NCBI RefSeq assembly: GCF_008831285.2 | Contig: NC_045143.1 | Span: forward strand, 17,398,464 to 17,462,463 | Direction: 5' to 3' | DNA from: Nymphaea colorata | Lineage: Eukaryota > Streptophyta > Magnoliopsida > Nymphaeales > Nymphaeaceae | DNA length: 64,000 nucleotides | Position numbers and translations under genes: made by a program | In this document: in pieces, positions 1 to 64,000 of the stretch | Numbering within the stretch: the stretch's first letter is position 1 | Layout: each line of letters opens with the position of its first letter | The notes under the pieces: model-generated | What the model was told of the DNA's origin: nothing | The model's input: only the letters and a program-made list of their open reading frames with translations | The model's database searches: none

Positions 1-1012
1 GGCCTAGACTTAAAAAAGGAAAATCAGTCATATTTATGTAAAAACGATTACCTTTAATTTTATTTCTGCATGTATCATGTATGTGACAGGATTTAAGGGT
101 ATGAAAATACAAGCGATGACAAAAGTTTGCAAATATTTTCAACAGCATCTTAGAATTCTTATGTTTATTTTAGTTTCATGTTTAGGTACTTCCAACACTT
201 TAACAGTTTAACTAAAGTGGACTTTCCAACCCATATCCTTTACTTGATATGACTTTTCTTTGTTAGTTCGTCTTGACAAATTCATGCATCTACTTGCTAA
301 TTTTGGCATATTGAATGCAACCTCTAGACTGTTTATGCCTTCTCAAGCATAACCTTCTCTACTTTTATCTGGATGTTTAGATTGCAGTAGAACTTGAGAT
401 TATATCTTGTTATGGTAAAGAATGAATTTTGTGTGCTCATACTCTAAGAACTGTGGTTCCTAATATTGAAGGAAATAATAGCATGTCATTTGTAACTGTA
501 AATGAAGGCATTCATTCAACATTGTGATCTGCAGGTTTTATGAAGGCATCTACTGGTTTGATGTTCTTCATTCAACATTGTGATCTGAAGTGTTACTGGG
601 TTTCGAAGCAGCCAATGGAATTTATGGTTGCTTAGTGGTCATGAAGTAAATAAAATAGCTCATATAATGATAAAAGCTGAAGCAAAGAGTCCTTAATGGT
701 CTCTCTGGTATCCTAAAATACTGACATTTTTGGGGTTATCAACTTTTTGCGGGACCAAGCATGATCCTAGGTCAACTTATTATGTATTTATCTGATCCAA
801 ATTCGAACTGTTGAAGGCCCTAATGGCATCAGAAACAAGGAACTGTGGGTAAAAATATGTTTGGGGATCGTGCACTAATATTGTATATACTCTATGTTAA
901 GAAGAGTATGTCAGCTTATGTACCCTCGTTCTTTAAATTGTATGTTCATTTATTCAGTTATTAGGATTAATCTGATTCTTCTGCTAATATTTATATTTTC
1001 ACCTACTTTTAG
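1..1012 (+). other. Intron (or introns) of the ABHD18-like gene
   Basis: This AT-rich stretch lies upstream of the last exon of the hydrolase gene and ends in a pyrimidine-rich tract with a consensus AG acceptor at 1011-1012. I could not place another exon in it confidently. It contains an exact 21-bp direct repeat at 511-531 and 567-587, a local duplication with no evident function. Confidence 0.55.
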
Positions 1013-1171
1013 GATGATGGTTACATCCCAAAACATTCAGCATTAGAACTTCAGAAAGCTTGGCCAGGTTCAGAAGTCAGATGGGTCACTGGTGGACATG
1101 TTTCATCTTTCCTCCTCCACAGTGATGAATTCAGAAAAGCAATAGTTGATGCCCTTAACAGATTGAATTGA
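1013..1171 (+). CDS. ABHD18-like alpha/beta hydrolase, terminal exon only
   Basis: The last 52 codons plus TGA of a gene whose body lies left of the window. Translation starts DDGYIPKHSALELQKAWPGS and ends with DALNRLN. The pattern Asp-Asp-Gly-Tyr-Ile-Pro, followed about 25 residues later by Gly-Gly-His-Val-Ser, is the C-terminal part of the ABHD18/DUF2048 family. Family knowledge suggests the Asp and the His of these two motifs complete the hydrolase triad, with the Ser in the missing part. The exon begins after a good AG acceptor in phase 0. The substrate of plant members is not known to me. Another alpha/beta hydrolase family is possible because only one exon is visible. Confidence 0.72.
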   Translation, partial: DDGYIPKHSALELQKAWPGSEVRWVTGGHVSSFLLHSDEFRKAIVDALNRLN

Positions 1172-2790
1172 TAAATCAGAATGACAGAACCGCGATTGAA
1201 TTGGATGTAATTTTTTATTCTTTGTGTGCTAATTTTTGTTGCAAGACAACAAATGTGCGGGATGCTGTCGAACTGATGAAAGTTAACTGTTGGATATTGT
1301 AAATAGATCACTCTCATTTGGCAAGTGCAAATTCTCAAACCTAATTTTTTTAGTGACGCGGATGAGTTGGCCAAAGCCAGCATGAGAGCTCATGCAACAA
1401 TATGGTAGTTTCGGGACTAGTCAAGGTCTTCAACTTGGCACTTTCCATTTCCTTTTCATCGCATGCTTATTACATGTGGCGGTACAATTTCAAATTTTAT
1501 TTCAAGGTTTCCTTGTTAAATGATTTTTGAGATAAGCTTATGGATTATGTATATTATGGGAAGTAAGACTGTGCTGAGATCTATAAGTCCCAAACTATGG
1601 CCATCCATGACAAATACAACATGATGAAGGAGTTTGCACCAGATGAAAAGGTTTGTCTTTAACTTATATCTCCAATCCTTTATAGGAAAGTTCAAATCGC
1701 ATAAAGATGGCCCATCTGAGGTTCATGAGGTTTTCCACATGGACCAATAATTTCATACGACCCAAAGACAAGCACCGTTTTGAAAGTCAAGCTAAAGCAT
1801 TACATTTTTTCACCTTATATATGAGCTAGACTCTTTCTATTGATATTATTCACTGTGAACGCCTGTGCACTTCTCGGGCCTAAGTTGTAAATTTAACACT
1901 ACGTGGGAGGAAGCAATTCACTAACTATTTGAAGATACCAAACTTAGCACTATGCAAAAGGCTATGTCACACGGACTCTTCAAAAAAGGGGCCATAGCCG
2001 CCACCCATGTCACGACGCTTGTGCTGCTGCCACGCACCCCAACCACATCCTTTCTTATGCAAATTCAAAATATTTTTCATTCTTTTTTTTTCTTATATAT
2101 TGGGAAACTAAGAAACAAGTTAAAATTATATATATTATGAATACATACATTTATACATATAAAATAAATATATTATATATATACACCCTCACCGCACCTT
2201 CGCACCCAAACTTTTTGGGATACGTCGTACCTGCACCCTGGACTCATGCGACATAGAGGCAAATCTCTTTGTTGTTGTATTATTAAATATCTCGTATACT
2301 TGTTTTTTTTTTTCACTTAGGCTAACCTTCTCTTTTGTTTTTGCTGGTAATGTTAGATGAGCGGGGTGAACTTACCAAAAAGTGGCATATTGTCAGGCAT
2401 GGGGCCAATTGCAAACAAAGCCATATTTTTCAATTATTTTCCTTTTCATGTTTTGTATGATGCATATGCATCGTATGCCGTATGTAGACATCGCATTCAT
2501 AGCAAATCATTGATAGCTTCTAACTGGCATATATCACTGACAAACATGTCCACAATTGTTTGAAAATGCACCACTAGTCTGCCTCCAATTTTTATTACAT
2601 CGTGGACAAATGCATGGCAAGGTCAACAGAGAAACTTCACTATATTATTGCACAGAAAATGCATATAAAGCAAGAGGTTTTCAATAAAAGAAAAAAAAAA
2701 CAATGTAAACGAATATCATTCATTTAGATCATACGTTGTTATATACTTTGTTGGGTTTTGTTTTCTTTAAGGTTTGATATATATTAAAAA
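1172..2790. other. Intergenic, no gene seen; diverged repeat arms
   Basis: No reading frame with family signature. At about 1565-1652 a short coding-like stretch (reading AEIYKSQTMAIHDKYNMMKEF and ending in an AAG|GT donor-like context) may be a decayed exon I do not recognise. At about 1975-2260 two GC-rich stretches with repeated CGCACCC-like words flank an AT-rich core (2070-2185). That layout recurs elsewhere in the window. Confidence 0.4.
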
Positions 2791-2796
2791 AATGAG

Positions 2797-2991
2797 GTCG
2801 CGTTTGATTCCTTCAGGATCACAGATCCAAGGGGATTTGAAATCCACAATTTTACCAAAATGTGGATTTTGGCATCCACCCTCAACGTGGATCTCAAATC
2901 CATGCTATCGTGTAATGGATGGATTTAAAATGAAGATCCATGGTGATCTTAGATCACCACAGATCTCAAATCCATGGTAATCAAACGCCAG
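2797..2991. mobile_element. MITE of about 195 bp with gcgtttgatt termini
   Basis: A perfect 10-bp terminal inverted repeat, gcgtttgatt at 2800-2809 and aatcaaacgc at 2979-2988, bounds a small noncoding segment. It is full of internal repeats of a ggatttgaaatcc / ctcaaatccatgg type. Size and structure fit a non-autonomous DNA transposon. The flanks offer only a weak GAG direct repeat, so the superfamily is unsettled. Confidence 0.65.
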
Positions 2992-3476
2992 AGATTAAAA
3001 GGATGAAAGGATCGGAAAATGATAATACCGAAGGGTTTCTAGAGCTTTGTACAGGTTACATCTTATGTCACTTCGCTTGCGCAAGCTAGAAGAGCTTGAA
3101 GACTAATACAATGTAAATATTTATGACAACAAGTTGATTATCAAAGTGCCACTAGGGCATAAAATTGAACATTTGTTGTCACAAAGTCATTTTTCAAGAA
3201 ACATTTTCCATGGAACTGGTCTTTGTAAATTTTTTTACATTGATCTTTTCATGCTTCCTTTGTGTGCACAAACACGGACCTTAAAATCTGTGACGATGAG
3301 GTCCTTAGAAACTGCCCAAGTTTTCCTACAGGCATGATCAATGGGTAAAGCACAAAATTCTGAGTCTAACCTATTGCTCATCAAATTGGTCATATATACC
3401 AGCTTCACTCATTCTCAACCCATCTCTTGTTGCCCAAAATATTAAGTAATAGTCACAAAAAATGCATTTTCTTTTT

Positions 3477-3612
3477 TAAAAAAACCCGTTTTACACTTCA
3501 AAAATAGTCCAGCATATAAAACTGCAAAAAAAGACCCGTCTTTATGAAATAGACGATAAAATGAAAAAAAAAAAAAACTCCAGAAAAAAATGAAAAGAAA
3601 ACGGGTTTTTTT
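3477..3612. repeat. Inverted repeat with 15-bp perfect arms
   Basis: The arms aaaaaaacccgtttt (3477-3491) and aaaacgggttttttt (3598-3612) are exact reverse complements around an A-rich spacer that holds a second acccgtctt/agacga motif. A compositionally similar structure with acgcgttt arms lies near 22700-22810. Probably a small decayed foldback or MITE-type element. Confidence 0.5.
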
Positions 3613-4649
3613 CACATTTTTAGACAGTTTTCTTTCATTTTTTTGTTAATGCATTTTTATTTTCTCATTTTTTTCATTTTACTTTTAGGGTTCTTTTCTT
3701 GATGTTTTTAAATATGCTAAGATTTTCTTGAAAAAGAAAACAACTTTGAATGATCATTTAAACTAAGAGCCAATACACCCATCATTTAAACGCCAAAAAA
3801 CTATTTTTATTAATATCCTCAGGGCCGTCAGTTGTGTTCCAATTCCATTAGCATGCTAGAACTAGAGCGGCAAGAGAACGATCAGGAACAAGAAAGAGGA
3901 AGAGTTGTTATGCCTTTGGTTGATCTTGGAGGATCGAATTGGTGACTACTTAATCATGGAAACTTTTAAAGGTCATTTGGCATCAACAACACTATGTCAG
4001 TATTAAAGATTGGAGCGAATTCATCGAATTGATGTTTTAGTGTTCCTTGAATCTGCCTTAATTTTTTTGGGGTCGGTTCATGAAATACTCAAGTAGGTAT
4101 CATTACGATTTCATTAGACATCTACACTTTCTTTTTTTCAGATTCTTGTTGGAAAAAAAAAAATAGTAACCAAAGAAAGAACAAGAGAATACTCGCGTAG
4201 CTATTATTCCGACCTTTTACATCATGTAACTTAAATTTGCTAAAAAGTCCATCTGAAGGCCCTCACCCAGCCTGGTTTTTACAGGCTTAATTTTAGATGT
4301 AACTCTTTGTATTTTAGTTTCTTAAGTCATCATCAATCTAAGTTGTAATAACTAATACGTTCCTATATGTAATCTACTACATTTAGCCAACTTGCTAATA
4401 GCCTTCAAATTCATAAATCTCCTTGCGTTGTGCATTCATCCTCAAGGCTGAGACTTCTTAATCTCTTCAATTAAAGCATAACAATCTATGTAAGAAATAG
4501 ATTCAATTTCGTGTCCCGTCTTGAATCCACATTATGCACAAAACTAATAAAAAAATTGTGCATAACCTTAAATAGGTTTTCAAGGGCTTCTTCCTCATGG
4601 TAGCCTTCTTCCATTTTGATTTATGGTTGGCATGACTGTTGTTAAGGCT

Positions 4650-4985
4650 GCATCAAGTTGGGTACCCAACAAGTACCTGGTACTCAGTCCAACTCGGGTT
4701 CACGCTCGGGTTCGAGCCCTAAAATTAGACACCGGGCCATCCTGATAAGTTGTGGAGCCAGTCCAAGTTGACTTGACTGAACCTGATTCGGTTCGATAAA
4801 TTATTTTTGACATTATTTTTATTGATATACAAAATTATCTATGTTTTATTACAATTAATTATATTTATATATTATTTTATGTTAAAAATATAATTTTTAA
4901 TTTTAACCAAGCCATGCTGGGTTGGCCCGGGCTCAGGGTTTGAGTGTCAGACTCAGCCTGGTTCAATGCCCAGACCTAATTGTTG
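4650..4985. repeat. Dispersed repeat: GC-rich arms around an AT-rich core
   Basis: Left arm (4650-4800) is made of recurring words such as actcgggttc and gggttcgagccc. The core (4801-4905) is almost pure A/T. The right arm (4906-4985) has ggttggcccgggctcagg words. Composition and order match 39295-39535, including closely similar cores of the attatattattttatattt kind. No ORF. It looks like a non-autonomous repeat family of unknown class. Confidence 0.5.
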
Positions 4986-5064
4986 CCATATTTTTTTAGG
5001 CATATTTTAAGACTCATAATTCTAAAAAGTTCACAATATAACTTAATCAAGGAGGATCCATTTT

Positions 5065-5230
5065 ATCTAAAAGCCCCGCCTCCACCCCAACCCCCAAAAA
5101 AAATTACATCTAAATTTTAAAAAAATTCACTTGTCTTATACAAAAATTTTGAAAAACGATATTTTGGCTTCCGTCAAAATTTAGAAACTTTAATTCTGCC
5201 CTCTTCATTTGAAAATTTTTTAACTCCACT
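5065..5230. repeat. AT-rich dispersed repeat, member 1
   Basis: This segment aligns by eye with 7425-7590. Shared blocks include ttcacttgt.ttata.aaaaatttt, followed by a gatattttg/aatattttg block and a tt.agaaacttta/tt.ataaacttta block. Its GC-rich end (agccccgcctccacccc) resembles the GCGGAGCC-type ends of the repeats at 6355-6550 and 18660-18870. Confidence 0.5.
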
Positions 5231-6354
5231 GCTCATTCAACAAACTAATTCAATAATTCAAGGTACCGGCAGCTCTTTTTCTGTCCAATATTTTGGAATT
5301 CCTGCAACTCCCGAGCATTAAACTTTTTTCATTATGCTTGGCTGATTTACTTGCATTAACTAGGAAACTAAGGCAAAGAAATCTTAGTTTTAAAGAATTC
5401 ACGAATTGCGCAACAACTCCGTTTTCTTCTTCTGTTTTTCTCTCTCACTGCAGCATCACCTCCCTTTTCAAAATTGGAAGAGTAGAAACGTGCCCGAGCT
5501 TTTTATATTACACATTTGGGCAACCTAAGAAGGCCAGGCACACTTTTCTTTCGTATTTCGTCTTTTTTTAATAAAGTAAATGCATGTTACTTTTATCCTT
5601 TTTCTATTTCTTACATCTTTATTCAATTTGTTTATTTCATATTTTCCGTTCAGTGTTGGACTACATTAACCATCTTTGGCTTTTATTTAAATTTGGATTT
5701 TTAAACCTTTCCATGTTGGTTTCAAAAATTCAACTAATTTCTTTAACTAAATTAAAGATTGTTTGTCCTCCTCTTCGCCAAATTTATCAGTTGAATTCTA
5801 ATTTTTCTTTAATTGTCTCCTACACAGTATATACTACCTGGTTTAAAATTCATAAGCTTCTCATTAATCGCAATTAATTCACACAAAAAGTCATTTTTTA
5901 TTGTTTGATACGTTATTGTCATATTTACATATTTTGAACTTCTATAAATGCTAACAATCTTTACTAAATTCAAACTAAATCCTCATAAATCTCAACGAAA
6001 GCTCTCCTGAAGATTCATCCGTATTGAAACTTGAGTGTAACAGAATAATATTATACCGAGCAGTTCTGCTTTGAGAGGATGTTTTGATGAAAGATTTTTT
6101 GTCTTGATTTTGGCACAAAAACCACTCAATGGTACAGAATCAAGCCTCGACCCAGCAGATTCGTGGATCGAAGCCAATGTAAGAATCCGACTTGCAGATA
6201 CGTGCCACATTCATCCGTAAATTTTTGCCCTAATTTCTATACATAAGTTTTTATTGTTGAGTTCTTGCAGCCAAAATCCATTATAGCATCAAATTGATTG
6301 GGTTGAGATTTCTTAGCATAACAAAGTTACATATCAGAGCGTGTATTAGGCGTG
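5231..6354. other. Intergenic, no gene seen
   Basis: Pyrimidine-rich at 5430-5830 and otherwise AT-rich. Short open frames here show no family motif, and their composition matches the surrounding noncoding DNA. Confidence 0.4.
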
Positions 6355-6550
6355 ACACAAGGGTGGAGCTAGGAAATTTTTGTTATAAGTACCCAACTAT
6401 AGTTTCAAAATTTTAACAAGAACCAAAATATAACTTTTCAAACTTTTTATGTATGTTAAATTAAAATTTTTAATATTTATATATAATTTTTTTATTTCTA
6501 AAAAATTTAAGAGGGAGCCATGGCCCCTGCCGACCCCTTGCCTCGGCCCT
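6355..6550. repeat. GCGGAGCC-type MITE-like repeat
   Basis: One end reads gggtggagctaggaaatttt, the other has gggagccatggcccctgcc, with a T/A-rich middle and no coding capacity. The same end motifs recur at 18666-18870. This is the layout of a common class of plant non-autonomous elements; I cannot assign a superfamily. Confidence 0.45.
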
Positions 6551-7424
6551 TGTGTGTTATAGCTTGTGGTAATATGGAATATCACATAAGTTGTCCAATT
6601 TTTTATTTTTTTTCTTTTTGGCATGATCTTCAGGTGAGTGAAGTGAGAAGACTATGACAAGCTTGGAGAAGTGCTGAAGCCCTATTTTTCTTTTCCCGCT
6701 AGAATTCAGGATGCCTACGAAGAGACAGTATACCTTCAGCTTATTAACACACTCACAAGAGCATAACATCTAATTGAGTCAAAATAGGGATGCATCTTTC
6801 TAGCCACGAGGTTGGCCTGCTGTGTTATGAGCACTCGCTATCAAAACGAAAATCCGTGTTTGAATAGGTGGTGTTTTATTATAGAGGGGTGAAACTTTAA
6901 TTCAAATTTTTTGAAAAGTTTCTGCAATAAACAAAGGAAGAATAAATATATTGACACTTTTTAAGAGGCTCTAGAACTTTGGTACCCGGAATAAACTTCG
7001 ACTTTTAAATAGATGAAATTTTAAGCCTAGGGTAAAAGTTTTTGAGCATCCTATTTGTATATTAAGATGAGCATTGAGAAAGCTTCCATGCACAAACAAA
7101 CATGGAACTAAAACTTGTACACGTAAACAAACATGGAACTAAAACTTCTACACGTAAAGAACTAAAATGCTTGAAGGAAAAGGTTCATGAGACCTAAAAC
7201 TTTTGTTCCACTTAAAAAAGTGGCACAGTATTAAATACCCCCACATTCTAATGGCCAAGGGTGAAGGGCCAGATATTAAATGCCAGGGTTCTTCGTCAAT
7301 GCTGTATTATTATACCACATTAAAGTCACACTCAATAGTCTCCCTTCTCCCGAGATTATTGTCATCCGCATCGCTGGTTGCAATGGGAAGGGACGTCTAA
7401 GGGCGGGAAGCGGGTTCTGACCCA
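6551..7424. other. Intergenic, no gene seen
   Basis: No supported gene. A short near-perfect direct repeat (acgtaaacaaacatggaact-like words) lies around 7090-7160. Confidence 0.4.
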
Positions 7425-7590
7425 CTTTAATTTTTTTTTTTAAAAAAAATTATGTTTAAGTTTTAAAAAACTTCACTTGTTTTATATAAAAATTTTATAA
7501 AATAATATTTTGATCTTAATGAAAATTTATAAACTTTAAAATTTATAAACTTTAATTTGGTCTACCTCATAAAAAATTTCAAAAAATTTC
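7425..7590. repeat. AT-rich dispersed repeat, member 2
   Basis: Second copy of the repeat at 5065-5230, in the same orientation and clearly diverged. A GC-rich cap (gggcgggaagcgggttctg) at about 7400-7420 precedes it. Confidence 0.5.
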
Positions 7591-8555
7591 TCATATGATA
7601 TGAAATGTATGTCTCTCCTCTATTCTTTCCTCACGCACACAAACCCCCTTCTTCCTTTCCAACCCGTCGACACAAATGGCGTCCCACGGAACAAAATTAT
7701 TTTTGAAAAGAAAAAACAAATCAACCACAAATAAAAAAAACAAAAGGAAAAAGGACAAAGAGAAGCACATAATTAAAAAAGGATTCTGCCATGTTCAAAG
7801 GAGGAGCACCTTATAAGCCACCGAAAAGGAACAAGACAAGTGATTTGAATCCAGCCGAGCGGTCATTTCAGAGAACCCAAAAAGGAAATAAGAAATAAAG
7901 GGCATAGAGGCAAAATAAGAAGCTGTAGCCACTGCACACTCGAAAATGGCGATGATGCGCCACTTAACAAACATCAAATCTGTCGGTATTTTATTATTAT
8001 TATTATTATGTTTAATTTATTATAAATATAATAAAATAAAATAGAATAAAATAAGTATGTATATATTATTATAATTTAGTTATTAATATATATAACAAAA
8101 CGTATTTGAATAATTATATTGTATAAAAAAATGTTAAAAGAATATCAATTTAGTAATATGACATTTAATTGCACTCGAGTGTGAGTTAGAGTCGCATCCA
8201 TGTTTGGTGCGAACTGACTCCCCGACTCGATGCGACGGGTGTGATAATAAAATAGAAGAGTCCTATAACTTATTTCAAGTCCTCCATGTAATTTTTGTTT
8301 TTTTGTAAGTTGAAACCATCCTCCAAACTTAAGTGATCAATTCTACAAAACAATTAATAGGAATGATATTTTAATACCATGTACATCACACATTGTTTGA
8401 AATAATAATACATTGTTTGAAGTAATAATATTTAGAATAATTATGCCCCACAGTTCTCAAGGAAGATGGAACTTCTAGTTTTAGTAACAAAATTATTTTA
8501 TGAATTTGTTTTATAAAGTTACATTAACAATAATTACATTAACAAACTGTTAATA
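7591..8555. other. AT-rich intergenic DNA, no gene seen
   Basis: Contains a (TTA)n run at about 7990-8008 and a long AT-rich core (7985-8160). Words such as actcgagtg, gactcgatgcgacgg and ggtgcgaactgactc at 8170-8245 follow. This is again an AT core next to a motif-rich GC arm. Confidence 0.4.
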
Positions 8556-8569
8556 TTACCAAACGTACA

Positions 8570-9015
8570 CAACGAGTCCAGCTCGACTCGTTTAAGCTTG
8601 ACTCGTAAGTGAGTTCGAGTTGCTTCATTAGTTAAACGAGTCGAGCTCTAGTTCACGAGCCGATTCGTTTAACTAATCGAGTCAAGTTCGAGTTCACTCA
8701 AGTGGACTCGTTAAAGCTCGACTCGGCTCGTCATTAAAATATCGGTTTTAAAAAAACCGGTTTGAGCCTTAGTCGAGCTCACGTATTCGAGCCTTAGTCG
8801 AGCTTATGGTTGAGCTCGAGCTCAACAATTATGGATGACTGTAAGCGAGCTTATCGAGTCGAGCTCGAGCTCGACAAGTGACTATCGAATCGAGTTCGAA
8901 CTAGGATAGTCGAGCTATATTCAAGCTCGAGCCAAGTCGAGCTCGTGTCTTACTTAATCGAGCCGAGTTCGAACTGACCGAGCTCGGGCTCGACTCGGCT
9001 CAGCTCGTCATAAGC
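8570..9015. repeat. Cryptic repeat built from GAGCTCGA/GACTCG words
   Basis: About 440 bp in which the words gagctcgagctcg, gactcg, tcgagcc and cgagttcg recur many times on both strands without a fixed period. It is therefore neither a tandem satellite nor a CRISPR-like array. No ORF crosses it. Weaker arms of similar vocabulary occur at 40200-40350, 57210-57360 and 57490-57660. Probably a mobile-element-derived low-complexity domain. Confidence 0.6.
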
Positions 9016-10172
9016 CCTAACCACTGGGTTCCACGTTAATTACGAATGAGCGAAAAATATGTGGGCCTCAGGTTCAGGGTTATGTGTGGCCGGAAGCGGA
9101 ACGTAATTGGGAAGAAGTAAGCACCCAAATATTTCTGAAATATAATAATAGGCAAACTAGTTGCATCACGTCCCCGAGAGATGACCCTCTGCTGCTAAAC
9201 CAGTTTCCTAAGGGCCCGTTTGATGGGTGGGTGAAATTTAACGCGGTAAATTTACTATGATAAATTTTTTTGGAAAAATTTACATGATGAAATTTATCCC
9301 TCTTCCAATCTGAAGTCCTGTTTGATGCACATGAAGAATTTACCGATGTACAGCGAAAGCTATTGTAGTTTTCTCTAGTTAAATGTAAATTTTAGAGTTA
9401 AATTAGTAGAAAATCCTTATTTTTATTTATAGGCTGCGCTCTGCAGCTATTCTCTACGATTCCTATGGCTTATAATTGCATAAATTCTTATGGCTTATAA
9501 TTGCATAATAAGAACGTGTAGATGAGATTCTATCAAATTTTCATTTGAAACCTTCAATGACCATTACTACTAGATCTTGGTTGGCTACTATCCAACTTTG
9601 ATTAGATCACATTGGCCATGCTTAGGATTGACCTTAAGCCATGTAAGCAATTGACCACACAGGGTATTACATAATACATAATTAGATTATCCCAAATGCA
9701 ACTACTTCCGGATTCCTGGCTCCAATTCAACATGGGTTATCAGGAGTTGCTTGACATGTCTGTTCATCCCAGGATCTATTTTCTCTCATTAAATCAATTT
9801 AAAATAATCTTTATGTCTCCCTTCCTGAGACAAACAGGGTTCGTAAGACAAGATAAACTAAACCAGCTGATTAGCTTTGCAGAATCTAACAAGCTAAATG
9901 AGTTCACAACCTTGAAGGCTCATTACAGCATTACAGATATAAGAACACCTTCAGAAGAGAAGCAATTTTTACATTGTGAATCAGATTTCAGCAATCTATC
10001 TAGCCTTTCACCTAGAAACCACTTCCACCGGCATCACTGAACTACAAAATTTCACATATATGTAGCGATGGAGGTTGTTCGTCAACTGCATCAAGGAAAC
10101 TTGCTGTAGATCTCATTGCTTCAATCAACTTGACAGATGCCAAGGATTGCCAAAAAAGTGACTGCATCCGGC

Positions 10173-10785
10173 TCAGAATGAGTCTCGCTTGGGCATTTCA
10201 TCAAAGGCTTGACGAGCATAGTCTATCCTCCCACATTTCACATACAAATCAACAAGAGAATTGCCAACAAAGACATCAAATTTGATGCTCAATTTCTCCA
10301 AAACCGAGTGCAAACATCGTGCCTGGTCCAACGCACCCAGCTGAGCACAACAGCCCATGACGCAAACCAATGTCGCTGAATTTGACTTCATACAATCATC
10401 CTCAAAAAGTTGAACGCCAATAAACCCTTTTCCCAACAATCATTAGCAGCGTAGCAGGTGATCAGGCTAGTCCAAAAAGCCATATCTCTCTGCGGCATAT
10501 TATCGAACAGTTCCATTGCTTCCCCTAGAAAACCTAACTGCCCATACATGTGCATGGTCCCAGTCAGAACATACAGATCCAACGCATACCCAAGTTCCAA
10601 AACATGACAATGGAGTGATTTCCCTAGCACCAGACCATTCCTAGCTAGAGATCCACAAGCCTTGAAGAGAAACGGGTATGTGTATTTATCAGGCAACATG
10701 CCATCACGAAGCATTCTGGAATAAAGAGAGAGTGCCATCACGGGTTGTCCACTGGAAACAAACCCCCTGATCATCGTGCTCTATG
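10173..10785 (-). pseudogene. PPR (PLS-class) gene fragment, frameshifted
   Basis: Read on the minus strand from about 10785 down to 10173. The first part has typical E/PLS pentatricopeptide features (MIRGFVSSGQPVMALSLYSR, then LPDKYTYPFLFKACGSL and AMELFDNMPQRDMAFWTSLI). The frame shifts between about 10440 and 10390. It continues with CCAQLGALDQARCLHSVLEK, VGNSLVDLYVKCGRIDYARQ and AFDEMPKRDSF before a stop. An intact protein would normally have many more repeats, an organelle targeting peptide and often an E/DYW tail; none is present. Family members bind organellar RNA. Here it is a captured, broken piece about 200 codons long with an upstream stop in frame. Confidence 0.8.
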
Positions 10786-10825
10786 GTAAAAAAAGACAGA
10801 GAGCGAGAGAGGAGGAGTAAGGAGC

Positions 10826-11146
10826 AACTGGCGGTGGAATTCTTCACGGTTCCATGGTAAAAAAAAAAGAAATCAGAGAATGGGCAAAGAGGGACGCAGA
10901 GACAAGGCAAAGAGGGACACAGAGAGAAAGGGAACCGTGAGAAGAACTTAGGGCAAGAGAGAAAGGGAAGGCATTAGAGAGAGAAAGGGAGAGAAAGGGA
11001 ACTGGCGGTGGAATTCTTCACGGTCCCTCTTTGCCTTGTCTCTGCGTCCCTCTTTCTTCAAGTTCAAATGCCTTCCCTTTCTCTCTTCAAGTTCTTCTAG
11101 ATTAGGGCAAGAGAGAAAGGGAAGGCATTAGAGAGAGAAAGGGAGA
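10826..11146. repeat. Nested direct and inverted repeats inside the element
   Basis: Three exact relations are visible. (a) A 25-bp direct repeat at 10826-10850 and 11000-11024. (b) A perfect 33-bp inverted repeat at 10886-10918 and 11023-11055. (c) A 45-bp direct repeat at 10948-10992 and 11102-11146, part of which also appears inverted at about 11068-11098. The purine-rich sequence is noncoding. The pattern suggests repeated template switching or gap repair within the transposon. Confidence 0.75.
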
Positions 11147-11445
11147 AAGCATACCAACGGAGGAGAGAGGCGACGGTGCAGCGGAGAGGCAAGAGGCGAA
11201 CTCGTTCTAATGTGGTGCTGTGGTAAGACTGTGAGAAGGCAGGAGGGAGCAGGAGCTGCGGAGGAGGGTGATACAGCGCTCAAAACATCAACTCGAGCGG
11301 GTGAAATTTCACCCGCTCCCTTTTGGGTCAAACGGGTGAAAATTCACTCCGTTTGATGGATTTGTAATGGGACGGAGTGAAATTTAACCGGCCCGTACAG
11401 ATTTACCCCTCCCCAAGCTATTTCACGCGCCCATCAAACGGGCCG

Positions 11446-11812
11446 TAAGAGTAGGTAGGTTTGAGCACTTAGATGATGATCGCAAAATGTATCCGCGTAT
11501 CAAGCAAATGATTATGGGCGCCACGTGGCCGAAGCGTGAGGAGATCGACAGGATAAAGGAAAAAAGTGCTACCGGAAAAGTGCAAAAGCGGCGGAAAATA
11601 TCGCCATCGCTTATTTTCGGAATGGGTCTGAAGGTGACGTGATTATTTCTCCTCTGGGCTGCCAAAACCGGCGGCGATACCATCGCGGACGCTCGTCTCT
11701 CGCCAGCAGAAAACGTGATGCCGTCGATCGTCTGATCTTCTTTCCGGGAAGAGCCACAGAGACAGAGAGAAAGAGGGAAAGAGCGCCTGTCTGAGTTGCG
11801 AGGGGGCCCCAC
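11446..11812 (+). promoter_or_regulatory. JMJ30-type gene promoter and 5' leader
   Basis: All the DNA between the transposon end and the JMJ30-type start codon is 367 bp. It contains a palindromic G-box CACGTG at 11522-11527 and an evening-element-like AAAATATCG at 11595-11603 (the consensus ends in CT). A purine-rich leader lies just before the ATG. In Arabidopsis, JMJ30 is clock-controlled through evening elements. The assignment here is inference from position and motif only. Confidence 0.5.
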
Positions 11813-14800
11813 ATGGAGGCGGAGGGGCTAGCTAATCGGGCTCTCAACGCGGAGGGTGCAGGACTGCTGCGGAAGATCGCCGACGGTGGGGGGTTCGCGT
11901 TCGTGGCGGTGGCGGAGCGGGCGGAGTCCGGAGACGCCGGGGCCGCGGAGACCGCGCAAGAAATGGCGTGGGAGCAGCTCCACTCGGGCCCCTGGCACGC
12001 CGTCGAGCCAGTCTGGCGTGACGCCTACTCTCTCTCCTGCCTACACCTCGCTCGCATCCGTTACGCCTCTGGCGACATCCGGGCCGCCCTCCGCGTCCTC
12101 GACCTTGGCCTTCTTATGGGTGGGTCGCTTCTCCGGAGCGACCTTGACGACTCCGTGTCCGTCCTCTCCAAGCTGCCTGCAGCTGCTGGTGCTACGGCCG
12201 CAGGGGACTCCAACCGCTCCCCCTCTCCATCGCCAGGACGAGAGGATGCTGCTGACGACGGTGGGAGTCCGGCTTGCGCCGACTTCGCTGATGTATTGTC
12301 CATTCTCCTTTCTTTTCACACTGTTCTGGTTTCTTAGGTCATGATTTCTGCTTCTTCGGATTGGCGTGAATTCATGTTCCCAGGGGTAGGAAAATTAGAG
12401 TCAGTTCGAAACTGTTAAAAGTATTACTGAGATGTCCAAAATTTGCTTTCAATTTTTTTTTTCTGAAGTGCGTCTTAAGATGAAGTTTCTAGGACCTGTG
12501 AATAACGAGTAGGATTGAATTTTGAAATCCTACGACCCATATTCTTAGCTCAATTTCCTAAAATATCCGGTGGACCGGTTCCTATGGAGTCCCAACCAAT
12601 TTAATTGTCTTCTCGAACTTGTGGAGTTAAAGATTTCGATTGAATTTTGGAACTCTGGCAGTTCCGAAATCGAAACGGATATTTGGTCAAGCTGACCTTT
12701 GATTGCGTACTTGGTAACGGGACCGAATTGAAGTATGAAAGTTTTTATTTCCTCGGCATGCCAAAATTTTTCAGCTTTTCGCTCGAAGAGAGAAGAACCC
12801 TGGACTTTCTCTGGGTTCATGATTCAGTGGCCTCCAGTCGTCTGGTCCATATGGAATTGCAAATCAGTACAGAAAGCAACCACCTTGAGAAACACGTTAA
12901 TGCATTAGACGGGACATATTTGCCAGGCTAGTTATCCATTTGAATAATTATATTGGTGGACAATCAACGGAGTATATGGTTGTAGATTTGTTGGCGAGAA
13001 ATTAGTCTACTTGGTTAAATGAAGGCTAAACATTTAAAAGCAATGTAGTGAAAAGCGCTAGTATTAGCTTACTCACTGGTTTTACTTGACAATGTAAAAT
13101 GTCATTCGGATGATTTATTTCATTGTCAGCATGCCATCATTAGTGCAACACGTGAAGGCTGTCGAGGACATACATGGTTGTCAAGGACGTATATACGTGT
13201 GATTTCTATTGCAAACTTGTATATGACACAGGGTTGATCCGATCTCGGTTACTAGTCAAAACCTAGGAAGAGGTCTCCTAAATTCTCAAATAGTGATGTT
13301 TAAGACTTATCGAGAACAAGAATGTTGAATATGGTTTATCAATGGAGGGAAACACACTGTAAAGTTAGAACCAGCTTATTCAATGTTTTCGAATGGAAAG
13401 TTTTAGCTTCTATTTCAGAAGAAAAAGAAAAAAGGTTCATTGTTTATGAATTACAATTTACAGTAGCATAAGTATAGTTCAAAGAGATGAAGGGAGCAAA
13501 CGATTATACATATTTGAGATCATAGTATCTTGATTTCTCAGACAAAAGGCTAATGGGTAAAATGTTGGATACCCATTTTAGTTCTTGAATAGGGTTGAAT
13601 CTGTAACTATCTTCGAGTCCTTTACAGCTTTGATTTATCTTCGTTCTCTCAAATGGGTAGCCTTGCTGAAGAAGCCGCCTGGGCCAATCATTTGATTTCC
13701 TGTCCATGGTGGTTACAGTGCTCACATATTTTAAGTTCTCATTGACTGGTAGACCTGGATGGCCTTGTTCTTTGTAAAGGCTTACTACTTTTAGCTTTTC
13801 ACTGTTTCTAGCTTGTGATATTTTAATATCTTTGCCTTACAAATGCTGTGTTTTTTAAGGTGCTTCAAGTTCTTCCAGCTGGGTCGCTTTGTCGCAAGCA
13901 AATTACTAGGACAAATGCTTTGTCCTTGGAGGGATTCTTGTGTGATTATTTTCTAACTGAAACTCCTGTAGTAATGAGTGGTTGTATTGATCATTGGCCA
14001 GCATCCACTAAGTGGAAAGACATGAAGTATCTGAGATCTGTTGCAGGTGACAGGACAATTCCTGTTGAGGTACTTTCTGTTTCGCTTTTGCTTTCTTGTC
14101 CAGTGCACAGTTTGGATCTTGTGTTTCTCCATCCTGGTACTTTAATGCTTTTTGGGAGCTAATGAACTTTCATTAGCAGAAATAGAACTGAAGCAGTTTA
14201 ATTTTCCAGTGATTTTCATTTTATGTTTTTTTTATAGCCAAGCTGGAATAGCTGGGATTCAAACCTGAGATACCTCAGTTAAGAAGTACAACTCTTATTA
14301 ATTCATCTACTTTGTTTATCCCTGCTGAACTTGTTTATCCTGGTTGTCATTTGTACGTTCAAATTTCAGTAGATAGTTCTGAAAGAATATGGTCAAAGCT
14401 TTTGTGTGCAAATGGTGGCACCTGACTTGCACAAATATATTCATTTGCTCTATGCAACATGCTCATGTACTTCTTAATTATGTGGACTGTGTGCTTTTTC
14501 TAACATATATTACTGATCTTCCTTAGATGTAATGATGCTTCTGTGTTCAACTTGAAATGGAGAACAGTTACCATCATGTGCTGGTTTCAACTTTCATGTG
14601 ACCTGTAACTGATCTGTGGTCATACCATTATGTAGGTTGGAGATAACTATCTGGCCCCTGGTTGGAAACAGGAACTAATCACATTCAATCAGCTTCTTGA
14701 AAGAATCCAAGCCAATGGGAATAATTCTTCGGGTCCTACCTATCTGGCTCAGCATCCATTATTTGATCAGGTTTTAATTTGTTCAAACTTCTGTTTTTCT

Positions 14801-17664
14801 CAAATTCCAGTGTGTATCATATGATTCATCCATCACTTTATAATTTCATGGTTCTTAATTATATAACTATTGTAGATATCCGAACTGCGGAAGGACATAA
14901 TTATTCCTGACTATTGTACTGCTACTGGTGGAGATCTGAAGTCTGTCAATGCATGGTTTGGTCCATCTGGAACGGTCACACCACTGCACCAGGACCCTCA
15001 TCATAATCTGTTTGCTCAGGTATAATGAGGCCTGTGCAAACACATTGTCTAGTTTTGTCCTTGCATGTACATGTTCTTTGAAAAACTGTACCTAGGATGG
15101 TCTTGTATTCTAAGTTGCTGGGGAGTTACAGGCTGAGGATGTTCCTATGTTTCTACTGTTTGTTCTTTATGTTTGGTATTATTGTCCCACGCGTAGTCTT
15201 TTTGCATCATACTATTTGCTTCTGATAGTCAAAATCACAAACTGATGCTCTTCACCTTATGGAATAAGAAAGTGGTTTTCTTGGTAACCTGGAAACATTT
15301 TCTCTTCTCACTTTTGAGAGTAGTAGCCTGTTTGCGATACTGTTTCATGCCAAATCTTTTCTACTCAATGACATGAGCATGAATGTTCAAGTGAGCAATT
15401 AAACCAAATGAATTTCTATTTTCCTGCTTTATATTTTAGTAGAATCTTACTGCTAGCCAGAATTCATGATGACATGCTTTATGGTGTTATATGGCTTACT
15501 GGAAAATCCTGATGCAACATTTGCATATCTTTAGTTTGACCAAGTAATGGGAAAACCATTTCGAAGTTTGAAAGTTAGTTGCAGAGTTTTAAGAGACGCA
15601 CCCTATTGACAGGTTATCATAAGTTGTAAATGGTCTTCCGAGATGTAAATTGCACACTTGCACTTCATCGTGGTTTTCTCTATATGGTTGAATAATTCCT
15701 TAAACTGTGAGTTCTTCCCTTGGAAAGTCGAATTCATTTCCTGTGAAATCATGCACTTTGTCGTGAACTGTGGTTGCTGAAGAAATAGGAAAGAAGAAGA
15801 AATGAAGTGAGTCTATGTCAATAGTCAATATGATCTTATGGTACATAGACGAAAAACTGTCTTGATTCCTGTCCCATTTTCAGTGAATGGAGAGATGGGA
15901 TCTTCTACACCAACTGTTCTTCAGTATTCCTCAACTTCCAAGTATCTGAATCTTATGCCTTTCTTTGCTCTTTGTTTTTCCTTTCCTGTTGACTTCAGCA
16001 GATAAAGCTTGGTATGCCAAATCAAGCATGTTGGTTTTTTTGCACGTTCCAGTTTTTCTTTTCCAGTTGCTAGTTCATCCTTGTTAATGTTAGTTCCAAA
16101 CTTTTTTGGTAGTCAATGCTTTATGTGCTGTAGCTTGATGTCTTATTTATGAGTTATGTGGTACACTGAAGTCCGAGGAATGAAGCTTCAACGACTTCTC
16201 AAGTCAACTGCATACAATTGAGAGATGATTGATTTGGAAAGTGCTATTGTTATTTTAGGTGTACAACACCTTTGGAGGAAAATTTTCTTTGTAGTACGTT
16301 TTTATTGGATGTCTATAAACTATAAAGTTCTCACGTACAGTATTTTCCATTGATGATACCGTGAAATTTTCTAATGTGTTTTTGGCTACATGGTATCAAT
16401 GCCTGTGTAGGTGGTGATTTAACAGTTAGGGCAGTATCCTACTATGCATTTATGTATATCTTCAGGACCTGATCGACATTTTTTTATCATGTCCAGGTAG
16501 TTGGTAAAAAGTATATGAGGCTATATCCATCAAAGATATCTGAGGAGTTGTACCCTTTTGAAGAGTCTATGTTAAGCAACTCTAGTAAGGTAAGGTTTGG
16601 TGCCTCTTTAGCCATCCAAACATTAGCTTTTAGGCACTATACCTTTGTATTGCTGCTTCTCCATCACAAAACTGGTCTATAACCTTTTGTCAGTAGTAAA
16701 ATTTCTCATAATTTTATCTTCATATATGGCTGCTCATTGAACAGTCTCCTGATATCCACCATGCCTGTCCCCAATAATTTCCTTCACACTTGGCCACCTT
16801 TTCTAGGACATATGGCAAGGTGTACCTTATATCCACGATGGATGCATTTTTAGGTTTTCAATGGGGCTTTATGCCCTTCCATGAGTGTTTAATGGTCACT
16901 GATGGCACGCCCTGATGTAGCTTTTGTCTGGCTGCTGTGATGTTTTTTTCATGTGACCTGCAATAGGACAAGTGGGATCCGGATTAATATCTTTCTTGTG
17001 ACGTGAATGATGGAGAACCATGTGGCTTCTAGAATCAGAAAAGAAGAGAATGTTATTTCCATCGTATGAGCCCATTTTTTTCTCTGTATGTTTTTCTGAA
17101 CAGATTGTATGTTCTTGGTGATCATGATTGTACGATGCTGGTCGCTTAATGTTATAATTTTTAGATATTTCTGAGTTTTTTTAATTACTTTTGAATGCAT
17201 CTTCATCTGATAATGATGTGATAGTCACAGATCTTATGTTGTCATTAGGGAACTCTGAGAGGTAAGGGTAGCTTTGAAATTTTAAAGTATAAAGCAATAT
17301 GAACGGATAAATCTAAGATATCCCATTAGTATGAACATGTTAATGTTGCATTAACTATATGGTACCATGCTGAAGTTGTGGGAGATGATTTGTTTTGTTT
17401 ATTGTCTTCTGTCTTCTAATTCCCATACTATATATGTTTTTTGTTCCTTTTTATGATGTTTGACAGGTGGACCTGGATAATCCTGATTTTGCGGAGTTCT
17501 CCAAAGCAGAAAACCTAGATTTTACAGACTGCATATTAGAAGAGGGCGAGATGCTCTATATTCCACCTAAATGGTGGCACTATGTCAGATCCTTATCCAC
17601 CAGCTTCTCTGTAAGTTTTTGGTGGAGTGAGAACAATCCCACTAATTTTGAATCAGATCAGTAA
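11813..17664 (+). CDS. JMJ30: JmjC-domain protein, JMJ30/JMJD5 type (six exons)
   Basis: Exons: 11813-12292, 13860-14069, 14636-14770, 14876-15019, 16497-16589, 17467-17664. Every junction is GT-AG and every intron is phase 0, giving 419 codons, close to the usual plant length. The N-terminal helical region (about residues 50-120) has [20 protein letters not shown], typical of JMJ30. The JmjC fold runs from about 185 to the end. The 2-oxoglutarate/Fe(II) site is visible: His313 and Asp315 in LHQDPHHN, and His392 in [19 protein letters not shown] and [13 protein letters not shown] are family hallmarks. Family knowledge: nuclear dioxygenase linked to histone demethylation, circadian timing and thermal responses. 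The start was chosen because it is the first ATG after the leader and lies directly before the conserved N-terminus. No defect seen. Confidence 0.93.
12293..13859 (+). other. First intron of the JMJ30-type gene (1567 bp)
   Basis: Starts with GT after codon GAT and ends at a TTTTTTAAG acceptor. Apparent open frames inside (for example around 12650-12930) have no family signature. The fourth intron (15020-16496) is similarly long and holds no recognisable insertion. Confidence 0.8.
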
Positions 17665-18659
17665 CCATTTTGAACATGATTTCATTATTGGTATGGATGT
17701 GCATGTGTGTATGTGATGCGCGCACACAGTTATGAGCATGCCAGCAGATGGGTGAGCATTATGTCCTCAAATTAAGCTTTTGTAGATGTAACCTTGACAT
17801 ACAAAATGACCGAGTGCTTGATCTTAGATTGGTCAAACCTTTTCCCATCATTTTTGGCTAGCCAATATTAGCATCCGTTTCTTCTGGTTCCGATTCAATA
17901 GTATAATTGTTGTTGTCGTAGATCCTGTTTTGTGTGTATGATTGTGTGTAGAGTTGCAGAACTAGTTGAGTTGCATGGACTCAGGCTGAATTCACCAAAT
18001 CTCGGCTTCTAAGTCACATGGGTATGTGGGAAGCCCTGGGGAAGCGGGTATATGTGGTAGAATTGTGTCTTGCCTTTTGGGTACCATAAAACATAGGCTT
18101 TTAAGAGATTAAGCAGGTTATCAGTGTCCTCCTGTAACGCTGCTGACTGAGAATTTCCTGCTTGGATGCTTATACCGAACAACTTTTAAGGATAAAATAG
18201 CCTGTTAAATTTTGTGTTTTCCTCATGATTATGTTTATAATTTCCTGTTGAATTATATCCTTTTTGTACAAAAAGGTATAATTCGAGCAAGATTAGCTTT
18301 TTGTATGACACTATAGTGCATTTCGCCACTAACATTATTGAGTACTAACTATCCTTCGGTTTTTGGTGGATTATTGTGTATATACTTTGCCTGTCAAACT
18401 TTGTACCCACAATTTCGAAAATGGCATGTCCGGGTTCGGCACTGTCGTAGTCGTACTTGCACTTATGTGACATAGCTGGGCTAAAAGTTCATGGGTCATA
18501 CCGGAGCCTGCAGGTGGGAGTAAGACTGGTCTACTAGATGAATGGAACTCGAGCAACTTTTCTTGACCTTGGTTAGAATCCGTTAGGTAGGCCCTGAACT
18601 TGCAGGGAGATGCACTGAACTTCTGTACATCTTTCCGGGCGGCGGGTTTGTGTTACGCG
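17665..18659. other. 3' flank of the JMJ30-type gene, no further gene seen
   Basis: Contains the likely 3' UTR (TG-rich runs at about 17700-17720). No polyadenylation site can be fixed by eye and no second gene is supported. Confidence 0.45.
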
Positions 18660-18870
18660 TCATCCTGTATCAGAGGCGGAGTCAGGATTTTCTTTAGGGG
18701 AGGGCCGATAGTTCAACCTCTGGATTCGGGTAAGACCAAATTGAATTCAAATCTAAAAAATATATATGGTGTAATTAAAAAATTTAATTTTTCTCGATGT
18801 AATTTTTTTTTTCATTGACCAGGGTGAGGCCATGCCTTAGGCGGGCCCTCCCCTCCTTTGGCCCCTGTCC
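18660..18870. repeat. GCGGAGTC/GGCCCCT-type MITE-like repeat
   Basis: The left end has cagaggcggagtcaggattt and the right end has cgggccctcccctcctttgg, with a T/A-rich middle (18750-18815). It is the same end vocabulary as 6355-6550 and is noncoding. Confidence 0.5.
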
Positions 18871-21145
18871 TGTACAACTGAGAGGTGGTTGTTGGTCCGC
18901 TGGTTGCTTTCTCTTTTAAATGAGCTGCGACCGGTTTCAGTCTTTCGTTTTTGTCTCTGTGGTGCCTTTTGTTATACAGTAAACCAAAAGAATAATTCGC
19001 ATTGATTCGGAAAAGAATATTTCTGCTTTTATCGTGACTTGCTTCTTCTTGCCTCCATTGATTGCCACCATCACTGTTGTTGATGGCAGCCCCATCGCCA
19101 ACTCACTAATACCACAATTGTCGTGGCCATTATAATCGGTGTTTCGCAATGTTACTGTAGAGAAGTTGGTTGTCATCATATTTACCACAAATAAAAAGAG
19201 TAAAATATTTATTATTATTATTATTTATCCTTATAATTTAAGAATTAGTGTTATGAAAAGCCGGTTGTGAATCAAATGAGCGAACCTCTGCTGATTTGGT
19301 CAGACAGCATATTCACCGACTTTCAAAAATAAATTCTCCTGGCCGATTCGGATGATGGTGCCGACAACGCTGGAGATTCGCAGAATGCTGAAAATGTCGG
19401 GGGTTTGTGTGACGTCATTTTTCCGAATAGTACAGCGTAGCCGTCAAGAAAAGCCGCACCTTGGCCTCAAAATGAATGACTTATGCGCAATGATTTTGGT
19501 CAGGCAATCTCGTGGTCGTCTGATTCACCTTTTAGTCCGCATAAAGAAGAAAAAAAAGGCGACCAGAGTGCTTTTCATTTGAAGATTGGTTTTAACTGTA
19601 GGAAGAATTAAAACGAGTGTTGCCTGAGGTATTACTTGTACTGCCATCTTTGGGAAGCCAAAAAAAGAACACCGCAACGACAAAATTGATACTGTCATTT
19701 TCTTGGCCTTAAGTTAGAACAAAAAAAAAAAAGCATGGTAGATTGTGTTACAATGGTACTATCTTCCAAGAAAAATGTGTTGTGAAAATTAGGTTTATGG
19801 AGGGACGTCAAAGACTTTGAGGTACCAAAAGTAGGTATCCTCGAGGGATGGTAGGAAGGGTGGGCTTTCGGCTTTCTTCGTTGGATGGTAAGATGTATGA
19901 TGAAATATTCTTTCTACTTACTCAACAAGAGTTAGAGTGTTTGAGAACATGAATAAAAGATTGACGTTTCTCTATGAGGGGTTATTCACTTTCTTTTGAA
20001 AAGCTAAAAACTGAGTTTCTTACCAACCGAATTTCGAACATCATCGACACATCCTTGCGCATGGATTTGGTGGGTGTCACCTAAACATATGATTTTTCTC
20101 ATTGAAAGTAGAGCTGAAAAAACAAATGCTTCCTTCTACACAACATATTTCAAAATAGCTGAGCCAAACGCTCGTATGAAAGATACCAAGTTATGGAAGG
20201 GGCTGCCTTCTTTCTGCTTTCGACATCACCAAAACATAATGACAAGCACCCTCCCTCTCTGTCATGGATCTGGATCTAATTTTATCCAAATAAGATTTTT
20301 TAAATCTATTGCACCGAAACTTAAAGTTGGATGCGGCCGAGGATCAGCAAATCGGGGGCGTGAAATCTGAACAAACATTTAAGGAAAAAAAAAAAAAAAA
20401 GCAACGGTCAAACAATGAAATATAAGGGCAGAGGGGTGGAGGTTTCGGGCCAAACCAAAAGCCCATGTTGATGTCCCACAACCCATCAACATCATTGCCT
20501 TCCCATGTGGCCACCTGCTGCTGTTCCAGTTCCTCGTGGACCTCTCTCGACCCGACCCGGACGAATCGGCAAACAAAAAAGTCGGGCACAAGAAACATCC
20601 ACTTCTCGTCTTCTGGTTCTCAAATATGAAAGGACAATTGTCCCCCACTTGGGGCATCAAACGGGGGAAACTTTTCCATCTTTTTCGTCGATTATGGGCT
20701 CCACAAGGCTGGTCGGACCAAAAAGATACCTGACTTATAAAATCGTATGGGAGTAAAAATCTATACTAAGTGTTAAAAATCATGGATTTTAAGTTTGAAT
20801 GAAAAATGTCCGACCTTAAATTTGTAGATATGAAATATCACTCAAATCTACGATAAGCAAACACACCCGATACTTTACAATATCAAGATTCGTTCTAAAT
20901 ATTTTTATAGAGGAAAAAGCTTGTAAAGCGACCAAGTAATTGAATTTTATGAGACAAATAACTTTTACAACATTGAATGCCTTTTAAATCGTAGCCGTTC
21001 TGCCAAAGTAGGGCCGAATATGCCCTTCTACGCGGTGGGCGATTCCAAACAATCACATAAGTAGGCGAAATTCGAAGCGAATCTCCAAATTTACCCCCGA
21101 GAAAGTAGTATCCCTTCCTGAGCTATTTCACGACATGTTCCACCC
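18871..21145. other. Intergenic, no gene supported
   Basis: Mixed composition with several short open frames on both strands (for example about 20345-20760) that overlap each other and show no domain signature. A poly-A run lies at 20384-20400. I see no convincing gene. Confidence 0.4.
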
Positions 21146-21149
21146 AAAT

Positions 21150-21288
21150 TGAAACCCCACGTTGCCACAGGCGTTGCTTATGCAGGCGCAGCCAGCAGCA
21201 TAGCAGCCATCCATCGGCCATCCGTCCATCCAGCCGCCAAATTCGGCGTATCAGGTGGTCGGATCCGTTCACAAGGTCGCTGGACAAG
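21150..21288 (+). other. Possible 5' UTR exon of the plastid MDH gene
   Basis: A GC-rich island in AT-rich surroundings ends in ACAAG|GTATTTTATCC, a reasonable donor at 21289. CT-rich DNA typical of plant leaders follows. Acceptor-like AG sites occur at 28300-28301 and 28310-28311, just before the MDH ATG. Plastid MDH genes can have a leader intron, but a 7-kb one is speculative. An unrelated noncoding transcript or TE leader is equally possible. Confidence 0.25.
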
Positions 21289-22679
21289 GTATTTTATCCT
21301 CGTGATTATTCTTTTGCCCCTGGAGGATCTCGCCGGATCCCTCTTCTCTCTCTGTTTTTTCTTTTAGTTCTCTGCATTTCCTCCTTCTTCGGGCGGAATT
21401 CGCTGGATCCGTATTTTGCGTTTAGGTGCTTTTTTTATCTTCCTCTTCTGTGGTGGCTAATGGCTATTATTGTTATCACTTATGAATATTAGCTTTTTAT
21501 TAATATTAGTTTCTTTTCTTTGTTATTTCTTCTTCTTCTTCGATCATCTCCTTGTTTTTGTTTCTCCTTTTCTTCTGATTTTTGTTCTCCGTTGTTGTTA
21601 TTATTTATCATTGGGCCGTAAGCTATTACATCGTTCATAAGTTTTCCTGCCTTTTCCATTTTCCTGTCACCGAGTGGTTATCCAAATCGTCAAGCAAGGT
21701 ATGCCAGTGAATCTGTTATCTTGAGGACACCTCAAGATCTAGAACCACCAGATTTCTTTAATGCACCATAAGTGGCCTTCCATGTTGTTCACCATGTTTC
21801 CTTGAACTTGGCTAATCGGAAACCGAATGGTTTGTAGATGTACTGACGCTATTTCATTCAGCCAGAGGCAAGCGAGTCAAGCTCATTTTCTTTTGTCTAT
21901 ATAGGGAATCTTTCGTTTTCCTGATATTTTAGAAAAGCACCAAAGAATTTTATCGTAAATTTCGGAACGTTAGTCTTTTAAGACACGACTTTTTGGTTGT
22001 GTGTTTATGGCTATGGGTTCCCTTTGTCATGTCAAAATATTATTGATAATGAATATCAAAATTTAATTACTAATAGCCTAATATGTCGTCTGATATCTGT
22101 AAGTCTGAGAATTTACGTTTTGTAGGTATCTATTTTTTGTGTTTTTGAAGCTAGGGTTTCGTGGGTTCATTTTTTACCCTTCCTTTGTAAATCTTGATTG
22201 TTTTTATTGGGTTTCTTCATGTCTATTTTTCGTTTTGAGCTGTTTTATTTCTGCTTGTTTCAATTTTGGCGTTTGATTGTTGCCGTGAAAATCGATTTGA
22301 ATCGATTTCTGATCTGTGACGCTGTAACAGATTTCTCCGTTCTGCTGTTTTATATTTGATATTTTTGAGCTGCATATGCATATCAAAAGCAGAGTTAGGA
22401 CTTAGGAACCGTTTGACTGCCTGTTACTTTCCTGTATGTGACTATATTTTCTGTTCCACGTTGAACTGTCTATATTTTTTGTTTTGATTCATTTGATGGG
22501 ATTATATGTACGAACTGTGAAATGACTTATTGTGTATGAATTTTGCTTTAATTTTGAACATTTGCCTTACCACCATACCCATATTTTCTAAACATTCCAT
22601 GTTTGGGGCATCGCAGAACCAGCTCCCGAACCCATATCGGAACCCGTGTAATTTAGGACTTTTCCCTCGTCTAAATTAA

Positions 22680-22830
22680 ACATAGTTACAAATATTGTGT
22701 TTTTGTCTAAAAAAACGCGAAAAAATTATTAGCCCAAAAAAACGAAAAAAAGGGCAAAAATACAAAAGACACGTAAAAAAACGCGTTTAAAATGCGTTTT
22801 TTCACGTCTTTTTATTCTTTCAATTTTTTT
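22680..22830. repeat. A-rich inverted-repeat element with acgcgttt arms
   Basis: A near-perfect palindrome centred near 22788 pairs gacacgtaaaaaaacgcgtt with the reverse complement of tgcgttttttcacgtc. Further aaaaaacgcg and agccc/gggca words lie to the left. It resembles the aaaacccg element at 3477-3612. Confidence 0.5.
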
Positions 22831-22849
22831 TTCAAGTTGGTGGCGTCAA

Positions 22850-23190
22850 GTGTAATATTTGAATATTGTAATGACAAAAGGGGAAAAGATCGTTAAGAAA
22901 CAGGTCGACCTTCACCGCCTAAGACTGAGGTCGAGTTCTTTTGGGCATCATTCGTTCTCTGTTTTGGGAGGTTCAGTTCTCTAGGGTATTAGATTTGGTG
23001 AAAACTGAAAGCTTGAGAAATTTGGGGATTTTTTGCCTCTGCTGAACTGCTGCTGAGCAACATTGTTCCGACGGCTGCTGAGCAACATTTTTCTCTATCT
23101 CCCTTAGTTTCTCTCGATTGCTCTGCTGGATTTCCACACCACCGGCAGTTCTCCCCGTCTCTTTCGCTCCTTGTTTTGCTATAACAGGTA
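22850..23190 (+). other. Leader-like segment ending in a donor-like site
   Basis: Pyrimidine-rich DNA with a repeated ctgctgagcaacat word (about 23048-23092) ends in ATAACAG|GTAGTTTATA at about 23186. It looks like an untranslated exon plus donor, either of the following MDH transcription unit or of a transposon. No ORF. Low confidence. Confidence 0.2.
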
Positions 23191-24029
23191 GTTTATACTT
23201 TTTTTTTTGTCTTATTTTGATAGGAAAAATTAGCTAAACATAATGTCCTCTTATTGACGCTATTTGTTGTTGTATGTTTTTTAATCATTTTACCCTTTTA
23301 TTAACGTTGTTTTCTGCCTAGTTCTTTTTGTTCTGATGGTTAAGGGCTAGTTCTTTTGGTTCTGCTGTTTAGAGGGTGGTCTGGCTTGATTTATAGTTTT
23401 TTTACCATGTTATTAACATTGCTTTTTGTCGGGTTTTGTTAATTCGGTTTTGCATAAGGGTTATACTCGTATAATGTTATATATGTTTGGCGACTTTTCT
23501 ATAGTTCATAAATCATAACTTACTATGCTTATTTATTTATTATTGTTAATTATTATGTACATTGCTCTTTATTTTATTTATCCCTAATTTTTAGGATTTT
23601 TTTAAAATTTACTGTTTTTTTTTTCTGTTTCCTTTCAAGCTCGCCTTATTATACCCGAAAAAAACCTTGCCACTTAAAACTCCAAAATGATATTTGTGAA
23701 TATGGTCTACAATACAAAAGGCCTTTCCAACAATGAAACAGAGGGGAGGATAATGTCACACATTATTATGGTGGAATAAACTGATCCCACTTGGCTTAGA
23801 AAAATTTTGTTCCCCCTTTGCCTGATCCAGACCAAGAGGAATTTGTAATTTTCCTTTTACTGTTATCCTTGTCCTTTTAAGTTCTCAAGGTTCTTGCTGG
23901 TATGTTGATTTGCTCCCTTTTTATCTTACCTATCTTTATTTTTTATAACCACGTCACATGGGCACACCTGTCTGTGTGCTTCGCCCACATTGTTGTGGTG
24001 CTGTTGCATGTGCTGATTGGGTATGTCAA
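23191..24029. other. AT-rich DNA, no gene seen
   Basis: No recognisable coding or structural feature. Confidence 0.4.
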
Positions 24030-24031
24030 GG

Positions 24032-24150
24032 TTCAAAGGAAGAAGAAGAAAAATGAGGGGAGGACATAGGAGGTGAGGAGGAGGAGAAGGAGTAGGAAGA
24101 AGTAGAAGAAGAAGAGGAGGAGGAGGAGGGCAAGGAGAAGGAGGATAATA
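24032..24150. repeat. Polypurine tract of about 115 bp
   Basis: Almost uninterrupted A/G on the + strand, built from gaggag and gaagaa words. The complementary strand gives a low-complexity Pro/Leu-rich open frame that is best explained by the repeat. Confidence 0.7.
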
Positions 24151-24839
24151 TTTGGTTTGGTGGTTTGGCAATGGCAGGAAGGCTTGACCGTGGGTGAAGG
24201 GAAGGGTTCCATGCCTTTTTTCCTTTTTAACTTTTAAACTTCTCTTTTGTTACAACTTCCAAAGAGAAGATTAGTTTACGTTTCACAGAAACTATTTTCA
24301 ACTTTTGAGTGCTTGTCAAGGATCATGATTACTATGAGTTATGACCAGTGTTTTCAATTGACTAGAATTTTGCTGATTTTCTTTTAAGGGCAATACTTGT
24401 ATTCTGGCAAAACTTGTTTTGCTTTTACTTTCTTGCAATTCTTGTGTCCATTGTGGGAGTAAAAGGTAACCTTAACTTTGCCTGAATATTTTGGATGGCA
24501 TTGTTTTGGGTGACTTGTAGATAGTGTTTTGAAATTGATGATCTAGTGCAACAGGGACACAAGCATTTCCACAGTGTCTGTAGAAATAGGCATTGCTCAG
24601 CACATTTGATCTTCGGAGAAACATGGAGTAGAATAATGTGTTGCTTTTTCAGTGGCATGTAGGAGTAGTCACAGACAATTCTAGTGACTTCCAACAAGTG
24701 ATGGAATTCAACCCTGTTATGCATGTCCTGGATGCTATGTGCATGCATGTCCTGTTACTTACTGCTACTGGAGTTAACTTTGGGAAACAACTAACGCTGA
24801 CAAGTGACAAGCTCTGAATACACGGGCCTCCTGTGCACC

Positions 24840-25318
24840 TGAAGTGTCGGTGTCGACTCACCTGGACACGGGTGCGGGTATGGAGGTACAGTCAACGTAC
24901 CCAGGGTCGTATCCGACCTTTTATGGACACGGTCAGCTCTGATCGACTCTTCTTTCGTCCATTTTTTGGTACCTTTTTTCACTGACCGACTCCTCTTTGA
25001 CTTCTTTTTTTAGCCAACTGCTCCTCTCCTTTACCTTGTTCCTGGTTCATCTTCATCGCCATCTTTCAAGTCATTTTTTCCTTGCTTCTTTTCCCAGTTT
25101 TCACTGGCCAATGATTTAAGTCTTTTCATTCTACAACACATTACAACTGCCCTGTTCTCTTTTCCACTTTCGTGACTGCGACTGCATACGTGCTGTTATA
25201 TATTGCTGTATCTGTAATTATATGGTCAATATACAACATAGAATTTATATATCAATACATTACAATATAATTATATGCATTGTATTGGATTGTCATCTTA
25301 ATAAATGTATTTTTCCAT

Positions 25319-25369
<51 letters not shown>

Positions 25370-25460
25370 ATTATATATTATGTACAGCCAGGCGTACCCG
25401 TGACCCATGATTTTGAATTTTTTCTGCACCCGTACCGGTAGCTGCACCCGAACCTGAACC
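24840..25460. repeat. Repeat with GTGTCG/GCACCCG arms and an AT or GT core
   Basis: The left arm (24843-24940) has gtgtcggtgtcgactcacc and gacacgggtgcgg words. The right arm (25387-25465) has gtacccgtgacc, gcacccgtaccgg and gcacccgaacctg words. Between them lie AT-rich DNA and a (GT)n(TA)n microsatellite. It matches the arm-core-arm layout seen at 1975-2260. Confidence 0.4.
25323..25378. repeat. (GT)n-(TA)n microsatellite
   Basis: About 18 GT units followed by a short TA run. Confidence 0.9.
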
Positions 25461-25499
25461 TGTATCCATGTGAGATAGGTGACAAGTAAGTATGTGTAT

Positions 25500-26890
25500 G
25501 TATGATAAAGTTAGGTGGAGGTGCTATGCTACTAAAGAACTGGGGGTCTGGGACAAAAGGTGAAGCAGTAGAGTTGCAAAAAGTAGCTACTCCACATTTT
25601 TCTGATCATTTGCATAAAGTGTTCTACTAGTCCATGGAACAAAGATATTGTTTATGTGGATCAAATAACACAGTATAAATAATGCAAATAATCAGGTGGA
25701 TTATGGTGGAGGTAAGGATGATAGTAAAGGCAAATTATATTCAACTTGGTAACCTCCTACTAAGGACAGTGGACTGACTTTATGTAGTTTCCCATTCTCA
25801 GCATGCCTGAACTTTTTTTTAAACTCATGAGTCTTGGCTAATATTGGTTTGAATAAAGTTAGAAACTACTAGATAACTAAACAATTACATAAGATTTAAA
25901 TAATTAACTATGTGTAGCGTTCTTAATCTAGTCTAAATCTGGAATTGTGAAGGGCCCAAAACATTGAATAAGCACGAACAGACAGCTTGGCTCTGGCAGA
26001 GTTAATTCATGCAGACTTGCCATGTCCGAAATATAGGTGTCCTAATTTTATTTAGAAGATACTATCAGATAATTCTAGGACTTTTATTCTATGCCCTTGC
26101 AAGTGACTATAATTGGGTAAGTTTGTCCATGTCCAAAGTAAATATATTTCTTTTTGTGCTGTTTATATGTTTGTTCTGCACCTATATTTGTATGCCCAGA
26201 TGTACATTTAGTAAAATAAACAAGTAAGGTTGAGCAAAGAAATGAGTGCATGGTTCCATCTTAAAGTGCTGTTAGCACTCTTTGGACAAATATTATTTAT
26301 GGGCTCAAACAACAAAGTGAAAATTATGACAGGTGTGGATTGTGGGATAATTGAGGATTGTACTAAGAGCTGAATTAAATTCAAATTAGACCTTCCTTGC
26401 AAGAAGGTGTGATGACTTTATTTGGTGATTTCCATACTATGCATGTTCATTTTCCCTCTTGTCGGTTGTGAATCCTAGCCCTATATATCTTTGAAGAAAC
26501 CACTACATTGATCAATTACTATCATTGACTTGTGTAATCTGATGTAAGTTTGGAAATGTGAAGAACAGACAAACATTGGACAAGAGTAGGGGTCTGGCTT
26601 GGCAGAATCATGTAGAGTTGTAGATATGGTATGTGTGGAATATGGGTGTGCCAATTTTATGTAGGATACAGGATATAATTATGTAAATTTGTAGGACTTT
26701 CACCATTGTTGCATATTGTATGACCAAAGAAGACAAAAAAGCTTGCAACTCAACTGTAATTGAGTAAGGTTGTCCAAAGTCCCAGATAAATAATTTTGTA
26801 GTCCCAGATAAATAATTTTTTCTTTCATGCACCTGCATTGCAGCATGTCTGTACGTAGAGACGTAAAAATGGTGATAAAACACACCCAAA
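25500..26890. repeat. Old imperfect tandem duplication, unit about 0.6 kb
   Basis: Blocks near 25990 (agcttggctctggcagag), 26020-26060 and 26100-26140 (ataattgggtaagtttgtcc) recur near 26593 (ggtctggcttggcagaatc), 26625-26665 and 26755-26790 (gtaattgagtaaggttgtcc), in the same order. A further trace (aatgagtacatctcctctt) lies near 27117. The units are well diverged and noncoding. Within the second, tcccagataaataatttt is tandemly doubled at about 26782-26820. Confidence 0.55.
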
Positions 26891-27329
26891 ATCTTGTTTG
26901 AGTTCTGTTCTAATGCAGATCAGATGCCACTGTTCATCACTTGGTGGTCCTACAAGAGAACACAGACAAGGGATGTGTTGAATGCATCCTTTTGTGTTGA
27001 GGAATGCTTGGATGTTGCCTTGTGTTACACAGATTTAATGGAACTGCAGAACAGAATGCCCTGTTTTCATCTGTTCTTTCTGCCAAACATGATTAAAGGG
27101 TAACTGGAGTGAAGTAATGAGTACATCTCCTCTTTATGATGTATAAATGATCTTCTAGTCAAAATGAAATAATTTTTCTTGTAGGTCTTTAGATATGAAT
27201 ACTCGAGTTACTGAGGAAATCATTTTTCAGCAGAACTATTCTAGTTCTTAAAAGTTTTTTTTCCCATTATTTCTAATGTCTTCTTTGGTGGGCTAAGAAT
27301 TTTATATTTTCTGACTTTCAGAATGGTAG

Positions 27330-27530
27330 TCGTTAGGTGTAATGGCAGAGCTACAGCTAATGTTTAAGGACTCGCAGAGTCAACTTGGCTGGCTCATCCT
27401 CCTACCAGGTCCCCCTGGCCCCTAGTAGGGGCTCAGTGTTATCCAAAGCTCAGAAAGACTCACCAAAGACTTGTTTGACTCGCCCGAAGCTCTTTTGACT
27501 CACGGAGTCAATTTGTTTGACTTTCCCAAT
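27330..27530. repeat. GACTCACC/GAGTC-word repeat
   Basis: Words gactc, actcacc, gagtcaa and gctcag recur at irregular spacing; a related patch (ccgagttgaatcccgagtc) lies at about 27828-27890. Noncoding, and similar in kind to the cryptic repeat at 8570-9015. Confidence 0.45.
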
Positions 27531-28316
27531 ATTCTGTGCACCCAAAATTTGGTGTTATAATCTATCTTCACTTTAATGCTTGTTTTTGTTGGGTTGTTTT
27601 TCATTGATACTCAATTATGTTGAAATATACTACTCTAGAGTAGCTTAATCATCCAATTTCTTATTATTATATGAGTAATGTAACTTAGTCATGGCTTTAC
27701 TTGACGTTAATTTGACTTATTTCTTCTGAATTATGCATGTAATCAGGTCATTTTACAACCTTTACGTTTGCAAGTTATATATTATTCTGCTTGAAAAGCC
27801 ATATTGAACAAAACTCAAGCTGTAGTCACCGAGTTGAATCCCGAGTCATGAGCTGATAATGGGCAAAGCCGGGTCCCAGCTCACTGGGTTTAAAAATATT
27901 GCCTACAGCTTGAATGCTGGACGACTTTGTAATATTTAATGGGCTTTCTCTAGAAGAGTTTGTGAGCTGTTCTTGTGCATCTTTCTCTCTCAGCCTCTCT
28001 CTCACACACAGGGTCATTCTTGTTATATTGTTGTTTTAGCTGGAACGCCTTATTAAAGAAAAGTCTTGTACATCCTTTGGAAATGTCAAGGCAGTCCTAT
28101 ATTCTACCTATTTTTGTCCATGATCACAAAGTAGCCATTTTGTAACTGGTAGGAAATTATACCAATTTGGATTTTTTTTCTTTCTCTAATAGTGTGGGAC
28201 TGGTTTCCATTACTTTCTTGGCCTGCTTCAACTTTTGTTGTGTTTGGAATCTATGGACATCTCTGGGTTGTGACAAATGCTAATTTTTTTGTGAAGCACA
28301 GAGAAATACAGCGGTA

Positions 28317-29561
28317 ATGGCATCAATGACAACGCCCGCTTTTTCAATGAGAACCACTGGTTTTGATGCATATTCATCTCCATCATCAAGGTTCAGGCCC
28401 TCTTTTGCAAGGTTCAAGCCCAGAGTTGATCTTCAGAGGTTCAGTGGTCTGAAGGCAGCAACTGGTGTCATCATGGAATCGGAATCTTCATTCTTAGGCA
28501 AGGAAAGTGGTGCTGCTCTTCTAGTTTCATCAAGATCATTAGAATGCAAACAAGCATGCGAACAATCTAGTTGTCTGCTGCCAAGAGCTTCGTCCTACAA
28601 GGTAGCTGTCCTGGGGGCTGCTGGAGGAATTGGGCAACCGCTAGCACTTCTGGTCAAGATGTCCCCGTTGGTGTCCTCATTGCATCTTTATGATGTTGCT
28701 AACGTTAAAGGAGTTGCTGCTGACCTTAGTCATTGCAATACTCCTTCTCGGGTCCTGGACTTTACAGGTCCTTCTGAGTTGGCTAATGCCTTGAAAGGTG
28801 TGGACGTTGTCGTGGTTCCAGCTGGAGTGCCAAGGAAGCCTGGCATGACACGTGATGATCTTTTCAATATCAATGCTGGTATTGTCAAAAGCTTAGTTGA
28901 GGCAGTGGCTGATAATTGTCCTGGTGCCTTCATTCACATTATCAGCAATCCAGTCAATTCCACCGTGCCAATTGCAGCTGAAGTTTTGAAACAGAAAGGC
29001 GTTTATGATCCAAAAAAGCTTTTTGGGGTTACCACCCTTGATGTTGTGAGAGCAAATACATTTGTTGCACAGAAGAAGAATCTGAGGCTGATTGATGTTG
29101 ATGTACCAGTTGTTGGTGGGCATGCCGGCATTACTATATTACCATTACTGTCCAAAACAAAGCCATCAGTTAGTTTCACCGGTGAAGAGGTGGAGGATCT
29201 TACTGTGAGGATCCAAAATGCTGGAACTGAAGTTGTTGAGGCAAAAGCTGGTGCTGGTTCAGCTACTCTTTCCATGGCATATGCAGCAGCTAGATTTGTG
29301 GAATCTTCCCTCAGGGCCTTGGATGGTGATAGCGACGTGTATGAATGTTCTTATGTGCAGTCTGAGCTGTCGGAGCTTCCATTCTTTGCTTCAAGAGTCA
29401 AGCTGGGGAAGCAGGGTATCGAAGCCTTCATATCTGCAGATCTTCAAGGGCTGTCTGAGTATGAGCAGAAGGCCCTGGAAGCCTTGAAACCAGAACTGAA
29501 GGCAAGCATTGACAAGGGCATCGCCTTCGTGCATAAGCAGGCTACTACAGCTGCAGTTTGA
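28317..29561 (+). CDS. Plastidial NAD-dependent malate dehydrogenase, copy 1
   Basis: Intronless CDS of 414 codons. Residues 1 to about 88 are Ser/Arg-rich and poor in acidic residues at the start, as expected for a plastid transit peptide. The mature enzyme begins near [20 protein letters not shown], with the dinucleotide-binding GAAGGIG at 100-106 and the NAD-selecting Asp126 (LYDVA). Substrate arginines lie in [12 protein letters not shown] (Arg173, Arg179) and LDVVRA (Arg245), with Asn211 in ISNPVNS. The catalytic pair is Asp242 and His269 (GGHAG). Known role: interconverts malate and oxaloacetate with NAD(H) in plastids, for redox balance in the dark and in embryo plastids. The start fits because it opens the transit peptide and follows acceptor-like AG sites. 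Complete, no defect. Confidence 0.95.
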
Positions 29562-31390
29562 GTTGTATCAAGCCTTCCTTTAATTAGAAGAATAACGGCA
29601 GCAGACGATTTGCCTCCAGGTGGGGCACTTGATTGCGGGGTTGCTGCCAAATTTTGTAGGAACGAGTCTTTTCAAGCAATTTGGTAGAGGAGAGTTTTGG
29701 ATGAAAGTCGAAAACGTGTGCATGATTAGATGCTATAGAAATGTAACCAACCGGTGTCTGGTTTCTTGCAGTAATCAGATCCTTTGGCAGAATCATTTAC
29801 GGAAACCAGGCTTTCATAGTCTCTATGGGAACCATGTTGCTTGGATTCGCAATCTTCCCAAGATTGTTTCATTGTACAATTCATATTAAACGCGTTCTGT
29901 TGTTGTGGATGGTGCATACTCCTTTATTCTAGTACTCTGAGCAGTTTTGGAATCGATCAAGGTGGTGTTCTGTTTTTATCAAGGCATTTTAGGACTAGAT
30001 CAAAGTATACATGATTTGTATCCGTATTGGCCCATATTCATATATTAATGGATCCAATAAAGTAGAATGGATCAATTTTTGACTATTATGAATATGGATC
30101 CAGGTTATATATTGTAGATTTGGAATATTGAAAGTTGGTCTTTCCATTTGGATTTTTGGGTAGGACCTTGCTAGCTTTTCCAAATTGGATCCATAAAATT
30201 AATAAATAGGATCCTTGTTTGGGTCCAACTACAAGGCAAATCCAATGAGGTGTCACGGATCAGCCTTTCAGTCCAAATTTAGCTTTCTAGGCTTTTCATT
30301 CTTTCTCCGACAAATGAATCATTGTCAGAATTTGACTTGCAGTCAGAACTGTACATGAGATTGAAATCTAGTCACCGAGTCGAACACAAACTTAGTGGTT
30401 GGGACTGGCTCACCCTTGTTAGTAAAAACTAATTAAGTTAATTAATTATCGATAATATCTTTTTCATTTAAAGATTTAAATTGGGTGGCAAGATGCATGC
30501 ATCGCCTGTCGCAGCATTTGTATATTAAAATGCTTTTCAGTCTCTACAACAAGATCCCACGACCCACCTTTTCGAAACAGAGGCTGCTTGCTCTTGTGGT
30601 TGTCGATTGCTGAGGTTGCTCCATGCTCCGTTCTTTCTTGGCCCTTTAGCTTTTTACTTTAGTACGTTATTTTACTATTACTTTTTTTTTTTATGATAGT
30701 ACTTGTCACAGTTGATAAATATCTTTCAATAAAACATGTGGACATGGTCACATAATGTCAATCAATAATTGAATTCGCAAATTTTGTGTTGGCAAGTCTC
30801 AATATGGACCGTCAGTTTTAGTCTGTGCACGAGGAGCGGCTGTTGGGGATGTCACCACTGCATCATGCTCTCTCTCTCTCTCTCTACTATTATTATTCTT
30901 CATTCAGGATCTTTAACTTCGCTTCTTACTTTCTGCTTGAGCTTTCATGTAATCGCAAAACGGTGGGGCGGCCTCTGTTTCGTTGGTGAAGAAAGACAGT
31001 GGGCCGAACTAGTGGAATGCCCATCCACTAATTCTTCGAATTGTTGTTTTCTTGTGATTCCTTTTCCCTTGATCAATAATATTTAGTCGAGTGTTCATTA
31101 TAACACGAGTCGGTTGAACGATTATTGCAAAATCTCTTGCCTTGTGACAAACGGGAAATGTGAAGTTGATACATCATATGGTTCCAAACGTACATGGATT
31201 AGAGTCCAATAGTAATGGCAGTTTCAGAGATATGATTATGATTCCTCTCTAAGGGGACTAATTGCATGTATTTAGAATTTCTTTTGAATGTTCTTCCATT
31301 AGATAGTAAGTGAAACAAATCTGAGTTCCTTTAGCTGACAGTTCCATAACCCTTTTCCCTTTGAACCAATTTGTTTTTTTCCTAAAGTAG
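29562..31390. other. 3' flank of MDH copy 1, no further gene seen
   Basis: Contains the likely 3' UTR. A stretch at about 30020-30235 is rich in ggatcca/tggatcc words, another cryptic word repeat. A (CT)n run lies near 30870-30886. Copy 2 repeats all of this at about 46585-48413. Confidence 0.5.
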
Positions 31391-31642
31391 TCAGTCACCT
31401 TGAGACTTTGGTGTGCTGTTGTATTCTTCACCACCCTCAGGCTCAGCATTCAGGCAAACTTGTCCAGCACCAATATTCATACTGCCGACAATGCACGTAA
31501 GAAAGAAGCGTGTTGAGGGTACTTCTATCTCTTGAAAACACAGCTTGGCTTCTAATTTTCTCAACTTATTATCCACCAAATAATGGCTGTCGTAAAGAAG
31601 CTGGCCCAAAGTGACCTCGTGAGGCCTTAGAGTTTGGAGCAT
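31391..31642 (-). CDS. Hypothetical 83-codon frame, perhaps a gene remnant
   Basis: Open minus-strand frame starting MLQTLRPHEVTLGQLLYDSH and ending with a hydrophilic tail (GGEEYNSTPKSQGD). Its composition is more protein-like than that of neighbouring frames. I do not recognise it, and no exons can be joined to it. The same frame is preserved unchanged at 48414-48665, but that only reflects the recent duplication. It may be a decayed exon or chance. Confidence 0.2.
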   Translation of the reverse strand: MLQTLRPHEVTLGQLLYDSHYLVDNKLRKLEAKLCFQEIEVPSTRFFLTCIVGSMNIGAGQVCLNAEPEGGEEYNSTPKSQGD

Positions 31643-33240
31643 CTTAATTTAGACAATTCCAACCGAAATTCACCCATTTAGGCAAAAAGATAAAAACCTA
31701 CATAGACTTCTTGGGCCAAAAAAGATTGAAAACAAAACAAGGAAACGTATGCTTTCAAATTCTTAACATGAAAAATAAAATAAAACTGAAAACGTAGAAA
31801 ATTTTTATTTTCAATATCCTTTCCAATCGAGAGTTAAGATGCAACAAGTTTCAGATCCTTATGATTTCAATTCTTTTTCAAAATCCTTTATTTATTTTGA
31901 AATATAGTTCAAAAGCTGCTTCTCTTTCTGTAGAAAGAGTGAATTCAAGTCCAGGCCTCAAAATTAACCTGGCAGGAGAAAAATGAAAAAGCTTGTCATT
32001 ATAAAAACTGGGAAGTTCTTCGATGTCAATATTAAAGTTCAAGGCACAAAATGATTTCAATCTTTCTGACCAAACCTTGTTGGGTAATTTTTCAACTCAG
32101 CCAATCACTTTAGTAAGTAGAATATGCAAGGCTTAAGAAACATGCAGTACTCTTCTTGTAAGAGATGGATGGGAAAAGAGGAGATAAAAAGGCCCAAAAA
32201 ATTGCTATGGCAATAAATGAAGTATCCAATCGGCCACCAATGTGCCCATATTAGAGGTGCACAAGCATTTCCCCTCCAAGTTGAGGGACGAGATATACGT
32301 GTGATTTGCTGGAGAATCCTGCAAATGAAGAGTATATCTTCAAATATGAATTTGTGCAAAATGAAAATGTATGAAAGGTTCACTTAGACAAAAAATGAAT
32401 ACCTGAGGAAGGATCGATTTGCAAGAGCTACAAAATTAAGGCAGGCAACCAACCCCATAAAGTGAAATTCAAGTGACAAGCTCAAGAGAAAACTACCACT
32501 CTCTGTACTACCATTAAGGTTAACGGTTAACCTGGACCTTTCTAGAAGAGGTACTTTCAAAAGGATTCTAGAATTTTTGAAATTGACTCATTTTGGTAAA
32601 GGGTTAAGCGCCACCAGCCTCATTGAAAAGAGGTGCTTTCAAAAATAAATTTCAAGTTCTTGGAAATTTGTACATCTAGAGTAAGGGCCTATATGAAGTT
32701 CACTTCCAACACAAATTCTTAAATTTTTGAAATTACACTCTTTCAGTTTATAAAATGTTAAGCTTGAGCTAGCCTTGCTCATCGAGAAGAGATATTTCGA
32801 AAAATCGTTCTCAATATTTGTCTATTCAACTGTATTGCCCCATATTGCAGGCACTTTTCGAGCCTATATCTTTATATTCTTGAGTTGTTTGTTATACGTT
32901 GTTACTGGTGGTAGCCAACTTTCTCGTGGATGGTAGGAGACTGGTACGGTTGGATGGAGCTCAAGACCAGCTCTCCAATGATATTGATTTGGCTAAAATT
33001 GGACTACGCATGGTGAAGAACCGGTTTATGAAAATCTGAGTCCCTTTGAGAATTCTAGAAAACTTAATTGTAATTTTTAAAATTTGGTAAGCTGTTTTTT
33101 TGTAAATGCAAAGTACTCTTGAGGAATTTAACTGCAAGATAGTCGGTGGATTAGTAAATTGGTTAATAAGCAGGATTAGAACAATTTAATAATGGATTAA
33201 TACTGATTTAATTAATGAGATTAAAAACTAATTATACTAC
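31643..33240. other. Intergenic, no gene supported
   Basis: A-rich minus-strand frames (for example 32105-32383) lack recognisable motifs. No repeat structure stands out. Confidence 0.4.
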
Positions 33241-33287
33241 TATTGAGCTGGTCAGAGAAGAATGGTGAGAAAGAGAGTGGGAGAGGA

Positions 33288-33409
<122 letters not shown>

Positions 33410-33529
33410 GGGAAAACTCTAGCCATCTGGTAGGGGTCTATCTAGTACCATTGGGGAAATTTTTGGTAGTTTTTGACACCTTCGATTCGATCAAAATCAT
33501 TGTTCAGTTCAGGTATGGTGTTCATGGGA

Positions 33530-36500
33530 TTTTCAAGTTGTTGGCTGGCTGAAGAACGACCAACTCATCTTGTCTTTTAATGATACTGTGCATGCTCATG
33601 TCATTGGATTGAATACCTCATATGGCTTATGGAAGACTCTCATATAGTGTTTCGCAGCCCATTCTCGATCAAAGAACATGCAGTTAAAAGAGCAATTACA
33701 TGTTCTTAAGAAGGGTACTTTATCTACTGATGAATATAAAAGGCCAAGATGTTGGCTCACCAGCTTGCTAAGGCTGGCAAACCTGTCGATGATGAAGACT
33801 TGATAATGCACCTCTTAAGAGGCCGCCCGCTAGAATATGGACCATTTAAAGCACTGTTACAACTTATGTGAATCCTATATCTCTAGCTGAATTGAACGGA
33901 CTGCTTCTTATTCAAGAAACACAAATCAAAGATCAAAAGGATGCATCAAGTGGTGGTATGGTGCAGCCCTTGGCTAATGTTACATAATATAAAACTGAAG
34001 TTAAAGAGGTTTACTTTTGTCAAGGTTCATATAGTCGAGGAGGCAATAACTTTAATCGTGGCTGTGGACGAGGAAGAGGTAGGTGGCCATACTGACTACA
34101 ACAAGCCTAGAGTCGTTTGCCGCTACTGTGACAAGCCAGGACACTCTACCAACACTTGCTTCAAATCACTGGCAATATTAATTCCCAAAATCAAACAGGA
34201 AGTGAAGCTACTGTCTATCATTCTTTTCCTCTGCATATAATGGATGGAAACGGCTGGATCCCAGACTTTGGGGCAAGCCACCAAATAACAAATATATTGG
34301 AGAATCTATCCTTGCATGAGTCCTACGTAGGTTTTGATTTAGTCAAAATGGGTAATGGCTTAGGAGTTCCTCTCAAGGACATTGGTAAGGCTCTCTTCAA
34401 AGTCTCTAAATATTATATTTCTTTGCAAAATATCTTACATGTTGTCAACATAGTTCACACTTTATTGTCGGTTAATAGATTTTTCAACGAGGATAAAGTT
34501 GTTTTTGAATTTCATCATGATAACTATGTGGTTAAGGATCAGCTCACAACAAGAGAGATTCTTAGGGGGACAAGTCATGCAAGGCTCTACCGGATCAACT
34601 TGCTGACGCCGGTAGACATTGAGAAACACAAGAAGTTGGTGCTTTATGAGGAGCATGTTCCCTTGGAATGATGGCATGAGAGACTAGGTCATCCTAATTT
34701 TGAAGTTGTTAGAGATATGATTCATAAGTTTGAACTTATGAAGTATTGTTTGGGAGGCCACCTAATTGCACATCTCTCTGTGTCTTTGGTTGTATTATAT
34801 ACTCGTGCCTTCAACCCACTAGAAAGACGAGCTAGAATTTAAATTTTAAACAATGTGTCCTCCTTGGGTATTCTAATGTCCATAAGGGTTTCATCTGTTT
34901 TCAAATGAAACTAAGAAATATATAGTTAATCAAAATGTAATTTTTAATGAGACCCAACTTTTGCTCATACCCAGTCAGCCAAAAACCCATTGAAACCCCT
35001 AAAGCCACACTGGTTTCTATTCCATTACCTTTATCAACACCCATTGAACCCGACATTTACCAAGGCACTCCCTCGCCGAGCCTTGAAGGGTCAAAACCTG
35101 AACCTAATGAGACCATTTCATCCTCTTGTAAACAGCCCACTATACGACGTCTTCGTATGCACCAAATGGTCACACGATCCCAAGATGGGACTCATCGACC
35201 AAATGTGTACTAGTCGACTTTGTATCCTATTCCTCTTGCCCTCAATTCCAAAGTCGATGACCTAAGACCCAAAACCTATAACCAGGCTGCCCAACATGCT
35301 CACTGGAGTGACCCCATGAAAAAAGCAGTTGAGGCTCTCTGCAGTAATGGAACTTGGATGCTTGTCTCTTCTCTTTCAGATCAACCCCATCAATGGTTGC
35401 AAGTGGGTTTACAAAGTAAAGCACAATATACAGGTTCAAGGCAATACTATCAAACTGATGGGGTCAACTACTTCGACACATAGTAGTAAAATCCACAACC
35501 ATTTGCACAGAGCTTTCTCTTGCCATCTCTCATGATTGGATGATTAAACAATTAGATGTTAACAATGCTTTCTTGAATAGTGTCTTGACAAAACCAGTCT
35601 TCATGGCACAACCACCAGTATGAAGATGAGCATCACCCTGGTGCGTTTGTAGTTTACAAAATGCTTTTATATGGACTGAAACGGACTCCTGGAGCCTGGC
35701 ATCAAGAGTTGAATTGTGCTCTCATTCAAGTGGATTGCAAATGGCCACCACAGACATTTCATAATTTGTTCTTAATGGGTGGCAATTTAAGATCTATATG
35801 ACAATATATGTAGATGACATCCGGACATCCAATTCTTTATGTAACGTCTGATCAATACACTCAACAAGGAATTTGCTCTCAAGGATCTAAGGCCTCTCCA
35901 CTATTTTCTCAGAGTCCAAGCTATTCAGTCTTCACACAGCTTATTCTTAATGCAGTATAAATATTCTTTTGAGATGAGCAAAAATTGTTGGGGTTAAGCC
36001 TATCTCCACTCCCACGTCAACAACCACAGCATTAACTAAGGTGGGCGCTCATTTTCTGGACACCACACAATATAGGCAAACAGTGGGTGCACTTCAATAT
36101 TTCTCTCTCTCTCTCTCTCTCTCTCAATCTTGCCTTTGCTGTTAATAAGGCCCGCCAATTTATGCAAGCACCGACACTTGACCATTGGATTGCAGTCGAG
36201 CGCATTCTCTGCTACCTAAAGGGTACCTTGCAGTATGGTCTTCTCCTTCCCAAGTTCAAATGGGAGCTAAATGCCTATTCTGATTGAGACTGGGCCGTTG
36301 CTCTGATGATCGAAAATCTACTGGAGCCTATACAATTTATCTCGGACCTAATTAGATCGTTTGGAGTTCCAAAAGCAACCTATTGTTTTTTGTTCATTTA
36401 CAGAGGCTGAATATAGGGCTGTTGCCAACAATGCTGCTGAACTTCTCTAATTATGATCTCTTCTTGGGGAACTTGGAATTCAAATCACTTGTGCTTCAGT

Positions 36501-37052
36501 CATTTGGTGTGACAATGTGAGCGCTACATGCTTGTCTGCCAATTCCATTCTACTCCAGAAAAGCAAACATATTGAGATCGATTCACTCTTTGTTTGAGAT
36601 CATGTTACAAGGGGAAAATTATTGGTTCAGCATCTTCCTTCCTCTCACCAGCTCACCAATTTTGTAAATAAACCTCTTGCTGAATTACAAAATTGACAAA
36701 TGCAAAAAGCTGAGTACAAAACTATAGTAGACATTGAATGCAAAATAGTTTGGCCAAAAGCACTGTTGGCAGATTTCCAGTTGTTGTTCCTCATCCAATC
36801 ACCTTGTTTAATGATAACAAATCTACTATACAAATTTCAGCGAATCCTGTTTGGAATGTACACACCAAGCATGTCAAAATCAACTGTCACCTGGTGTGTA
36901 ATGTGGTTACAACTGGAATGATTAATATTTAGCATGTTCCGTCACACTTGTAGTTGGTGGATATATTTACCAAGTCTTTAAATAAGGATCAATTTGCATT
37001 CTCAAATCCAAACTGAGTGTAGGTGATCTCACCCTCCAGTTCAAGGAGGGGG
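33530..37052 (+). mobile_element. Decayed Ty1/copia retrotransposon, copy 1
   Basis: Pol/gag debris in order on +. Gag (33535-33960): WLKNDQLILSFND, SRSKNMQLKEQLHVLKKGTL, EYGPF, with stops and shifts. CCHC knuckle CRYCDKPGHSTNTC (about 34117-34160). Protease-like WIPDFGASHQIT (the usual DSG reads DFG). Pre-integrase WHERLGHPNFEVV. Only the integrase tail remains (VLLGYSNVHKGFICF-like). RT has [35 protein letters not shown] and YVDD at 35807-35818. Two RNase H C-terminal parts follow in tandem. A purine tract (tcaaggaggggg) precedes a TG that opens a probable 3' LTR at 37053. No 5' LTR found. Non-functional. Confidence 0.85.
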
Positions 37053-37500
37053 TGTTAAAGCCTAAAATTAGAAGAATCCGGATACTTTGGCTTCAAATAT
37101 TTTCTTTCTTATGAGGCATATATCAATTCTGTTGCAGATATGTTCCCACGCGGTGGGGATTTGAGTGCACAAAAAAGGATTTTCACCATTGATTTTTCTT
37201 GTGATTTTTTGGTAATTATTATAATAAAGGGAACAATAAGCTTCTCTTGCCATAATTCTGCCCTAATCCTGAGTCATTGAATAGATACCTCTCATTTTTA
37301 ATGAAAGAAAAGGACGATTTTCTTATGCGTATACATCGGTTTTTTAAAATTTGCTGGTGTGTCTCTGTTTTACGCCTAAGCTGCTGCCTGTTTTTCCTTT
37401 GCTCTGCTACTTTTCTCAGGAGCTGCCTCTGCTTGCAAAAGCAACTAGCTATAAAAGCTAATTTCACTCGCAACGAAGGCAAAAATTGCGTCAGTTGTAG
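37053..37500 (+). repeat. Probable 3' LTR start of the copia remnant, copy 1 (right edge uncertain)
   Basis: Directly after the polypurine tract the sequence begins TGTTAAAGCCTAAAATTAG, as a copia LTR would. The right edge cannot be fixed, because no second LTR is present for comparison. The end given is only indicative. Confidence 0.4.
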
Positions 37501-37699
37501 CTTTAACTGAAAACGACAATTATGTATGGAGATATCTAATCGATGGAGAAAACTGATGGAGGCATTAATCGATGGAGCTCTTGGAAGTCACAACAATCGA
37601 AAGCCCAGCCTCTAAAAAGAGTAAATTCTGGGCTGTTTCCGTCTCCCACGCGAAATATCCCAACTTGATACATAAATGCATTTTTGACTCCATGAAGTC

Positions 37700-37740
37700 G
37701 CTCTCTCTGTCTCTGTCTCTGTCTCTGTCTCTGTCTCTCG
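37700..37740. repeat. (CTCTGT)n microsatellite, copy 1
   Basis: Hexanucleotide array; copy 2 (about 54712-54750) is 2 bp shorter. Confidence 0.9.
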
Positions 37741-38109
37741 ACTTGTCCTGCTCTGTTTCCTGCGTACTTCTCCAGTTCTGCAGTAACATTTTGGCTTTTC
37801 AGATTTTCGTTTTGAGCTGTTCCTCTGTTTTTCCTTGATCCCGAGACTTAAAATTGTCTGGTTTCACAAGAAAAAACGTTTTCATTTTAACTAGAAAGTA
37901 AAGAATAACCACCAAGAGAATGACAAAATAATGTCGTGATATACATACATCGTTTAAGTGATTTCTTCGACATCCCAGAAGAGAAAACACGATTTTCCGA
38001 ACTTACACGGAATTAATTTCCGAAATGCTATTCTTAAGTTAACCAAACCAGAGAAAACAGAGCTGCATTTATTGAGTGGGCAAGCTCAGAGGGTTGAGTA
38101 AAACAGATT

Positions 38110-39087
38110 TCAACATAATTTAGCAGAGAGCGGCGGTCCACAGAGGCAGCGGTTGTGCATATAGGACGAACTATCGAACTTCTGCATGTTCCCACCTTGG
38201 GGGATCCTCCCGCACAGCCTGTTGTAGCTCACGTTGAACTGCTGCAGGTTAGCGAGGCTCGTAATTTCCGTGGGGATGCTTCCCCCTATCATGTTATGTG
38301 AGAAATCCAAGATCTGCAAGCCGGACGGGAAGGTGACACCGGTCAGGTCGAAATCGAAGAGATTCCGGGAGAGAATCAAGGTGCTCAGTGACTTGGATCG
38401 ATTGTTGAAGAGGTGAGATGGGTCGCCGACTAGCAGATTCCTATCGAGATCGATGGTGGAGAAATCGACACGGCCAAGAGACTTGGGTATGGGGCCGGAA
38501 AGGCTATTGTGAGAGAGGAAGATCGAAGGGTTGGCGCCTCGGAACTGGCCGAAGGACTCGGGTATGGGACCGGTCAGCTTGTTGCGGTCCAAATGCAGCC
38601 ATGTGAGACTGGGAAGATCAGCAAGGGTTGGGGGAATGGAGCCACTGAACTGGTTGTAGGACAGGTCCAAACCCCCCAGGTTGGTCAGTCGATTCAACCA
38701 ACTTGGTATGGGGCCGGAGACGTTCGTCCAGGTGATGCGAAAGTAGGTGAGCTTGGTGAGGCTGGCGAAGGATGGTGGGATTCCTCCATGAAGATTCGGC
38801 ATCTTATGGATGCTGAGAAACTGCAAATTGGGGAACTTGGCGATGGCTGCCGGAATCGGGCCATTAAAGTCATCGCCGAAGAGGCTGAAGCTCGTCACGC
38901 TGCTGGTGTTTGGATTGCACTGGATCATGCTGAATAGGTGGCAGCAGTCACCGGTGAAGGTCGTCCGGTTGAGGGCGGCGAAGATCTCGTTCACAACCTG
39001 CGCATCTTCGGGAAGGCATCGCCACCTGGAAGCAGAGGCGACGGTGATGGAGAGGGAGAACAAAAGGAAGACGAAAAGGCGAGGCAT
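38110..39087 (-). CDS. Polygalacturonase-inhibitor-like LRR protein (PGIP type), copy 1
   Basis: Intronless, 325 codons from the ATG at 39087. A signal peptide (residues 1 to about 20, MPRLFVFLLFSLSITVASAS) is followed by an N-terminal cap with Cys24, Cys48-49 and Cys57. About ten LRRs of the extracellular plant type (LxGxIPxxLxxLxxLxxLxLxxN) follow, for example GPIPSWLNRLTNLGGLDLSY. The C-terminal cap holds Cys292, Cys314, Cys316 and Cys325 (NRCLCGPPL). Length, caps and lack of membrane anchor or kinase match PGIPs, apoplastic inhibitors of pathogen pectinases. Candidate N-glycosylation sites are Asn40, 60, 122, 229 and 285. An upstream in-frame ATG at 39231 was rejected: it lies upstream of the TATA box, and its extra 48 residues would bury the signal peptide. 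Another small secreted LRR protein remains possible. Confidence 0.88.
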   Translation of the reverse strand: MPRLFVFLLFSLSITVASASRWRCLPEDAQVVNEIFAALNRTTFTGDCCHLFSMIQCNPNTSSVTSFSLFGDDFNGPIPAAIAKFPNLQFLSIHKMPNLHGGIPPSFASLTKLTYFRITWTNVSGPIPSWLNRLTNLGGLDLSYNQFSGSIPPTLADLPSLTWLHLDRNKLTGPIPESFGQFRGANPSIFLSHNSLSGPIPKSLGRVDFSTIDLDRNLLVGDPSHLFNNRSKSLSTLILSRNLFDFDLTGVTFPSGLQILDFSHNMIGGSIPTEITSLANLQQFNVSYNRLCGRIPQGGNMQKFDSSSYMHNRCLCGPPLSAKLC

Positions 39088-39152
39088 TTCCAAACTCCCT
39101 TGTTGCAGACTGCTCAGCTCGTGGATGAAGGTAGACCAGAAGCTACTCCCCA

Positions 39153-39160
39153 CTTTATAA
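39153..39160 (-). promoter_or_regulatory. TATA box of PGIP-like gene, copy 1
   Basis: TTATAAAG on the minus strand, about 66 bp upstream of the chosen ATG. That leaves room for a leader of about 35 bases. This spacing decides the start codon at 39087. Confidence 0.7.
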
Positions 39161-39294
39161 TCTCCGTCTCTGTCTCTCTGGCGCCCGCTTTCGACAAAAT
39201 TTTCTAAAGGCGGCCAGCTTACGCGCTTCATTAATGGATCCCATTTTCGTTTTCCTTGAAATTGAGCTCATGACATGCGGAAGTAAAGGTGAGT

Positions 39295-39535
39295 AACGCT
39301 GGGCAACGGGTCCATCTAAAAAACAGCACTGAGTTGACTCGATCCGGTAACTTACCGAGTCCGCCTTAGTTGGCCCGACGAAGCGCGATTCAATTTAATA
39401 CATTTTTTAAATATTATTTTATTTTTAAATAATATACATTTTGTTATGATTAATTATATTATTTTATATTTAAAAGTATATATTTTATTTTAATCCGACC
39501 AAACCCGCTCAGTGCCGGGTCGACCTTGAGCTACA
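39295..39535. repeat. Arm-core-arm dispersed repeat, copy 1
   Basis: GC-rich arms (actcgatccggtaacttacc; gaccaaacccgctcagtgcc) flank an AT-only core at 39395-39495. The core resembles that at 4801-4905. It lies just behind the PGIP-like promoter on the minus strand. Its duplicate is at about 56305-56545. Confidence 0.5.
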
Positions 39536-40199
39536 GTGACGGTCCGATGCCATCGGTATGTCTCCTCTCCCGGCCCACATGTTCTCAAAACAGGGCCACA
39601 GCTGTTAAAGATTTCTTTTGCTTGCTCGTGATATTTGACTCCCCACCACACCGCCTGTCTCGACGTACACGGTTTTCTTTTTCCGAGAGACCACAAAATG
39701 GCGGGCAGAGAATCTCAACCGCTCATCGTCAGGATGCAGGAATTTTTTCCGTTTGTTTGTCTCCACTCCACAACCATGCATCTATGGGGTTCAAATTTCT
39801 GTCCAATGAGCACCAAAGTTTAAATTTTAAACTTCAAGGGAAGTCTCTATAAATCAATAAGTAAAAATTAAAGGAGGTATTTATACATAAAGAAGGCAAT
39901 TTATGTGGGGGCGGTTACTTAATTTTGTGGGTTCCATCAAAGTTGTATGAATTATGTTACAGAGTTTTGAGGGTTCGTTGTTGAGGATAAACTCAGAATG
40001 GAGAATACATGACAGAACTGCCCTTTCTAAAACATGAAGATCAGAGCCGCCGCCTCTGGTTTGGCATGGATGGATTCAAACTCAAATTCACTGTAGTTCA
40101 AGTAGCTCGTATGTTAAGTTCCATTTTGGATCGGAATTCAAACTTTATTAACACGAACTAGATGTGATAATTTCCGTATGAACATGAGAGGGGTAACCT

Positions 40200-40350
40200 A
40201 CAGGCCGAGTTTGAGCCAAGCTGGGTCAGCCCAAGATAGCCTAGTTTCTCAATATCTACAGTTCGAGCTGGCTCAAACTTGATTCAAAGCTTGAGCTAAG
40301 AAGCTCGAACTCTCGATCCAAGATTTGGCTTGAGCTTGGGTAGCCATTTA
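40200..40350. repeat. GAGCTTGAGCT-word repeat, copy 1
   Basis: Irregular recurrence of gagcttgag, gctcgaac and tttgagcc words, related in vocabulary to 8570-9015. Its duplicate is at 57210-57360. Confidence 0.45.
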
Positions 40351-40422
40351 TTAAAAAACTTTTATTTAACCAATAAGTGACAAGGGGATGAGAATAGTGA
40401 ACCCACTTTTTGCTACGAATAG

Positions 40423-41599
40423 TGTAGGCCCCATTTTTGGCTAAAATGACCCCTTTGGGAGGGAGGGTTTGGCTATGTTGGGTGGGCATTAGCCCTGTCC
40501 ACACCCCAAAGGGGTATTTGCATGGCTAATGGCCAATCCCACTTGGTCAAAACATATTTAAAAAAAATAAAAAATCATTCAAAAATACTTGAAATTTGCA
40601 TAAAAATGTTGTTAAATTAAAAAAATTCAAAATTTGAGTTTTGACTCCAAAACTATTTAGAAATACCCTCATAATCTTCTCTTTTGGGCATGTGCTAACC
40701 CTTGGGGAACTTCTATTGTTTTCTTATCTGAAGATTTAAAGTTTTCCTTTGCTCTCTCTCCATTTCTCTCTTCTTCTCTTCTTCTTCTTCTCCAACCTTG
40801 GGAGCAAGTTTCTCTAAGTTCCAATCCTTCAAAGGAGCACAAGGAGATCTCTTGGATACCTTTATTATTTTGGAGCATCACCCAAGGAAACTCTAGAATC
40901 ATGAGAAGAAAGAGACTTGTTCCTAATATCATCTATATTTTAGGTATGTAGTCCTCTATTTGTTTTCATTTATTTTCATTCCTCTTGCCACCTCCCCATG
41001 GCAGTGCAAGATAGCTCTAAAAATTTCCTATCTAGAGTCGAGAGCTACTCTTGAATGCATTGAGAGCATGTGCAAGGCGAAATAAATTTTGTTTCTTTAT
41101 TTATTTTCAAAATATTTTTGTTATGTTGCTTTGTTCATCATCTATGCTTGAGATGATGTCCATGCTTGAGATGATGTCCATGCTTGATAGTTTTTCTTAA
41201 TTAATGAGTGAATGAACAGTGAGAATGAGTGTTTGGGTTGAGATTTTTTCATTATTATATTGATTTTGAGCTTGAGATTCCTCTAACCCGAGAAAAACCC
41301 TTCATGAATATGTACTTGTTAAAATGCATCTTCATGACATTTTCATGTTTAATTCCTCTCTTAATCACCCAGTTAGGAACTCCAATGAATGTTTTATTAC
41401 ATTCTTCTCCATTGCATGTGTGTTTGATTTTCTTCCATACCCAACGTAGGAGAAATATATTTTCTTGTAATAAACGACACATATAAAATACTTAGAATCA
41501 TGTTTTCTAAAAGATTTTCGAAAACAAGAACCCTCTTTAATGAGGCCTTGGAGACTTAGCCTATGCTTTTGCATGACTTAAGTTCCTCTCCAGCCTACA
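40423..41599 (+). mobile_element. LTR-like repeat with TGTAGGC...GCCTACA ends
   Basis: 1177 bp with a 7-bp terminal inverted repeat (TGTAGGC at 40423, GCCTACA ending 41599). The first about 870 bp recur at 63134-64000 with around 98-99% identity by eye and an identical left terminus in different flanking DNA, which fixes that terminus as an element end. No coding capacity, a CT-rich middle (about 40745-40790) and TG...CA ends fit a retrotransposon LTR. No matching target duplication and no primer-binding site follow on the right. An internal 20-bp word (gatgatgtccatgcttgaga) is doubled at about 41152-41190 but single in the other copy. Confidence 0.6.
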
Positions 41600-41827
41600 T
41601 AAAAAAATTGAAGTAATATATTTTTAACTTATTTCTTGATTTCAAATCTCATAAAAACATATGCGTATATACATGTTATATACTATACTGCACATGACTC
41701 TCTCTCTTTGTCTTTCTGTCTTTATGATTTAGCATACTCTTTTACAAATTCTCATATATGTACATGTATAAATGAATGTATATACATGTGTTCCACTTTT
41801 TCTCTCTCTAAAATCTCTCTCTTTTTC

Positions 41828-41887
<60 letters not shown>

Positions 41888-41890
41888 GTA
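41828..41890. repeat. (TA)n microsatellite
   Basis: About 60 bp of TA with a few interruptions (TACATA, TACGTA). Confidence 0.9.
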
Positions 41891-42154
41891 TATAAGAATA
41901 TGTATATCTCTCCCTTTTATAAACCTTTTATTTTGTGAATTTCAAAATCTATTTCTCTCTTTCCTTATTCCTCTCGGATTAAAGTCTTTTCTCTTTTCCA
42001 TTGTTTTGAATATTTTTTTTCCTAAGATCTAAGGTTTTAACTTTTCATTTGCCGACTTCACCGAAACTAAAACTCAAGTAATGACCCAATATTGGAATCA
42101 TACTTGATGGTTTAGAACCCTATTCCATTTTCAAAAACTTTTCTATTTTCATAA

Positions 42155-44266
42155 AGGGCTCGTTTGATTCACTGGAAATATACTGTTGAACAAGAAAATT
42201 GTTTTAAATATTTAAAATATTTCCATTTCATCAAATGTGCAAATATTTTTTGTAACGTTGAAGACATTTCAGAAAAAAATTTCCGGAAACATCTTTCCAC
42301 CGTGAGAGGTGGAAAGATATTTTCTGTTTTTTTTTTTTGCCCGTTAGGGCATGCAAAGGCCATCTTCTTGTCCTCAGCTGCTTCACCCCACCCACGAGAG
42401 AGAGAGGAATGCTGCTCCTGCTGTTGCTGCCTTCCTTCGTTGCTGCTGCCTCAGATGCATCCGTCGTCCCTCTCACCCTCTCATTCTCTTGCTGTGTAAG
42501 TAATCCTCTCTCTCTCTATCTCTCTCTCCCTCTGTTCCTGGTGATCCACTGACTATGCATTCCTCTCTCCATCATCATAACATAGACTTGTTGCTCGATT
42601 TTCAGTGGATCTGGAAAAGTTGCCTCAAGAAACATCATCAACTCCTTGCAAGGGCTGAAAATCAAATGGGTAGGGTTTTCACGAGATCCACCTCCTCTTA
42701 CATCTTCTTGTCTATTTTTGTTTTCCTTCCTGATGAATCTTCTTCGAGAGCTCTTTTGCCTAATTTTGTGATTGGATTGGCACTTGTGTTATGATTTCTA
42801 TTTTTCACTACACGTTCCCTGCCTTAATTTGTTCCCTGCCTTTGGTAGCAGCTATTTCAAGCATTGAGTCTACAACTCAGCGCGATCCCTTCCGTCTCTC
42901 TCGCTCCATTGCCTCTCTACTGTAGTTATAGTTGTGCCCAGCCTTAAACATGTTCTTGAGGTTCTATTACCAGACTTAACTCTTCATTTTCTTCAGGTTT
43001 GAAAACCAATGAACGGCTCTAGTATGTGATGTAAGACGCATCTAATAGTTTTTGGCTAGCTGTTACTAAATTGGCTTCTAGCTTTCTTTATGAGTCATAT
43101 CACATTAGGTTCTCACCAAGATTAGTACAACATGCATTGCGTGCTTTCGAACATACTCTTCCTGAGTAGACCAAGTAGCTTACTGCTTTCTAATTGTTTT
43201 CCAGTGGTATGTATAGATCTTCTGATCTAAGAAAACTGCGGCAGACATTGTTGAATCTATTTCTTGTAATTATGGCCTTGTAAGTTCCACTTAGCTGAAA
43301 GCAAATTATTTGGGTTTATAGTGCATCTTTTAAGTCAATTCCTTCTTCAAATGGATTAGGTGATCTTTCATGTCATAATTTATGGCGAGTTCTTGAGGGA
43401 TTATTTGACATGATCATCCAATCTTCTTTGTTCGGAAATTAATTCCCTTTAAATATTTATAGTTGATGAACTCCATTTCCCTGTCCCTTGCTAAGAGATA
43501 TTAAACAATATACCAACAAATAAGGATTCTGTGAAATTGTGGATGGGGATTCTTTTGCTGAACCTGAAAAGCCAAGATGGTCATTATCTGTTTTGGGGAT
43601 CTTTCATGGTTTCTTTTCTGTCTTCAACATATATAAATATATCATGTATTATCCCACACCAACATATAACAGCATTTTCAATTTCCTTGAAGACTAAAAC
43701 AACATAAAGAAACCTACCTCAATCGTTCCACCAGCAACCTTCTTGGATCTCTAGAAAAATCATGCACTCCAATTATCGTCAAGAGCTAAACTACACTTTG
43801 TTGTCTACTCTTTCAGGGGAGAAAAAGTTGAGAATTTCATTATACGTCCCATAATACCTCTCAGCCCATATCTTGTTCTTCACTATGAACGTCAATCGAA
43901 CTCCATTTTGGTTACCCTTCCCTTCTACAGTGTCCAGTCGGCAATACCACGTCAATGGCGATATCACCTGTCAGTATAGTCTAATGCAATTTGAATAGTA
44001 GAAGCACTCAAGGTAACAAACAATTGAGCAAAATGAAAAAATCTAAGAAAAAAAAGGATCGTCAAACGAACACCAAGAACCAGATGCATTCCACTAAACC
44101 TAGAAATATATTTCTTTTTCATCAAACTAAGAAATAAATTTACAATCAACACACGCACATCAAAAATGAGAATCATAAACATTTTTCCCATTCCTTTATT
44201 CCAGAAAACTTATTTCCAGAAATGTTTTTTCAATTCCAGATTTCTTTGTCATCAACGGCCCCCAAA
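42155..44266. mobile_element. Possible DNA transposon with gggctcgtttga / ggccgttgatga ends
   Basis: The left end reads gggctcgtttgattcactgg. The right end, reverse-complemented, reads gggggccgttgatgacaaag. The resemblance is imperfect, and both continue into ctggaaat-like words. No target duplication could be seen. The interior (42360-42800) has a CT-rich, leader-like stretch with a GTAAGT donor-like site at about 42496, which could be a captured untranslated exon. Tentative. Confidence 0.3.
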
Positions 44267-45091
44267 AATATTCATGACAATCTTATAAATAAAAACAGGA
44301 AACTTAGATGTATGTGATGGTAGGAATGCTTTTAATGAATGTTATAGTAGGAATGAATGATTTGCTTCTAATCATATAGGGTTAATGAATTCATACATCC
44401 ACATTCACATGACATCATGAATGATCACAAGCACATCTCTAAAAGAACTTAATCAAAATAATATTGACATCTAGTTTGGTAGTAATTGAATTAGAGCAAA
44501 ATCTCAAACCTACTTAAAGTCTTAAGAGAACATTAAAGTGGCTTCAAAAAGTGATCGTTAAAGGTTTCCAAATGATATTTGTAAAGTTTTCTCAATTCAA
44601 AATTTCCCAAATCAAAATGTTTTATATTCTCAAATGATTCTTTAAAACTTTTTCAAAAATTTGAAACATCAAATCTTCAACATTTTTGCAACATCACACC
44701 ACATTTAGAATAAAAGATGTTTCAGCCAAAATAAAATGCATCAAGAATAAACATAGCCCTTGGATTGGTTGCCCCTGGTAAAGGTGCCGAGAATGGTCAA
44801 TCCTTGTACAGACGGGTGAGTCCCTTTCTCCTCTTATTTAAAAAAAAAATAAATTATAAAGACTTAAAAAACGAAAATGGATTTTTGGGTTGCAAACACA
44901 AACTTACTTGCAAGTCAATAGCAAATATGGAAACTTTATTTACCAAAACTTCATGAGCATATCATAGGAATGCTCTTCAAATAGGTCATTGAACCTTCCT
45001 CCCCATCTATATATGGTTGTTCATGTTACATGTGCAGCATTTGGCCCATCGACAATCCCACCAGTCCTCCAGCACAATGCTGCAAATGATC
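44267..45091. other. AT-rich DNA before the gap, no gene seen
   Basis: No family signature. The short stretch at 44765-44830 has GCGGAGCC-repeat-like words. The last 90 bp before the gap are unique within the window. Confidence 0.4.
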
Positions 45092-45191
45092 NNNNNNNNN
45101 NNNNNNNNNNNNNNNNNNNNNNNNNNNNNNNNNNNNNNNNNNNNNNNNNNNNNNNNNNNNNNNNNNNNNNNNNNNNNNNNNNNNNNNNNNN
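45092..45191. other. Assembly gap of exactly 100 N
   Basis: 100 consecutive N, the conventional size for a scaffold gap of unknown length. True distance and order across it are not established by the sequence. Confidence 1.
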
Positions 45192-45340
45192 TGGATTTTT
45201 TTTTCTTTCTCTAATAGTGTGGGACTGGTTTCCATTACTTTCTTGGCCTGCTTCAACTTTTGTTTGTTTGGAATCTATGGACATCTCTGGGTTGTGACAA
45301 ATGCTAATTTTTTTGTGAAGCACAGAGAAATACAGCGGTA

Positions 45341-46584
45341 ATGGCATCAATGACAACGCCCGCTTTTTCAATGAGAACCACTGGTTTTGATGCATATTCA
45401 TCTCCATCATCAAGGTTCAGGCCCTCTTTGCAAGGTTCAAGCCCAGAGTTGATCTTCAGAGGTTCAGTGGTCTGAAGGCAGCAACTGGTGTCATCATGGA
45501 ATCGGAATCTTCATTCTTAGGCAAGGAAAGTGGTGCTGCTCTTCTAGTTTCATCAAGATCATTAGAATGCAAACAAGCATGCGAACAATCTAGTTGTCTG
45601 CTGCCAAGAGCTTCGTCCTACAAGGTAGCTGTCCTGGGGGCTGCTGGAGGAATTGGGCAACCGCTAGCACTTCTGGTCAAGATGTCCCCGTTGGTGTCCT
45701 CATTGCATCTTTATGATGTTGCTAACGTTAAAGGAGTTGCTGCTGACCTTAGTCATTGCAATACTCCTTCTCGGGTCCTGGACTTTACAGGTCCTTCTGA
45801 GTTGGCTAATGCCTTGAAAGGTGTGGACGTTGTCGTGGTTCCAGCTGGAGTGCCAAGGAAGCCTGGCATGACACGTGATGATCTTTTCAATATCAATGCT
45901 GGTATTGTCAAAAGCTTAGTTGAGGCAGTGGCTGATAATTGTCCTGGTGCCTTCATTCACATTATCAGCAATCCAGTCAATTCCACCGTGCCAATTGCAG
46001 CTGAAGTTTTGAAACAGAAAGGCGTTTATGATCCAAAAAAGCTTTTTGGGGTTACCACCCTTGATGTTGTGAGAGCAAATACATTTGTTGCACAGAAGAA
46101 GAATCTGAGGCTGATTGATGTTGATGTACCAGTTGTTGGTGGGCATGCCGGCATTACTATATTACCATTACTGTCCAAAACAAAGCCATCAGTTAGTTTC
46201 ACCGGTGAAGAGGTGGAGGATCTTACTGTGAGGATCCAAAATGCTGGAACTGAAGTTGTTGAGGCAAAAGCTGGTGCTGGTTCAGCTACTCTTTCCATGG
46301 CATATGCAGCAGCTAGATTTGTGGAATCTTCCCTCAGGGCCTTGGATGGTGATAGCGACGTGTATGAATGTTCTTATGTGCAGTCTGAGCTGTCGGAGCT
46401 TCCATTCTTTGCTTCAAGAGTCAAGCTGGGGAAGCAGGGTATCGAAGCCTTCATATCTGCAGATCTTCAAGGGCTGTCTGAGTATGAGCAGAAGGCCCTG
46501 GAAGCCTTGAAACCAGAACTGAAGGCAAGCATTGACAAGGGCATCGCCTTCGTGCATAAGCAGGCTACTACAGCTGCAGTTTGA
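45341..46584 (+). pseudogene. Plastidial NAD-malate dehydrogenase, copy 2, frameshifted transit peptide
   Basis: Same gene as 28317-29561, but the run TTTT (28402-28405) is TTT here (about 45426-45429). From the ATG at 45341 the frame runs 44 codons and stops at 45473-45475. The rest is open from an internal Met at 45496 (362 codons) and keeps every catalytic residue, but only a truncated targeting region of about 38 residues. If real, the product would lose normal plastid import or depend on re-initiation. If a consensus error near a contig end, the gene is intact. I favour the error, because other homopolymer indels cluster within 240 bp of the gap. Confidence 0.85.
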
Positions 46585-50422
<3,838 letters not shown>

Positions 50423-50542
50423 GGGAAAACTCTAGCCATCTGGTAGGGGTCTATCTAGTACCATTGGGGAAATTTTTGGTAGTTTTTGACACCTTCGATT
50501 CGATCAAAATCATTGTTCAGTTCAGGTATGGTGTTCATGGGA

Positions 50543-53500
50543 TTTTCAAGTTGTTGGCTGGCTGAAGAACGACCAACTCATCTTGTCTTTTAATGATACT
50601 GTGCATGCTCATGTCATTGGATTGAATACCTCATATGGCTTATGGAAGACTCTCATATAGTGTTTCGCAGCCCATTCTCGATCAAAGAACATGCAGTTAA
50701 AAGAGCAATTACATGTTCTTAAGAAGGGTACTTTATCTACTGATGAATATAAAAGGCCAAGATGTTGGCTCACCAGCTTGCTAAGGCTGGCAAACCTGTC
50801 GATGATGAAGACTTGATAATGCACCTCTTAAGAGGCCGCCCGCTAGAATATGGACCATTTAAAGCACTGTTACAACTTATGTGAATCCTATATCTCTAGC
50901 TGAATTGAACGGACTGCTTCTTATTCAAGAAACACAAATCAAAGATCAAAAGGATGCATCAAGTGGTGGTATGGTGCAGCCCTTGGCTAATGTTACATAA
51001 TATAAAACTGAAGTTAAAGAGGTTTACTTTTGTCAAGGTTCATATAGTCGAGGAGGCAATAACTTTAATCGTGGCTGTGGACGAGGAAGAGGTAGGTGGC
51101 CATACTGACTACAACAAGCCTAGAGTCGTTTGCCGCTACTGTGACAAGCCAGGACACTCTACCAACACTTGCTTCAAATCACTGGCAATATTAATTCCCA
51201 AAATCAAACAGGAAGTGAAGCTACTGTCTATCATTCTTTTCCTCTGCATATAATGGATGGAAACGGCTGGATCCCAGACTTTGGGGCAAGCCACCAAATA
51301 ACAAATATATTGGAGAATCTATCCTTGCATGAGTCCTACGTAGGTTTTGATTTAGTCAAAATGGGTAATGGCTTAGGAGTTCCTCTCAAGGACATTGGTA
51401 AGGCTCTCTTCAAAGTCTCTAAATATTATATTTCTTTGCAAAATATCTTACATGTTGTCAACATAGTTCACACTTTATTGTCGGTTAATAGATTTTTCAA
51501 CGAGGATAAAGATGTTTTTGAATTTCATCATGATAACTATGTGGTTAAGGATCAGCTCACAACAAGAGAGATTCTTAGGGGGACAAGTCATGCAAGGCTC
51601 TACCGGATCAACTTGCTGACGCCGGTAGACATTGAGAAACACAAGAAGTTGGTGCTTTATGAGGAGCATGTTCCCTTGGAATGATGGCATGAGAGACTAG
51701 GTCATCCTAATTTTGAAGTTGTTAGAGATATGATTCATAAGTTTGAACTTATGAAGTATTGTTTGGGAGGCCACCTAATTGCACATCTCTCTGTGTCTTT
51801 GGTTGTATTATATACTCGTGCCTTCAACCCACTAGAAAGACGAGCTAGAATTTAAATTTTAAACAATGTGTCCTCCTTGGGTATTCTAATGTCCATAAGG
51901 GTTTCATCTGTTTTCAAATGAAACTAAGAAATATATAGTTAATCAAAATGTAATTTTTAATGAGACCCAACTTTTGCTCATACCCAGTCAGCCAAAAACC
52001 CATTGAAACCCCTAAAGCCACACTGGTTTCTATTCCATTACCTTTATCAACACCCATTGAACCCGACATTTACCAAGGCACTCCCTCGCCGAGCCTTGAA
52101 GGGTCAAAACCTGAACCTAATGAGACCATTTCATCCTCTTGTAAACAGCCCACTATACGACGTCTTCGTATGCACCAAATGGTCACACGATCCCAAGATG
52201 GGACTCATCGACCAAATGTGTACTAGTCGACTTTGTATCCTATTCCTCTTGCCCTCAATTCCAAAGTCGATGACCTAAGACCCAAAACCTATAACCAGGC
52301 TGCCCAACATGCTCACTGGAGTGACCCCATGAAAAAAGCAGTTGAGGCTCTCTGCAGTAATGGAACTTGGATGCTTGTCTCTTCTCTTTCAGATCAACCC
52401 CATCAATGGTTGCAAGTGGGTTTACAAAGTAAAGCACAATATACAGGTTCAAGGCAATACTATCAAACTGATGGGGTCAACTACTTCGACACATAGTAGT
52501 AAAATCCACAACCATTTGCACAGAGCTTTCTCTTGCCATCTCTCATGATTGGATGATTAAACAATTAGATGTTAACAATGCTTTCTTGAATAGTGTCTTG
52601 ACAAAACCAGTCTTCATGGCACAACCACCAGTATGAAGATGAGCATCACCCTGGTGCGTTTGTAGTTTACAAAATGCTTTTATATGGACTGAAACGGACT
52701 CCTGGAGCCTGGCATCAAGAGTTGAATTGTGCTCTCATTCAAGTGGATTGCAAATGGCCACCACAGACATTTCATAATTTGTTCTTAATGGGGGCAATTT
52801 AAGATCTATATGACAATATATGTAGATGACATCCGGACATCCAATTCTTTATGTAACGTCTGATCAATACACTCAACAAGGAATTTGCTCTCAAGGATCT
52901 AAGGCCTCTCCACTATTTTCTCAGAGTCCAAGCTATTCAGTCTTCACACAGCTTATTCTTAATGCAGTATAAATATTCTTTTGAGATGAGCAAAAATTGT
53001 TGGGGTTAAGCCTATCTCCACTCCCACGTCAACAACCACAGCATTAACTAAGGTGGGCGCTCATTTTCTGGACACCACACAATATAGGCAAACAGTGGGT
53101 GCACTTCAATATTTCTCTCTCTCTCTCTCTCTCTCTCAATCTTGCCTTTGCTGTTAATAAGGCCCGCCAATTTATGCAAGCACCGACACTTGACCATTGG
53201 ATTGCAGTCGAGCGCATTCTCTGCTACCTAAAGGGTACCTTGCAGTATGGTCTTCTCCTTCCCAAGTTCAAATGGGAGCTAAATGCCTATTCTGATTGAG
53301 ACTGGGCCGTTGCTCTGATGATCGAAAATCTACTGGAGCCTATACAATTTATCTCGGACCTAATTAGATCGTTTGGAGTTCCAAAAGCAACCTATTGTTT
53401 TTTGTTCATTTACAGAGGCTGAATATAGGGCTGTTGCCAACAATGCTGCTGAACTTCTCTAATTATGATCTCTTCTTGGGGAACTTGGAATTCAAATCAC

Positions 53501-54064
53501 TTGTGCTTCAGTCATTTGGTGTGACAATGTGAGCGCTACATGCTTGTCTGCCAATTCCATTCTACTCCAGAAAAGCAAACATATTGAGATCGATTCACTC
53601 TTTGTTTGAGATCATGTTACAAGGGGAAAATTATTGGTTCAGCATCTTCCTTCCTCTCACCAGCTCACCAATTTTGTAAATAAACCTCTTGCTGAATTAC
53701 AAAATTGACAAATGCAAAAAGCTGAGTACAAAACTATAGTAGACATTGAATGCAAAATAGTTTGGCCAAAAGCACTGTTGGCAGATTTCCAGTTGTTGTT
53801 CCTCATCCAATCACCTTGTTTAATGATAACAAATCTACTATACAAATTTCAGCGAATCCTGTTTGGAATGTACACACCAAGCATGTCAAAATCAACTGTC
53901 ACCTGGTGTGTAATGTGGTTACAACTGGAATGATTAATATTTAGCATGTTCCGTCACACTTGTAGTTGGTGGATATATTTACCAAGTCTTTAAATAAGGA
54001 TCAATTTGCATTCTCAAATCCAAACTGAGTGTAGGTGATCTCACCCTCCAGTTCAAGGAGGGGG
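50543..54064 (+). mobile_element. Decayed Ty1/copia retrotransposon, copy 2
   Basis: Duplicate of 33530-37052 with the same stops, frameshifts, integrase deletion and doubled RNase H end. It was therefore duplicated as dead DNA, not by transposition. YVDD is at 52819-52830 and the probable 3' LTR begins at 54065. A Val-to-Asp change lies in the protease/pre-integrase frame (51512), and one base is missing near 52791. Confidence 0.85.
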
Positions 54065-55119
54065 TGTTAAAGCCTAAAATTAGAAGAATCCGGATACTTT
54101 GGCTTCAAATATTTTCTTTCTTATGAGGCATATATCAATTCTGTTGCAGATATGTTCCCACGCGGTGGGGATTTGAGTGCACAAAAAAGGATTTTCACCA
54201 TTGATTTTTCTTGTGATTTTTTGGTAATTATTATAATAAAGGGAACAATAAGCTTCTCTTGCCATAATTCTGCCCTAATCCTGAGTCATTGAATAGATAC
54301 CTCTCATTTTTAATGAAAGAAAAGGACGATTTTCTTATGCGTATACATCGGTTTTTTAAAATTTGCTGGTGTGTCTCTGTTTTACGCCTAAGCTGCTGCC
54401 TGTTTTTCCTTTGCTCTGCTACTTTTCTCAGGAGCTGCCTCTGCTTGCAAAAGCAACTAGCTATAAAAGCTAATTTCACTCGCAACGAAGGCAAAAATTG
54501 CGTCAGTTGTAGCTTTAACTGAAAACGACAATTATGTATGGAGATATCTAATCGATGGAGAAAACTGATGGAGGCATTAATCGATGGAGCTCTTGGAAGT
54601 CACAACAATCGAAAGCCCAGCCTCTAAAAAGAGTAAATTCTGGGCTGTTTCCGTCTCCCACGCGAAATATCCCAACTTGATACATAAATGCATTTTTGAC
54701 TCCATGAAGTCGCTCTCTGTCTCTGTCTCTGTCTCTGTCTCTGTCTCTCGACTTGTCCTGCTCTGTTTCCTGCGTACTTCTCCAGTTCTGCAGTAACATT
54801 TTGGCTTTTCAGATTTTCGTTTTGAGCTGTTCCTCTGTTTTTCCTTGATCCCGAGACTTAAAATTGTCTGGTTTCACAAGAAAAAACGTTTTCATTTTAA
54901 CTAGAAAGTAAAGAATAACCACCAAGAGAATGACAAAATAATGTCGTGATATACATACATCGTTTAAGTGATTTCTTCGACATCCCAGAAGAGAAAACAC
55001 GATTTTCCGAACTTACACGGAATTAATTTCCGAAATGCTATTCTTAAGTTAACCAAACCAGAGAAAACAGAGCTGCATTTATTGAGTGGGCAAGCTCAGA
55101 GGGTTGAGTAAAACAGATT

Positions 55120-56097
55120 TCAACATAATTTAGCAGAGAGCGGCGGTCCACAGAGGCAGCGGTTGTGCATATAGGACGAACTATCGAACTTCTGCATGTT
55201 CCCACCTTGGGGGATCCTCCCGCACAGCCTGTTGTAGCTCACGTTGAACTGCTGCAGGTTAGCGAGGCTCGTAATTTCCGTGGGGATGCTTCCCCCTATC
55301 ATGTTATGTGAGAAATCCAAGATCTGCAAGCCGGACGGGAAGGTGACACCGGTCAGGTCGAAATCGAAGAGATTCCGGGAGAGAATCAAGGTGCTCAGTG
55401 ACTTGGATCGATTGTTGAAGAGGTGAGATGGGTCGCCGACTAGCAGATTCCTATCGAGATCGATGGTGGAGAAATCGACACGGCCAAGAGACTTGGGTAT
55501 GGGGCCGGAAAGGCTATTGTGAGAGAGGAAGATCGAAGGGTTGGCGCCTCGGAACTGGCCGAAGGACTCGGGTATGGGACCGGTCAGCTTGTTGCGGTCC
55601 AAATGCAGCCATGTGAGACTGGGAAGATCAGCAAGGGTTGGGGGAATGGAGCCACTGAACTGGTTGTAGGACAGGTCCAAACCCCCCAGGTTGGTCAGTC
55701 GATTCAACCAACTTGGTATGGGGCCGGAGACGTTCGTCCAGGTGATGCGAAAGTAGGTGAGCTTGGTGAGGCTGGCGAAGGATGGTGGGATTCCTCCATG
55801 AAGATTCGGCATCTTATGGATGCTGAGAAACTGCAAATTGGGGAACTTGGCGATGGCTGCCGGAATCGGGCCATTAAAGTCATCGCCGAAGAGGCTGAAG
55901 CTCGTCACGCTGCTGGTGTTTGGATTGCACTGGATCATGCTGAATAGGTGGCAGCAGTCACCGGTGAAGGTCGTCCGGTTGAGGGCGGCGAAGATCTCGT
56001 TCACAACCTGCGCATCTTCGGGAAGGCATCGCCACCTGGAAGCAGAGGCGACGGTGATGGAGAGGGAGAACAAAAGGAAGACGAAAAGGCGAGGCAT
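55120..56097 (-). CDS. Polygalacturonase-inhibitor-like LRR protein (PGIP type), copy 2
   Basis: The predicted protein is identical in all 325 residues to copy 1 (38110-39087), with the same signal peptide, cysteine caps, LRRs and intronless structure. Its TATA box is at 56163-56170. If both copies are real they would double gene dosage of one inhibitor. PGIP genes do occur in tandem families in plants, but those usually show divergence in the LRR face, unlike this pair. Confidence 0.87.
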   Translation of the reverse strand: MPRLFVFLLFSLSITVASASRWRCLPEDAQVVNEIFAALNRTTFTGDCCHLFSMIQCNPNTSSVTSFSLFGDDFNGPIPAAIAKFPNLQFLSIHKMPNLHGGIPPSFASLTKLTYFRITWTNVSGPIPSWLNRLTNLGGLDLSYNQFSGSIPPTLADLPSLTWLHLDRNKLTGPIPESFGQFRGANPSIFLSHNSLSGPIPKSLGRVDFSTIDLDRNLLVGDPSHLFNNRSKSLSTLILSRNLFDFDLTGVTFPSGLQILDFSHNMIGGSIPTEITSLANLQQFNVSYNRLCGRIPQGGNMQKFDSSSYMHNRCLCGPPLSAKLC

Positions 56098-56162
56098 TTC
56101 CAAACTCCCTTGTTGCAGACTGCTCAGCTCGTGGATGAAGGTAGACCAGAAGCTACTCCCCA

Positions 56163-56170
56163 CTTTATAA
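56163..56170 (-). promoter_or_regulatory. TATA box of PGIP-like gene, copy 2
   Basis: TTATAAAG on the minus strand, same spacing as in copy 1. Confidence 0.7.
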
Positions 56171-56304
56171 TCTCCGTCTCTGTCTCTCTGGCGCCCGCTT
56201 TCGACAAAATTTTCTAAAGGCGGCCAGCTTACGCGCTTCATTAATGGATCCCATTTTCGTTTTCCTTGAAATTGAGCTCATGACATGCGGAAGTAAAGGT
56301 GAGT

Positions 56305-56545
56305 AACGCTGGGCAACGGGTCCATCTAAAAAACAGCACTGAGTTGACTCGATCCGGTAACTTACCGAGTCCGCCTTAGTTGGCCCGACGAAGCGCGATT
56401 CAATTTAATACATTTTTTAAATATTATTTTATTTTTAAATAATATACATTTTGTTATGATTAATTATATTATTTTATATTTAAAAGTATATATTTTATTT
56501 TAATCCGACCAAACCCGCTCAGTGCCGGGTCGACCTTGAGCTACA
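56305..56545. repeat. Arm-core-arm dispersed repeat, copy 2
   Basis: Duplicate of 39295-39535, behind the second PGIP-like promoter. Confidence 0.5.
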
Positions 56546-57427
56546 GTGACGGTCCGATGCCATCGGTATGTCTCCTCTCCCGGCCCACATGTTCTCAAAA
56601 CAGGGCCACAGCTGTTAAAGATTTCTTTTGCTTGCTCGTGATATTTGACTCCCCACCACACCGCCTGTCTCGACGTACACGGTTTTCTTTTTCCGAGAGA
56701 CCACAAAATGGCGGGCAGAGAATCTCAACCGCTCATCGTCAGGATGCAGGAATTTTTTCCGTTTGTTTGTCTCCACTCCACAACCATGCATTTATGGGGT
56801 TCAAATTTCTGTCCAATGAGCACCAAAGTTTAAATTTTAAACTTCAAGGGAAGTCTCTATAAATCAATAAGTAAAAATTAAAGGAGGTATTTATACATAA
56901 AGAAGGCAATTTATGTGGGGGCGGTTACTTAATTTTGTGGGTTCTATCAAAGTTGTATGAATTATGTTACAGAGTTTTGAGGGTTCGTTGTTGAGGATAA
57001 ACTCAGAATGGAGAATACATGACAGAACTGCCCTTTCTAAAACATGAAGATCAGAGCCGCCGCCTCTGGTTTGGCATGGATGGATTCAAACTCAAATTCA
57101 CTGTAGTTCAAGTAGCTCGTATGTTAAGTTCCATTTTGGATCGGAATTCAAACTTTATTAACACGAACTAGATGTGATAATTTCCGTATGAACATGAGAG
57201 GGGTAACCTACAGGCCGAGTTTGAGCCAAGCTGGGTCAGCCCAAGATAGCCTAGTTTCTCAATATCTACAGTTCGAGCTGGCTCAAACTTGATTCAAAGC
57301 TTGAGCTAAGAAGCTCGAACTCTCGATCCAAGATTTGGCTTGAGCTTGGGTAGCCATTTATTAAAAAACTTTTATTTAACCAATAAGTGACAAGGGGATG
57401 AGAATAGTGAACCCACTTTTTGCTACG

Positions 57428-58990
57428 CATACGGTTGCCCGCTGAAACAATTGCCTCTGTTGACAATGAGGTGAACCATCTTTTTACATATATTATTTCC
57501 GTGAGCTTAAACAAGTTCAAACCCATTTGAGCCTACCTTGCTCAAGCTCGACTAGCTTACTTCATTATCTACATTTTCCCGTCTCCAACCCAACCCATTT
57601 GTTGAAGAAGTTGAGCTTAGCCGAATGAGTTCAAATCAAGCCCAAGCTACACTCATTGAACACTCCTACTAATTAGCCATTGCATATATCTGAAAAATGA
57701 AGAAAAGGGTTTTTAAGATGTTTTGGGAAAACATTAACCAACACTAATACTGAAGATGTAATGCGTTCAGGGCAAGCATCAGCCATGGCCCATAGTACCC
57801 TTCAAAATGCAATCTTTGTTAGCCTCTAAAAGAGGATCACTGCTAGCTAAGAACATTCTACTGAAAGGGCTGAACATGATAAATTACACTGCTAAGCAAT
57901 CTTTGACAAATTTTCATAGAAGCAAACTACATTTTTCAGAATTTTCATAGGGACAAAATTAAAATTTTTAAAACTTTTAAACTGTAAGTTCTTTTTTGTA
58001 TGTCTGTGTGTGTGTGTGTGGGGGTGGGAGGATTTCTATGGCCCCTAAATGCCCCCCACTGGCCGCTCTGTCCCCTTCTCTAAAAATAGTTGAAACTGAG
58101 GGCAAAGATGACACTTTTGGCACTATGAAACATCTGAGATCAAATTTAGAATATTGGCAAAGGTCAACCATAAGATACAAAAAGCCCTCATATGGAAGCT
58201 GGCAATCCATCATAACAAAAAAGAATATGGCACGTCAAACAAACTATAACTAGAAGTTAAGTTGAGATATTTTATAGAGTACACCACCTACAAAATCAAA
58301 AAAATATCATGCATCATTTTCTATATCAGAATGTAGTATTATGCAAGGGAATTAAGCACTACAAAAAAGACACTCATCGCATGGCCGATGAGCATATAAA
58401 GCAAAGCCAGCAGCACCAATGTCATTAAGTGCAATGAAGCAATGTGAAGCGTTGAGCCAAACGTGATGTGAGGCTTAAGCTTCAAAGCTTTGATACATAA
58501 GCTTCAAGATCAAAATGATAAAAGATATAACACCATAAAAATAAAAAAAACGACTAAAATAACAAATAGATATATTAACGACAAAAAGTACACAAAATAG
58601 ATATGATTTGGATATATAAAATCAGTTTTAAGCAAGGCAACCACCATGATATTACGAAAACTTACAACTGCACACTTTCATGACATGCTACTGCCTAACA
58701 TGAAAAAACAAATGTTGTAAGCAAAAATAATATGAGGAACTATTAGCAAGGATTACAATATATAACTTACTGTCTTGTACGCAAAGATAAAAAATAATTT
58801 GGCATTTTACACCTCTCATATTATCTAATCACAATTTTTTTCACTAAAAAGACTGAAATATGATCCGCTGGCATATTTTTGGGCCAAATTTACTTTGCTA
58901 TAGTATAGATCCTTGACCATTTAAGCATGACATCATTTTCCACCCTATTGAACCGATACAAGAATAGTGGAGTTCTTAATACAGAGAGGG
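57428..58990. other. Copy-2-only sequence, no gene seen
   Basis: 57490-57660 again has gctcaagctcgac/gagcttagcc words. A (TG)n run of about 14 bp and a GCGGAGCC-family-like patch (ggtgggaggatttctatggc) lie at about 58002-58075. The rest is A-rich with no supported gene. Confidence 0.45.
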
Positions 58991-59452
58991 AGAGTAGCTT
59001 TTGGTTTCGTGGTACTTCACCTTGGGAGACAAGAACAAACATACTGAGAACAGAAGGTTGAATGGCCACTCTAGGTGTAACGAAAGGCTCTATTGCACAA
59101 ATAGAACTGATTCAAGAATGATCGACAACCAGAGTTGCAGGAACAGAATTGCAGAAACAAACAAGGAGCAGAGCAGAGTGTTTGAGATCAATAGAGAGAG
59201 GTAATTGTGCAGAAGGAGAAAAGTTTACTGGTACTTCTTTACTCTATTGTTGTAGAGGGATATATACAGATGCTGATACAATGATTATTAGATAAATAAA
59301 GAAACAGTTTGTGTAAATTATGAATGGTGGCAAAATGATTTTTAATAAAGAAAGGCCCTCATTAAAATGCTATGTAATAGATGATTAATTTATCTTGATA
59401 GAAAATATTTGGTCTATATATGAAGTTCCAAAACACTTTAGATTTGCTAACA
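58991..59452 (-). repeat. Probable 3' LTR of the minus-strand copia remnant (far edge uncertain)
   Basis: On the minus strand a purine tract (aggaggat, 59453-59460) is followed by TGTTAGCAAATCTAAAGTG at 59452 downward, as expected for a copia 3' LTR. A tctatatatccc TATA-like box and a CT-rich leader (about 59205-59275) follow. The other edge is not determined and the start given is indicative. Confidence 0.5.
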
Positions 59453-61390
59453 ATCCTCCTAAAACTGGTGAGTGCTGATTCAGAACTCCTAGTTTGATCT
59501 TTAGTCGTTGAAATTGATCTTTGCTTATTGCTTTGGGGAATAAATCAGTCAGCTGCTTGTGAGAAGAGATATGAGCAGCTTTGACAGCATTGTCTTTGAT
59601 TAAGTCACACACCAAATAACAGTGTATCTCTACATGCTTGGTGTGTTCGCGAACATGGGGTTAGGCAATACATGCAATGTCACTTGACTGTCACACTACA
59701 TCGGCACTGCTGAATTATGTTTCACTTGCGAATTAGATAATACAACTCTCAACCAGAAAATTTCATTTGCTGCATTTCCCATAAAGTGGTATTCAGCCTT
59801 TGCAGATGACCGAGCTACTGTATGCTATCTTTTGTTTTCCAAGATATTAAGTTGCTGCCCTAAAAAGTGCAATACCCTACAGAAGATCTTTATGCCTCCT
59901 TGCATGATACCCAATCCACATCACATTATGCGGCTAGCTGAAATTATGAATCTGCTGGGAACAATAAGCCTTGACCTCCTGGATTTACTTTTAAGTACTT
60001 GACCAGTTTCATGGCTGCCTTGTGATGGATTATTCGTGGATGCTACATGTTGTAACTCAGTGCATGAATTCAAAAGTAATATCTGGTCTGCATATAGTCA
60101 AATATATTAGGTGCCCCACCAAACATCTATATGATGGTATTTTAATAATTCACCCTCGGTGGGTGATGGATTTTGCTTCTGTCCATTGGATTAGTTGAAG
60201 TCTCTGCATTTAAACAACTTGTTTATTCAAGTGTATCTCATGTATATTCATGTTGTGATATAAATATGCCCCTTATTTACCTTGCCAACTCAATGCCGAA
60301 TAGGTACCTGAATTCACCTAAATATTTTGCATGAAAATGGCAGGTAAGGTACTTTCTGAAGTTCAGTAATATGTTGTTAATCATTTCCAACCATGATTAA
60401 ATCATATATATGGACTAGAACAACCACGAAAGTATTTACTTTGCTGAAAAAAAACAATGACTGACCACACTTTTCATCCATAATCTAGAATCATAGTAGA
60501 TAACTTGAAAAACCAATCTCTTGGGACTTGTTCAAGTCCAGAAAGTGAGTGGACAAGCTTGCACATACGAGTCTCCCCCTTGCTGCCATATCCAGTGGTA
60601 ATTGCGTATGCATGTCTTCTTGTAATCTCCATGCAAGAATGTGTTTTGTACATCCATTTGACATAGATGTCAGTTTATCTTAACTACCACTACAAGTAGA
60701 CATCTGACCATTACTAACTTTGTGACAGGAGCATATGTCTCATGATAGTCTAAGCCTTCTATCTGTGCATAAGGCTTTGCATATCCTTGTTTCTCTTTGT
60801 GCATTGTATTTAATTTGATAAATCTATTTGCATCTGATTGGCACACTACAACTTGGCATTTCAGATCTTTTCAGCAGCAAGTTGCTTCTAGTCATGCGCT
60901 CCTCAATAGGTTGTGGAAGAACTTTAAATTTAGAATCATCATCAGCTGAGACATTAGACCAAAAGGAAATTCTATTTCTTGATGGCTTTCAAGATCATAA
61001 ACCTGATAACTTTCTGGTGAAAAGCATAATTTATACAAATGTCTTGTTTGTTGGTAGAATCTAGAAGGATCAAGATTCTTTGAAAACATAAGCAACCAAA
61101 TGCACTTAAGTATTTGTAAGAAGGTTTTTTATTAAACAATATTTCATATTGTGATTCTCCATGAAGCAAGCTGGGTGTTCTGTTTATTAAGTAAATTGTT
61201 GTTTGAACATAGTCTACATAAAATTTAAACAATAAGTTTGCTTGTTTTTTCAAAGACCGAGCTACATCCAAGTACGTATCCACATCTTCCACAACAAGAA
61301 ATAACATTTTAAGGAATGGACGGAAACCATTCATAAAATGTTGGTGGCCGTGCCTAAAAGTAATTAGCAATGATAAAAACAATTCCTAAA
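59453..61390 (-). mobile_element. Decayed Ty1/copia retrotransposon, minus strand
   Basis: Reading from about 61390 downward: the C-terminal part of integrase (YVDYVQTTIYLINRTPSLLH, then FNKKPSYKYLSAFGCLCFQR, in an open frame 61382-60972). RT debris follows at about 60660-60480 (FLHGDYKKT-like, then VCKLVHSLSGLEQVPRDWF). Next comes an RLVGRLIYL-like RT end at about 60180-60050, and the RNase H tail at 59660-59460 (AHISSHKQLTDLFPKAISKD, FQRLKIKLGVL). Gag, protease and the 5' LTR are missing and stops are frequent. Present only in the copy-2 flank, not in copy 1. Confidence 0.75.
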
Positions 61391-62267
61391 GTGTTCCTAA
61401 AAGTGGCACTCCTAATTACTTTTAGAACCAGCCTAGGTCATTTCTAGTAAAGAATCATTAAGACCACCTTTACATGTGCATTCCTAAAAATTTAATTTTC
61501 AATTTCACTTTAACATTACATATAGGAGATTACCGACTGCTTCTAATACTTCATCCAATCACTTTTAGGAATGGTACCCCAACCTAAAAGAGAAAATACT
61601 TATAAAAAAGTCAAGCAAATTTATTGATCTTATGTAATATTATGTACATGATTCAAAAGAAAATTATTACAATTAATGAAAATATGCGAAAAAATTCATG
61701 AAGTATTAACTCTTCTAGCCCATCTCCATCATCCTCTTTCATGGCTTCCCACCCATAGATAAAAAAACAAAATTTTTAATTAAAATATTGACATTATCAA
61801 TAACTCAAAAACCTGTTTGTTAATACACATCAAATGATGGTATATATAGAAAACCCATTGACAGAATTAAGAAAAGGAGTAAAATACTCAAAATTTTGGT
61901 TTTTCAGCTACTCATGTCAACGACCTATATATCACACTCAAATGAGTCATGCTTTCAAGGAAGAGAACCAGAATTTGTTTCTTGTGGCAACTGCTAGTAA
62001 ATCCCTAAAATGAACTATTTCCACCCAAAAAAATCACATTATGATGAAGCATTTGAATCCGAGGCATGAAAAGGAATTGTGAACAATCAGCAAAAAAGGA
62101 CTAGTACCTGAGCATTACTATAAAAATGAACCATAAAAAAGATAATGGGATTAATGTAAGATTTCATACCAATAAGAATTGAAAGGCCAACCCAACCATA
62201 TTATAATTTCTCTCTTAGGAGAGCCTTTGAAAGCTCTTATTTTTTAAGAAAATTCAAAGAAGCAAAC
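61391..62267. other. AT-rich DNA, no gene seen
   Basis: Contains recurring cctaaaa, ttttagga and acttttag words (about 61386-61590), perhaps a small repeat. No coding feature. Confidence 0.4.
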
Positions 62268-63133
62268 TGTTATCACCCCAATTTTTTTTTAAAAGGGCTG
62301 CATTCCATTGTCACTCAAACAAAATTCTCAATTATTTCATTTGGATTTAACTTTTGGACCCTAAGCCCAACACCCAAAACAAACTTTCATATCCATACCT
62401 AAGTCCAGTTCACGACTATTCGTTTCAAAACGAATCTCTAGGCCCATGTCCGAGTCCAAACCAAGATTCAAATCCAAAACCCAACTTTAGATGCGATATT
62501 TAAATCTGAAATCCAACTCTCGGATCCAAATTAGATCCAAAACCAATGTCTAGATCTAAATCAAGCATTTTAAACTCAAAATTCAAAGCTGATATTAAAA
62601 CGACAAAATTTGATGCTATCAAGTACCACGCGTGCGTGCACTAACCTTTCATTTGTTTCGTTCTTGAGCCAAAAACGTGTTTTTGAGTTTAAATCTCTTA
62701 CTAGAACGCGTCGGTGACCAATTGAACCCAATCTGGATTTAAAACGAGCCTGGAATCACTCAAAATAGAGTCACCCCATTTGTAACAAGAAATCATTTTT
62801 TACATATTTAAAAATATGATTTTTATGTTTTTCTTATTTTATTTTGCAAACGGACCCCTTGGTGGTGAGGGAGACGAAATCTGCCCCTTATTGGTCCAAA
62901 CAAGACAATAAGGGGGGGATTTCGCCCCGTCCCCCCAAAACTCAATTTGAGGTCACCATCGCATGGCGCTCGCGGGCGCGAGTGCCCGACGTGCTATCGT
63001 GCATCTTGATGGCGCACGATGTGCTAGCACACTCGAGCGTGCTACTCGCTCCATCGCGCCTCGTGATGGCACGGCTCACATGTGCTGCCGTGCAAAAGCG
63101 CTGTGCGCACGCAAATGCGCCGAGCCAGAGGTG
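62268..63133 (+). repeat. LTR-like fragment, GC-rich end interrupted by another element
   Basis: Begins TGTTATCACCCCAATTTT, like the start of some plant Ty3/gypsy LTRs. It contains repeated ggatccaaa/aatccaaaac words (62450-62560) and turns sharply GC-rich at 62940-63130 (gcgctcgcgggcgcgagtgc). It is cut off at 63133, where the TGTAGGC element begins. No coding domain is visible, so the class is inferred from composition and the TG start only. Confidence 0.35.
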
Positions 63134-64000
63134 TGTAGGCCCCATTTTTGGCTAAAATGACCCCTTTGGGAGGGAGGGTTTGGCCCTGTTGGGTGGGCAT
63201 TAGCCCTGTCCACACCCCAAAGGGGTATTTGCATGGCTAATGGCCAATCCCACTTGGTCAAAACATATTTAAAAAAAATAAAAATCATTCAAAAATACTT
63301 GAAATTTGCATAAAAATGTTGTTAAATTAAAAAAATTCAAAATTTGAGTTTTGGCTCCAAAACTATTTAGAAATACCCTCATAATCTTCTCTCCCTCATA
63401 ATCTTCTCTTTTGGGCATGTGCTAACCCTTGGGGAACTTCTATTGTTTTCTTATCTGAAGATTTAAAGTTTTCCTTTGCTCTCTCTCTCCATTTCTCTCT
63501 TCTTCTCTTCTTCTTCTTCTCCAACCTTGGGAGCAAGTTTCTCTAAGTTCCAATCCTTCAAAGGAGCACAAGGAGATCTCTTGGATACCTTTATTATTTT
63601 GGAGCATCACCCAAGGAAACTCTAGAATCATCAGAAGAAAGAGACTTGTTCCTAATATCATCTATATTTTAGGTATGTAGTCCTCTATTTGTTTTCATTT
63701 ATTTTCATTCCTCTTGCCACCTCCCCATGGCAGTGCAAGATAGCTCTAAAAATTTCCTATCTAGAGTCGAGAGCTACTCTTGAATGCATCGAGAGCATGA
63801 GCAAGGCGAAATAAATTTTGCTTCTTTATTTATTTTCAAAATATTTTTGTTATGTTGCTTTGTTCATCATCTATGCTTGAGATGATGTCCATGCTTGATA
63901 GTTTTTCTTAATTAATGAGTGAATGAACAGTGAGAATGAGTGTTTGGGTTGAGATTTTTTCATTATTATATTGATTTTGAGCTTGAGATTCCTCTAACCC
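63134..64000 (+). mobile_element. LTR-like repeat with TGTAGGC end, second member (runs off the window)
   Basis: Aligns with 40423-41294. Differences include a 17-bp local duplication (ctccctcataatcttct, about 63390), single instead of doubled gatgatgtccatgcttgaga, and several substitutions. This divergence exceeds that between the two 12-kb copies, so it appears to be a separate insertion of the same family rather than part of the duplication. Confidence 0.65.

Follow-up and report, generated by a model that had tools for sequence, protein, structure and literature searches.

The 64,000-nucleotide window analysed here (Nymphaea colorata, NC_045143.1, positions 17,398,464 to 17,462,463) holds two near-identical copies of a gene-bearing block, one on contig gamma and one on contig delta, on either side of a 100-N gap. 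We give slightly better than an even chance to the view that they stem from a real cis head-to-tail segmental duplication on one chromosome and that a third contig, beta, has been misplaced and inverted by scaffolding. Judging from the sequence comparisons, an assembly fault looks to be involved whether the copies are duplicates or unmerged haplotigs, and tandem units whose connecting contig was misplaced fit better than a simple haplotig overlap because beta contains, without a gap, the junction of one unit with the next (C1-J-A: a second LRR-gene block, a transposon fragment J and block A). The features of the window are listed in Table 1.

Table 1. Features of the duplicated locus (w, window positions; R, positions in the larger region).
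Feature	Position	Strand	Evidence
Left 1,058 bp of duplicated unit, copy 1	27110..28167	+	inverted match to beta R37189-38245
Unit breakpoint	27110		beta has fragment J where gamma has left flank; junction read in sequence
Block A copy 1 (A1), contig gamma	28168..40421	+	99.82% to 45192-57431
Plastid NAD-malate dehydrogenase (MDH), copy 1, intact, 414 aa	28317..29561	+	
PGIP-like LRR gene, copy 1, 325 aa	38110..39087	-	
Block B copy 1 (B1), truncated by gamma contig end, without 5.7-kb stretch	40422..45091	+	98.0% to w63133-67797
100-N gap	45092..45191	.	N run
Block A copy 2 (A2), at the beginning of contig delta	45192..57431	+	
Plastid MDH, copy 2, frame-shifted	45341..46581	+	
PGIP-like LRR gene, copy 2, 325 aa	55120..56097	-	
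5.7-kb stretch unique to copy 2	57432..63132	+	
Block B copy 2 (B2), runs past window end to R202110	63133..64000	+	

The two copies of block A align directly over 12,256 columns with 4 mismatches, a similarity far beyond chance, which bears out the near-identical 12-kb blocks described in the first-pass annotation; copy 2 does begin at the first base after the gap, as had been noted. The statement that most differences lie in homopolymers or microsatellites holds for the indels, 6 of 8 of which fall in T runs or AT/CT microsatellites as read from the printed contexts, but it covers only half of all 12 difference events (4 substitutions and 8 indels). Two further points had to be revised. The copies do not part at a single point: after 5,701 bases unique to copy 2, homology picks up again (40422 versus 63133) with about 0.5% substitutions and ends at the gap in copy 1 and at w67797 in copy 2. 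Nor does copy 1 start at 28168, the duplicated unit beginning 1,058 bp further left. Over the first 11.6 kb the copies differ by 1 substitution (w34499), and divergence then rises sharply, with 27 copy-2-private sites in the 5.3 kb from w39782 to where copy 1 ends; by block, it amounts to about 0.01-0.04% in A, 0.40% (44/10,956) in B and 85/6,906 in C. A 508-base query from the start of block A finds 3 near-identical copies, all on assembly sequence C6 within about 140 kb, its sole other match being at 74% on assembly sequence C2.

The 5.7-kb stretch occurs once as a whole; among the best 40 of 1129 candidates, its other matches all lie within bases 4824-5506 of 5,701, which speaks against a fresh transposon insertion. 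Because the whole stretch is found once, its loss from both copy 1 and beta is more likely than a new insertion; the junction in the copies that lack it carries a few extra bases.

The duplicated block encodes a plastid MDH with Pfam Ldh_1_N and Ldh_1_C domains, whose closest solved relative in the PDB is a chloroplastic MDH (both searches used copy 2's open frame). In copy 2, a T run at about 45427 is one base shorter, so that translation from the corresponding start stops after 44 aa (45341-45475). The gene reads through intact in beta and gamma, and because beta is intact we doubt that the frame-shift is biological; the consensus is probably wrong here, close to the end of the contig. The second gene, which lies in a cluster of related LRR genes, encodes a putative polygalacturonase-inhibiting protein (PGIP): like the solved PGIPs (PDB 1ogq and 8ikw), it is an LRR protein, matched full-length over residues 24-322 (E 5.2e-65 to 1ogq), but the PGIPs are outscored by an LRR chain named "antifreeze polypeptide" (6w78) and, with repeats summed, by the LRR domains of receptor kinases. 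The assembly contains 3 copies each of the MDH and PGIP-like genes; in reality there are probably two of each, though one is possible. A literature search for Nymphaea colorata that paired PGIP with tandem duplication or haplotigs found no lead.

The third copy lies about 120 kb upstream on contig beta, a 75-kb sequence between two other 100-N gaps, where it is inverted (R20277-38245, i.e., w-107723 to -89755) and matches w27110-45091 at 99.76%. Read in reverse, the gapless order in beta is B1-P-C1-J-A-B-P, with P a repeat nest, so that C1-J-A places head-to-tail, same-direction units in one uninterrupted sequence. J is a 1.4-kb fragment of a high-copy copia element, running from the 5' LTR to gag; among the best 40 of 516 candidates its family is found at 39 other places at 96-98% (2 of them partial), together with one adjoining 88% piece. 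That J arose from block C's old copia through an internal deletion is ruled out, J being a member of a high-copy family and the copia region of delta lacking a match. The C1/J joint falls at AGAATGT, a 7-base microhomology present both in the copia family and in block C's old copia; among 200,000 random junctions, a fraction of 0.0005 reached 7 bases. At the other joint, 10 filler bases separate J from A2. Both are as expected of microhomology-mediated or template-switching repair, by which these joints may have been made.

Under the tandem model, the true order would be left flank-A1-B1-repeat nest P-C1-J-A2-5.7 kb-B2-3.6 kb-C2-right flank, with unit 1 of about 57 kb and unit 2 of about 41 kb, an order that uses every contig link once. 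Because A1 and A2 are nearly identical, the assembly would have broken into gamma (left flank-A1-B1), beta (B1...C1-J-A2, wrapped back to B1-P) and delta (A2-B2-C2-right flank), and beta would then have been placed upstream and inverted by a scaffolding error. The gap in the window would thus stand for about 41.8 kb (R37189-78981, length from overlaps) that now lie upstream in inverted orientation. In searches within a 262-kb region, the flanks (R152000-155109 and R212879-216000) gave short matches only.

The substitution patterns can be set against this order. A1 in gamma differs from beta by 1 substitution in 12.2 kb (w34499), alignment-edge columns aside, and B1 by 6, 5 of them in two tight clusters. 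The J-side A block of beta agrees with delta at w34499, the single site that can be compared three ways, and with gamma at each of the 27 delta-private sites that start at w39782, as would be expected if beta begins as A2 and wraps into A1. All 16 gamma-private small indel events lie in the last 3.6 kb of gamma, and 11 of the 13 private to the right end of beta lie in its last 1.5 kb; their location at contig ends makes them look like errors. Several observations count against the tandem model. Only w34499 and two two-way substitutions (w27356 and w27593) separate beta's A from gamma's, and these could be private changes or errors. An AT array (w33352-33367) has three lengths, the longest in gamma, 10 bases less in delta and a further 6 less in beta, and delta's block A has 6 further small indels absent from beta, which, unless they are errors, argues against beta and delta representing one A2. 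The two ends of beta match across 16.6 kb (period 58,704 bp) without a single substitution, which needs an assembly wrap or a further copy, and beta may itself be chimeric. Finally, a single duplication gives no unequal divergence among A, B and C, so that later conversion or exchange would have to have homogenised block A as B and C drifted apart. The more specific proposal, that recent conversion or exchange has kept the 12.7-kb end (plastid MDH and PGIP-like gene) of a cis tandem duplication near-identical against a divergence of at least 0.4% elsewhere in the units, or, more boldly, that beta is a 58.7-kb circle or multi-copy array, is put forward only tentatively.

The main rival, which we regard as unlikely though worth serious weight, is that the copies are unmerged alleles, gamma and beta representing one haplotype and delta the other, with A nearly homozygous, B and C heterozygous, the 5.7-kb stretch a deletion polymorphism and the C1-J-A link in beta a chimera or mis-join. 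The gap between the copies, the overlapping contig ends, the differing AT-array lengths and the substitution level in B, which fits alleles as well as duplicates, are all in keeping with it; moreover, the assembly was built from PacBio RSII reads using Canu v1.3, with Lachesis for scaffolding, and the accessible part of its description mentions no haplotig removal. The allelic reading, however, leaves unexplained why C1, J and A are joined without a gap and with 7 bases of microhomology, and three copies together with the C1-J-A link argue against a one-to-one allelic relation, unless beta is chimeric. In addition, a genome search with the first 5.0 kb of block C found two full copies, one in delta and one in beta, and no further contig carrying this part into an allelic right flank was seen among the best 40 of 266 candidates. 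The first-pass lean towards unmerged haplotigs is upheld as to an assembly fault (overlapping contig ends, inverted third copy) but is weakened by the junction in beta, for which a simple haplotig overlap does not by itself account. Somewhat less probable again is a combination in which one haplotype carries near-identical tandem units (A1-B1-P-C1-J-A-B1-P-C1) collapsed into beta and delta is the unduplicated haplotype: two very young units would give beta's alike ends, and delta does differ throughout B and C, but a C1 leading to the right flank is required, of which the same search with the first 5 kb of block C gave no sign, and the agreement of beta with delta at w34499 is left to chance. 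It is very improbable that beta stems from an extrachromosomal circle or from a longer array with the 58.7-kb unit, since its periodic end overlap, although typical of circular contigs, could also come from a two-unit chromosomal duplication, and there is no other sign of a circle.

Tandem segmental duplications in plant LRR clusters have head-to-tail units, microhomology junctions with inserted transposon sequence and related LRR genes nearby, all of which recur at this locus, and a tandem duplication of this sort is an ordinary kind of event; what sets the present case apart is its very unequal divergence and its scrambling by the assembly. Gaps between copies mark false duplications in assemblies, according to a published account (PMC9516828), and the locus resembles the false heterotype and homotype duplications described there in its near-identical neighbours split by a gap, its contig-end indels and its one frame-shifted gene copy, but differs in having three copies, one of them inverted, and a gapless head-to-tail junction with a 1.4-kb insert. 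Studies of gene number, synteny or dosage that rely on the assembly as it stands would go astray, and the gap drawn as 100 bases would have to take up about 42 kb. If the duplication is true, its junction records the capture of a copia fragment at the breakpoint of a tandem duplication.

Block A, which the first-pass annotation had described as a pair of near-identical blocks in the window, aligns between w28168-40421 (copy 1, A1) and w45192-57431 (copy 2, A2; w, window position) at 99.82% identity with 4 mismatches. Besides 4 substitutions, the copies show 8 indels; by our reading of the sequence contexts, 6 of these sit in T runs or microsatellites. Copy 2 does start, as had been claimed, with the base directly after the 100-N gap. 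The copies do not, however, part at one point: homology picks up again (w40422 vs w63133) and reaches the end of contig gamma at w45091, leaving 5,701 bases between the two homologous parts that are present in copy 2 alone. This 5.7-kb stretch was found once as a whole in the genome (best 40 of 1129 candidates scored), the other listed matches being pieces of at most ~670 bases, all in its bases 4824-5506. In gamma and beta its two sides are joined with a few extra bases, inspection of the junction showed no target-site duplication, and deletion from the gamma/beta version is the likeliest reading.

C6:17270464-17532463 (the window and surrounding stretches joined; positions R = w + 128000) was compared with itself, keeping matches of at least 500 columns. 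Gaps of 100 N at R9782, R85208 and R173092 divide it into four contigs (see table).

Contigs, fragment J and related LRR segments around the window
Feature	Position (R)	Remark
Contig alpha		left of gap at R9782
Contig beta	9882-85207	
Contig gamma	85308-173091	
Contig delta	173192 onward	
Fragment J	38246-39650	ten bases + copia-type fragment
Related LRR segment	41757-42759	self-comparison
Related LRR segment	209695-210767	self-comparison
Related LRR segment	218547-219116	self-comparison
Related LRR segment	224610-225409	self-comparison
Related LRR segment	246551-247608	self-comparison
Related LRR segment	253340-254031	self-comparison

Gamma w27110-45091 is the reverse complement of beta R20277-38245 (99.76%, 6 mismatches). 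Two further blocks of delta recur inverted in beta: B (R191133-202110) at R13963-24949 and R72668-83652, differing by 44 substitutions over 10,956 aligned bases, and C (R205707-212878), in two pieces, at R39651-46572, with 85 in 6,906, of which 27, in one kilobase with a length difference, may be misaligned. Read in reverse, beta runs end of A, B, P, C1, J, A, B, P, where P is a nest of repeats taken for retroelements from their LTR-like ends; its own ends are alike (R9882-26515 vs R68586-85207, 0 mismatches, 14 single-base gaps, repeat period 58,704 bp). The B-C interval measures 3.6 kb in delta (R202111-205706) and 26 kb in beta (R46573-72667), different in sequence and repeat-rich. Beta also holds a 6-kb inverted repeat (R46569-52613 / R54120-60165, window -81431 to -75387 / -73880 to -67835; 12 substitutions per 6,045 aligned bases), next to which ~460 bp from the beginning of block C recur in inverted form. 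The left end of gamma, R85308-87678, recurs 12.2 kb on at R97522-99987 (97-99%; window -42692 to -40322 / -30478 to -28013), which may reflect a pair of LTRs or a separate small duplication.

At R155110 (w27110), gamma continues into the left flank and beta into J. Beyond its ten bases, J comprises what we take, from translations, to be part of a copia-type element, from the 5' LTR through the primer-binding site to gag. The family is abundant in the genome (best 40 of 516 candidates scored); the J match begins at the same LTR base in three of four fetched members and 15 bases later in the fourth. Their identity to J is 97.0-98.2%, so none of the four gave rise to it very recently. The J family and the old copia in C both contain the motif AGAATGT, and beta's C/J join falls exactly there; at least 7 shared bases occurred in 0.0005 of 200,000 random junctions (one family member vs C). 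In delta, frames that are presumably copia-like continue past R212878 without J.

Block A is reached from two sides, the left flank and J, and leads on in two ways, to B1 and to 5.7 kb-B2. The order left-A1-B1-P-C1-J-A2-5.7 kb-B2-3.6 kb-C2-right uses each link once, and one chromosome suffices for it. Judged from contig sequences, a tandem duplication in cis, with beta misplaced, has slightly better than even chances. Beta would then lie, inverted, inside the window gap, with R37189-78981 (41.8 kb) as the concealed sequence. Beta's last stretch (B, P) would be another genuine unit, or else the product of an assembler wrapping through the near-identical A copies.

With two alleles alone, C1 would have to lead into a right flank, yet it leads to J and A; the first 5 kb of block C has just two full copies (best 40 of 266 candidates). 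Were beta's J-A link chimeric, the allele reading would return, and we regard this combination as unlikely, at roughly one chance in five. In the gamma/beta comparison of substitutions, three alignment-edge columns by the breakpoint (w27111-27114) were left out. At w27356 and w27593, where delta is absent, gamma and beta carry different bases; at w34499 gamma stands alone against both beta and delta. Starting at w39782, delta alone deviates at 27 sites, where gamma equals both beta copies. At 6 more sites gamma is the odd one out, and 5 of these fall into two tight clusters resembling misplaced indels. Beta's J side therefore matches delta at the one comparable site and its far side matches gamma. 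Counting against identity of the J side with delta are the AT array at w33352-33367, with a different length in each of beta, gamma and delta, and 6 further small indels of delta in block A that beta lacks. All 16 small indels private to gamma lie within its last 3.6 kb; a further 13 occur only at the right end of beta, 11 of them within the last 1.5 kb. A duplication carried by one haplotype seems slightly less probable than alleles with a chimera.

The genome searched comprised 407,766,735 bases in 783 contigs, with the window at C6:17398464-17462463, and all listed matches (508-base query from the start of block A, 5.7-kb stretch, J family, block C start) lie on sequences C1-C14. The published Nymphaea colorata assembly is described as 409 Mb in 804 scaffolds with 14 pseudo-chromosomes, built from PacBio RSII reads with Canu v1.3, Arrow and Pilon, and Lachesis with Hi-C; the stem 'heterozygo' is absent from the main text of that paper (PMC7015852).

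The plastid NAD-malate dehydrogenase (MDH) is 414 aa long in both gamma and beta; from the same start, delta reaches a stop after 44 aa, one base being lost in a T run. The copy-2 open frame carries Pfam Ldh_1_N and Ldh_1_C, with a chloroplastic MDH as best PDB match. On sequence C2, positions 19834199-19834437 share 74% identity with the copy-2 query of 508 bases over its bases 6-258, which cover sequence upstream of MDH and the 5' portion of the gene; the C2 match is perhaps an older paralogue or paralogous segment. Related LRR segments, some aligning over part only, form a PGIP-like cluster (w37743-39179, w54753-56189, R209638-254031; 73-98% identity) that extends downstream of the duplication. 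The 325-aa PGIP-like LRR protein of block A, which matches PGIP 1ogq across residues 24-322, has the same sequence in all three copies.
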